Source: Agelas oroides (Eukaryota; Porifera; Demospongiae; Agelasida; Agelasidae). Taken from it: 64,000 nucleotides of DNA. The first letter of the stretch is position 1. Each line of letters begins with the position of its first letter. A program made the translations under genes and the position numbers. Where the stretch lies: positions 21,530,824-21,594,823 of the forward strand of contig OX422184.1 in assembly GCA_949130485.1 (NCBI GenBank). The letters run 5' to 3'. This document shows, in pieces, positions 1-64,000 of this stretch. The notes beneath the pieces are model-generated. The model did no database searches. It was not told where the DNA came from and saw only the letters and a program-made list of their open reading frames with translations.

Positions 1-566
1 ATAAGGTTCTTATGCTCGAGGGGGTACTACTATTCAGGAAATTGGTAGCAAACACTTTGATAGGTACTTATATTCATAGGGTACCTGTAATTGATGGGTA
101 CTTATACTCCAGAGTTTACAGTATGTAAAGGCAATATCTTGACATGTCGTTCATTTGCCATATGCTGTAAACTGTCAACATTGCTAAAGGCATCAATTGC
201 TTGTTACCTACTCTTTGTTCTTTAGTGAAAGAGTTCAACTTGGAAAGCCAGTGCTGACGAATGGCTCAACTTTTATAGCAGTCTCTATAACACTACTACC
301 AAAACTCAAGCATCGTATTAACCACAAAGTAGTGGATATCTTCTGTACGCGTTGTTATTTCAAAATTGCCAAGAGAGATACCACCTAATACAGTTGGGAA
401 GGTTGTGATTGAGTCACCATCTTTCATTATCTTCTCCTTATCACCACACAATATCTGGTGAGGCACAAATTGTTGCTCACTCCTTCATATACACAAAGGC
501 CAGGACCAGGCCTTTCATCGACACAGACTGTCAACTATAGCTTCTGCCCTCACTTCTGATTTCCTC
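1..566. repeat. Diverged E-type flank, no gene
   Basis: No convincing coding region. From about 405 to 553 it aligns loosely with the intron beside the E-type exons at 35.5 and 54.7 kb. The first 400 bases contain repeated GGTACTTATA-like words but no recognised family. Confidence 0.4.
548..566 (-). pseudogene. Truncated E-type exon end at duplication edge
   Basis: The intron sequence at about 490-553 matches the donor-side flank of the E-type exons (shared words CACAAAGGC, CAGGCCTTTCAT, GACACAG and the donor GTGAGG), but only about 13 bases of putative exon remain before block A1 starts at 567. The remaining bases no longer match the E exon well. This looks like an exon cut by the rearrangement that created the A-block boundary. 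Confidence 0.4.
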
Positions 567-2137
567 GATAACTAGCATGGTGCAGTGCTTTAGATTAGCT
601 GGCTAGCTAGTATAAGGTAAGCGTTAGCAAAGTGTCTACACATGCAAGCAATATCCAACTACCCTGAACTACTGAAAATTAATTTCAACTGAGAAGCTCG
701 GACTCACCCCATTTCTGGCTGTAAATTTGAAATTAAAAATTGTGTTCACTTTACTGTGTGCGTGTCCATAGAAAGGGTATCAAGACAGGAGAGCAAAGTT
801 CATGTTTGAAAAATAATGGAATTGTGCTACACAAAATGCACAAGGAAGTGGGGAATTCCCCTTTCACTAGGTAAATTTGGACACCCTGTTTCTGGCAGAT
901 TGTGTTGCTCTAGCAATGCCAGTGTATTCCAGCGGTTTTGTTTCACACAAACTTGCCTAGTCACAGAGAAGACTGGCGCTACTCTTGAGGAATAACTAGC
1001 ACACATTCACAGTAACACTAATTTTCAAAAGAAGGGGAGCACAGTCATACGTAAGTGCTAGCTACTCCCATCTCCCTTTCCACATGACTTAGTGGCTTGA
1101 TGCTCAAACAGGAGCCATGCCATTTTGTGGACCAACTTCTGGAGACAACTTCTACACCATGAAACCAAGGATATACTTGCTAGCCTCCATTTTAGTTTAT
1201 ATCATCAGTTTACTTCACACCAACCAGCCTAGTTGCAGACAAGAGACACAAGATAGGGCTGTGTACTAAGTCAGGGGTGGGTTGGAACTGGCTAAGAGCT
1301 TTATATGTGTGGAGCTGGAAAACGGGACAGTTAGAGTCTTGGAGTACAGCAGTCTTTCCTCTAACAACTAAATGGTAGGTAGCTAGGTGGAGATCCCTCG
1401 TAGAGGGAACTATGGGCCTAGGGTGGATTGAAAGTTGCCCAAGTGGATAGCTCACTAACCCCACCTCAGCCTTTGGCTTAATTATCTTAATTAATAACCA
1501 AAGGCTGCCTGCGGTTCAGTTTGGGAAAGGGAATGGGAATGAGGTTGTTTAGGGTGAGTCTTAGTGCCTACGTACATGTATGTGCAAGAACACATAAGAA
1601 TGGACAGTAACAAATAGATAAACAGAGGTAAGATACCCGACATTTCTAGAACACTTCCTGCCACTGTCACACACATTTTAGTCAGGTAGATGGATCACAG
1701 TTTGTGTACTGACTACTAGCCAAAAGCAAACATTACCAGACTCCCATACAACCACTGAGTGTTCACAAAACATGCTATGTACCAATGCCTGCTTGAGTAG
1801 GCTTCCAAGGTGCTGGTTGGGGCAAGTGTGAGCGAGCCCCACACTAATGAGTGGAACAGCAGATTTTCTCTTTCTCTCTATCTGTCCATATATATACTTA
1901 AATTATCAGAGAGTCGGTAGACTATGTAGGAATGGCGCTGATGCGCAATATATGCAAATACTTAAGCAAAAGCCATATAACTTCACCATAAATATGCTAA
2001 AAGCTGATTTAAGCGCCCAAGTGTTAACCTTTGCTTTTATGCTATCATCCCTACCTTGCTTGCTTGCTTTTGGCATGCCATGTACCCTTTTACATTTTGA
2101 ATGTTTTTTTTTTTAATTCTTGTATAATGTATATTTC

Positions 2138-3165
2138 CAGTAGAAAGTGACTTATCCGAACTTGAGTTATCCGAATCTGAACCATAAAATTAATGATATT
2201 TGGGGCGAGCGTGAGCGAGCCCCACACTAGTGAGTTGAATTGCCGATTTTTTATATATATGTATATATATATATATCTGTTGTACGTCGTTCTGTAAATG
2301 TAGGTTCATACTCTGTTAAAACAATCCGCGTGCTGCATGCATGTACGTACGGACAGAATATTGAAAAGAACGCGTGCACACATACACGGTCAAGTTATAA
2401 ATGCTATATGAACCGCAACGTGGAGACCTACTTCAGAGTTTTACTTCACAGTTTTACTTACTTTGGAGTTTTACTTACTTCGGAGTTTTACTTCAGAGTT
2501 TGTCGTTACTTGTTTCAAACATGAATACCCAGAGCAGTTCTAGAAGAGCTCTCAACTCACCGCAGGAGCAAGATCGGCGGGACTAACAGTTGTGTAGAAA
2601 GGCTCATGCAGCTTACCGAACGCAGTAGGCAGCAGAGATTTTGCTCCATAGCTGATGCGTGGCGACTTCCCTCTACTATTTCTCAAAGATGCCTCAAGTC
2701 TTGAACGACTATGCATGCCAGACTGTGTTCTGACTTAGCCTATAATTGCAACAATTGGAGTAGCTGTGTGTTGGTAGGACAAATCGCCAAATGGCTCTGT
2801 TGTGTGGTAGTACCCCACGAAAAGCTTTCTCTGCAACCATGACAATTTTTCTAAGCTATTGAGCACTTTTGTAGACAGTAGAGTTACAAACCTCGTTTTA
2901 GCTACATGCCATGCTTGAATTGCCTGTGTGCTGTCTGACCCTTTACTGGTAAAGCCTTAGCTACATAACAGTCAATGCTGTAGTGCATTGCTTGCTCACG
3001 CTCGCCCCACAATGTTCTACACTCCCCTAGTCATAGATATTTTGCTGTGCATTAAAAGGGATGTAATCTGCTTGTACACAAATAGTATTGCCTTACTTAT
3101 CAGAAAATTTCAGTTATCTGAACACCCCTTAGTCCCGGCATGTTCAGATAAGTGACTTTCTACTG
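2138..3165. mobile_element. Outer inverted-repeat transposon in A1 (pogo/Tc1-like ends)
   Basis: Left end CAGTAGAAAGTGACTTATCC and right end, read in reverse, CAGTAGAAAGTCACTTATCT; a TA follows the right end. CAGT-plus-TTATCCGA termini are typical of pogo/Tigger-type Tc1-mariner elements (family knowledge). No transposase is readable, so this is a non-autonomous or decayed copy. A second element (2202-3008) occupies its middle. Confidence 0.5.
2202..3008. mobile_element. GAGCGTGAGC inverted-repeat element, copy in A1
   Basis: Ends GGGGCGAGCGTGAGCGAGC on the left and its complement GCTTGCTCACGCTCGCCCC on the right. A TATAAATG box at about 2395 is followed by an ATG at 2521 opening a 21-codon serine/arginine-rich frame (MNTQSSSRRALNSPQEQ) that stops early. 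The same family occurs in reverse at 52906-53345 and 53393-53944. Not assigned to a superfamily; the Ser/Arg-rich start recalls Helitron-type open frames but that is weak. Confidence 0.5.
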
Positions 3166-3331
3166 TACTATATAAATGCTTCTCATATGTTGTGCCATAT
3201 GTCATCACACACTCAAATTTAATGCATGAGCATCAGCATACAGTCGAAAGCAAACAATACGTGGACATATAAAAGCTTGCATTCAATTGTACTTCAGACT
3301 TCTTGAGAGTTTACTTGTACTCGTATTGAAC

Positions 3332-3526
3332 ATGGATACCATGAGCATATCCACAAGAGCCCCAGAGCCATTGCAATACGAAGAAGACAAGAAATGGCAC
3401 AGGAATGAACGGGACAGGTCGGGGCAGAGACAACGAAACAAAATGTACAAGTTTCATGTACATATGGCCAGCTACATTGGACATAGCGTTCTTCCAAAAT
3501 GCAGCAGCAGTCGTAGTGATTGTTGA
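3332..3526 (+). CDS. Small open frame of unknown function (A1 copy)
   Basis: A 64-codon frame starting MDTMSISTRAPEPLQ, rich in Lys, Arg, Glu and Gln in its centre (KKWHRNERDRSGQRQRNK), with a TATAAAAG box about 60 bases upstream of the ATG. The same frame is kept in A2 (9393-9587). It lies next to a repeat end (GGGGGGCGTATTTTCGGGAG), so it may be a transposon-borne remnant. The two copies are too similar for conservation to prove coding. Real protein status is uncertain. Confidence 0.2.
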   Translation: MDTMSISTRAPEPLQYEEDKKWHRNERDRSGQRQRNKMYKFHVHMASYIGHSVLPKCSSSRSDC

Positions 3527-3736
3527 TCTCATATAATATCATGAGGAACTGGGTAGGGTGAGGTACTTATACATGAGACTAATTGAATATTTCAGCAAAC
3601 TCCTCCTCCCCACTCTTGCCTCAAAGTAGTGTGCAAAAAGGGGGGCGTATTTTCGGGAGCTTATGGTATATTTGTAAACACATTTTCAAAAAGCTTGGGC
3701 AAACCTAAATGAATCACACATTAATCAGTTAATTAA

Positions 3737-4207
3737 CCCTTTAAACACTATAGTGCACTTTTGGTTACATCACACTACGCTGGTGCTGATTCTGAGTCAG
3801 CAGAAAGGGTGGGACAGGGAGAAGTGGATGGGGTCACCTGCAGGGTACTGTGCACATGGCAGCTGCTAGGCTTGGCCATAAAAGAGCCATGGTTAGCACC
3901 GAGTCGGCCAATTCCCCACCCTGGTTGCATGGACAGGCATAGAAATGTTATTCTCACCTTTTGGGTGGTTAAATTCTGGTAGGGAAGGTGGCTTGGGCTC
4001 TGAGCGGGTATTTGCGAACCAAGAATGCTGACTATTGCATGCTCGTTAATGAGTGGGCATGGTTAAGGTCACAAGTCTTCTTATTAAGGCTGGAAGTGCA
4101 CTTGGGTTCAGTTTTGGAGTCAGAGCTCAGACAGATATAGGGTGTGCTAAAGGTATGCATTTGCTAAAAGTAGTCACAAGTGAAAAACAATTAGGGTTTA
4201 AAGGGTT
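3737..4207. mobile_element. TTAA-flanked MITE, family CCCTTTAAAC (A1)
   Basis: Preceded by TTAA and starting CCCTTTAAACACTATAGTGC; the other end reads TAGGGTTTAAAGGG before TTTTAA. The TTAA target and short inverted ends resemble piggyBac-derived MITEs (family knowledge). Same family at 9798-10267 and 60302-60807. The open frames crossing it in both strands are not supported as genes. Confidence 0.65.
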
Positions 4208-4520
4208 TTAATCAATAATTTACTTAAACAAGAGCATTTTGTGCGTATATAATGTACAGTAGAACCTCTCTAAGGTGGACACCATAGCTACTACTGCTGA
4301 ATGCTCACTGTATGGAGGTGCCTATTTCAAAAATGCCACTTTCGCTACCACACACTTTTGCGTTTAGCTGTCTTCCACGAGGCTTTTGTCCAGCTATATG
4401 TGCCTTGCTGATCATAAAATAACTCTCAAAGAGGAAGGCTGGGCACTTAAATAAGCTTTTATTGTATTTGTGGTAAAGATATATGGCTTTCAGTTTATAT
4501 TATGCAGCCATGCCATCCTA

Positions 4521-4582
4521 GTCTTGTTCCCAGACCCTTGGTACGGTACACACACGTCTTACTAAGGGTCTGGGAGCGAGAC
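4521..4582. repeat. Foldback of the GTTCCCAG family
   Basis: Arms GTCTTGTTCCCAGACCCTTG and TAAGGGTCTGGGAGCGAGAC are complementary at about 17 of 20 positions around a 22-base loop. Members of the same family occur through the window (see findings). Confidence 0.75.
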
Positions 4583-4856
4583 GAGTGTATTGACTCTGAT
4601 ACGTATGTATGCACATTAGTATAGGAATGGTGTTATTCAACTGAAAGTACTGTAGTCTTAGAATTGCTTGTACATGTACTTCAGGAAAGAAAGGAGCTAA
4701 GAAAACACAAGGAAGTGCAAAAAGAAGCTAGTTGAACATATTTAACATCATATGACTAACTAAAAATTTGACATTCACAAGAAGTGATCTCTTTCCTTAA
4801 ATCTGCCAACAAATGATGATGTGTAACAACCTAGCAACAACACTGCTGATCCTCAC

Positions 4857-4955
4857 CTTTGTCTGCTTGTCAACACTGGCACCACTCTGAAGAAGTCGTT
4901 CAACAATGGCCTGGTGGCCATACTGACAAGCAATGAAGAGTGAAGTGGCTCCGCT
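4857..4955 (-). CDS. Ankyrin-repeat exon, type A (copy A1)
   Basis: The last exon of the array in this window. 99 nt, phase 0/0, acceptor TTTGTGATAG, donor GTGAGG. Reads SGATSLFIACQYGHQAIV, then ERLLQSGASVDKQTK. It lies in the left copy of a 5.5 kb tandem duplication. Downstream in the transcript, towards position 1, no further intact ankyrin exon occurs; only a cut-off E-type exon end is found near 554-566. Confidence 0.87.
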
Positions 4956-5639
4956 CTATCACAAAGAGAATAAAGAAATTCATTATTTATTTCACCTATA
5001 AACAAGAATCAAATGTGTGCGCAATACATACACTGTCACAAATAACATAAAAATATCGTATTCCAGATGCACAGAAGCAAACACTCATGCAGCCTGATTA
5101 GGAAACTCCAGACTGTGAAGCTTATGAAGCTATGGCAGTTCAAAGTACGAGTAATGAAGCCATGCTGAGTACTTAACACATTACAAATTGGATTACAAAC
5201 ACTGGAAACCACAAGATGTGTCACTTAAGTTGCGTGATAACGAGATTCATAATTCACTTGCAGCAGCTTTTGTGCAGAACTGTCATACTTCAGGCGACAT
5301 TCCAAATATCTCAGGAACAGTATCCCTGATTGGAACCGGACAAGCAGCAAATGATTCTGCACGCATTGGCCTTTTCGGTGATGCATGATATAAGCCAGAG
5401 GTCAAAAATTGCGCTCGCAGTAATAAATTTAGCTCAAACATATATCGCTGCAAATAGAACATAATCAAGTCAGATATTTGGAATGTAGAATTCTTATACA
5501 AAGTAAGTTCTAAAGCATGGTTTCTGCTTACTGCTGCTTAAACTACAAACTAGATATTCAAACAGAGCAGTCTTAGAGCTTCAAAAATGTCAATATTGCT
5601 AGGTAGGGTGAGCAAAAACTGCACAGATTTATTAGATAT

Positions 5640-5790
5640 TCATGCATCTACGAAGCGCATATGAGCCCCGCCCTTAACGGAAGTTCAGCGATACGGCGCT
5701 TGAAACGCAGCAATGTGATCGAAATACGCGACGGAATAACCTTCGATTTCTACATGGGACTGCCACATATGATAAATATGATGTGATTTG
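5640..5790. mobile_element. Fragment related to the 575-bp MITE interior
   Basis: Contains ATGAGCCCCGCCCTTAACGG and GACGGAATAACCTTCGATTT, both also found inside 7743-8317. The terminal repeats are missing. An equivalent copy lies at about 11700-11850 in A2, so this fragment predates the tandem duplication, while the full-length element at 7743 followed it (or was lost from A1). Confidence 0.6.
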
Positions 5791-7603
5791 TGAGAAACCC
5801 TCTGGAAACCCAGTTCACAACATTTGATTATGTGCTCTAGTTGGGAAGTGGTAAAATTATGAACAATGAAAATGGAGACGGAAATAGAAACAAAAATGCG
5901 TAAGGGTTAGGGTTTGGGCAGGTGAACTGGATCTTCAGTATCGTATTGATCCCAGGGAGCCCTCCAGATGCTCCTTTAGACAGAGTTGACAAAGACAGCA
6001 TGTTTAAATACTGTTCATCCCTTCCTGCAGGCACGATAACTAGCATGGTGCAGTGCTTTAGATTAGCTGGCTAGCTAGTATAAGGTAAGCATTAGTAAAG
6101 CGTCTATACATGCAGCAATATCCAACTACCTGAACTACTGAAAATTTCAACTGAGAAGCTCGGACTCACCCCATTTCTGGCTGTAAATTTGAAATTAAAT
6201 ATTGTGTTCACTGTACTATGTGCGTGTCCATAGAAAGGGTATCAAGACAGGAGAGCAAAGTTCATGTTTGAAAAATAATGGAATTGTGCTATACAAAATG
6301 CACAAGGAAGTGGGGAATTCCCCTTTCCACTAGCAGATTGTGTTGCTCTAGCAATGCCAGGTATTCCAGCGGTTTTGCTTCACACAAACTTGCCTAGTCA
6401 CAGAGAAGACTGGCGCTACTCTTGAGGAATAACTAGCACACATTCACAGTAACACTAATTTTCAAAAGAAGGGGAGCACAGTCATAAATGCTAGCTACTC
6501 CCATCTCCCTTTCCACATGACTTAGTGGCTTGATGCTCAAACAGGAGCCATGCCATTTTGTGGACCAACTTCTGGAGACAACTTCTACACCATGAAACCA
6601 AGGATATACTGGCTAACCTCCATTTTAGTTTATATCATCAGTTTACATCACACCAACCAGCCTAGTTGCAGACAAGAGACACAAGATAGGGCTGTGTTAG
6701 TAGTCAGGGGTAGGTTGGAACTGGCTAAGAGCTTTATATGTGTGGAGACGGAAAACGGGACAGTTAGAGTCTTGGAGTCCAGCAGTCTTTCCTCTAACAA
6801 CTAAATACACTGTTTGTGGTAGCCATGCAGGTGGAGATCCCTCGTAGAGGGAACTATGGGCCTAGGGTGGATTGAAAGTTGCCCAAGTGGATAGCTCACT
6901 AACCCCACCCCAGCCTTTGGCTTAATTATCTCCTAACCAAAGGCTGCCTGCGGTTCAGTTTGGGAATGGAAATGGGAGTGGAAATGGGAAAGGGAATGGG
7001 AGTGAGGTTGTTTAGGGTGAGTCTTAGTGCCTACATGTATGTGCAAGAACAGATAAGAATGGACAGCAAGAAATAGATAAACAGAGGTAAGATACCCGAC
7101 ATTTCTAGAACACTTCCTGCCACTGTCACACACATTTTAGTCAGGTAGATGGATCACAGTTTGTGTACTGACTACTAGCCAAAAGCAAACATTACCAGAC
7201 TCCCATACAACCACTGAGTGTTCACAAAACATGCTATGTACCAATGCCTGCTTGAGTAGGCTTCCAAGGTGCTGGTTGGGGCAAGTGTGAGCGAGCCCCA
7301 CACTAATGAGTGGAACAGCAGATTTTCTCTTTCTCTCTATCTGTCCATATATATACTTAAATTATCAGAGAGTCGGTAGACTATGTAGGAATGGCGCTGA
7401 TGCGCAATATAAGCAATACTTAAGCAAAAGCCATATAACTTCACCATAAATATGCTAAATGCTGATTTAAGCGCCCAAGTGTTGACCTTTGCTTTTATGC
7501 TATCATCCCTACCTTGCTTGCCTACTTTTGGTATGCCATGCACCCTTTTACATTTTTAATGTTTTTTTTTTTTTTTAATTATTTCTTGTATAATGTATAT
7601 TTC

Positions 7604-9216
7604 CAGTAGAAAGTGACTTATCCGAACTTGAGTTATCCGAATCTTACTTACCTGAACCACGAAATTAATGATATTTGGGGCGAGCGTGAGCGAGCCCCAC
7701 ACTAGTGAGTCGAATTGCTGATTTTTCATATATGTGTATATACCGTAGTGTTCCGCAAATACGCCCCCCCTTTTGCAACCTTAGCCTTAGTTCAAAGCGC
7801 AAGGGGGGCTTATACGCGGGATGCGACATTTTCTCTCGCGATTATGCCCTCCCTTCCGGTGCCCCGCCCACAACTTCGTGTCCAGCTAGAAGACAACGCA
7901 TTTGATGACTTCGCAGTTGCTATCTGGATGGATGTTATTTATACATGTGGCAGTCCCATGTAGAAATCGAAGGTTATTCCGTCGTGTATTTCGATCACAT
8001 TGCTGCGCCATATGGCTGAACTTCCGTTAAGAGCGGGGCCCATACGTGTTTCGTAGATGTATGAATATCTAATGATCTATGAAGCGCATATGAGCCCCCC
8101 CGCCCTTAACGGCACAGCGATGTGATCGAAATATGCGACGGAATAACCTTCGATTTGTACACGAGACTGCCACACACAGTATATTTTGGTAACAGCCATA
8201 ATTATATGATTGAGGGGGGGCTTATGCGCAGGATAAAAATACCTCTGCAAGACTTTGCGCTAAAAATGCAGGGGGGGGCTTATGCGCGAGGGGAGGCGTA
8301 TTTGCGGGACACTACGGTATATATATATCTGTTGTACGTCGTTCTGTAAATGTAGGTTCATACTCTTTTAAAACAATCCGCACACCGTGTGCATGCACGT
8401 ATGGACAGAATATTGAAAAGAACACGTGCACACATACACGGTCAAGTTATAAATGCTATATGAACTGCAACGTGGAGACCTACTTCAGAGTTTTAATTCA
8501 CAGTTTTACTTTGGAGTTTTACTTACTTCAGAGTTTTATTTCAGAGTTTGTTGTTACTTGTTTCGAACATGAATACCCAGAGCAGTTCTAGAAGAGCTCT
8601 CAACTCACCGCAGGAGCAAAAAGATCGGTGTGACTAACAGTTGTGTAGAAAGGCTCACGCAGCTTACCGAACGCAGTAGGCGGCAGATATTTTGTTTCAT
8701 AGCTGATGCGTGGCGACTTCCCTCTACTATTTCTCAAAGAACCCTCAAGTCTTGAAGGACTAGGCATGCCAGACTGTGTTCTGACTTAGCCTATAATTGC
8801 AACAATTGGAGTAGCTGCGTGTTGGTAGGACAAATCGCCAAATGGCTCTGTTGTGTGGTAGTACCCCACGAAAAGCTTTCTCTGCAACCATGACAATTTT
8901 TCTAAGCTATTGAGCACTTTTGTAGACAGTAGAGTTGCAAACCTCGTTTTAGCTACATGCCATGCTTGAATTGCCTGTGTGCTGTCTGACCCTTTACTGG
9001 TAAAGCCTTAGCTACATAACAGTCAATGCTGTAGTGCATTGCTTGCTCACGCTCGCCCCACAATGTTCTACATTCCCCTAGTCATAGATATTTTGCTGTG
9101 CATTAAAAGGAAAGTAATCTGCTTGTACACAAATAGTATTGCCTTACTTATCCGAATATTTCAGTTATCTGAACACCCCTTAGTCCCTGCATGTTCAGAT
9201 AAGTGACTTTCTACTG
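7604..9216. mobile_element. Outer inverted-repeat transposon in A2
   Basis: The A2 copy of the element at 2138-3165, with the same CAGTAGAAAGTGACTTATCC end. It contains the GAGCGTGAGC element at 7677-9059, which in turn contains the younger element at 7743-8317, a three-level nest. Confidence 0.5.
7743..8317. mobile_element. 575-bp MITE with TA target duplication
   Basis: Ends CCGTAGTGTTCCGCAAATAC and, in reverse, CCGTAGTGTCCCGCAAATAC, flanked by TA on both sides. The A1 copy shows the empty site at about 2250-2275 (a TA-rich run leading straight into CTGTTGTACGTCG). The interior has a second inverted repeat built on ATAACCTTCGATTT and its complement, so the whole folds back. Open frames inside are short, overlap in several phases and are judged chance. 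Confidence 0.85.
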
Positions 9217-9392
9217 TATTATATAATATGCTTCTCATATGTTGTGCCATATGTCATCACACACTCAAATTTAATGCATGAGCATCAGCATACAGTCGAA
9301 AGCAAACAACACGTGGACATACAAAAGCTTGCATTGAACTGTTTCAATTCTACTTCAGACTTCTTGAGAGTTTACTTGTACTCGTATTGAAC

Positions 9393-9587
9393 ATGGATAC
9401 CATGAGCATATCCACAAGAGCCCCTGAGCTATTGCAATATGAAGAAGACAAGAAATGGCACAGGAATGAACGGGACAGGTCGGGGCAGAGACAACGAAAC
9501 AAAATGTACAAGTTTCATGTACATATGGCCAGCTACATTGGACATAGCGTTCTTCCAAAATGCAGCAGCAGTCGTAGTGATTGTTGA
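9393..9587 (+). CDS. Small open frame of unknown function (A2 copy)
   Basis: Counterpart of 3332-3526 with a Pro to Leu change and otherwise nearly the same protein. The same upstream ATAAAAG-like context is present but altered (ACATACAAAAGC instead of ACATATAAAAGC), so the possible TATA box is damaged here. No known domain recognised. Confidence 0.17.
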   Translation: MDTMSISTRAPELLQYEEDKKWHRNERDRSGQRQRNKMYKFHVHMASYIGHSVLPKCSSSRSDC

Positions 9588-9797
9588 TCTCATATAATAT
9601 CATGAGGAACTGGGTAGGGTGAGGTACTTATACATGAGACTAATTGAATATTTCAGCAAACTCCTCCTCCCCACTCTTGCCTCAAAGTAGTGTGCAAAAA
9701 GGGGGGCGTATTTTCGGGAGCTCATGGTATATTTGTAAACACATTTTCAAAAAGCTTGGGCAAACCTAAATGAATCACACATTAATCAGTTAATTAA

Positions 9798-10267
9798 CCC
9801 TTTAAACCCTATAGTGCACTTTTGGTTACATCACACTACGCTGGTGCTGATTCTGAGTCAGCAGAAAGGGTGGGACAGGGAGAAGTGGATGGGGTCACCT
9901 GCAGGGTACTGTGCACAGGGCAGCTGCTAGGCTTGGCCATAAAAGAGCCATGGTTAGCACCGAGTCGGCCAATTCCCCACCCTGGTTGCATGGACAGGCA
10001 TAGAAATGTTATTCTCACCTTTTGGGTGGTTAAATTCTGGTAGGGAAGGTGGCTTGGGCTCTAAGCGGGTATTTGCGAACCAAGAATGCGACTATTGCAT
10101 GCTCGTTAATGAGTGGGCATGGTTAAGGTCACAAGTCTACTTATTAAGGCTGGAAGTGCACTTGGGTTCAGTTTTGGAGTCAGAGCTCAGACAGATATAG
10201 TGTGTGCTAAAGGTATGCATTTGCTAAAAGTAGTCACAAGTGAAAAACAATTAGGGTTTAAAGGGTT
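9798..10267. mobile_element. TTAA-flanked MITE, family CCCTTTAAAC (A2)
   Basis: A2 copy of the element at 3737-4207, with the better-preserved terminus CCCTTTAAACCCTATAGTGC, complementary to TAGGGTTTAAAGGG at the other end. Confidence 0.65.
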
Positions 10268-10916
10268 TTAATCAATAATTTACTTAAACAAGAGCATTTT
10301 GTGTGTATATAATGTACAGTAGAACCTCTCTAAGGTGGACACCATAGCTACTACTGCTGAATGCTCACTGTATGGAGGTGCCTATTTCAAAAATGCCACT
10401 TTCGCTACCACACACTTTCGCGTTTAGCTGTCTTCCACGAGGCTTTTGTCCAGCTATATGTGCCTTGCTGATCATAAAAGAACTCTCAAAGAGGAAGGCT
10501 GGGCACTTAAATAAGCTTTTATTGTATTTGTGGTAAAGATATATGGCTTTCAGTTTATATTATGCAGCCGTGCCATCCTAGTCTTGTTCCCAGACCCTTG
10601 GAACGGTACACACACGTCTTACTAAGGGTCTGGGAGCGAGACGAGTGTATTGACTCTGATACGTATGTATGCACATTAGTATAGGAATGGTGTTATTCAA
10701 CTGAAAGTACTGTAGTCTTAGAATTGCTTGTACATGTACTTCAGGAAAGAAAGGAGCTAAGAAAACACAAGGAAGTGCAAAAAGAAGCTAGTTGAACATA
10801 TTTAACATCATATGACTAACTAAAAATTTGACATTCACAAGAAGTGATCTCTTTCCTTAAATCTGCCAACAAATGATGATGTGTAACAACCTAGCAACAA
10901 CACTGCTGATCCTCAC

Positions 10917-11015
10917 CTTTCTCTGCTTGTCAACACTGGCACCACTCTGAAGAAGTCGTTCAACAATGGCCTGGTGGCCATTCTGACAAGCAATGAGGAG
11001 TGAAGTGGCTCCGCT
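10917..11015 (-). CDS. Ankyrin-repeat exon, type A (copy A2)
   Basis: 99 nt, phase 0/0, acceptor TTTGTGATAG, donor GTGAGG. Reads SGATSLLIACQNGHQAIV, then ERLLQSGASVDKQRK. Relative to the tandem copy A1 it has three base changes, all residue-changing (Phe7 to Leu, Tyr12 to Asn, Thr32 to Arg). The 116 bases after the donor and about 210 bases before the acceptor are identical in the two copies. Residue 12 corresponds to a variable, partner-contacting position in ankyrin repeats. Confidence 0.87.
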
Positions 11016-12094
11016 CTATCACAAAGAGAATAAAGAAATTCATTATTTATTTCACCTATAAACAAGAATCAAATGTGTGCGCAATACATACACTGTCACA
11101 AATAACATAAAAATATCGTATTCCAGATGCACAGAAGCAAACACTCATGCAGCCTGATTAGGAAACTCCAGACTGTGAAGCTTATGAAGCTATGGCAGTT
11201 CAAAGTACGAGTAATGAAGCCATGCTAAGTACTTAACACATTACAAATTGGATTACAAACACTGGAAACCACAAGATGTGTCACTTAAGTTGCGTGATAA
11301 CGAGATTCATAATTCACTTGCAGCAGCTTTTGTGCAGAACTGTCATACTTCAGGCGACATTCCAAATATCTCAGGAACAGTATCCCTGATTGGAACCGGA
11401 CAAGCAGCAAATGATTCTGCACGCATTGGCCTTTTCGGTGATGCATGATATAAGCCAGAGGTCAAAAATTGCGCTCGCAGTAATAAATTTAGCTCAAACA
11501 TATATCGCTGCAAATAGAACATAATCAAGTCAGATATTTGGAATGTAGAATTCTTATACAAGCTAAGTTCTAAAAAATGGTTTCTGCTTACTGCTGCTTA
11601 AACTAAAAACTAGATATTCAAACAGAGCAGTCTTAGAGCTTCAAAAAATGTCAATATTGCTAGGTAGGGTGAGCAAAAACTGCACAGATTTATTAGATAT
11701 TCATGCATCTACGAAGCGCGTATGAGCCCCGCCCTTAACGGAAGTTCAGCGATACGGCGCTTCGAACGCAGCAATGTGATCGAAATACGCGACGGAATAA
11801 CCTTCGATTTCTACATGGGACTGCCACATATGATAAATATGATGTGATTTGTGAGAAACCCTCTGGAAACCCAGTTCACAACATTTGATTATGTGCTCTA
11901 GTTGGGAAGTGGTAAAATTATGAACAATGAAAATGGAGACGGAAATAGAAACAAAAATGCGTAAGGGTTAGGGTTTGGGCAGGTGAACTGGATCTTCAGT
12001 ATCGTATTGATCCCAGGGAGCCCTCCAGATGCTCCTTTAGACAGAGTTGACAAAGACAGCATGTTTAAATACTGTTCATCCCTTCCTGCAGGCA

Positions 12095-13845
12095 CTCCAA
12101 TTAAGGCCCCATTATTCATTGTCCCTCCCCTGAGTTATTCGACAATCCCATCCCAAACATCTTTAAGCCCCACCCCCAATTTGTGCAGCTATATTAAACA
12201 CACACTGTTAGGTACAATCTTGACAAGCATTGACCTTTACCACTTCCCGTCCTAGTTACCAGGTGGTCTACTATTATAGCAGAAACAATATCTATATATG
12301 TGAAAGATTAGGATCAGGGTTGGAGCTAAATAATAGGGAAGTTGGTTCTGGAGAAGGTTAGAGGTGCATGCAGAAATATGGGTGAGGCCGATGGTAAAAG
12401 TTAAGGGCTAGGGTTAACTAATTCTACTCTACCAGTACTATGCAGCATTCATGGAGTTACGGACAGGACTTGGGCTGTTCTAGGGTAGTGACCATGGGCA
12501 TTTTTCAATCTTTCTGTATCTTAAGTGACTAAGAAATGGGGTTATAAAATTGTCGCAAGGGATTGAGGTGAGGAGGGTTGGTTCGTACCAAACCAATCTC
12601 CTGATTTTTGATCACATGATGACTGACCAGCTGCAGCACAGAAAACTGTACTGACAACTGACAATCATAGCTTTATAGTACTAAACCTGTGAGTAGCTAG
12701 TGAAGCTATAAGTTGGCAGCTGAATGCAGTGCCTTACCTATGTGGTGTTCATAAACCCTGCCCTCCACTATGGGAAGAAACTGTGCCAGCCGTGCAAGTG
12801 GTCAACTTGGGATTTCACTTGTGCACTAGTCTCGTTCCCAGAACAATGATCATGATATTTGGTCTGGGAATGACACCACGTGTGTGCATGCGTTGTGAAT
12901 GGCTTTGATTGACTAGGGTGAATTTGAAGCTATGAAGACGCTGAGTGGTCATAGAGTTCCGCGCTATCAGTTTCGTGCTAAAATGACGGTGAGTACTTAA
13001 ACCGATTGCAAGCCTATCATTGTTGAACATAGTGGTCTTAACAAGAAAGGAACTAAGAAAGAACAAGAAAAATAGGACTTTTGCTACTGCACACTTTTGC
13101 GTTCAGCTGTCTTCCGCGTGGCCTTTGTCCCTTATGAGTCTTGCTGATCACAAAAGGCAAAGAGGAAGTCTGGGTGGTTAAACAAGCTTGTAGCGCATTT
13201 GTGGTGAAGTTATGCGGCTTTTGCTTAAGCATTGCATATATTGCGCATAGGTGCCATCCCTACATAGAGAGTCTACGGACTGTCTGATAAGAACATCATA
13301 AGATTCTTATTACTTTAAAAATTTTATGTAACTATCCCAAATCTCTTGTAAGAAACTGTACTTAAGCACTGGGAATTTCTCATAAAATTTTACTGTGAAT
13401 CTTTTGCATAAGAGTGCCTAAGGCCCTGAAGGTATCAGACTTCGCTCAAAATTGGAACGCTGGATATGCCTAAGGCCCTGAAAGTATCAAACTTGCCTGC
13501 TGCCATGGTGATAATTAGAGCAATTTGTCATGAGACAGATTTCTAATTGACACCAAATAAGTGGTTAATTATAGCCTTACAGACATACATTCAGGCTGCA
13601 CCCTGGATATTGACCATAAATCTCCATGGCTACCGTAAAATAACGAATCCGTTCATATGAGATTGCTCATAATACTAGGGGAATGTAGCTAGAACATTGC
13701 AGGGCAAGCGTGAGGAAGCAATGCAGTTAGTTGCCAAGTTAATGATTCATCAGTGTATTACCAGATCACAAGGTTTGTCAGTCTCTACAGTCTGCCACAA
13801 GCTTCTAACACGTGAGGGTTCAGTAATCCAAATGCAGTATGAACG
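12095..13845. repeat. Block B1, no gene
   Basis: Matches 51001-52905 (B2) almost throughout, and the last 215 bases of A2 match the start of B2 as well. It includes a region (about 13080-13270) that is a diverged copy of 4340-4530 in block A. No exon or RNA gene found. A short telomere-like GGGTTAGGG occurs at the A2/B junction but is not an array. Confidence 0.8.
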
Positions 13846-14584
13846 GTGTATTTATACACCTGCATTACATTTGGGCCCCTACCGTGTCAAGAAGCAAAGC
13901 CAAGCAGCTCCTGAGGGTAAATCCTTTCCTATTTAGTGGTAACTGTTGAGGCCACACCTTTTCACTTACATCACTATCCAGGAAAAGCAGAAAGGGGCAG
14001 TAGTCTCGCAAGCCAGATCTAACCAACCCCAGTGCAGATCGCTTTCAGTATAACGCACGGTGCTGGGGTTGGTTGGGTCTGGCTTGCGAGAGTAGAAGGG
14101 GTAGTACTACTTTGTGAGTGTGATTTGCCCAAGGGCTGCCAAACACTAAGCTTTTTCTCAAATGAGGGAAGCAAACGACCTCCAGTTTTCACATATGACA
14201 GAAGTACTACCTTCAAATAACTTAGAAATTGGCTGAATCTGTTGCGGCTATGGGTATCAAGTGGGAAAATTGCCACTATTTCAAAGTGCTGGTAAGTTAC
14301 GAGTATAGTCACGCATAAATGGCTTCAAACAAGAGGAAATAGCTTACTTAGCAGTGGTCAGTAACTTAGATAAACTAGTCCACCCCAGTTACACACTATT
14401 TTTATGCAAATCAGGCCACTGGCTAAGCCTAGCACTTGCTTAGCATGCTTGACACTTTGGTGCCTTTCAATTGAAGTCGGATAAAAAGTTGCCAACAGTA
14501 CCTTTCGAGTGTTTCTGCATTTAAGTTACACCAACTGGCTCCATGCAGCATAGCACTGGAGGATCATGTTCAACATCATCTCAC

Positions 14585-14683
14585 CTCTTCCTGTTGGTTT
14601 ACATCAGCTCCATTTTGCAATAGGTGGGCAACAATCTGTTGATGTCCTTTTGCACTGGCAATGTACAGTGCACTCTGGCCAGT
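14585..14683 (-). CDS. Ankyrin-repeat exon, type C (copy C1)
   Basis: 99 nt, phase 0/0, acceptor TATTCACAG, donor GTGAGATG. Opens TGQSALYIASAKGHQQIV and ends LLQNGADVNQQEE; every core ankyrin position is present. It lies in the first C+D unit, about 7 kb downstream in the transcript from the D1 exon. A fossil donor flank without an exon lies between them near 15.6 kb, another near 19.1 kb. Confidence 0.88.
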
Positions 14684-14756
14684 CTGTGAATACAAGGGAT
14701 GCAGAACAAATTGCTGGTAATTCTCATTGTTTTACAAACCCTCACACTGTCTGCTT

Positions 14757-14846
14757 AGCCTCATTCCCAGGCACGTCCACACCTCCAGTTTTTGGTCGAT
14801 GAAAATGATAAAGAGTGGAGGTTGGAAAAGGCCTGGGAATGTGGCT
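14757..14846. repeat. Foldback of the GTTCCCAG family beside C1 exon
   Basis: Arms AGCCTCATTCCCAGGC and GCCTGGGAATGTGGCT, with a second complementary pair inside (CCACACCTCCA with TGGAGGTTGG). It lies about 75 bases upstream of the C exon acceptor, in transcript direction. Copies at 26951-27044 and 37657-37750. Confidence 0.75.
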
Positions 14847-16513
14847 GTAGCTAGTTCAGACATTTCACCATTCAATAAGCATAACAATATACAGAGTGGA
14901 TTATGTAGCTCTTGTAAATTGATGACGTTCCTCACTATTTACTGTTACAGGAAAATTGTTATACTACATAAAATTCAATGTACTTGCGTGGTGCCATGGT
15001 AATAATTAGAGCAATTTGTCAAACATAACAATGAGACAGATATTGTTAAACTCTAATTGATACCATCTGGGAGGAGAGTCTCAGCTGATGAATAATCATG
15101 TTCTCATAGTATATACAGACAGGGTTCATTGTGAGGTCAAGGTTCAATACAGTATAAATATTAGTGTGTATACCCACGACAGTATTGTCTCAGATACAGT
15201 CCTTGTGAAGTGGAGATACAGTGCATCTTATTTAGCCACAGCTTAGTATGGGACATGTGGTGTGAACAACACCCTTTGGTGGATTTTTATGCAGGATTGG
15301 TGCCTGGTGTTGGACTCCTGATTTGATAGCTGGCAATAGGTAGAACAATATTTCATGCAGCTTAAACTATCTTCTATGGATGTTGAGTGCAACCTCTGGG
15401 AAGCAATCAGACTAATAGATGTATGTTTAAGGCAACAAAATTATCAAGACAAGGTTTTCAAGTCTTGCAGGTGAAGCCGTGTTCAATTGTAAACAAATTC
15501 AAGTGCTTTGGGTGGCACATGCAGTTAGTGGTGTACCATGTCACATGCAAATGGTGATACATGCCAAACAAATGAATCCCTAGCAACAACATTGGTGACC
15601 CTAACCTCTGTATACACATACATTGGTTGTTGCATCAGTGAAACAAGGCTTCCATCTTATCACTGTGCCTCAGATTGACTATACCAACTACGATGGTACA
15701 ATGCATACGTGTATCACAGATATGACATGATATTTCAGGGTGGGTCTCAATTAGAAATCTCCTGGAAAATTAGTACACAACATTTGGGAAGCAGTAAAGG
15801 TACGGCCAGAAAGGGAAATCGAAATGAAAACAGAAATGGAACGCTTTGTATACAGATGGCATAAGTACGGATTACAGAATGGAGTGGTCAAAACCACTTA
15901 CTCTGTGCATTCTGTTCCCAGGACACCACCCAGCTCTTGTCACTTTCAATATGGAAAAGCAGGGGGTCCTGAGAATTTTATCTTGTAAGCGACATCAAGG
16001 ATTAATAAACACAGGTGGGACCATTTTCACTACATACACACTATTGCTGGTGACCTTTTCTGAGTAGTCCTTTTAACTTCAGTTACACACTTCTTACAAA
16101 GTTTAGTATCAACGTTTAGCACCACAGATGTACGGTAGTATATAAATAACATGCAGAGGCTGTGTAGCTCCACAACAATTAAACACACGTGCAAACAGTT
16201 AACTTTCACTTCTTCTTTGGGCTACTTCAGGTGGTATGACACAAAAGTTTCTACTACCATATTTCTACCCCTGATGTCACTCTGACGATAAAAGTTCCCA
16301 ACTGCAAGAGATGGAATGCTGGGTGGGGGCATGAGAATGAGGCTGTATCATGTGCTTTAAGAGTGTCATCTATGACTATACCAACCTTGTCCTGGGAGAT
16401 GACATCATGAATAGCATACTTCATATTCCAGATGTACACAAGCAAACACTCATGCATAAACACTTGATCCTGATTAGGAAACTCAAGAGTGTGAAGATTA
16501 TTTCTAGTCTTAA

Positions 16514-17493
16514 GGTGGCACAGTACCCTGGATTTTTAAGGTCAACAAACCTGGAATCCAAGCTGATAGACTTCTTTGTCTTGTTAAAATTTTAGTGCAC
16601 AGTCCGTTTTGAGAGTCTCAAACCGTTCACGGTCCGTAAAATTGGGGATTTTCCCCATTTCCTGTCGGCATTGCCATCCAATAATCAGTTTATAATTAAG
16701 TTAGTTAAGATGTGGCCCTTCATGTGGTGTCGGAACTTTGAAAATAAGCTTAGATCGACTTAAAAAAAAAAAAAAAAAAAAAAAAAGGAGTTTAGTAGCT
16801 GTGAGTAGTGCGTAATGTCTGCTTGTAAAAGCAAGCTTGCGTCTAGAAGAAGCAGAAAGGCCACAGTGGCCAAGACTGTGTTTGTTGAGTAGGCCCAGGT
16901 CTCGCGGCCGTATGCCTAGCCTAGTTGGTGACCGTGGCCAGGTGCTTCAAGTGCTGGGATGGGCTTTAACTAGAATACGCAATTTATCGTTGGTGCTACA
17001 GTCTGACAGCCAAGGGAGCTGAACGGTGGCTGTGTGTGGAACAGAGCCGTGAGTTGTTTAGCGACATAAGGGAGAGAGGTGGGGCTAGTAATGCTTGCTT
17101 CCACTCGTGAATGAGCCCCTCCTGTAGACAAGCTGTGAATTTTTTAAAATGTGCATTCATTTTGGTGCAGTCAAAGTCGTCCATTCCAAGAGTAGTGACA
17201 AACATGAGTCTAGCCTGACTTTGAGAGTAGCTTTGAGCAAAAGCTGGCATAGATTGTTTTGAGATACATTGGTGGTTGGGACACTACCTACAGTGAGCGT
17301 GTAGATGCGTCCATCGAGTGGCAATTTGGGGTTCATGAATATATTAATGAGCTACTAAAACTCTTTTTAAAATTAGGCAAAGCAAGATTGCCCTAAAGCA
17401 AACCCTAATCCTGGAACTAGGAGTAACCCTGGTCCTGACTGTAACCCAGGTTTATGTTTTCGTTAACCTCCGCCGAGTGACGACCGTGCCACC
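16514..17493. mobile_element. 980-bp TTAA insertion private to unit 1
   Basis: Flanked by TTAA (16510-16513 and 17494-17497). Ends GGTGGCACAGT and, in reverse, GGTGGCACGGT. Units 2 and 3 have the uninterrupted site (CTAGTCTTAAGGTGGCAGTTC near 28708 and 39412). The element contains a 25-base poly-A run at 16762-16786 and no convincing gene. TTAA specificity points to a piggyBac-type element. Confidence 0.83.
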
Positions 17494-17497
17494 TTAA

Positions 17498-18109
17498 GGT
17501 GGCAGTTCAAAGTAAGAGTGATGAAGCCATGCTGAGTACTTAACACACTACAAATTGGATTACAAACACTGGAAACCACAAGATTGTGTCACTAAAGTGC
17601 GTGATAACGAGTTCATAATTCATTTGCAGCAGCTTTTGTGCAGAATTTCAAATATCTCGGAACTGTATCCCTGATTGGAACCGGATAAGCAGTGAACGAT
17701 TCTGCACGCGTCGGCCTTTTCGGTGATGTATGATATAAGGCTGAGGTCAAAAATTGTGCTCGCTGTAATAATTTTAGATATGATTGATGCGCTGCAAGAA
17801 CAGGTTTTTAGCGCTATTGCCCAAAGTCTTTATAGCAAGCGCTGAAGCATACATCGCTGCAAATGGAACATAAAAAAAAAAAAAATTCGTAATTTTCTGA
17901 CCAACACCAAGTCAGATATTTGGAATGTAGAATTCTTATACAAGCTAAGTTCTAAAAAATGGTTTCTGCTTACTGCTGCTTAAACTACAAACTAGAGATA
18001 TTCAAACAGAGCAGTCTTAGAGCTTACAAAAAGGCCAATATTGCTAGGTAGGGTGTGGAAAAAATGCACATCTTATGACTAGTTTATCCCAGAAGGTTGA
18101 ACCGCCACC
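17498..18109. mobile_element. 612-bp TTAA element, GGTGGCAGTTCAA ends (unit 1)
   Basis: TTAAGGTGGCAGTTCAA at 17494-17510 and TTGAACCGCCACCTTAA at 18097-18113 are complementary at 16 of 17 positions. It abuts the 980-bp insertion and shares the TTAA between them. Its interior is related to 5140-5620 in block A, where the terminal repeats are no longer recognisable. Interior frames carry indels that break frame between copies, so no gene is called. Confidence 0.65.
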
Positions 18110-19268
18110 TTAATATTATATAGTGGGTTATTTTCATAAATTCAGCCAGTCCCTCAATCTGTACCCTGGTTACTGACCATAAGCTATGATGCAGTAACTA
18201 GTAAGTAATAGCTGCTTAGCCTTATTCCAAGGCCCATCGACACCTCTCGTTTTTGACTGTTGAAAATGATTAAAAAGTGGAGCTGGAAAGTGTGGAAATG
18301 TGGCAGTAGCTAGTTCTTCTGAGAGAAGACTTTCAGTGGATTATGTAGTTCTTGCAGACTGAATATCTCCATCAATATCTACTGTTACTAGTGAATGGTT
18401 ATTGCCGAGCACATTAGGGCGAGGCTACCGATCTTGCATTGTCTGTTCTCAGTTGGCAGGGTGTGGCTTACATAGTTATGTGCTAACATCTGTCACACAA
18501 AAATCTGTCACATTTAGAAACGCAAACAACATTATGCTTAGGAATGAAAACATTAATCATAGTTAGGAATGCCCCAGCACAGCAGCATTGCTAGCAGTCT
18601 CATTGTTTCATACCGGCTGTGGTTTCATACCAGTACTGGGGTCAGCAGAGCGCGGCCAGCGTGTGCCAGCGCCAGCAAAGCGAAGGCAGAGAGCTAGACA
18701 GTGTAGAGCGATAAACAGAGCTCGAGGAAGTGGATTCCGAGAGGCCATCAGAGTGCAGTCAATGCCTTACAACACTAAGGGAGTGACGGCAAAGAGGCTA
18801 GTAGAGTGAAGCAAAAAGACAGTGATAGTGAAGTTACTATGCCATGCCATTTTGGTGCTAGGCAACGGCTGCAAAAATGTCGCTAATCTCCGCAAACCCA
18901 TCAAAAGCATCACTTTGATATGCTTCATTCATGTCTCAAGATCACTGACCATGCCTTTATATGTATGTACAAGCAAAGAAGATTTCAAGACAAAAGTTTC
19001 TAATTCTTAGAGGTGAAGCCCTGCTATTTGTAAACACATTCAAGTGTTGGGAGGTACTTAGTGGTGTACTGTGTCACATACCAATGTTGATGCATAGCAA
19101 ACAAAATAGTGCTGATTAGCAACAACATTCCTGACCATCACCTGTGAATACACATACATTGGTCATGAAAAAACAGTTCTGTCATATCCACAGAACAGGG
19201 ATAGGCAATGTAATAGAAAAAATTCTGCAATCCTTCCTAAGGTAATGTGGATACTCGAGCAGCCATGT

Positions 19269-19343
19269 GTGGATGGTAGACACAAACCCAGCTGTGGATG
19301 GTAGACACAAACCCAGCTGTGGATGGTAGACACAAACCCAGCT
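19269..19343. repeat. 25-bp minisatellite, three units
   Basis: Three exact tandem copies of a 25-bp unit beginning GTGGATGGTAGACACAAACC. Units 2 and 3 of the large repeat have one copy (about 30489 and 40013). Confidence 0.93.
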
Positions 19344-21753
19344 GTGGTTTGCGATTGAGATGACGGATGAAAACTTGTACTTTTTATTGATTGAAAGATC
19401 ACCTTTGACTGTGCACAAATTAACATGGGATGCTAGGAGACTCCCGTGAGCAAAAATCTATACATTTTCAGTGGCCTCTCAGTTGGCTTCTGCACAAAAT
19501 GCAAATTCTCAAAAACACTGGCCTGATGATGACTGGAGCATTCAGTCGAAACTGCGGCAAGTTATTTTCCGAGCTCAAGTTGGTAACAGATAACCTTCTC
19601 TTCTAAATCTATACAGTTTTATGTACACGTTATTATGGATGGGTGTAGCTGTACGTAGGGGAATAAAGCCAGTACCTACAGTCTCGTTCCCACTGTCAAG
19701 TGTTGGAAAGATGGGCAGGGGCCTGAAAATCGGCTTCCATTTTGTTTATGTACACGTGTGTACAATTGGGTTCGGAGCTGAAAATAGTGGGGCTTTTAAG
19801 TTACCTGGGAGTGGGGCAGTTATGATTAAATAGGTGGAGCATTTGTGATGGGCAGTGATGGTTATGTGGGTGGATATATCAGTTCCCAGTATCATTTAGA
19901 TACGTATGCTCAAAAAACACTGGCCTTCGGTGTAGTACCCTCTCTGATCATTGCATGACTATGGGTCTATTATGTCACTCTGCATTATGTCAATTTGACA
20001 TACTACTAGGCATATGCAGGTGCACTGTGCCTTATGCAGATCATGTGGGAGTGGTTTTATATAGTCAGTTTTTCGTGAGAACATCTCACAGTGGGAAGTG
20101 TGTCTAGTGTGTGTAGAGTCTTCTTACAATGATGCTGGGTTGCCTCCAGCTCATGGACGTGGTTACGAGATGTATCACATACCAATGAAAAGTGCATCAC
20201 TTACCAATCAGAAGTGTATCACTCAGCTGCTAGTACATGTTTCCTGTCATCTTGTGTAGTTTGTTACACACTAAGTCTGTAAATCACCCTACTGTCCCAC
20301 GTACCCACGTCTTTGTGGCAAAGAGTGCATATGGCAGTGATGTTACATAGACTACTACCGTAATCACTCAACAATACGCTCCCCCTTTTTGTTAATTAGA
20401 TTTAGCAACAAGTAGAGGGGCCTATAATGGTAATTAGTCTCGTTCATACTCCCCCTTTCCTCGCTGTGGAGTGTGCGAGGGGAAACAGCAATGCCAGAAT
20501 AGTCCGTCACCGTCTCGTCCGGTTTGCGATGAAGCTCGTAGTGGCTCAGTTCCGCAGGGCAAAGGATCATGAATCAATGAAGGTGCAGAGTGTGTGCGTT
20601 CAGAAAACACGATGCAGTTTTCGCACAACCACCAGCTAGCTACGAGCATGCTGCCGCGCAGCCAATCGCTTTGTTGGTGTATCGCTGGCCACTAGGTAGC
20701 TAGACTGGTCCAGTGAGTTCTAACCTCCCTCTCATTCCTCGGAGTCACAGGGTTCTTCTGTGCTTATTGTGTATTAAATTTCCATGTATGGTCAAGGGGG
20801 GGTTTAAATTGGAGATAAATAACCACGTAGCTTTACTCATCATACTTTACAGACCTACTTAGCACACCCTACAATTGAAACCCAGCAAGTGACCTCAAAG
20901 GCGTAGCTTTTAGTGAAATCCATAGCAACAGCTAGCCCATGGTGTGAGGATGTACTATATTCGCCAGACCCTCCTTTCCTCTTTAGAGAGGGATCTGGGT
21001 TCGAGACTAGCATGACCATAGTCAAACCCAGACAGAAACATATCCACATGATGTAACCACATAAGGTCCAGTCACAAGTAAGCACTAGACATACATGATG
21101 TGTTCACAAAACAAAAGAAATACCTACATGTGTGTTGAATGACTAAAATTATGTCATAACATTCCCAATCCCAATCTAAGACTTATAAGACTTAGTATCA
21201 TTCTGTGTACAGTGGTTCGGTTAAATTCTAAGATTGTGCTTACGATGCTACTTCAAGGATACTGACAGGAGCAAAAAATGTCAAAGAGTAATAGCATTTG
21301 TTTAAATGCCTGTGTTTGGTGTGGGTGTGCTCAAGTATGTCTCATGTATAGCTTTAGTGAAGTAGTTCACCTTACTGAACAGTTACTGTTTGTTTTGACT
21401 GTGCACATACATGAAACCACTAGCCTTGTTCACAGACCACTGTGTGCCCAGGTTTTGTTGCTTACAGTACAAACTTGTGCAGATCACCACAGACAATGCA
21501 AGTCGCCTTCACTTAGTATCAATAGCCATCACTGATATTCTGTGGTACATGACTAGTGATGTAACTGTTTGGCACAATCATTGTGGATATTGTCAAGCCA
21601 ACATTGAACTAGGGGACGTATACTGAAGACAAATTGAATATTCAAGTAAACACCTCCTCCCACGTTTTGACTAAAAGTAGTGTACAGAAGAGGAGGGGGC
21701 ACTCTGTTATGGTATGTGTGTACAAACAATCTAACTGTAACACTCCATCTTAC

Positions 21754-21852
21754 CTTTGTCTCCTGCTCCAAACTAGCTCCTGCTTGTAGTAGCCGCTCAA
21801 CAACCTGGGCATGACCCTCTTGGCAGGCCACATGCAGAGAAGTGAACCCAGT
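21754..21852 (-). CDS. Ankyrin-repeat exon, type D (copy D1)
   Basis: 99 nt, phase 0/0, acceptor TTTCACAG, donor GTAAG. Begins TGFTSLHVACQEGHAQVV and continues ERLLQAGASLEQETK, a near-ideal ankyrin repeat with the TSLH, GH and LL signatures. It differs from the D2 exon at twelve bases, of which eight fall in six amino-acid-changing codons, whereas the adjacent intron on the acceptor side differs by about 3 percent by eye. It is the most upstream exon, in transcript order, of the first C+D unit. Confidence 0.88.
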
Positions 21853-22325
21853 CTGTGAAAGAGTCAACAATAAAGATCAATGTACATTTATAGTCAACAT
21901 GTTTAGTGACACAGTGTAGCAAGTGATTAACACTTTACCATTGATCTGCTGCTAGGGGTACACAGGATGTAGCACAATGTATAGCTCAAGGGTTAATTAT
22001 ACATCACATGCCCTGCCTGGCTTATTAGTACTCTTGCAACAGCAACCATGTGAGCCAATTAGAGTTCAGTAATCTTATTAAGTTGCAATCTTGTAACCTG
22101 ATATTACAAGAACATTAAATTCAGCTGCAGCTTGACTGGGAGTCAGCAACAAAGACTAATTAACTCAACATTTCATAAATTGTTTACAGTATCATTTGTC
22201 CATGCATGGCTGTTCCATGCTTAAAAAGAACAGAACCACGCCTGCATTGTATATGGCCTGGAAGGGAGACTGATGTATGGAGCATGCTTGGACTTGTAGA
22301 CTCACGCATGGAACATGCATAAAAA

Positions 22326-22386
22326 GGTAGATTCATGCATGCACATATCATGCATGTATTACACATGATACATGCATGAATCTACC
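22326..22386. repeat. ATGCAT-rich hairpin
   Basis: Perfect 16-bp stem GGTAGATTCATGCATG / CATGCATGAATCTACC with a 29-base loop that is itself rich in CATGCATG. Related copies near 33479-33542, 42929-42992, 57120-57170 and 62455-62470, the last two decayed. Confidence 0.85.
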
Positions 22387-22640
22387 ATTCCATGTACATA
22401 TGCAGTCTAACATTCATGCCCACTCCATACCACACCAGTTATAAACATGCCATGCACCAATGCCTGCTTGAGGGTGTTTCCAAGGTGCTGATTATACACT
22501 AGAACATGGTATGCTGTGGCCTTGTGGTTTATAGCTTATTAACCTCTGACCTGCTGTGCAAACTAGTATTGAAGCCTGTCCCAGGAGCCTTAGTAACCAT
22601 GAGTGCTCTTATTATGTATTCCAGCTGTTCATTTAAGTCA

Positions 22641-23281
22641 TAGTTATATCCCTCCCTCGGGGTAGCCTCCTCCCCAGGCCCCACCCGAAAAAATGGGAAA
22701 GGGGACTGGTAGTGTTTCCGTGTATTTTGTGTCAACCTTTGCCACTCAAAATTTTGAGAAACCAATCAGATTGTGGAATGAAACCACGTGGAATGTGATC
22801 TCGTCACCTGCGCACGAGGCCAAATGTGCTGACTATGCAATATGGTGGAGTAGCTCGTGATGGCGTAGTCTTTGTTTCCTACGCGTTTTTCTGGAGATCG
22901 GTGGACAATCAAACTCGGAGAGCGCTGTATACCCATGCGGGATATCGAGACAAACTCCCCGATCGTCTGTTGGCACTGGCTGGGGTCCGTGAGGTCTGTT
23001 TGAATTTGTGTATAGGATGTCTGCATCCGAGCTGGATAGATAAACATAGAAGGTAGCATATAGCATTGCTTGTTCAACTCGCTCCTGCTCCAGCTTGCAT
23101 ACGTTTGCATTATAGTCAGCTGACATCAACTGTTGAAGTACGGTGTGTCCTACCGTAGCACGCTTTTATGACGTACACATTAGTGACAGAAAGCCTCGTG
23201 TAAGCCCAATGTGTAAAACGACTACCATGGGGGGTAGCCTCGTCCCCAGGCCCCACCACACCTCAGGGAGGGATATAACTA
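22641..23281. mobile_element. 641-bp inverted-repeat element in D1
   Basis: Ends TAGTTATATCCCTCCCT and AGGGAGGGATATAACTA are perfect complements over 17 bases; the outermost TA on each side could be the target duplication. Inside lie overlapping frames on both strands, including a 76-codon plus-strand frame (22826-23056) starting MLTMQYGGVARDG and a 114-codon minus frame. Neither matches a known transposase as far as I can tell. Confidence 0.7.
22826..23056 (+). CDS. Open frame inside the D-block element, unknown function
   Basis: 76 codons, starting MLTMQYGGVARDGVVFVSYA and ending with a basic KHRR. Composition is less repetitive and more GC-rich than the surroundings, and the frame stays open in the second copy (33990-34220). 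A frame on the other strand is equally long, and the copies are too similar to test constraint. Not recognised as any family. Confidence 0.18.
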   Translation: MLTMQYGGVARDGVVFVSYAFFWRSVDNQTRRALYTHAGYRDKLPDRLLALAGVREVCLNLCIGCLHPSWIDKHRR

Positions 23282-23288
23282 TTATATA

Positions 23289-23361
23289 ACCTGTTACCTA
23301 GGCAACATCACTGCAGAAGAGAGATATGAGCAACACTTTATATGTTGCCTAGGTAACAGGT
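23289..23361. repeat. 20-bp perfect-stem hairpin
   Basis: ACCTGTTACCTAGGCAACAT (23289-23308) and its exact complement at 23342-23361 enclose 33 bases. It lies directly beside the 641-bp element. The hairpin is kept in unit 2 at about 34450-34521. Confidence 0.9.
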
Positions 23362-23873
23362 TTTACTGTCAACCAGAACCATGATGTCTACTCCATTACA
23401 TCAACTTAACTAATTTTGCATGAAAACTTGTTATGCACATTATACTGTTCAACATCAACCCAATGGATATGAAATTACAGACAAAATAAATGTTCCATAC
23501 ACTACCTGCAATGCAATGATGATCAATGCCCACTTCGTATCAGGCCCAGTTAAAATAACACACACCAGTGCCTGCTTTGTTATGCTTCCAAGGTGATGGG
23601 TATACACAAGAACACGCCATACTGGTGTGGGGCCTAGTAAACTCTGACCTGCTGTGTAAATGTGGAAGCCTGCCCCAAGATCCTTAGTAACCATGAGAGC
23701 TCTACCTGGTTCTTTATAATACCAACAAGTGATACCCACCCTACATTATGCTCAAGAAAAGTGTATCCTAGATAGTATGTGTCACTCTCCACTGGTCACA
23801 TGCACATCACTTTAAGTAATATGAGCTTATTATTCAGTCATTGATTGGGGTGCGCAGAGGCCTGGTCTCATTA

Positions 23874-24245
23874 GTGTTGACTGCCAGGATCAACAGGACC
23901 AGCATGCTAGTGCTGGCCTGTACTGAGATGAAGTCTCACACAGGTACTACCTAACTGGAGGCATGAGTGTGGTGAAACAGTGACAAGTGAGGTAAAAGTG
24001 TTGACTCCCAGGATCAACAGGACCAGCATGCTAGTGCTGGCCTGTACTGAGATGAAGTCTCACACAGGTACTACCTAACTGGTGGCATGAGTGTGGTGAA
24101 ACAGTGACAAGTGAGGTAAAAGTGTTGACTCCCAGGATCAACAGGACCAGCATGCTAGTGCTGGCCTGTACTGAGATGAAGTCTCACACAGGTACTACCT
24201 AACTGGTGGCATGAGTGTGGTGAAACAGTGACAAGTGAGGTAAAG
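23874..24245. repeat. 124-bp minisatellite, three units
   Basis: Three tandem copies of a 124-bp unit starting GTGTTGACT and containing the near-palindrome CCAGCATGCTAGTGCTGG. Unit 2 of the large repeat has a single copy at about 35010-35132. Confidence 0.93.
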
Positions 24246-24545
24246 CAAAGAAGGGGGAAGGTGATGAGGGTGGGTGACAATATATGACTGCCCAGTGAAC
24301 TGCAGGTGAACTTGTGTTCACAATGCTTTATCTGGTAATCCTCAGGTGATTAAATTATGTTGTCTATCACCTGTCACATGGTGTCAAACATCCACCTGGG
24401 CGAGTGCCCCAAAATTTACATCTCTAAGTGTGACAGACTTGTACACACGTACGTACGCATGAAAATTGTGAGAATAGATCCTCCATTCAAAGCCATGCAC
24501 TAATGCACTCGACATAAGGCCACAGTTAAAACAGGTACAGTTTTC

Positions 24546-26035
24546 AACCAAAGCAAGCCCAACTATCAATAAGTTAGTTTACACGATATAGTGCAACTAA
24601 TTGACATCACACAAAATTGCCATCTTTTAATAACTCTCTCACATGTTCAACAATATAGTGCTTCCTACATGGCAATGCTCTCAAAATGTGTGGTGCAAAA
24701 ATTTATGGGACTGCTACATTTGTGTATATCACAGATATGATGTGAGGACATTGTTTAGGGGTAGCTAGGCATGCATCAAGTAGGAATTTTCTGGAAACCT
24801 ACTTTGTGACATCTGACTAGATGTTCTAGGTGTACCTGTCCTAGAGGTAATATTTCATCACATACACAAGAATGAACTTCCATTGAAAGTACGTAGAGTT
24901 GATACACACTTCATAGACGCATCAGATATTGATGCCCACCCTTAATGATAGTTCAGTTGATACAATGCATTAGCCTCATTCCCAGGCTCCTCCTAAGCTG
25001 TTCAGTCTGCATGACATATGAAAAATAAGACCGAACAGCTGGGGAAGGAACTGAAAACAAAGCTAACTGTGTGTTAATACAATGAAAATATGTGACTGAA
25101 TAATGTCCAATTTGCACTCGGGACTTCCATAATTATAAGAATATAGTGACATGTTCTCAACTTTCTCTATGACAGGGAGGCAATCATCTTCATGGACATA
25201 CAGTGCTCAAGACAGCTTGTAGCTAAATGTGTGGGACAGTAGACTTAAAAACACTGGTTGTACCCATTCCATTACCACATGACTACAGATTTTGGTCCAT
25301 TTTGAACTACTGACATGTAGTCCACTACTGAAATGGTGGGGCAACTCTCTGTATGAGGATGCTTTGAGGAGTCCAGCTCTTGGTTTATTCACAATCTTGT
25401 GGCAACACAAATTGAGGGTGGGGCTTAACAGGTGAGGTTACATACCATAATCTTTTCAAATGAACAGCACTGAAGTGCAGAACCCTCGGCACAAGCTATA
25501 TGATAAGCGTTTATGCTTGCTATCTGTGTTCGGTTCTGTTCTTGCCTGTGCAAAGTCCGCTCACATGTTTCAGAAGCTCTCTTACTCACTTTGTCTCTCT
25601 CTCAAGTTCCTCACTAATAAGTCTTCCTCAGACAGTAGGCCTAAGGCTTTTCTACGTTTCACTGCGTTCTCAGGCTCCCCAACAGCAGTACACCGTGCTT
25701 TCCTTTTCTTCGATGCGAAGGCATGGCCAGTCACAAACTGACCTCTTCACGTGCACCACGGTATTACACTGTAGGCATACATTTGGTGGTTAATTACACC
25801 CTCACAATATATTCAGCCATACCTTGAGGCTGCACCCTGGATATTGACCATAAATCTCTTTGGCTACCATAAATAAAACGAATCTGTTCATATACAAGAT
25901 TAATCCGTAGGCATGAGAATATTATGCCTATAATATCATTCTATGCTCTTATGCTCAAACAATGTGATGATTATCCTGTTAACCCTTTGAACGTGATAGG
26001 CCTATATATATATGCCTAATCTTTACTTCCCGTGA
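24546..26035. other. Linker between units 1 and 2, mostly single-copy
   Basis: 24546-24660 is a diverged relative of 63710-63790. 24968-25060 is a weak GTTCCCAG foldback. About 25468-25790 appears inserted. 25790-25925 matches the end of block B. No ankyrin exon found. Confidence 0.6.
25589..25750 (-). CDS. Orphan basic open frame, possible exon or transposon remnant
   Basis: A 54-codon frame without ATG, running after a stop at about 25751 and ending in a stop. It includes FASKKRKARCTAVGEPENAV and RRKALGLLSEEDLLVRNLR, i.e. two basic clusters resembling nuclear-localisation signals and a charged helical stretch. It is in single-copy DNA bordered on the left by AACCCTCGGCAC words shared with the hairpin element at 44747. 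It could be a transposon gene fragment. Function unknown. Confidence 0.25.
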
Positions 26036-26782
26036 GCATGAATGGTGTATTTATACACCTGCATTACATTTGGGCCCCTACCGTGTGAAGAAGCAAAGCC
26101 AAGCAGCTCATGAGGGTAAATCCTTTCCTATTTAGTGGTAACTGTTGAGGCCACACCTTTTCACTTACATCACTATCCAGGAAAAGCAGAAAGGGGCAGT
26201 AGTCTCGCAAGCCAGATCTAACCAACCCCAGTGCAGATCGCTTTCAGTATAACGCACGGTGCTGGGGTTGGTTGGGTCTGGCTTGCGAGAGTAGAAGGGG
26301 TGGTACTACTTTGTGAGTGTGATTTGCCCAAGGGCTGCCAAACACGAAGCTTTTTCTCAAATGAGGGAAGCAAATGACCTCCAGTTTTCACATATGACAG
26401 AAGTACTACCTTCAAATAACTTAGAAATTGGCTGAATCTGTTGGGGCTATGGGTATCAAGTGGGAAAATTGGCACTATTTCAAAGTGCTGGTAAGTTACG
26501 AGTATAGTCACACATAAATGGCTTCAAACAAGAGGAAATAGCTTACTTAGCAGTGGTCAGTAACTTAGATAAACTAGTCCACCCTAGTTACACGCCACTT
26601 TTATGCAAATCAGGCAACTGGCTAAGCCTAACGCTTGCTTAGCATGCTTGACACTTTGGAGCCTTTCAATTGAAGTCGGATAAAAAGTTGCCAACAGTAC
26701 CTCTCGAGTGTTTCTGCATTTAAGCCACACAAACGTGATCCTCCAGCATAGCACTGGAGGATCATGTTCAACATCATCTCAC

Positions 26783-26881
26783 CTCTTTCTGTTGGTTTAC
26801 ATCAGCTCCATTTTTCAATAGGTAGGCAACAATCTCTTGATGTCCTTTTGCACTGGCAATGTACAGTGCACTCTGGCCAGT
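26783..26881 (-). CDS. Ankyrin-repeat exon, type C (copy C2)
   Basis: 99 nt, phase 0/0, acceptor TATTCACAG, donor GTGAGATG. Opens TGQSALYIASAKGHQEIV and ends NGADVNQQKE. Relative to C1 it has four base changes and all four change the residue: Gln16 to Glu, His20 to Tyr, Gln23 to Lys, Glu32 to Lys. No synonymous change is present. The net effect shifts surface charge while buried core positions (A5, L6, A9, V18, L21, L22, G25, A26) stay unchanged, as expected of a folded, selected repeat. Confidence 0.87.
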
Positions 26882-28711
26882 CTGTGAATACAAGGGATGC
26901 AGAACAAATTGCTGGTAATTCTCACTGTTTACAAACCCTCACACTGTCTGCTTAGCCTCATTCCCAGGCACGTCCACACCTCCAGTTTTTGGTCGATGAA
27001 AATGATAAAGAGTGGAGGTTGGAAAAGGCCTGGGAATGTGGCTGTAGCTAGTTCAGACATTTCACCATTCAATAAGCATAACAATATACAGAGTGGATTA
27101 TGTAGCTCTTGTAAATTGATGACCTTCCTCACTATTTACTGTTACAGGAAAATTGTTATACTACATAAAAATCAATGTACTTGTGTGGTGCCATGGTAAT
27201 AATTAGAGCAATTTGTCAAACATAACAATGAGACAGATATTGTTAAACTCTAATTGATACCATCTGGGAGGAGAGTCTCAGCTGATGAATAATCATGTTC
27301 TCATAGTATATACAGACAGGGTTCATTGTGAGGTCAAGGTTCAATACAGTATAAATATTAGTGTGTATACCCACGACAGTATTGTCTCAGATACAGTCCT
27401 TGTGAAGTGGAGATACAGTGCATCTTATTTAGCCGTAGCTTAGTATGGGACATGTGGTGTGAACAACACCCTTTGGTGGATTTTTATGCAGGATTGGTGC
27501 CTGGTGTAGGACTCCTGATTTGATAGCTGGCAATAGGTAGAACAATATTTCATGCAGCTTAAAACTATCTTCTATGGATGTTGAGTGCAACCTCTGGGAA
27601 GCAATCAGACTAATAGATGTATGTTTAAGGCAACAAAATTATCAAGACAAGGTTTTCAAGTCTTGCAGGTGAAGCCGTGTTCAATTGTAAACAAATTCAA
27701 GTGCTTTGGGAGGCACATGCAGTTAGTGGTGTACCATGTCACATGCAAATGGTGATACATGCCAAACAAATGAATCCCTAGCAACAACATTGGTGACCCT
27801 AACCTCTGTATACACATACATTGGTCGTTGCATCAGTGAAACAAGGCTTCCATCTTATCACTGTGCCTCAGATTGACTATACCAATTACCATGGTACAAT
27901 GCATACGTGTATCACAGATATGACATGATATTTCAGGGTGGGTCTCAATTAGAAATCTCCTGGAAAATTAGTACACAACATTTGGGAAGCAGTAAAGGTA
28001 TGGCCAGAAAGGGAAATCGAAATGAAAACAGAAACGGAACGCTTTGTATACAGATGGCATAAGTACGGATTACAGAATGGAGTGGTCAAAACCACTTACT
28101 CTGTGCATTCTGTTCCCAGGACACCACCCAGCTCTTGTCACTTTCAATATGGAAAAGCAGCGAGTCCTGAGAATTTTATCTTGTAAGCGACATCAAGGAT
28201 TAATAAACACAGGTGGGACCATTTTCACTACATACACACTATTGCTGGTGACCTTTTCTGAGTAGTCCTTTTAACTTCAGTTACACACTTCTTACAAAGT
28301 TTAGTATCAGCGTTTAGCACCACAGATGTACGGTAGTATATAAATAACATGCAGAGGCTGTGTAGCTCCACAACAATTAAACACACGTGCAAACAGTTAA
28401 CTTTCACTTCTTCTTTGGGCTACTTCAGGTGGTATGACACAAAAGTTTCTACTACCATATTTCTACCCCTGATGTCACTCTGACGATAAAAGTTCCCAAC
28501 TGCAAGATATGGAATGCTGGGTGGGGGCATGAGAATGAGGCTGTATCATGTGCTTTAAGAGTGTCATCTATGACTATACCAACCTTGTCCTGGGAGATGA
28601 CATCATGAATAGCATATTTCATATTCCAGATGTACACAAGCAAACACTCATGCATAAACACTTGATCCTGATTAGGAAACTCAAGAGTGTGAAGATTATT
28701 TCTAGTCTTAA

Positions 28712-29329
28712 GGTGGCAGTTCAAAGTAAGAGTGATGAAGCCATGCTGAGTACTTAACACACTACAAATTGGATTACAAACACTGGAAACCACAAGATTG
28801 TGCCACTAAAGTGCGTGATAACGAGTTCATAATTCATTTGCAGCAGCTTTTGTGCAGAATTTCAAATATCTCGGAACTGTATCCCTGATAGGAACCGGAT
28901 AAGCAGTGAACGATTCTGCACGCGTCGGCCTTTTCGGTGATGTATGATATAAGGCTGAGGTCAAAAATTGTGCTCGCTGTAATAATTTTAGATATGATTG
29001 ATGCGCTGCAAGAACAGGTTTTTAGCGCTATTGCCCAAAGTCTTTATAGCAAGCGCTCAAGCATACATCGCTGCAAATGGAACATAAAAAAAAATAAAAA
29101 TTCATAATTTTCTGACCATCATCAAGTCAGATATTTGGAATGTAGAATTCTTATATAAGCTAAGTTCTAAAAAATGGTTTCTGCTTACTGCATGCTGCTT
29201 AAACTACAAACTGGAGATACTCAAACAAGAGCAGTCTTAGAGCTTACATAAAGGCCAATATTGCTAGGTAGGGTGTGGAAAAAATGCACATCTTATGACT
29301 AGTTTATCCCAGAAGGTTGAACCGCCACC
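28712..29329. mobile_element. TTAA element, GGTGGCAGTTCAA ends (unit 2)
   Basis: Second-unit copy of 17498-18109, with both TTAA flanks and both terminal repeats kept. The third-unit copy starts at 39416 but is cut by a deletion at about 39688. Confidence 0.65.
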
Positions 29330-32300
29330 TTAATATTGTATAGTGGGTTATTTTCATAAATTCAGCCAGTCCCTCAATCTGTACCCTGGTTACTGACCAT
29401 AAGCTATGATGCAGTAACTAGTAAGTAATAGCTGCTTAGCCTTATTCCAAGGCCCATCGACACCTCTCGTTTTTGACTGTTGAAAATGATTAAAAAGTGG
29501 AGCTGGAAAGTGTGGAAATGTGGCAGTAGCTAGTTCTTCTGAGAGAAGACTTTCAGTGGATTATGTAGTTCTTGCAGACTGAATATCTCCATCAATATCT
29601 ACTGTTACTTGTGAATGGTTATTGCCGAGCACATTAGGGCGAGGCTACCGATCTTGCATTGTCTGTTCTCGGTTGGCAGGGTGTGGCTTACATAGTTATG
29701 TGCTAACATCTGTCACACAAAAATCTGTCACATTTAGAAACGCAAACAACATTACGCTTAGGAATGAAAACATTAATTATAGTTAGGAATGCCCCAGCAC
29801 AGCAGCATTGCTAGCAGTCTCATTGTTTCATACCGGCTGCGGTTTCATACCAGTACTGGGGTCAGCAGAGCGCGGCCAGCGTGTGCCAGCACCAGCAAAG
29901 CGAAGGCAGAGAGCTAGACAGTGTAGAGCGATAAACAGAGCTCGAGGAAGTGGATTCCGAGAGGCCATCAGAGTGCAGTCAATGCCTTACAACACTAAGG
30001 GAGTGACGGCAAAGAGGCTAGTAGAGTGAAGCAAAAAGACAGTGATAGTGAAGTTACTATGCCATGCCATTTTGGTGCTAGGCAACGGCTGCAAAAATGT
30101 CGCTAATCTCCGCAAACCCATCAAAAGCATCACTTTGATATGCTTCATTCATGTCTCAAGATCACTGACCATGCCTTTATATGTATGTACAAGCAAAGAA
30201 GATTTCAAGACAAAAGTTTCTAATTCTTAGAGGTGAAGCCCTGCTATTTGTAAACACATTCAAGTGTTGGGAGGTACTTAGTGGTGTACTGTGTCACATA
30301 CCAATGTTGATGCATAGCAAACAAAATAGTGCTGATTAGCAACAACATTCCTGACCATCACCTGTGAATACACATACATTGGTCATGAAAAAACGGTTCT
30401 GTCATATCCACAGAACAGGGATAGGCAATGTAATAGAAAAAATTCTGCAATCCTTCCTAAGGTAATGTGGATACTCGAGCAGCCATGTGTGGATGGTAGA
30501 CACAAACCCAGCTGTGGTTTGCGATTGAGATGACGATGAAAACTTGTACTTTTTATTGATTGAAACATCACCTTTGACTGTGAACAAATTAACATGGGAT
30601 GCTAGGAGACTCGCGTGAGCAAAAATCTATACATTTTCAGTGGCCTCTCAGTTGGCTTCTGCACAAAATGCAAATTCTCAAAAACACTGGCCTGATGATG
30701 ACTGGAGCATTCAGTCGAAACTGCGGCAAGTTATTTTCCGAGCTCAAGTTGGTAACAGATAACCTTCTCTTCTAAATCTATACAGTTTTATGTACACGTT
30801 ATTATGGATGGGTGTAGCTGTACGTAGGGGAATAAAGCCAGTACCTACAGTCTCGTTCCCACTGTCAAGTGTTGGAAAGATGGGCAGGGGCCTGAAAATC
30901 GGCTTCCATTTTGTTTATGTACACGTGTGTACAATTGGGTTCGGAGCTGAAAATAGTGGGGCTTTTAAGTTACCTGGGAGTGGGGCAGTTATGATTAAAT
31001 AGGTGGAGCATTTGTGATGGGCAGTGATGGTTATGTGGGTGGATATATCAGTTCCCAGTATCATTTAGATACGTATGCTCAAAAAACACTGGCCTTCGGT
31101 GTAGTACCCTCTCTGATCATTGCATGACTATGGGTCTATTATGTCACTCTGCATTATGTCAATTTGACATACTACTAGGCATATGCAGGTGCACTGTGCC
31201 TTATGCAGATCATGTGGGAGTGGTTTTATATAGTCAGTTTTTCGTGAGAACATCTGACAGTGGGAAGTGTGTCTAGTGTGTGTAGAGTCTTCTTACAATG
31301 ATGCTGGGTTGCCTCCAGCTCATGGACGTGGTTACGAGGTGTATCACATACCAATGAAAAGTGCATCACTTACCAATCAGAACTGTATCACTCAGCTGCT
31401 AGTACATGTTTCCTGTCATCTTGTGTAGTTTGTTACACACTGAGTCTGTAAATCACCCTACTGTCCCACGTACCCACGTCTTTGTGGCAAAGAGTGCATA
31501 TGGCAGTGATGTTACGTAGACTACTACCGTAATCACTCAACAATACGCTCCCCCTTTTTGTTAATTAGATTTAGCAACAAGTAGAGGGGCCTATAATGGT
31601 AATTAGTCTCGTTCATACGCCCCCTTTCCTCGCTGTGGAGCATGCGAGGGGAAACAGCAATGCCAGAATAGTCCGTCACCGTCTCGTCCGGTTTGCGATG
31701 AAGCTCGTAGTGGCTCAGTTCCGCAGGGCAAAGGATCATGAATCAATGAAGGTGCAGAGTGTGTGCGTTCAGAAAACACGATGCAGTTTTCGCACAACCA
31801 CCAGCTAGCTACGAGCATGCTGCCGCGCAGCCAATCGCTTTGTTGGTGTATCGCTGGCCACTAGGTAGCTAGACTGGTCCAGTGAGTTCTAACCTCCCTC
31901 TCATTCCTCGGAGTCACAGGGTTCTTCTGTGCTTATTGTGTATTAAATTTCCATGTATGGTCAAGGGGGGGTTTAAATTGGAGATAAATAACCACGTAGC
32001 TTTACTCATCATACTTTACAGACCTACTTAGCACACCCTACAATTGAAACCCAGCAAGTGACCTCAAAGGCGTAGCTTTTAGTGAAATCCATAGCAACAG
32101 CTAGCCCATGGTGTGAGGATGTACTATATTCGCCAGACCCTCCTTTCATCTTTAGAGAGGGATCTGGGTTCGAGACTAGCATGACCATAGTCAAACCCAG
32201 ACAGAAACATATCCACATGATGTAACCACATAAGATCCAGTCACAAGTAAGCACTAGACTAATATGATGTGTTCACAAAACAAAAGAAATACCTACATGT

Positions 32301-32926
32301 GCGTTGAATGACTAAAATTATGTCATAACATTCCCAATCCCAATCTAAGACTTATAAGACTTAGTATCATTCTGTGTACAGTGGTTTGGTTAAATTCTAA
32401 GATTGTGCTTACAATGCTACTTCAAGGATACTGACAGGAGCAAAAAATGTCAAAGAGTAATAGCATTTGTTTAAATGCCTGTGTTTGGTGTGGGTGTGCT
32501 CAAGTATGTCTCATGTATAGCTTTAGTGAAGTAGTTCAGCTTAGCGAACAGTCACTGTTTGTTTTGAATGTGGACATACACGATATCTCATGTATAACTT
32601 TAGTGAAGTAGTTCAGCTTACTAAACAGTTACTGTTTGTTTTGACTGTGCACATACATGAAACCACTAGCCTTGTTCACAGAACATTGCGTGCCCAGATT
32701 TTGTTGCTTGCTGTACAAACTTCTGCAGATCACCACAGACAATGCAAGTCGCCTTTACTTAGTATCAATAGCCATCACTGATATTCTGTGGTACATGACT
32801 AGCAATGTAGCTGTTTGGAACGGTCATTGTGGATATTGTCAAGCCAACATTGAACAAGGGGGTTATGGTATGTGTGCACCGTTCAGCATCACAAACACAA
32901 TCTATAACTGTAACACTCCATCTTAC

Positions 32927-33025
32927 CTTTGTCTCCTGCTCCACACTAGCTCCTGCTTGTAGTAGCAGCTCAACAACCTGGGCACGACCCTCCTGACAGG
33001 CAACATGCAAAGCACCGAACCCATC
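32927..33025 (-). CDS. Ankyrin-repeat exon, type D, eroded consensus (copy D2)
   Basis: 99 nt, open, phase 0/0, acceptor CTCTTTCAG, donor GTAAG. It begins DGFGALHVACQEGRAQVV. Two positions that ankyrin repeats rarely change are altered: Thr4 is Gly, and His14 of the Gly-His pair is Arg. The second half (VELLLQAGASVEQETK) is intact and identical to D3. The acceptor has lost two bases relative to D1 and D3 (CTTTCAG rather than TTTCACAG) but remains usable. It may be a diverged working repeat, the product of partial gene conversion, or an early pseudo-exon. Confidence 0.78.
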
Positions 33026-33804
33026 CTGAAAGAGTCAACAATAAAGATCAATGTACATTTATAGTCAACATGTTTAATGACACAGAGTAGCAAATGATTA
33101 ATACTTTACCACTGATCTGCTGCTAGGGGTACACAGGATGTAGCACAATGTATAGCTCAAGGGTTAATTATACATCACATGCCAGGCCAGGCTGATTAGT
33201 ACTCTTGCAACAGCAACCATGTGAGCCAATTAGAGTTCAGTAATCTTCTAACATGATATTACAAGAACATTAAATACAGCTGTAACTTGACTGGGGTCAG
33301 CAACAAAGAATGATTAACTCAACATTTCATAAATTGTTTACAGTATCATTTGTCTATGCATGGCTGTTCCATGCATAAAAAGAACAGAACCACGCCTGTA
33401 TTGTATATGGCCTGGAAGGGAGACTGATGCATGGAGCATGCATGGACTTGTAGACTCACGCATGGAACATGCATAAAATGGTAGATTCATGCATGCACAT
33501 ATCATGCATGTATTACACATGATACATGCACGAATCTACCATTCCATGCACATATGCAGTCTAACATTAATGCCCACTTCATACCACACCAGATATAAAC
33601 ATACCATGCACCAATCCCTGCTTGAGGGGGTTTCCAAAGTGCTGATTATACACTAGAACGTGGCATGCTGGGTCTTGTGGTTTATAGCTTATTAACCTCT
33701 GACCTGCTGTGCAAACTAGTATGAAAGCCTGTCACATGAGCCTTAGTAACCATGAGTGCTCTTAGCAGCTCTTTATCATGTATTCCAGCTGTTCACTTAA
33801 GTCA

Positions 33805-34445
33805 TAGTTATATCCCTCCTGGGGGATAGCCTCGTCCCCAGGCCCCATCTGAAAAAATGGGAAAGGGGCCTGGTAGTGTTTCCGTGTATTTTCTGTCAAC
33901 CTTTGCCACTCAAAGTTTTGAGGAACCAATCAGATTGTGGAATGAAACCACGTGGAATGTGATCTCGTCACATGCGCACGAGGCCAAATGTGCTGACTAT
34001 GCAATATGGTGGAGTAGCTCGTGATGGCGTAGTCTTTGTTTCCTATGCGTTTTTCTGGAGATCGGTGGACAATCAAACTCGGAGAGCGCTGTATACCCAT
34101 GCGGGATATCGAGACAAACTCCCCGATCGTCTGTTGGCACTGGCTGGGGTCCGTGAGGTCTGTTTGAATTTGTGTATAGGATGTGTGCATCCGAGCTGGA
34201 TAGATAAACATAGAAGGTAGCATACAGCATTGCTAGTTCAACTCGCTCCTGCTCCAGCTTGCATACGTTTGCATTATAGTCAGCTGACATCAACTGTTGA
34301 AGTACGGTGTGTCCTACCGTAGCACGCTTTTATGACGTACACATTAGTGACAGAAAGCCTCGTGTAAGCCCAATGTGTAAAACGACTACCCTGGGGGGTA
34401 GCCTCGTCCCCAGGCCCCACCACACCCCAGGGAGGGATATAACTA
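33805..34445. mobile_element. 641-bp inverted-repeat element in D2
   Basis: Copy of 22641-23281 with the same ends. A third copy starts at 43255 in unit 3 but is cut off at the junction with E3 at 43565. Confidence 0.7.
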
Positions 34446-35425
34446 TTATATAACCTGTTACCTAGGCAACATCACTGTAGAAGAGAGATATGAGCAACAC
34501 TTTATATGTTGCCTAGGTAACAGGTTTTACTGTCAACCAGAACCATGATGTCTACTCCATTACATCAACTTAACTAATTTCACATGAAAACTTGTTACGC
34601 ACATTATGCTGTTCAACATCAACCCAATGGATATGAAATTACAGAAATGTTCCATACACTACCTGCAATGCAATGATGATCAATGCCCACTTCATATCAG
34701 GTCCAGTTAAAAATAACATACACCTGCTTTGTTATGTTTCCAAGGTGATGGGTATACACAAGAACACCCATACTGGTGTGTGGCCTAGTAAACTCTGACC
34801 TGCTGTGTAAATGTGGAAGCCTGCCACAAGATCCTTAGTAACCACAAAGCTCTACCTGTTTCTTAAAGTGATACCCACCCTACATTATGCTCAAGGAAGT
34901 GTATCCTAGATAGTATGTGTCACTCTCCACTGGTCACATGCACATCACTTTAAGTCATACGAGCTTATTATTAGGTCATTGATTGGGGTGGGGCAGTGGC
35001 GGGATCTTAGTGTTGACTCCCAGGATCAACAGGACCAGCATGCTAGTGCTGGCCTGTACTGATATGAAGTCTCACACAGGTACTACCTAACTGGTGGCAT
35101 GAGTGTGGTGAAACAGTGACAAGTGAGGTAAAACAAAGAAGGGGGAAGGTGATGAGGATGGGTGACAATATCTGACTGCCCAGTGAACTGCAGGTGAACT
35201 TGTGTTCACAACGCTTTATCTGGTAATCCTCAGGTGATTAAATTATGTTGTCTAGCACCTGCCACATGGTGCCACACATCCAACTAGACGAGTGCCCCAA
35301 AATTGACATCTTTAAGTGTGACAGACTTGTACGCACGTATGTACACATGAAAATTGTGGGAGAATAGATCCTCCATTCAAAGCCTGGCGCTAATGCACTC
35401 GGCAATAAGGCAACAGTTAGAGCAG

Positions 35426-37068
35426 GTACATTGGCAATGATTGCTAATCTGGCAGACAGTGGTAAAGACTCAAATATCCTTCATCTTTATACAGTCAGAC
35501 ACAAAATTCATTACGTTCTTAGTCTGATGAGGTCATCCTGTACATGCCTATATATAGACATATACACAAAGGCTCACATCAGGCCTTTCATTGACACAGT
35601 GTGCTGACTGTAAATACAGTCCTCACCTTGTTCTGTAGGTCGGGGTCTGCTCCAGAGTGTAGAAGATCTGTCACAATGTCGGTATGACCCTCAAAGCTAG
35701 CAGTCCACAGTGCCGTTCTGCCATCCTAAAGTGAATGTATACATAAGTAATCAGTTGTGAATGGGAAAAGTGTACAGAGACTTCTGTTACTTACAAGTGT
35801 CTGACTGTACCAGTTTCTTGTGCAAGGGGCCCGGGTACAGGCTATACAATCCCAGTTACCACACAACTCAGTGACCATGATTTATGAAAACAAACAGTGA
35901 ATATAAAACCAAAAGAAACATTGGCATTCAGTTGACTGAAACTCCAATACTTCCTCATAGTACGTCTGTTAGTATTTTGGCCTACATACAACACAGGAAG
36001 GGACAACAATCTTCCTTGAAAGATTTTGAGTCAATAATTTGAACAGTCAGCTACTAACTTAAACTTGTGAACGTACCGGTAACTGATTCTTTAGGGCCGA
36101 GAGCAGATACATCTGTGCAATTGACATAGAACTTTTCTGTGGCTTCCCACTTGGCAACATTGTTTGACAAAGAACTGATGTTAATTTGCTAGAGTTCCCA
36201 CTCACTGAAACTGTAGTAATAAGGGCAGGCTAAGGCACTGAGCAACAGAGCAAGCAGCTGTTTTGTGGAGACAGGTTGCCAGCAAAAATATCGAATGGTA
36301 TGAGTAGAAAGGCTTGTCTTGCCTTCATTTTATGCTTACTTGGAGTAGTGCTCTCAATGTGAGTTAATGCAGGTCCATTTTCTCCAGTAACAGGGCAACC
36401 ATCATCATTCAAGAATAGAACAAATTGCTTTACAAAGATAGCAACAACCCATCATCTCACAAATGCACACTACATTGAAACATAGTGAAGCCTACGAACA
36501 TTGAAACCATCCTCTCCCATCGCACATTAACATGTGGCTAGGTACGTATCTGGATGTGGTTGATAGGCGTGCCAACTCAAAACGCAGGATTTTAAGTGTT
36601 TGTAGAGTGTATCTAGCACCTGTAGACAAGGCAGTCTTTCAATGTTTTGCACAGTTTGAAGGTATTTAGCCTGGATCTGGATAGCTGGTGTTTTTCGTAC
36701 CGACAGATAGACAGACAGATAGATAGACAAACTTAATGACAGAAATCGTTTTATTTAGCTGTTCTGAGAAGTGAGTATGGACATTTTGCCATCATTCTGT
36801 GTCTTCACGGACTATGAAATGGGGCTATAAAATTGTTGGAAGAAATTGAGGTGATGATGGTTGGTTCCTTGACAAAGGTTTCAAATTCTGACATCACTTC
36901 AGCAGTGAACACAATGAACAGTGGAGGAGATCAGTTCAAGAAAATTGAAGAACTAAACATTTCGCATCACATCCGTGAATCCACAGTGATGTACAACAGT
37001 AGCTAGCTAGCTAGCAAGTTAATCCACAGCACTACTTGTTACCAAGGGTTCATCAGGCTGCCAAAGGC
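35426..37068. repeat. E segment, copy E1
   Basis: Contains the type E exon at 35627-35725 and a GACA/GATA microsatellite at about 36701-36728. By eye it differs from 54597-56236 at only about eight bases. Other open frames in it are shared by chance of identity and not supported. Confidence 0.92.
35627..35725 (-). CDS. Ankyrin-repeat exon, type E (copy E1)
   Basis: Identical in sequence to the exon at 54791-54889, including splice sites: acceptor CACTTTAG, 33 codons from Asp-Gly-Arg-Thr to Gln-Asn-Lys, donor GTGAGG. It precedes the D2 exon in transcript direction by about 2.6 kb. Its host segment (35426-37068) is a near-perfect copy of 54597-56236, so either this duplication is very recent or the assembly has placed one allele twice. 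Type E is the only type with a tryptophan at position 7. Confidence 0.85.
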
Positions 37069-37483
37069 AGCAAATGACCTCCAGTTTTCACATATGACAG
37101 AAGTACTACCTTCAAATAACTTAGAAATTGGCTGAATCTGTTGGGGCTATGGGTATCAAGTGGGAAAATTGGCACTATTTCAAAGTGCTGGTAAGTTACG
37201 AGTATAGTCACACATAAATGGCTTCAAACAAGAGGAAATAGCTTACTTAGCAGTGGTCAGTAACTTAGATAAACTAGTCCACCCTAGTTACACGCCACTT
37301 TTATGCAAATCAGGCAACTGGCTAAGCCTAGCGCTTGCTTAGCATGTTTGACACTTTGGTGCCTTTCAATTGAAGTCGGATAAAAAGTTGCCAACAGTAC
37401 CTTTCGAGTGTTTCTGCATTTAAGCTACACCAACTGGCTCCATGCAGCATAGCACTGGAGGATCATGTTCAACATCATCTCAC

Positions 37484-37582
37484 CTCTTCCTGTTGGTTCA
37501 CATCAGCTCCATTTTGCAATAGGTGAGTGACAATCTGTTGATGGCCGTTTCCACTGGCAATGTACAGCGCACTCTGGCCAGT
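37484..37582 (-). CDS. Ankyrin-repeat exon, type C (copy C3)
   Basis: 99 nt, phase 0/0, acceptor TATTCACAG, donor GTGAGATG. Reads TGQSALYIASGNGHQQIV and continues with LLQNGADVNQQEE, a canonical ankyrin end. Against the C1 exon there are eight base changes: Ala11 to Gly, Lys12 to Asn and Ala19 to Thr, plus four synonymous changes. The roughly 135 bases of intron immediately on the two sides show only about three changes. Residues 11 and 12 sit at the tip of the first helix and turn, which is part of the usual ankyrin binding face (family knowledge). Confidence 0.87.
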
Positions 37583-40500
37583 CTGTGAATACAAGGGATG
37601 CAGAACAAATTGCTGGTAATTCTCACTGTTTTACAAACGCTCACACTGTCTGCTTAGCCTCATTCCCAGGCACGTCCACACCTCCAGTTTTTGGTCGATG
37701 AAAATGATAAAGAGTGGAAATTGGGAAAGGCCTGGAAATGTGGCTGTAGCTAGTTCAGACATTTCACCATTCAATAAGCATAACAATATACAGAGTGGAT
37801 TATGTAGCTCTTGTAAATTGATGACCTTCCTCACTATTTACTGTTACAGGAAAATTGTTATACTACATAAAAATCAATGTACTTGTGTGGTGCCATGGTA
37901 ATAATTAGAGCAATTTGTCAAACATAACAATGAGACAGATATTGTTAAACTCTAATTGATGCCATCTGGGAGGAGAGTCTCAGCTGATGAATAATCATGT
38001 TCTCATAGTATATACAGACAGGGTTCATTGTGAGGTCAAGGTTCAATACAGTATAAATATTAGTGTGTATACCCACGACAGTATTGTCTCAGATACAGTC
38101 CTTGTGAAGTGGAGATACAGTGCATCTTATTTAGCTGTAGCTTAGTATGGGACATGTGGTGTGAACAACACCCTTTGGTGGATTTTTATGCAGGATTGGT
38201 GCCTGGTGTTGGACTCCTGATTTGATAGCTGGCAATAGGTAGAACAATATTTCATGCAGCTTAAACTATCTTCTATGGATGTTGAGTGCAACCTCTGGGA
38301 AGCAATCAGACTAATAGATGTATGTTTAAGGCAACAAAATTATCAAGACAAGGTTTTCAAGTCTTGCAGGTGAAGCCGTGTTCAATTGTAAACAAATTCA
38401 AGTGCTTTGGGAGGCACATGCAGTTAGTGGTGTACCATGTCACATGCAAATGGTGATACATGCCAAACAAATGAATCCCTAGCAACAACATTGGTGACCC
38501 TAACCTCTGTATACACATACATTGGTTGTTGCATCAGTGAAACAAGGCTTCCATCTTATCACTGTGCCTCAGATTGACTATACCAATTACCATGGTACAA
38601 TGCATACGTGTATCACAGATATGACATGATATTTCAGGGTGGGTCTCAATTAGAAATCTCCTGGAAAATTAGTACACAACATTTGGGAAGCAGTAAAGGT
38701 ACGGCCAGAAAGGGAAATCGAAATGAAAACAGAAATGGAACGCTTTGTATACAGATGGCATAAGTACGGATTACAGAATGGAGTGGTCAAAACCACTTAC
38801 TCTGTGCATTCTGTTCCCAGGACACCACCCAGCTCTTGTCACTTTCAATATGGAAAAGCAGGGGGTCCTGAGAATTTTATCTTGTAAGCGACATCAAGGA
38901 TTAATAAACACAGGTGGGACCATTTTCACTACATACACACTATTGCTGGTGACCTTTTCTGAGTAGTCCTTTTAACTTCAGTTACACACTTCTTACAAAG
39001 TTTAGTATCAACGTTTAGCGCCACAGATGTACGGTAGTATATAAATAACATGCAGAGGCTGTGTAGCTCCACAACAATTAAACACACGTGCAAACAGTTA
39101 ACTTTCACTTCTTCTTTGGGCTACTTCAGGTGGTATGACACAAAAGTTTCTACTACCATATTCCTACCCCTGATGTCACTCTGACGATAAAAGTTCCCAA
39201 CTGCAAGAGATGGAATGCTGGGTGGGGGCATGAGAATGAGGCTGTATCATGTGCTTTAACAGTGTCATCTATGACTATACCAACCTTGTCCTGGGAGTTG
39301 ACTATGTCATGAATAGCATATTTCATATTCCAGATGTACACAAGCAATCACTCATGCATAAACACTTGATCCTGATTAGGAAACTCAAGAGTGTGAAGAT
39401 TATTTCTAGTCTTAAGGTGGCAGTTCAAAGTAAGAGTGATGAAGCCATGCTGAGTACTTAACACACTACAAATTGGATTACAAACACTGGAAACCACAAG
39501 ATTGTGCCACTAAAGTGCGTGATAACGAGTTCATAATTCATTTGCAGCAGCTTTTGTGCAGAATTTCAAATATCTCGGAACTGTATCCCTGATTGGAACC
39601 GGATAAGCAGTGAACGATTCTGCACGCGTCGGCCTTTTCGGTGATGTATGATATAAGGCTGAGGTCAAAAATTGTGCTCGCTGTAATAAGATCACTGACC
39701 ATGCCTTTATATATATGTACAAGCAAAGAAGATTTCAAGACAAAAGTTTCTAATTCTTAGAGGTGAAGCCCTGCTATTTGTAAACACATTCAAGTGTTGG
39801 GAGGTACTTAGTGGTGTACTGTGTCACATACAAATGTTGATGCAAACAAATAGTGCTGATTAGCAACAACATTCCTGACCCTCACCTCTGAATACACATA
39901 CATTGGTCGTGAAACAAGGGTTCTGTCATATCCACAGAACAGGGATAGGCAACATAATAGGAAAAATTCTGTAACCCTTGTTAAGGTCATGTGGATACTC
40001 GAGCGGCCATGTGTGGATGGTAGCCACAAACCCAGCTGTGGTTTGTGATTGAGATGACGGATGAAAACTTTTTATTGATTGAAAGATCACCTTTGACTGT
40101 GAACAAATTAACATGGGATGCTAGGTGACTCCCTGAGCAACAATCTATACATTTTCAGTGGCCTCTCAGTTGGCTTCTGCACAAAATGCAAATACTCAAA
40201 AACACTGGCCTGATGATGACTGGAGCATTCAGTCGAAACTGCAGCAAGTTATTTTCCGAGCTCAAGTTGGTAACAGTTAACCTTCTCTTCTAAATCTATA
40301 CAGTTTTATGTACACGTTATTATGGATGGGTGTAGCTGTACGTAGGGGAATAAAGCCAGTACCTACAGTTTCGTTCCCACCGTCAAGTGTTGGAAAGATG
40401 GGCAGGGGCCTGAAAATCAGCTTCCATTTTGTTTATGTACATGTGTACAATTGGGTTCGGAGCTGAAAATAGTGGGGCTTTTAAGTTACCTGGGAGTGGG

Positions 40501-42372
40501 GCAGTTATGATTAAATAGATGGAGCATTTGTGATGGGCAGTGATGGTTAAGTGGGTGGATATATCAGTTCCCAGTACCATTTAGATACGTATGCTCAAAA
40601 AACACTGGCCTTCGGTGTAGTACCCTCTCTGATCATCGCATGACTATGGGTCTATTATGTCACTCTGCATTATGTCAATTTGACATACTACTAGGCATAT
40701 GCAGGTGCACAGTGCTTCATGCAGATCATGTGGGAGTGGTTTTATATAGTCAGTTTTTCGTGAGAACATCTGACAGTGGGAAGTGTGTCTAGTGTGTGTA
40801 GAGTCTTCTTACAATGATGCTGGGTTGCCTCCAGGTCATGGACGTGGTTACGAGGTGTATCACATACCAATGAAAAGTGCATCACTTACCAACGAGAAGT
40901 GTATCACTCAGCTGCTAGTACATGTTTCCTGTCATCTTGTGTAGTTTGTACCACACTAAGTCTGTAAATCACCCTACTGTCCCACGTACCCTCGTCTTTG
41001 TGGCAAAGAGTGCATATGGCAGTGATGTTATGTAGCTACTACCGTACTCACTCGACATTACGCTCCCCCTTTTTGTTGTTAGATTTAGCAACAAGTAGGG
41101 GGGCCTATAATGGTAATTAGTTTCGTTCATACGCCCCCTTTCCTCGCTGTGGAGCGCGCGAGGGGAAACAGCAATGCCAGAATAGTCCGTCACCGTCTCG
41201 TGCGGTTTGCGATGAAGCTCGTAGTGGCTCAGTTCCGCAGGGCAAAGGATCATGAATCAATGAAGGTGCAGAGTGTGTGCGGTCAGAAAACACAATGCAG
41301 TTTTCGCACAACCACCAGCTAGCTACGAGCATGCTGCCAAGCAGCCAATCGCTTTGTCGGTGTATCGCTGGCCACTAGGTAGCTAGACTGGTACAGTGAG
41401 TTCTAACCTCCCTCTCATTCGTCGGAGTCACAGCGTTCTTCTGTGCTTATTGTGTATTATTAAACTTCCATGTACGGTCAAGGGGGGGGGGCTTAAATTG
41501 GAGATAAACAACCAAGTAGCTTTACTCATCACACTTTACAGACCTACTTAGCATACCGTACAATTGAAACCCAGTAGGTGACTTCAAAGGCGTAGCTTTT
41601 AGTGAAATCCATAGCAACAGCTAGCCCATGGTGTGAGGATGTACTATATTCGCCAGACCCTCCTTTCATCTCTAGAGAGGGGTCTGGGTTTGAGACTAGT
41701 ATGACCATAGTCAAACCCAGACAGAAACATATCCACATGATGTAACCACATATTAAGATCCAGTCACAAGTAAGCACTAGACTAATATGATGTGTTCACA
41801 AAACAAAAGAAATACCTACATGTGCGTTGAATGACTAAAATTATGTCATAACATTCCCAATCCCAATCTAAGACTTATAAGACTTAGTATCATTCTGTGT
41901 ACAGTGGTTTGGTTAAATTCTAAGATTGTGCTTACAATGCTACTTCAAGGATACTGACAGGAGCAAAAAATGTCAAAGAGTAATAGCATTTGTTTAAATG
42001 CCTGTGTTTGGTGTGGGTGTGCTCAAGTATGTCTCATGTATAACTTTAGTGAAGTAGTTCAGCTTACTGAACAGTCACTGTTTGTTTTGAATGTGCACAT
42101 ACATGAAACCACTAGCCTTGTTCACAGAACACTGTGTGCCCAGATTTTGTTGCTTACAGTACAAACTTGTGCAGATCACCACAGACAATGCAAGTCGCCT
42201 TCACTTAGTATTAATAGCCATCACTGATATTCAGTGGTACATGACTAGCAATGTAGCTGTTTTGCACTGTCATTGTGGATATTGTCAAGCCAACATTGAA
42301 CAAGGGGGTTATGGTATGTGTGCACCGTTCAGCATCACAAACACAATCTATAACTGTAACACTCCATCTTAC

Positions 42373-42471
42373 CTTTGTCTCCTGCTCCACACTAGCTCCT
42401 GCTTGTAGTAGCAGCTCAACAACCTGGGCATGACCTTCCTGGCAGGCTACATACAGAGCAGTGGCCCCATC
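42373..42471 (-). CDS. Ankyrin-repeat exon, type D (copy D3)
   Basis: 99 nt, 33 codons, phase 0/0, acceptor TTTCACAG and donor GTAAG. Starts DGATALYVACQEGHAQVV and ends with GAS-V-EQETK; the TALY, GH, LLL and GAS positions fit the ankyrin consensus well. It is the least degenerate of the three D-type exons. Compared with the D2 exon, all ten base differences fall in the first 14 codons and the last 19 codons are identical. The exon lies in the third C+D unit, about 4.9 kb upstream in the transcript from the C-type exon at 37.5 kb. Confidence 0.87.
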
Positions 42472-43565
42472 CTGTGAAAGAGTCAACAATAAAGATCATT
42501 TATAGTCAACATGTTTAATGACACAGAATATAGCAAATGATTAACACTTTACCACTGATCTGCTGCTAGGGGTACACAGGATGTAGCACAATGTATAGCT
42601 CAAGGGTTAATTATACATCACATGCCAGGCCAGGCTGATTAGTACTCTTGCAACAGCAACCATGTGAGCCAATTAGACGTCAGTAACCTTATTAAGCTGC
42701 AATCTTGTAACCTGATACTTTAAATACAGCTGTAACTTGACTGGGGTCAGCAACAAAGAATGATTAGCTCAACATTTCATAAATTGTTGACAGTATCATT
42801 TGTCTATGCATGGCTGTTCCATGCATAAAAAGAACAGAACCACGCCTGTATTGTATATGGCCTGGAAGGGAGACTGATGCATGGAGCATGCATGGACTTG
42901 TAGACTCACGCATGGAACATGCATAAAATGGTAGATTCATGCATGCACATATCATGCATGTATTACACATGATACATGCACGAATCTACCATTCCATGCA
43001 CATATGCAGTCTAACATTAATGCCCACTTCATACCACACCAGATATAAACATACCATGCACCAATCCCTGCTTGAGGGGGTTTCCAAAGTGCTGATTATA
43101 CACTAGAACGTGGCATGCTGGGTCTTGTGGTTTATAGCTTATTAACCTCTGACCTGCTGTGCAAACTAGTATGAAAGCCTGTCACATGAGCCTTAGTAAC
43201 CATGAGTGCTCTTAGCAGCTCTTTATCATGTATTCCAGCTGTTCACTTAAGTCATAGTTATATCCCTCCTGGGGGATAGCCTCGTCCCCAGGCCCCATCT
43301 GAAAAAATGGGAAAGGGGCCTGGTAGTGTTTCCGTGTATTTTCTGTCAACCTTTGCCACTCAAAGTTTTGAGGAACCAATCAGATTGTGGAATGAAAGCA
43401 CGTGGAATGTGATCTCGTCACATGCGCACGAGGCCAAATGTGCTGACTATGCAATATGGTGGAGTAGCTCATGATGGCGTAGTCTGTGTTTCCTACGTGT
43501 TTTTCTGGAGATCGGTGGACAATCAAACTCGGAGAGTGCTGTATACCCATGCGGGATATCGAGAC

Positions 43566-44560
43566 AACAGCCAACTACTAGTGTTTAACTTGTGAACATA
43601 TAGGCAACTGATCCTTTAGGGCCGAGAGCAGATACATCTGACATAGCACTGTTCTGTGGCTTCCCACTTCGCAACATTGTGTGACAAAGAACTGATGTAA
43701 TTACTGGTAATTTTGCTGGTGTTCCCACTCACTGAAACGGTAGCAATAAGGGCAGGCTAAGGTACTGAGCATCAGAGCAGTTTTGTGGAGACAGGTTGCC
43801 AGCAAGAATATTGAGTGGTACAAGTAGAAAGACTTGTCTTCCCTCCATTTATGCTTATTTGGAGCAGTTCTCCCATTGTGAGTTACTAGAGGCCCATCTT
43901 CTCCAGTAACAGGGCAAACATCATCATTCACAAATCGCTTTACAAAGATAGGAACAATTCGTCGTCTCTCAAATGCACACTGTATAGTGAAGCCTATGAA
44001 TATTGAAACCATCCTCTCACATCGCACATAAACACGTGGCTAGGTACGTATCTGGATAGGCAGGCCCACAACTCAAAACGCAGGATTTTAAGTGTTTATA
44101 GAGTGTATCTAGCAAACCAAGCACCAGTAGACAAGGCAGATTTTCAATGTTTTGTACAGTTTAAAGGTATTTAGCACGAATAGAACAGCTGGGATCTGGA
44201 GAACTGATGTTTTCTGTGCCAACAGATAGACAGACAGATAGACTTAATGACAGAAGTCGTTTTATTTAGCCATTCTGAGTTGTGGATATGGGCATTTTGC
44301 CATCATTCTGTCCCTCCAGGGATATAAAATGGGCTTATAAAATTGTCACAGAGGATTGAGGTAATGAGGGTTGGGTCCTGTTTCAAATTCTGACATCACA
44401 GCAGTGAACACAATGAACAGTGGAGGTTTGTTCAGGAAAATTGAAGAACTCAACATCTCACATCATATCACATCTGTGTGAATCACACAGTGGTGCACAA
44501 CAGTAGCTGGCTAGCTAGCAAGTTAATCCACAGCACTACGTGTTACCAAGGGCGCATCAA
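43566..44560. repeat. E segment, diverged copy E3 without exon
   Basis: Aligns with E1 from about 36048 onwards (GGGCCGAGAGCAGATACATCTG and following) with many substitutions and indels. The part that would hold the E-type exon is missing because the junction with unit 3 falls inside the segment. Confidence 0.8.
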
Positions 44561-45011
44561 GCTGTCGTTTAGAGTAACATTTGTCCATATATGCCTGTTC
44601 CATCTCCGCATAAACTTACACATGAACTTATGTATGAAGAAAACCATACCTGTATTATGCACTGGCACAGAATGGAGGATGATGCATGGAACATGCATGG
44701 AATGGTAGTCCATATTGTCCATAGACTATGTGTACTGTAATAATGAAGAGCACTGAAGTGCTTAACCCTCGGCACGTAGTATTAACGCAGAGTGACAGGA
44801 CATAGCTAAGTAGGTGAAGGAAATTCATGTGGTATGATGGTACACTAGATAGCTAGCTGAGACTACACAAAGTCGTACAGGATAACAGTGTCCCAAGTTG
44901 TCCTAGTATCCCTTTATCTTGCCCCAACAAACCCCTTCCTAATGTAGTGAGCATGTGTAGTGAGTAGGGAATGTGTGGGACATTCCCAGCGCGGTAATCC
45001 TGGATATGTAC

Positions 45012-45116
45012 CATGCCTGTACATACATATTGTAGCCGCAGTATTGACCCGATGCATGTACATACATATTGCAGCATTATTGACCATGCATGTACATACA
45101 TATTGTAGCAGTATTG
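45012..45116. repeat. Tandem repeat of about 35 bp, three units
   Basis: Three imperfect units each holding TGTACATACATATTG and a following GCAGTATTGACC-like word. Confidence 0.8.
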
Positions 45117-45125
45117 CCCATATAT

Positions 45126-45450
45126 GCCTTCAAACCGAACGAGGACCGATTTCGCCAAGAACGTTTCGTTCAAGAGTTATGCTGCGATTCGTTTGCCACG
45201 GCGAGCGCTAGTCGGCCATATTCTAGTCTGTGAACGAGTTCACGCGCCCTGGTCTAGTCTGGGATCCCGGGAGTAATGCGGCGCTGCGCTACACTCCCGG
45301 GATCCCAGACCAGGGTGCGTGAACTCGTTCTCAGACTAGAATATGGCCGAATAGCGCTCGCCGTGGCAAACGAATCGCAGCATAACTCTTGAACAAAACG
45401 TTCTTGGCGAAATCGGCTCAATTTAAACACATCCTCGTTCGGTTTGAAGC
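45126..45450. repeat. Long hairpin, arms of about 150 bp
   Basis: 45126-45274 and 45293-45450 are reverse complements with only scattered mismatches and small indels, around an 18-base loop. The innermost stem is GGGATCCCGGGAGT / ACTCCCGGGATCCC. The outermost is GCCTTCAAACCGAACGAGGA and its complement. The arms are clearly more GC-rich than the surrounding DNA. Confidence 0.93.
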
Positions 45451-45756
45451 CTATCTGCGTCCAAACTTCAGAGATTTAGCCGCCAGGTGAGCCAAGCTAG
45501 TTGTAACAGACAGACACACAGACAGACAGACAGACAAACGAAGTACTATAACCCTCGCTGCGCATGCGCGCCGAGGGTTAATGATCAATGCCCACTCAAT
45601 ACACAAGAACATGCCATGCTGCTCTCTTGTGGTTTTGTAGCATATTAACCTCTGACCTGCTGTGCAAACACAGAACCTGTCCCAAGATCCTTAACCATGA
45701 GTGTTCTTCCCAGCTTAAATTATACCACTATGTCATTACCACCCTAGTATTACATA

Positions 45757-45975
45757 AGCTCCCGAAAATATGCCCCCCCACCCACCCCTTTTTACACACC
45801 ACTTTGAGGCAAAAGTTGGGAGGTGTATGCTCGAATATTCAATTAGCATTGCTCATATGCCTCACACACACCAGGTTCCTCATGATGTTACACACAAGAA
45901 CAAAAATCACGGCGACTTCCTTGACTTTCAGGAAGAAAGGCAGCTTTGTCAAAGTATACTACGGAAATTCAATGG
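45757..45975. repeat. Repeat with CTCCCGAAAATATGCCCCCC end
   Basis: The same terminus appears in reverse at about 3637-3662 and 9698-9723 (GGGGGGCGTATTTTCGGGAG) and forward at about 57449 in F2. In each case AATTGAATATT and CATGAGGAAC-like words follow about 80 to 130 bases inward. A partial relative is at 21630-21705. No second terminus was identified. Confidence 0.55.
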
Positions 45976-46947
45976 GATGCTTGTGTTGATACTAAGCCGA
46001 GAAGCATTGAAGTAACTTGCTTCATCAGTGATGACTTAGGAGGACCCCGTGTAAGCTCGTACTGCAAACAACAATAAGCTTTACAGTGGTCAACAAATGA
46101 TTTTGTGTGTACATGTTTATGAACACACCCAACAATGCTCACTAAACAGATATCTAGAAGACACTTGCTATGGGGAATTCACACAAGCAAGAAACACTTT
46201 TGCAAGAAATTAGAGGTTAGGAGGGCATTTGCAAAGAGGCAAGCACAGCAAAGAAGACAGTGATAGTGAAGTTACTATGCCATCCAATTTTGGTGCTAAG
46301 CAAGGGTTGTAAAACCTCGCTAATGTCCACAAACCAATCAAAAGCACACTCTGATATGGTTCCATCATGCATCGAGCTGTGCCCTCCCATGGTTATATAA
46401 ACACCTTGGGAGCAAACTCTGGGAAGTAATCAGACCAATAAATGTACATACAATCAAAGAAGATTTCAAGACAAAAGTTTCTAATTCTTAGAGGTGAAGT
46501 CCTGCTATTTGTAAACACATTCAAGTGTTGAGAGATACTTAGTGGTGTACTGTGTTACATACAAATGTTGATGCATAGCAAACAAATAGTGCTGATTAGC
46601 AACAACATTCCTGAACCTCACCTGTGAATACACAAACATTGGTCGTGAAACAAGGGTTCTGTCATATGCACAGAACAGGGATAGGCAACATAATAGGAAA
46701 AATTCTGTAGCCCTTGCTAAGGTCATGTGGATGGTAAAGCAGCTGAGTGGGGATGGCAGACACAAACCCAGCTGCGGTTTGTGATGGAGATGATGGATGA
46801 AAACTTGTACATTGGAGGATCATTGTTGACTGTGAACACATTAACATGGGATGCGAAGGCAACTTGGATGAGCAAACACTTATCCAGTTTTATGTACACA
46901 TTATTATGGACGGGTATAGCTGTAAGGGAATAAAGCCGGTACCTATA

Positions 46948-47024
46948 GACTCGTTCCCAAGCCTTTTCACCATTCAGTTTTTGGTCAAAAACGGTACAGA
47001 GGGAAGGCTTGGGAACAAGACTAG
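46948..47024. repeat. Foldback of the GTTCCCAG family
   Basis: Arms GACTCGTTCCCAAGCCTT and AAGGCTTGGGAACAAGAC. A paralogous, better matched copy is at 58517-58592. Confidence 0.8.
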
Positions 47025-47067
47025 CCAGAACCATACAACCCTTCCAACCTAGTTAGATATTGCATAG

Positions 47068-47308
47068 TAAGAGCGCATAAGAACGGGCGGCTAGAGTAAG
47101 AGCGCGTAACTCCAATAGAAGCCCGTAGTCCGGGCAAAATTATTGAACCGTACTAAAAATAGAACACCCGGTCACATGGGTGCTTAGCAACAATGCAGCG
47201 TGCGTGGGGCATGTTACTATTTTCAGTAGTGGCGGTAAATTCCGCCCGGTTTTGAATTTTACGTAGTTACACACTCTTACTCTAGCCGCCCGGTCTTATG
47301 CGCTTTTC
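47068..47308. mobile_element. 241-bp MITE with 7-bp target duplication
   Basis: Terminal inverted repeats of about 40 bp (TAAGAGCGCATAAGAACGGG at the left; in reverse GAAAAGCGCATAAGACCGGG at the right, continuing through GCGGCTAGAGTAAGAG). TGCATAG is repeated at 47061-47067 and 47309-47315. F2 has a single copy of the site (GATATTGCATAGGGTTTAG near 58626). No coding capacity. The superfamily is not assigned. Confidence 0.88.
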
Positions 47309-47315
47309 TGCATAG

Positions 47316-49440
47316 TGTTCAGAGTTTGTGGTGACTGCAGTGAAGCATGGTTTGAGAATACGCTAGTCAAGTTGCACTTCAAACCCCAGCATATAGCAGT
47401 CATTCACAGACGATTGCTTGCTGTGTATGGGAATACAGTGATGCATACTACTGTAAATTGAGAAAAGTTTGAGCTGTAAAATTTTGCAAGGTAACTTTTT
47501 GTGCCAAAATATTTTCATAGGCCGTCATTTCTATCAAATGTTTCAACACTGAAAGCTTTATGTGAAGCATCAAGGCGATCGAGCTCTGGTGTGGGTATGT
47601 GAGAGATTCAACTGTGGATGAGCTACCTCTGGCCAAAGACTATAGCTGCATTCATGGCTACCATTATGTACCTTCATTGCAATCAGTCGTGAAGGCAGAC
47701 AAAACCACTTGAGCAGATGCTTCAAAAGCAAAACTAAAATGAACACACTGCTGCTTCGATCCAATTCATTTGTACCCCAAACTTCTGAGCTCAGCGCTAA
47801 AGTTGGTGGTAGCAGTACTTACCCTGCAGGCAAGTCAGAAAGAGCTTTATTTTTGTTTTAAAGAATTAGCCGACAAAGACTTTCTAGTCTCGTTCCCAGG
47901 CCACTCACAGTTTTTCGTCACTTGCACTACAGAAAACCGGTAGAGGGCCTCGAATAATTTATCACGTGAGTGACGTAGAAGGTAGAGAGAAGGTAGAGAG
48001 GACTTAATTGAGTGTAGGCAGATCGTCGATGTGCCCACGCACGTGGTTACATAATCGACAGTACACACAGCTGTGTTTTAGTAGGAGCCCATTCTGACAG
48101 TTTTTTAGCGCAGATAAGACTTGAGCAAAGCCTAGGAAAGGGCTGCCTTGGCGTTTAATATACGTAGCACCCAGAAAGCCATTCTCCGGGTGTACAGTGG
48201 TCTGTTTGCCAAGAGCGAATAAGTTAGCATGGTTCTCGAATGTACGAGTCTGTGTATGCTCACCACAGCTTGCCGTACTGCCAGGTAATGTAGTGTAGTG
48301 CTGACTAGTCCTGTTCGGTCGGCTAAAAAGCTTTCTCAACCAAACAAGTATTCTGTCAATAAAGTGTGGGCAAGTTCATTTGTTCGCCCACATGTAATTC
48401 ATCTCTCTCTACCTATGACATTTCTCACGTGATAAATTTTACCAAGCTCACCCCTTTCCTTTCAGTTTTTTGTTCGTGCGTGGGGAGAGCCTGGGAATGA
48501 ACCTAAGACTTTTCTATGAGTTTCATTTTCATTGTTGACTACGACCACAAAAATATTGTAATGCAGAATTTTTCACAATTTACAGTAGTTCATAAATATT
48601 ACTGTGTTTACATATAGGTGCAAGAAATTCTCTAGACACTTCACAAATCTGTAATGGTGTGGACATAACAATAATGTGTACTGTACAAAATAACGTAATT
48701 GATATCAATATGCATTGTATATGGCTGTTGCCTATCTCCATTGTGAATATTATCTATGCCCCTGAGTTATTCCACAACCTCATCCCAAACATCTTTAAGC
48801 CCCACCTCCAATTTGTGTAGCTATATTAAACACAGACTTGTTAGGTACTATCTTGACAAGCATTGACCTTTACCACTTCCCATCCTAATTACTAGGTGCT
48901 CTAGTTACTATCACAGCAAATATGATCAAATATCTGAAAACATTCTGGAGAACGTTGAAGGTGAATGCGTGAGGGCAATGGGGCTAATTGGTAGAGGAGA
49001 GAGACTGGTGGTAAAAGGTAAGGGGAAGGGCTAGGGTTAACTAATTCTACACCACTAGTACTATGCAACATGCATGGAGTTACGGACTCAGCTGTTCTAA
49101 GAATTAAGTATGGGCATTTTGCCATCATTCTGTGTCTTCAGGGACTATGAAAAGGGGCTATAAAATTGTCACAAGGGATTGAAGTGATGATGGTTGGTTC
49201 CTTGACAAAGGTTTCCCTGAAAAGCAAGACATATATCGGGGGATTCTGACATTATATTTGTGATGTAGCGGTGAACAATATGAACAGTGGAGATTAGTTC
49301 AGGAAAATTGAATGTTTCACATCACATCTACAAATCCACAGTGATAAACAGTAGCTATCTAGCTAGCCCATGAATCCACACCATTACATGTTACAACTAT
49401 CATGATTCACTCTTTTGAAAAGGTAGCTAGGCAGCTTAGT
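47316..49440. repeat. Block G1, no gene
   Basis: Matches G2 (58636-61355) apart from the MITE in G2. Part of it (about 48026-48720) recurs a third time at 49829-50575. It holds a strong donor-like GGTAAGTACTG directly after a pyrimidine-rich CTGCAG at 47817-47828 (minus strand), but no exon is recognisable there. Confidence 0.78.
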
Positions 49441-49828
49441 TTACAGGGGTAGTCATGTATGTGTCCCGTGTAGAAGCGTTTGCAACCGGGATCAAAATCG
49501 AATCAAGTGATCAAAGCCCTTTTGGGGAGCATAGTGAAACCAAGAAGCCATGATGGTTGTTGATCAGGTCGATCACAAAAGTGACTTATTCGCCACGTTT
49601 TCTTTCAATGCCTGTAACCAGAGATACAACGCTACCTACAAAGGTGCAGCAGACATTAGGCTTCATACCTATCAAATCAGTTCTGGGATTGCACCTCATT
49701 GTCAATGAGAAAAGCCAAAGACGCTACACATAACTATCCCAGAAGTAAGCGTTCCACACAAACCAGTAATGCTATGCTTCAGAACCACTTACATACATAG
49801 GTTAAAATTAACCTTGTAAAACCCCGTC
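49441..49828. other. Single-copy stretch, nothing recognised
   Basis: Not matched elsewhere in the window. No long open frame, hairpin or terminal repeat seen. It separates G1 from the partial copy G3. Confidence 0.5.
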
Positions 49829-50575
49829 GATGTGCCCATGCACGTGGTTACATAATCGACAGTACACGCAGCTGTGTTTTAGTAGGAGCCCATTCTGACA
49901 GTTTTTTAGCACAGATAAGACTTGAGCAAAGCCTAGGAAACGGCTGCCTTGGCGTTTAATATGTAGCGCCCGGAAAGCTATTCTCTGGGTGTACAACAGT
50001 CAGTTTGCCAAGTAAGCGAATAAGTTAGCGTGATTTTCGAATGTACAAGTCTGTGTATGCTCACCATAGCTTGTCGTAATGCCAGGTAATCTAGAGTAGT
50101 GCCGACTAGTCCCGTTCTGTCGGCTAAAAAGCTTTCTCAATCAAACAAGTATTCAGCCAATAAAAGTGTGGGCAAGTTCATTCGTTCGCCCACTTGTAAT
50201 TCATCTCTCTCTACCTATGACAGTTCTCACGTGATAAATTTTACCAGGCTCTCCCCTTTCCTTTTGTTTTTTTTTTTGTTTGTATGTGGGGAGAGCCTGG
50301 GAATGAACCTAAGACTTTTCTATGAGTTTCATTTTCATTGTTGACTACGACCACAAAAATATTGTCGTGCTGAAATTTTTCCCAATTTACAGTAGTTCAT
50401 AAATATTATTGTGTTTACATATAGGTGCAAGAAATGCTTTAGACACTTCACAAATTTGTAATGGTGTGGACATAACAATAATGTGTACTGTACAAAACAA
50501 CTTAATTGATATCACTATGCATTGTATATAGCCGTTGCCTATCTCTATTCTGTGCGTATATTATCTATGCTTCCA
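49829..50575. repeat. Partial block G3
   Basis: Copy of 48026-48770 starting at CGTCGATGTGCCCA. It includes a foldback at 50244-50300 whose 13-bp arms CCAGGCTCTCCCC / GGGGAGAGCCTGG are perfect. From 50575 it runs into a diverged C-block relative and then block B2. Confidence 0.8.
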
Positions 50576-50699
50576 TCTTATTAATGTGCTTCAGAGCAAC
50601 TCTGCTATACCAAATACCATGCTACAATGCATATGCATATGACATGATTTCTTGGTAGGTCTCAATTGGAAATCCTCTGGAAATCTATTCCAAAAACAT

Positions 50700-52905
50700 T
50701 TGATTATGTGCTCTAGTTGGGAAGTGGCAAAATTAGTAACAATGAAAATGGACAAAGAAATGGATGGAATGCTTTGCACACAGATGGGCATTAGTGCAAG
50801 GTGCAGAATGGAGTTCTCAAACAGTGATGAATTTACTGGAATTCTGATTTAGTGAGAGTATTGGTAGAGTAAGGGTTAGGGTTTGGGCAGGTGAACAGGA
50901 TCTTCAGTATTGTACTGATCCCAAGGAGCCCTCCAGATGCTCCTTTAGACAGAGTTGACAAAGACAGCATGTTTAAATATTGTTCATCCCTTCCTGCAGG
51001 CACTCCAATTAAGGCACCACTATTCACTGTCCCTTCCCCAAGTTGATCAACAATCCCATCCCAAACATTTTAAAGTCCCACCTCCAATTTATGTAGCTAT
51101 ATTAAACACAGACATGTTAGGTACTATCTTGACAAGCATTGACCTTTACCACTTCCCGTCTTAGTTACCAGGTGGTCTACTATTATAGCAAAAACGATCA
51201 AATATCAGAAAACATATCTATATATGTGAAAGATTAGGATCAGGATTGGAGCTAAACAATAGGGAAGTTGTTTCTGGAGTGCTAGATCGAGGTGCATGTA
51301 GAAATATGGGTGAGGCCAATGGGGTTAGTTGGTAGAGGAGAGAGACTCGTGGTAAAAGTTAAGGGCTAGGGTTAACTAATTCTACACTACCAGTACTATG
51401 CAGCATGCATGGAGTTACAGACAAGACTCGGCTGTTCTAGGGTAGTGACCATGGGCATTTTTCAATATTTCTGTATCTTAAGTGACTAAGAAATGGGGTT
51501 ATATAATTGTCGCAAGGGATTGAGGTGATGAGGTTGGTTCGTACCAAACCAATCTCCTGATTTTCGATCACATGATGACTGACCAGCTGCAGCACAAAAA
51601 ACTGTACTGACAACTGACAATCATAGCTTTATAGTACTAAACCTGTGAGTAGCTAGTGAAACTATAAGCTGGCAGCTGAATGCAGCGCCTTACCTATGTG
51701 GTGTTCATAAACCCTGCCCTCTACTATGGGAAGAGACTGTGCCAGACGTGCAAGTGGTCAACTTGGGGCTTCACTTGTGCACTAGTCTCGTTCCCAGAAT
51801 AATGATCATGGTATTTGGTCTGGGAATGACACCACGTGTGTGCATACGTAAAAAAATTCAAAATGGCGTTCTTTGCAACAGACAGCAACCACAGAGTGTT
51901 GTGAATGGCTTTGATTGACCAGGGTGAATTTGAAGCTATGAAGACGCTGAGTGGTCATAGAGTTCCGTGCTGTGATAAGCATTAGTTTTGTGCTAAAATG
52001 ACGGTGAGTACTTAAACCGTTTGCAAGCCTATCATTGTTGAACATAGTGGTCTAAACAAGAAAGGAATTAAGAAAGAACAAGAAAAATAGGACTTTTGCT
52101 ACTGCACACTTTTGCGTTCAGCTGTCTTACGTGTGGCTTTTGTCCCTTATGAGTCTTGCTGATCACAAAAGGCAAAGAGGAAGTCTGGGTGGTTAAACAA
52201 GCTTGTAGCGCATTTGTGGTGAAGTCATGCGGCTTTTGCTTAAGTATTGCATATATTGCGCGTAGGCGCCATCCCTACATAGAGAGTCTACGGACTCTCT
52301 GATAAGAACATCATAAGTTTCTTATTACTTTAAGAATTTTATGTAACTATCCCAAATCTCTTGTAAGAAACTGTACTTAAGCACTGGGAATTTCTCATAA
52401 AATTTTACTAAATCTTATGTGAATCTTTTGCATAAGAGTGCCTAAGGCCCTGAAGGTATCAGACTTCGCTCAAAATTGGAACGCTGGATATGCCTAAGGC
52501 CATGAAAGTATCAAACTTGGCTGCTGCCATGGTGATAATTAGAGCAATTTGTCAAATGTAACAATGAGACAGATTTCTAATTGACACCAAACAAGTGGTT
52601 AATTATAGCCTAATAATATATTCAGCCATACCTTCAGGCTGCACCCTGGATATTGACCATAAATCTCCTTGGCTACCGTAAAATAACGAATCCGTTCATA
52701 TACAAGACTACTCAGTAGGCATGAGATTGCTCATAATACTAGGGGAATGTAGCGAGAACATTGCAGGGCAAGCGTGAGGAAGCAATGCAGTTAGTTGCCA
52801 AGTTAATGATTCATCAGTGTATTACCAGATCACAAGGTTTGTCAGTCTCTACAGTCTGCCACAAGCTTCTAACACATGAGGGTTCAGTAATCCAAATGCA
52901 GTAAA
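50700..52905. repeat. Block B2, no gene
   Basis: Copy of 11880-13845, i.e. the end of A2 plus B1. The shared sequence stops at CAGTAATCCAAATGCAGT, where the GAGCGTGAGC elements begin; in B1 the same words continue into unit 1. It has small private indels, for example about 50 extra bases near 51848-51900. Confidence 0.85.
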
Positions 52906-53960
52906 TAGCTAGCTTGTCATGTATGGAGAAGTAGCTACCACACAATAAAGCCATTTGTCTTGCCTAAGCCGCTACCGTCTCTGGGCTTTAGTGCTGACCT
53001 CTGTTTTCTTGTGAACACACAGGCTGGTTTGTCATGCATAGTCATTTCACAAATAGCAAAGGAAAATCACCACGCATGCTAAATACACAGCTAGACAACC
53101 TTACACTAAACTGTTGAAGTAAACAGTTATCTGCCACCTTCTGTGTTATGTAAGTAGCCTTTTTGTTTGCACAGCTGCCTGCCTTCGTACAGTAGATGTT
53201 TATGCTCCAGCTTTCCCTCCTAGACGTTTCTTCTAACTTGTGTTTTCACTCATGCAGACACGCTAGAACTGAGTGGAAATTTTACTTTTGCATTAAACCC
53301 GCAATTCAACTCACTAGTGTGGGGCCGGCTCATGCTCGCCTCAACAAGCTGCAGCAGACCTCTTCTAACTAGGCGAATGTAGAATATTGTGAGGTGAGCG
53401 TGAGCAAGCAATACACTATGGCATTGAACTGTCGTACAACTAAGGCTTTACTAGTGAAGTGTCAGAAAACAGCACCCAGGCCGTGGCATGTGGTAAACAA
53501 GGTTTGTCAGTGCTTACTCACTGAGAGAAGATTGTCGTAGCTGCAGAGAATAGCTTGTCATGGAGTGGTATGAACCAGCAGTCGTCACACATCAGCCAAG
53601 AAGGAGGATCATGGATCCTTCGTTCAGCCTGTACATGTGTACACAATTGTTAGCCCTTGTATACATACTGTAGTGCTCAGGCCCCAGCTGCCCATCCTGG
53701 ATGTCGCTGTGAACATAACTGCTATCCTGCTGGCCCTTATGCACTAGATGCGCACGCTCCAGCTGGTCTTCCAGGCTGTCTTTCGTCATTCAAGCCCTCA
53801 CCTTGAAGTTAGCTAGAAGTTGTACTTTTACTTATGGTCCACATGCGACTCGCAGATATCATGTAATAAACATACAGAACGATGTACACCCAATATAAAT
53901 ATACACAATTCAACTCACTAGTGTGGGGCTCACTCACACTCTCCTCAAGAACTTATTATT
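52906..53960 (-). mobile_element. Two reverse copies of the GAGCGTGAGC element
   Basis: 52906-53345 ends with CACTAGTGTGGGGCCGGCTC, the complement of the element's left end; its right end is missing. 53393-53944 is a complete copy in reverse, from GAGGTGAGCGTGAGCAAGC to CACTAGTGTGGGGCTCACTC. In the second, a 65-codon minus-strand frame (53592-53789, starting MTKDSLEDQLERAHLVHKG) occupies the place of the short Ser/Arg frame in block A, so members may carry different captured or diverged frames. Confidence 0.6.
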
Positions 53961-54596
53961 TATGCCTTTATGCTCAAATATTGTAGTGAATATGTTGCTA
54001 ATAATGTATAGCTATGTTTCATATATTTATCACAATGTTTCATTACGGTAGGACTCAAAACAACAAAGAAATAATATTTTAGTACTGGTGTGTGATATTA
54101 ATTAGCACATGTGTATCATAGTGGTAAGGACAGTCTTCAAGGAATTCTCTTGTCCACCAGTAAAGAAATTTAGAAAACACACTGCTGACTCTCACCTCTG
54201 TATACACATACATTGGTCATGAAACACGGCTTCCATCTTTTCACTGCAATTGAGCTACAGTACAATTTCTAATAATTCGTATACACCCTATTAATTCGTA
54301 CACCCCTTTTATGGTAATTTACGTACTCTAATTTATTCATACACGTAAAAATGAAATTATTATTGTATTGTTTGTACAGTGGAAGAGCACACATTTGAGC
54401 ACAAGCACTCTGAGTTGATGCAAATATGATGAGAGTGTTTCTAATGTTCACAAGTAATGCTTTTGGCTCTGATCATAGCCAGGTGTTTCCTCAACGTGCA
54501 CCGACAACTGTGCTACAATTGCATGTAACACTCCCTACCATGGCCTATGCAGTGACAGTTACAGCTTTTGGGTGGTACGTACATCCCATAGTCATT
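53961..54596. other. Single-copy AT-rich stretch
   Basis: No gene supported. It includes a donor-like fossil near 54188-54199 (GTGAGAGTCAGCAGTGT on the minus strand) matching the intron after A-type exons. The short open frames at 54269-54611 have no recognisable content. Confidence 0.5.
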
Positions 54597-56236
54597 GGCA
54601 ATGATTGCTAATCTGGCAGACAGTGGTAAAGACTCAAATATCCTTCATCTTTATACAGTCAGACACAAAATTCATTATGTTCTTAGTCTGATGAGGTCAT
54701 CCTGTACATGCCTATATATAGACACATACACAAAGGCTCACATCAGGCCTTTCATTGACACAGTGTGCTGACTGTAAATACAGCCCTCACCTTGTTCTGT
54801 AGGTCGGGGTCTGCTCCAGAGTGTAGAAGATCTGTCACAATGTCGGTATGACCCTCAAAGCTAGCAGTCCACAGTGCCGTTCTGCCATCCTAAAGTGAAT
54901 GTATACATAAGTAATCAGTTGTGAATGGGAAAAGTGTACAGAGACTTCTGTTACTTACAAGTGTCTGACTGTACCAGTTTCTTGTGCAAGGGGCCCGGGT
55001 ACAGGCTATACAATCCCAGTTACCACACAACTCAGTGACCATGATTTATGAAAACAAACAGTGAATATAAAACCAAAAGAAACATTGGCATTCAGTTGAC
55101 TGAAACTCCAATACTTCCTCATAGTACGTCTGTTAGTATTTTGGCCTACATACAACACAGGAAGGGACAACAATCTTCCTTGAAAGATTTTGAGTCAATA
55201 ATTTGAACAGTCAGCTACTAACTTAAACTTGTGAACGTACCGGTAACTGATTCTTTAGGGCCGAGAGCAGATACATCTGTGCAATTGACATAGAACTTTT
55301 CTGTGGCTTCCCACTTGGCAACATTGTTTGACAAAGAACTGATGTTAATTTGCTAGAGTTCCCACTCACTGAAACTGTAGTAATAAGGGCAGGCTAAGGC
55401 ACTGAGCAACAGAGCAAGCAGCTGTTTTGTGGAGACAGGTTGCCAGCAAAAATATCGAATGGTATGAGTAGAAAGGCTTGTCTTGCCTTCATTTTATGCT
55501 TACTTGGAGTAGTGCTCTCAATGTGAGTTAATGCAGGTCCATTTTCTCCAGTAACAGGGCAACCATCATCATTCAAGAATAGAACAAATTGCTTTACAAA
55601 GATAGCAACAACCCATCATCTCACAAATGCACACTACATTGAAACATAGTGAAGCCTACGAACATTGAAACCATCCTCTCCCATCGCACATTAACATGTG
55701 GCTAGGTACGTATCTGGATGTGGTTGATAGGCGTGCCAACTCAAAACGCAGGATTTTAAGTGTTTGTAGAGTGTATCTAGCACCTGTAGACAAGGCAGTC
55801 TTTCAATGTTTTGCACAGTTTGAAGGTATTTAGCCTGGATCTGGATAACTGGTATTTTTCGTGCCGACAGATAGACAGACAGATAGATAGACAAACTTAA
55901 TGACAGAAATCGTTTTATTTAGCTGTTCTGAGAAGTGAGTATGGACATTTTGCCATCATTCTGTGTCTTCACGGACTATGAAATGGGGTTATAAAATTGT
56001 TGGAAGAAATTGCGGTGATGATGGTTGGTTCCTTGACAAAGGTTTCAAATTCTGACATCACTTCAGCAGTGAACACAATGAACAGTGGAGGAGATCAGTT
56101 CAAGAAAATTGAAGAACTAAACATTTCGCATCACATCCGTGAATCCACAGTGATGTACAACAGTAGCTAGCTAGCTAGCAAGTTAATCCACAGCACTACT
56201 TGTTACCAAGGGTTCATCAAGCTGCCAAAGGCGGCT
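54597..56236. repeat. E segment, copy E2
   Basis: Near-identical copy of E1, 19 kb away and in the same orientation. It continues at its right end into sequence homologous to the G2 tail (CTCCTTTGAAAAGGAAGCTA), while E1 is joined to unit 3 at that point; this suggests E2 holds the original right-hand context. Confidence 0.92.
54791..54889 (-). CDS. Ankyrin-repeat exon, type E (copy E2)
   Basis: First of the ten exons in transcript order. It is 99 nt, 33 codons, preceded by an acceptor (TTCACTTTAG) and followed by donor GTGAGG. It opens DGRTALWTASFEGHTDIV, with the ankyrin signature G2, T4, A5-L6, A9, G13-H14, then LL at 21-22 and GAD at 25-27. Trp7 replaces the usual His of the TPLH motif. 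Both borders are phase 0, so the exon can be gained or lost without a frameshift. It is identical base for base to the exon at 35627-35725, within a segment that is duplicated almost without change. Confidence 0.85.
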
Positions 56237-56975
56237 CAATGTGCCCTTGATGTTAGAATTATCACTGATTCAAAAGATTCACTCCTTTGAAAAGGAAGCT
56301 ATAGGCAGCTGGCTAGCTATATATAGGCACAGCATTACAGCAATACAGTATTCAACTACCTGAGCAGTGTTTGACCTAGAGGAAAATGTTTGGAAGTGAA
56401 AGTGTTTGGAAATTGCACAGCACAAAGCACTTTGTGACACTCTGCTTTTGGCTCCCTGCACTTTGCTAATTAGAGAACACCAAGATTGTAGTGGGATGTG
56501 GCTGAAGTTAGCTCTTAGTTTATTACGCTACTAGTATAGAATAATTTGTGATTAAACAAATTTCTATCCCTTTGGAGGAAAGCTAGACTGCTTGGGGGAA
56601 GTTTCCCCCCTTCTCCCACCTGTAGGTGAAACTCTGCCAAACTACTCAAAACTGCAACTGAGAAGCTTGGACTCACCCTATCTCTGGCGGTACTAGGCAG
56701 CTAGCCCTCAGGCATGTCAATAGCTTGATTTGGGACTAGTAGCAAAGCTAAGCAAGGCTACCTCAACAGTCATAACCACAGAACTACTGGAGCTAGACTC
56801 CTCATGCAAACCTTACTGAAATTAATAAAAGGCAGCTGCACATCTTTGTGGAGCCAAGGTAACTGTTTACAGTATCATTTGTCTATGCATTTCTGTTCCA
56901 TGCCTGAATAGATGTAAGCCATGCTTGTTCCATGCATAGAATGGTAGACACATGCAGACTTAGTGGAGCAAAGGT
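56237..56975. repeat. Linker related to 62064-62340, no gene
   Basis: Contains CTCACCCTATCTCTGGC and CTAGCCCTCAGGCATGTC, shared with 62111-62155, and an older relative of 690-740 in block A1. No exon or gene seen. Confidence 0.6.
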
Positions 56976-58635
56976 AATTTTTTAGAGTAACATGTGTCCA
57001 CACATGGCTGTCCCACCTATTTCTTGCATGAACTTACACATGAAGTTATGTATGAAGAGAACCATACCTGTATCATGCATGGCACAGAATGGAGGATGAT
57101 GAATGGAACGTGCATGGAATTGTAGATCCGTGTAGTGCATGTATTATGCACGATGCATGCACAGATCTACCAGACTATTTGTGCACATGTGCAGTTTAGC
57201 ATTAGCCCAATGGATATGGATTACTCACAGACGTACAAACAATACATTCCATAGACCTACTGTAATGTAATAATGATCAATGCCCACTCAATACACAAGA
57301 ACATGCCATGCTGCTCTCTTGTGGTTTTGTAGCATATTAACCTCTGACCTGCTGTGCAAACTTGGAACTGTCCCAAGATCCTTCCTTAACCATGAGTGTT
57401 CTTCCCAGCTTTTATTATACCGCTATGTCATTACCACCTCGTATTACATAAGCTCCCAAAAATATCCCCCCCTCCTCCACCCCTTTTTACATACCACTTT
57501 GAGGTAAAAGTTGGGGGGTGTATGCTCGAATATTCAATTAGCATCCTTCATACACCCCACACCCCACCAGGTTCCTCGTGATGTTACACACAAGAACAAA
57601 ATCACGACGGCTTCTGTGACCTTCTGGAAGAATGACAGCGTTGCCAAAGTGTACTACGGAAACTCACTGACACTTGTATATATACTAAGCCGAGAAGCTT
57701 TGAAGTAACTTGCTTCGTCAGTGGTGACATAGAAGGACCCCGTGTAAGCTCATACTGCAAGCTACAATGACACTTGCTATGGGGTATTTACACAAGTGAG
57801 AAATACTTATGCAAGAAATCAGGGGTTAGGAGGGCATTTGCAAAGAAGCAAGCACAGCAAAGAAGACAGCGATAGTGAAGACACTATGCCATCCGATTTT
57901 GGTGCTAGTCAAAGGTTGTAAAACCTCACTAATGTCCACAAACCCATCAAAAACACACTCGTACACCCTCAGGTGCAAACTCTGGGAAGCAATCTGATCA
58001 ATAAACGTACATACCAGACAATACATGTGTGCACAAGCAAACAAGATTTTCAAGACAAAAGTTTCTAATTCTTAGAGGTGAAGCCCTGCTATTTGTAAAC
58101 ACATTCAAGTGTTGGGAGATACTTAGTGGTGTACTGTGTTACATACAAATATTGTCAATGATGTATAGCACACAAAATAACACTGAACAGCAACAATATT
58201 CCTGAACCTCCCTTCTGAATACACATGCATTTGTCATGAAACAAGGGTTCCATCATATGCACAGAACAGGGATAGGCAACATAATTCTGTAACCCTTGTT
58301 AAGGTCAAGTGGATGCTCGAGCAGCTGAGTGGGATGGCAGCCACAAACCCAGCTGTGGTTTGTGATTGAGATGATGAAAACTGTACTTCTTATTGATTGA
58401 AAGATCACATTTGACTGTGAACACATTAACATGGGATGTTAGGCAAACCGGGAGAGCACAATCTTATGCAGTTTTATGCACACATTATCATGGACGGGTG
58501 TAGCTGCAAGTACCTATAGTCTCGTTCCCAAACCTTTCCACCATCTAGTTTTGGTCAAAAGTGGACAGTGGGAAGGCTTGGGAACGAGACTAGCCAGAAC
58601 CATGCAATCCTTCCAACCTAGCTAGATATTGCATA
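56976..58635. repeat. Block F2
   Basis: Paralog of F1 that lacks the hairpin element and the 47068 MITE, so it records both empty sites. It includes the GTTCCCAG foldback at 58517-58592. No ankyrin exon. Confidence 0.78.
58517..58592. repeat. Foldback of the GTTCCCAG family
   Basis: TAGTCTCGTTCCCAAACCTT and GGCTTGGGAACGAGACTA form an almost perfect stem, the best preserved member in the window. Confidence 0.85.
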
Positions 58636-61355
58636 GGGTTTAGAGTTTGTGGTAACTGCAGTAGAGCATGATTTGAGAATATGCTAATCAAGTTGCACTT
58701 CAAACTCCAGCATATAGCAGTCATTCACAGATGATTGCTTGCTGTGTATGGGAATACAGTGATGCATACTGCTGTAAGTTGGGAAAAGTTTGAGCTGTAA
58801 AATTTTGCAAGATAACTTTTTGTGCTAAAATATTTTCATAGGCCATTGTTTCTATCAAATGTTTCAACACTGAAAGATTCATGTGAAGCATCAAGGCAAT
58901 CAAGCACTGGTGTGGGCATGTGAGAGATTCAACTGTGGATGAGCTACCTCTGGCCAAAGACAATAGCTGCATTCGTGCCTATTATGTACCTTCATTGCAA
59001 TCACTCATGAAGGCAGACAAAACCACTTGAGCAGATGCTTCAAAAGCAAAACTAAAATGAACACACTACACTAGCACTGCTGCCTCGATCCAATTCAATT
59101 GTATCCCGAAGTTCTGAGCCCAGCACTCAAGTTTGCTGGTAGCAGTACTTACCCAGCAGACAAGTCAGAAAAGCTTATTTTTGCGTGGTAAACAACCCTT
59201 GTTTTAAAGAATTAGCCGTCAAAGACTTCTAGCCTCGTTCCCAGCTAGGCCACTCCAAGCTTTTCGGCGTTTGCAGCACAGAAAACGGTAGAGGGCCTCA
59301 AATAATTTATCACTTGAGTAACGTAGAAGGTAGAGAGAAGCTAGAGAGGACTTAATTGAGTGTAGGCAGATCGTCGATGTGCCCACACATGTGGTTACGT
59401 AATCGACAGTACACACAGCTGTGTTTTAGTAGGAGCCCATTCTGACAGTTAGCGCAGATAAGACTTGAGCAAAGCCTAGGAAAGGGCTGCCTTGGCGTTA
59501 ATACGTACCACCCAGAAAGCCATTCTCCAGGTCTACAGCAGTCTGTTTGCCAAGTAAGCAAATAAGTTAGTGTGATTTTCGAATGTACGAGTCTGTGTAT
59601 GCCCACCATATCTTGCCATACTGCCAGGTAACGTAGCGTAGTGCCGTCTAGTCCCGTTCTGTCAGCTAAAAAGCTTTCTCAATCAAACAAGTATTCTGTC
59701 AATAATGTGTTGGCAAGTTCATTCGTTTGCCCACTTGTAATTCATCTCTCTCTACCTATGACAGTTCTCACATGATAAATTCTACCAGGCTCTCCCCTTT
59801 CCTTTTGGTTTTTTGTTCGTGCGTGGGGAGAGCCTGGGAATGAAGCTAAGAATTTTCTATGAGTTTCATTTACGTTGCTGTCTACGACTACAAAAATATT
59901 GTAATGCAGAAATTTTCTCAATTTACCGTAATTCATAAATATTACTGTGTTTACATATAGGTGCAAGAAATTCTCTAGACACTTCGCAAATTGTTAATGG
60001 TGTGGACATAACAATAATGTGTACTGTACAAAGCAACGTAATTGATATCAATATGCATTGTATATCGCTGTTGTCTATCTCCATTGTGAATATTATCTAT
60101 GTCCCTGAGTTATTCCACAACTCTATCCCAAATATCTGTAAGCCCCACCCTCAATTTGTGTAGCTATATTAAACACAGACTTGTTAGGTACTATCTTGAC
60201 AAGCATTCACCTTTACCACTTCCCGTCCTAGTTACTAGGTGCTCTAGTTACTATGACAGCAAATATGATCAAATATCAGGAAACATTCCGGAGAAGGTTA
60301 ACCCTTTAAACCCTATAGTACACTTTTGATAACGTCATACTGCGCACTGCGCAGAAAAGATAGTCTCTGCGCGCTGGCACGCAGGTTCTGCGTCAGCAGA
60401 AAGGGTGGGACAGGGGGAGGTGGGTGGGGTCACCCGCAGGGTGCTGTGCACATGGCAGCTGCTAGGCTTGGCTGCAAAAGGACCGTGGTTGGCACCGGGT
60501 GGGCCAACTCTTGGCCTGGCTGCATGAGCAGGCTTAGAAAATGCTACTCTCACCTTTCAGGGGGTTCATTTCTGGCAGGGAAGGCTTCTTGGGCTCTAAG
60601 CGGGTGTTTGCCAATCGAGAGTGCTGACCATTGCATGCTCGTTAATGAGGGGGCGTGGTTAAGGTCACGTGTCTGCTTGCTAAGGCTGGAAGTGGAGTTG
60701 GGCTCAGTTTTGGAGTCAGAGCTTTGGCACAAATGGAGATACGGTGCGTTAAAGGCATGTTTAGGCTAAAACTAATCTCCAGTGAAAAAAATTCAGTGTT
60801 TAAAGGGTTAAAGGTGAATGCGTGAGGCCAATGGGGCTAATTGGTAGAGGAGAGAGACTGGTGGTAAAAGGTAAGGGGAAGGGCTAGGGTAAACTAATTC
60901 TACACTACTAGTACTATGCAGCATGCATGGAGTTACGGACAGGGTTGTTCTAAGAATTAAGTATGGGCATTTTGCCACCATTCTGTGTCTTCAGGGACTA
61001 TGAAATGGGGTTATAAAATTGTCGCAAGGGATTGAGGTGATGACGGTTGGTTCCTTGACAAGAAAAGCAAGGCAAATGTCGGGGGATTCTGACTTTATCT
61101 TTCTGATGTAGCGGTGAACAATATGAACAGTGGAGATTAGTTCAGGAAATTGAAGAACTAAATGTTTCACATCACATCTACAAATCCACAGTGATACACA
61201 ACAGTAGCTAGCTAGCTAGCCTGTGAATCCATAGCACTACATGTTACCAAGGGTGCATCGAGCTGCCAAAGCCGGCTTGATGTGCCCCTGATGTTAAAAC
61301 AATCATTGATTCCAAAAATTCACTCCTTTGAAAAGGAAGCTAGGCAGCTGGCTAG
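58636..61355. repeat. Block G2
   Basis: Paralog of G1 carrying the TTAA MITE 60302-60807. It ends in the CTCCTTTGAAAAGGAAGCTA words that also end E2. No gene supported. Confidence 0.78.
60302..60807. mobile_element. TTAA-flanked MITE, family CCCTTTAAAC (in G2)
   Basis: Flanked by TTAA at 60298-60301 and 60808-60811. It starts CCCTTTAAACCCTATAGTAC and ends GTGTTTAAAGGG. The paralogous G1 block reads GAGAACGTTGAAGGTGAATG near 48950, an unoccupied site with TTGA where TTAA would be. This copy is more GC-rich than the A copies. A 147-codon frame runs through it but is not matched in the other copies, so I do not call a gene. Confidence 0.82.
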
Positions 61356-61681
61356 CTACAATACTACAAGCGTCAATAGAGCGATTGCACGTGCCGTCAT
61401 TACGTTCGAGATTACGAAGGAAATCAGAAAACAGCCGCCATTTTGGTGCACAACGAGAATGAGTGATATACTTATAATGCTTCTAATATGTTTTGAATCG
61501 GACAAAATACCATTGCTACATAAGTTAAAACAGCTATATAAACGCTTACCTGTGGGTGTTTTAATCGATATCGCATATACTGCTAATAACATACTTTATC
61601 ATACGTCTAACTCACGCTAATGTATGGGAGTCAATGGGGAAGCCTTGCAGCTGCACGCAGTTTATAAAAAACCGTATTTTT

Positions 61682-61789
61682 TACTGCAAGTCACGCGAGA
61701 ATCCGTATCAGTACTGCGAGTCACGCGAGAATCCGTATCAGGTACTACAAGTCACGCGAGAATCCGTATCAGGTACTACAAGTCACGTG
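61682..61789. repeat. 31-bp tandem repeat, about 3.5 units
   Basis: Units of 30 to 31 bp, each with AGTCACGCGAGAATCCGTAT; the final unit is partial. Confidence 0.93.
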
Positions 61790-61837
61790 CGCTGCGTCTG
61801 AACGTGCAATGAAATCGAAGGTTCGTATGATAAAATC

Positions 61838-61984
61838 ATTATCACCATAGTACCAAGCTATACCGGGAAAAATATCACTCGTTTGTTGCCGTTGGCATTG
61901 TTACTCGTGCTGCGCACTCGTAACAATACAGACGGCAACAAACTCGTGATATTTTCCGGTATAGCTTTGTACTATGGTGATAAT
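61838..61984. repeat. Long hairpin, arms of about 65 bp
   Basis: Arms run from ATTATCACCATAGTACC to GGCATTGTTAC and from GTAACAATACAGACGG to ACTATGGTGATAAT, complementary with a few mismatches, around a 15-base loop. Confidence 0.92.
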
Positions 61985-62063
61985 TATATAGTACAAGTTG
62001 TGCACCAAAATGGCGGTTCATTTCTAGTATACGGAATTGTGATCACGTGCTGAAAACGCTCTA

Positions 62064-62470
62064 TACATGCAGCAATATCCGACTACTGAACTGCAACTGA
62101 GAAGATTGTACTCACCCTATCTCTGGCTGTAGGCTGTTAGCCCTCAGGCATGTCAGTAGCTGTAGCTTGACTAGGGGCCAGCAGCAAAGCCATACGAGAC
62201 TAACTAACTCAACATTTTATAACCACAGAGCTTGAGCCAGACTCATCTACAAATTTGAAAATCAATTAACAACAGCTGTACTCTGCAGCTGCTAACAGTT
62301 TGTGGAGCCATGGTAATTGTTTACAGTATCATTTGTCCATGTATGGCTGTTCCATGCATGAAAAGAACAGAACCACACCTGCATCATGTATGGCCTGGAA
62401 GGGAGACTGATGCATGGAACATGTATGGACTTGTAGACTCATGCATACAATGGGTAGGTAGATCTGCGCA
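62064..62470. repeat. Relative of D-block and of 56640-56980
   Basis: The right part (62310-62450) matches the sequence at 22185-22320 and 42785-42920 (ATCATTTGTCCATG, CCTGGAAGGGAGACTGATG). No exon is present. Confidence 0.65.
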
Positions 62471-64000
62471 TGTATTGCACGTACATGTACCACAATCTCT
62501 CGGAAATAGGCCTACCCTCCAAAATAAGCCCACCCTCCTTTTTTGAATGAAGTTGTTGCAAAGGGTGCTTTTCTTCCGAAATTCCTCCCCAACCATTTAT
62601 GCTGTAGTACATGCATTTAGGGCAAGCAAGAAGCACCGAAGGTCAGGGTTACAATTAGGGGGGGTGGGGTGCAATCCCCCCCTTGCCACAGTCTCACCTC
62701 CCCTTGGAAATTAGGTTAGCCTTTTCTTCAAGGGGTAATTGGATGTAATGAATATACAGAACTGAAACTCATCACAAGGAATATACAGCATAAGGTGACC
62801 TGAGGCTAAACACAAGGAGAATGTACAGTTTTTAACTTAACAGCTATTCTTCTACTCTTTCTATTCCACGTATCTACAATGTCTTCAAGGTCACTATCTA
62901 TAGACAGTGTGCCTGCTTGGGAGTGGTCCATATATTATACTTGAAAGTATATGATTTTCTGCATACTCACTGCCATTTTGTAGGGCAGTAGAATAGCAGT
63001 AATGTACACGTGGACCCCTTGTTGGCTCCTTACCAGCAATACTGACAGCTGGAATGATTAGTGGCTAATGTATGTTATAAGGCTAATAGTGATGTATGTC
63101 ATACTGCAGCGATTTTAGATGCGGGTCATGGTAACGCTCAGCAGTCAGCTCACAACCTTGTCGCTGTATAAACTTGCTGTTCACAGAACCATTTTTTTGC
63201 CCTTCATTACGTCATCAGAGTATGACGTCACTGCCACTGGTAACCATGCCCATTTAGGCACACGGTCTACAGGTGTTAAGTATCTTATCAGCACCAGAAA
63301 TATGGTCATCTCATCATGTCACTTGAAAACCACAAATGGTCTGAAAATGCACCAGAAGCAATCTCAGAGGGTCAGAAATTAGTGGCCGTTATCCGTATTA
63401 ACGAGTGACTGTTCAGTGGGTGCTAGTATGAATATAGCGTATTGGCAAATATTTTGGGACCATCCTTACTGACTGCTATATCGTAGGTGACGGTGACCAT
63501 CACCTACGATATAGCCGTCAATACCGCTTAACTAAGGTGACCGCAAGGTGAGGTTTCACTGTATGAGCAAATTGTATTGTCATTAACTTTCCACTGTTAA
63601 TATTTTGGATTTTGCAATTGTTCCAGATGAAACCAAAGGTGGCATAGTTAGGTTTATCATTGGGACAACCCACAAAACACACTACAAGTTTGAGCATTTT
63701 ATAAGCAACCCAAACTATCAATGCCTAAACTCAGCTATTTTACAATGCAACTAAATGACATAACACAAATTTGGAATCGTCTCTCATAACTGTGCACTCC
63801 ATTAATCATGTACATCTGATTAGGCCAACTAAAGTGAATTATTACTTCCTCATCAGCTTATACGTCCAGGAACTTTCTGCTGTGACAAGCACATGTTCAA
63901 TCAGTTGTTTATGAGATCTTGGGGTGATCACCCGATGTGCGCCACAACAGAAGCTGTCTGATATTGGTCTGGCGAAGTTCAATTCCAAATTTGAGTTATG
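62471..64000. other. Right end, mostly single-copy, no gene recognised
   Basis: No ankyrin exon, transposase or RNA gene was found on either strand. It contains the palindrome at 63475-63515 followed by a CAGTGAAACCTCACC-like terminus in reverse (about 63552-63566), suggesting a small decayed inverted-repeat element. 63710-63790 is a distant relative of 24546-24660. Confidence 0.5.
63475..63515. repeat. Perfect 16-bp palindrome stem
   Basis: GCTATATCGTAGGTGA and its exact complement TCACCTACGATATAGC enclose a 9-base loop. Confidence 0.92.

What the first reader, a model, noticed from the sequence alone, without database searches (positions are those of the whole stretch)
4857..54889. One exon, one ankyrin repeat: ten interchangeable phase-0 modules
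Directly visible: ten minus-strand exons, every one 99 nt, one 33-residue ankyrin repeat, phase 0 on both sides, with canonical AG and GT borders. Any subset, in any order on the pre-mRNA, joins in frame. Ankyrin arrays gain and lose binding specificity by changing repeat number and identity (family knowledge). Inference: alternative or cassette splicing could generate many solenoids from this locus, similar in principle to Dscam-type diversity but built from ankyrin modules.
Basis: partly seen in the sequence, partly recalled or inferred. Interest (0 to 1): 0.85.

Follow-up and report, generated by a model that had tools for sequence, protein, structure and literature searches.

The report
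Ankyrin gene, one repeat per exon
The window holds part of what looks like a eukaryotic gene in which ten equal-sized exons each encode one ankyrin repeat; this layout is already known from ankyrin genes, and here the array was lengthened by copying stretches of DNA, with no evidence yet of a splicing-based diversity system.

Summary
Ten minus-strand exons, each 99 nt, open, phase 0 on both sides and AG/GT bordered, each encode one 33-residue ankyrin repeat; 10 of 10 pass the Pfam Ank cut-off. No other Pfam domain was found on the minus strand. They form four families, ordered D-A-T-D-A-T-A-T-S-S, because genomic blocks carrying one or two exons were duplicated (about 92-99% identical). The layout is known: in mouse Ank3, 14 of 20 repeat exons are 99 bp, one repeat each, in the same register (PMC4449188); two of them are cassette exons, included about four times more often than skipped. 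Dscam-like diversity here has no positive evidence: no transcripts were available, all ten donors are good, and 1.8-12.3 kb introns impose no exclusive choice. Unexpectedly, T exons, and less clearly A exons, are among the most diverged parts of otherwise 94-99% identical duplicates; across the whole block, S and D do not show this. Best reading: a conventionally spliced ankyrin-repeat gene growing by genomic duplication, with exon patches perhaps moved by gene conversion.

The parts
54791..54889 (-). Ank exon D1, DGRTALWTASFEGHTDIVTDLLHSGADPDLQNK
42373..42471 (-). Ank exon A1, DGATALYVACQEGHAQVVELLLQAGASVEQETK
37484..37582 (-). Ank exon T1, TGQSALYIASGNGHQQIVTHLLQNGADVNQQEE
35627..35725 (-). 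Ank exon D2, same 99 nt as D1
32927..33025 (-). Ank exon A2, DGFGALHVACQEGRAQVVELLLQAGASVEQETK
26783..26881 (-). Ank exon T2, TGQSALYIASAKGHQEIVAYLLKNGADVNQQKE
21754..21852 (-). Ank exon A3, TGFTSLHVACQEGHAQVVERLLQAGASLEQETK
14585..14683 (-). Ank exon T3, TGQSALYIASAKGHQQIVAHLLQNGADVNQQEE
10917..11015 (-). Ank exon S1, SGATSLLIACQNGHQAIVERLLQSGASVDKQRK
4857..4955 (-). Ank exon S2, SGATSLFIACQYGHQAIVERLLQSGASVDKQTK
37066..43567 (.). A-T block copy 1 (A1, T1), 95.6-98.1% identical to copy 2 over three pieces
26035..35430 (.). A-T block copy 2 (A2, T2), 92.9-98.1% identical to copy 3 over the main pieces
13836..24539 (.). A-T block copy 3 (A3, T3)
6034..12095 (.). S block copy 1 (S1), abutting copy 2; 97.8% identical over 3.8 kb and 91.8% over 1.75 kb, about 0.6 kb between the two pieces unmatched
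566..6034 (.). S block copy 2 (S2)
54593..56235 (.). D block copy 1 (D1), 1643 bp, 99.4% identical to copy 2
35429..37071 (.). D block copy 2 (D2), lying between T1 and A2

Best explanation
This is an internal stretch of one large eukaryotic ankyrin-repeat gene, read on the minus strand, with one 99-nt phase 0-0 exon per repeat. Most likely the exons are conventionally spliced in genomic order, giving ten consecutive repeats of a longer solenoid, with perhaps a few exons skipped in a minority of transcripts as in mouse Ank3 (inferred). The array was lengthened by repeated duplication of genomic blocks of 1.6 to about 11 kb that each carry one or two whole exons (shown). Because the modules are symmetric, each duplication can add whole repeats without a frame shift. 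Short patches, including the T1 exon and the 5' part of an A exon, were perhaps later replaced by gene conversion from related exons, or escaped conversion that homogenised the introns (inferred, weak).
For: Ten intact exons with intact splice borders; Pfam Ank in 10 of 10; no other domain on the whole minus strand, in a scan that recovered all ten. Self-BLAST shows three A-T block copies, two S and two D block copies at about 92-99% identity. At the D2 block ends the neighbouring matches overlap by only 2 and 6 bases and I saw no transposon ends by eye. T1-T3 differ at 5 of 21.3 synonymous and 3 of 77.7 nonsynonymous sites, as expected of a translated exon. Donors match 7-8 of 9 consensus positions; 0.6-4.2% of all minus-strand GT sites do as well. 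Same exon size, register and kind of borders in mouse Ank3 Table 2 (PMC4449188, passages read).
Against: No transcript was available, so expression and inclusion are not shown. First and last exons, and any domain naming the gene, lie outside the window or were not recognised. The ten may belong to more than one transcript; the 9 kb upstream of D1 and the 12.3 kb after it hold nothing recognised. T2-T3 and S1-S2 differ by 7 nonsynonymous and 0 synonymous changes, which does not show constraint (P of 0 synonymous by chance 0.17). The A pairs have pN/pS of about 0.5-0.9. Acceptor pyrimidine tracts of D1 and D2 are ordinary (10 of 16; 24% of AG sites as good). In mouse Ank3 heart mRNA two 99-bp Ank exons are skipped in a sizeable minority of transcripts, so full inclusion is not a given.
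Confidence: 0.76

Rival explanations
1. Combinatorial cassette splicing: the ten modules are alternatively included, producing many solenoids from one locus, as reported for one-LRR-per-exon ROCO genes of brown algae.
For: All exons are symmetric, so any genomic-order subset stays in frame. Brown-algal ROCO genes with one LRR per 72-bp exon have multiple splice variants (PMC11378527, sections read). In mouse heart Ank3, exons 16 and 18, both 99-bp Ank exons, are cassettes giving four variants (passages).
Against: No transcript evidence here. Splice donors are good on all ten exons; acceptors are ordinary (D) to good. D1 and D2 encode the same peptide, so choosing between them yields nothing new. 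In Ank3 only two of the 14 such exons are named as cassettes in the passages I saw, and inclusion dominates about four-fold.
Confidence: 0.12
2. Decaying or silent locus: duplicated ankyrin exons left by segmental duplication, not part of a functional transcript.
For: Within T and A the exons are no more conserved than the introns. No start, end or partner domain was recognised.
Against: 0 of 10 exons has a stop, frameshift or lost AG/GT, although the rest of the A copies differs by 3-6% and the four families differ from each other at 39-50 of 99 nt. T1-T3 pN/pS is about 0.17.
Confidence: 0.1
3. Diversifying selection on the binding face of the repeats drives the excess exon divergence (compatible with the best explanation; its confidence is not exclusive of it).
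For: Exon divergence exceeds flanks in T1-T2 (12/99 against 15/598, Fisher 9.9e-5), T1-T3 (p 0.017), A1-A2 (p 0.0066) and S1-S2 (p 0.0099), 4 of 7 pairs tested (pairs not independent, no correction). All 10 A1-A2 differences lie in nt 7-41, the hairpin and first helix (P 0.0001, the only one of 7 pairs clustered).
Against: Synonymous sites are raised as well in T1 (pS 0.234), which selection on protein would not do. Variable residues are not enriched at positions randomised in DARPins (list recalled, no call): 5 of 18, p 0.20. T2-T3, A1-A3 and A2-A3 are not significant; D1-D2 has no exon difference; against its whole block the S1-S2 exon is not unusual (26% of windows as diverged).
Confidence: 0.12

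Closest known systems
Mouse Ank3 (ankyrin-G) membrane-binding domain
   Same: 14 of 20 repeat-encoding exons are 99 bp with one repeat each; many begin with the same codon pattern (ag/AATGG, ag/AGCGG, ag/GACGG) and several end in CAAAG/gt, among introns from 89 nt to 25.7 kb (Table 2 of PMC4449188). Exons 16 and 18, both 99-bp repeat exons, are cassettes.
   Different: Ank3 also has three 198-bp, one 186-bp, one 102-bp and one 96-bp repeat exons. Recent multi-kilobase block duplications and near-identical exons were found here; I did not examine Ank3 for them. No spectrin-binding or death domain was found in this window.
Brown-algal LRR-ROCO genes
   Same: One repeat per fixed-size exon with a constant intron phase, shuffled exons, reported diversifying selection and splice variants (PMC11378527, abstract and two sections read).
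   Different: LRR not ankyrin; 72-bp phase-2 exons; splice variants reported from transcript annotation there, none available here.
[quoted passage not shown]
   Same: Arrays of exactly equal exons with one intron phase, attributed to exon shuffling by ectopic recombination and unequal crossing over (PMC6564038, passages read).
   Different: LRR, 90 bp, phase 2, tens of thousands of exons genome-wide.
Arthropod Dscam exon arrays
   Same: Tandem duplicated exons (described in passing in PMC11378527).
   Different: Dscam relies on mutually exclusive choice among clustered alternatives of one position (recalled). Here exons of different families alternate and each is a whole extra repeat.

Membership tests
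Ankyrin repeat (PF00023) | 33-residue repeat scoring above the Pfam gathering cut-off | tested here: met
   10 of 10 exons, 30.1-37.4 bits against 21.1
Ankyrin-type one-repeat-per-exon genes | 99-nt exon, phase 0-0, boundary just before x-G of the repeat | tested here: met
   10 of 10, compared with mouse Ank3 Table 2
Canonical ankyrin (Ank1/2/3) orthologue | 24 repeats, then ZU5-ZU5-UPA cassette and death domain (as described in PMC5135030, passages) | tested here: inconclusive
   No such domain on the minus strand of this window, but the gene may run beyond it. Exon A1 matches 368 distinct solved sequences at E 0.001, best ankyrin-1/ankyrin-2 constructs, but single repeats score at most about 18 bits in the alignment shown, which says nothing about orthology
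Dscam-type alternative splicing | Transcripts with alternative choices among the duplicated exons | not testable with these tools
   No cDNA and no genome held for the window
Dscam-type mutually exclusive splicing | Steric or frame constraint forcing one choice | tested here: not met
   Introns 1,758-12,319 nt and all exons symmetric; other mechanisms such as RNA pairing were not tested
Exon-shuffled repeat receptor with diversifying selection | Excess amino-acid change at binding-face positions | tested here: inconclusive
   5 of 18 variable residues at recalled face positions, p 0.20; synonymous sites also raised in T1; few changes, little power

The most novel reading that the evidence does not exclude
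A fast-changing ankyrin recognition gene: block duplication adds whole-repeat exons, short exon-sized conversion tracts bring in new repeat variants while introns stay homogenised, and optional inclusion of symmetric exons multiplies the outcomes, an ankyrin counterpart of the one-LRR-per-exon receptors of brown algae.
Probability: 0.08. Interest if true: 0.7.

Novelty: new member of a known kind. Interest (0 to 1): 0.25.

Why it matters
As it stands it is a clean illustration of how symmetric one-repeat exons let a repeat protein grow by genomic duplication without breaking the frame, with copies recent enough to read the block boundaries. If the exon-focused divergence held across the whole gene family and transcripts showed variable inclusion, it would be an ankyrin-based diversity system comparable to those proposed for LRR genes in algae.

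Tried and rejected
Own-genome search: no genome is held. Partner domains: whole minus strand in three frames, only the ten Ank exons plus one sub-threshold holin match (E 0.057); short exons of other domains could be missed by HMMER's filters in such long translations. Plus strand: 39,840 of 64,000 bases in three frames, two sub-threshold matches (E 0.023 and 0.21), no transposon domain; plus-strand 9,961-24,120 and 34,081-44,080 were not scanned. RNA families and tRNAs: none. An eleventh degenerate repeat at about 25.5 kb: rejected. Relatives by an exact 29-nt exon pattern in genome contigs and viral contigs: none, so the organism stays unidentified; an exact pattern is a narrow test, and no metagenome scan was allowed. 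High-copy repeats for identification: no 18-mer with all four bases occurs 8 or more times counting both strands. A transposon carrying the D exon: neighbouring matches overlap by 2 and 6 bases at the D2 ends and I saw no target duplication or ends by eye.

Papers: ten searches counted. In the listings shown I saw no paper on combinatorial splicing of ankyrin-repeat exons; lists were capped (one search showed 12 of 20, 10 of 18, 15 of 5,874), searches returned none, and most subscription papers are not held, so this is weak evidence. A paper on exon choice in Drosophila TrpA1 (PMC11471635) appeared in the listing and was not read.

I therefore raised the splicing rival from 0.10 to 0.12 and lowered the best explanation from 0.78 to 0.76.

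Full report
Observation. Ten minus-strand exons of exactly 99 nt, open, AG/GT bordered and phase 0 on both sides are present at the stated places. All ten are Pfam ankyrin repeats above the curated cut-off. A profile built from the ten finds them at E 7.5e-20 or better in the six-frame pieces of the window and nothing else below E 0.19. Nine positions (G2, L6, A9, G13, V18, L21, L22, G25, A26) are invariant in 10 of 10; H14 in 9 of 10.

Surroundings. In pre-mRNA order the exons are D1 A1 T1 D2 A2 T2 A3 T3 S1 S2, with introns of 12,319, 4,790, 1,758, 2,601, 6,045, 4,930, 7,070, 3,569 and 5,961 nt. Within families the exons differ at 0-12 of 99 nt; between families at 39-50. A Pfam scan of the whole minus strand recovered all ten and no other domain at a meaningful score. 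No RNA family or tRNA was found. No genome is held for the window, and an exact exon pattern finds nothing in the genome or viral collections, so the organism is unknown; coding split by introns points to a eukaryote (inference).

Origin of the array. Self-BLAST shows three copies of an A-T block (37066-43567, 26035-35430, 13836-24539), two abutting copies of an S block (566-6034, 6034-12095; 97.8% over 3.8 kb and 91.8% over 1.75 kb) and two copies of a 1.6-kb D block (99.4%). The A-T copies are about 92-98% identical over their main aligned pieces, and copy 1 lacks about 1.2 kb present in the others. An older layer, 80-90% identical, links 57.3-61.2 kb to 45.6-49.4 kb, and a truncated D-like stretch without the exon lies at 43566-44564 (79.7%). 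At the D2 block ends the neighbouring matches overlap by 2 and 6 bases, and I saw no transposon signature by eye. Repeat number here has therefore changed by DNA duplication: this part is shown.

Exons against introns. In aligned blocks the T1 exon differs from T2 at 12 of 99 and from T3 at 8 of 99, while the rest of those blocks differs at 1.3% and 1.6%; no 99-nt window clear of the exon is as diverged. For A1-A3, A2-A3, A1-A2 and T2-T3, 1.0%, 4.6%, 8.1% and 8.0% of other windows are as diverged; for S1-S2 25.8%; D1-D2 has no exon difference. Other diverged patches exist outside exons, for example up to 19 of 99 at 42662 in A1-A2. Against 300 nt on each side, Fisher p is 9.9e-5 (T1-T2), 0.017 (T1-T3), 0.0066 (A1-A2) and 0.0099 (S1-S2), and 0.34-0.45 for T2-T3, A1-A3 and A2-A3. 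These pairs share copies and are uncorrected, and the alignment behind searches is partly unreliable downstream of the A exons (29 of 100 differing next to a 73-base gap), which affects the A p-values. In T1 the synonymous sites are raised too (pS 0.234), and the A1-A2 differences sit within 35 nt (P 0.0001, the only clustered pair of 7). I read this as short conversion tracts, or intron homogenisation that spared the exons, rather than simple selection; variable residues are not enriched on the binding face (position list recalled; 5 of 18, p 0.20). The signal is uneven and no donor is seen, so it stays a lead.

Splicing. Donors match the consensus at 7 or 8 of 9 positions on all ten exons; pyrimidine tracts are 10 of 16 for D and 12-13 of 16 for the rest. 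Nothing found forces exclusive choice; RNA pairing of the Dscam type was not tested. Cis-splicing can only give subsets in genomic order. No transcript was available, so alternative splicing is neither shown nor excluded.

Known comparisons. In mouse Ank3 (PMC4449188, passages and Table 2 seen) 14 of 20 repeat exons are 99 bp, one repeat each, with the same register and borders such as ag/AGCGG and CAAAG/gt, and introns up to 25.7 kb. [quoted passage not shown] Exons in tandem-repeat genes frequently span whole repeat units, and some human repeats probably change by an exon-shuffling-like process (PMC3995336, passages seen). One-repeat-per-exon LRR arrays with shuffling are described in brown algae, with splice variants (PMC11378527, abstract and two sections read), and in Tetrahymena (PMC6564038, passages seen). 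The 2012 Ectocarpus paper and the 2006 paper on introns in repeat-protein genes are known to me only through citations in those texts; neither is held. A1 alone matches many solved ankyrin structures (368 distinct sequences at E 0.001, 60 shown), which confirms the fold family and nothing more.

Verdict. A real and tidy feature, but a known architecture of ankyrin genes, enlarged by block duplication. New member of a known kind; the diversity-by-splicing reading is a possibility without direct evidence here.

Noticed in passing
37484-37582, 26783-26881, 14585-14683 and the A exons: Exons of the T and, less clearly, A families are among the most diverged 99-nt windows of their duplicated blocks, with synonymous sites raised in T1.
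   Followed up: partly
45128-45449: A stretch that matches its own reverse complement at 83% over 342 aligned columns, possibly a palindromic mobile element.
   Followed up: no
23873-24244: Three tandem copies of a 124-bp unit at 99% in A-T block copy 3.
   Followed up: no
61682-61787: 3.5 copies of a 31-bp unit.
   Followed up: no
43566-44564: Older D-like block, 79.7% identical to 55206-56224, cut off before the exon.
   Followed up: partly
57271-61247 and 45579-49394: Older duplication at 80-90% identity without any recognised exon.
   Followed up: no
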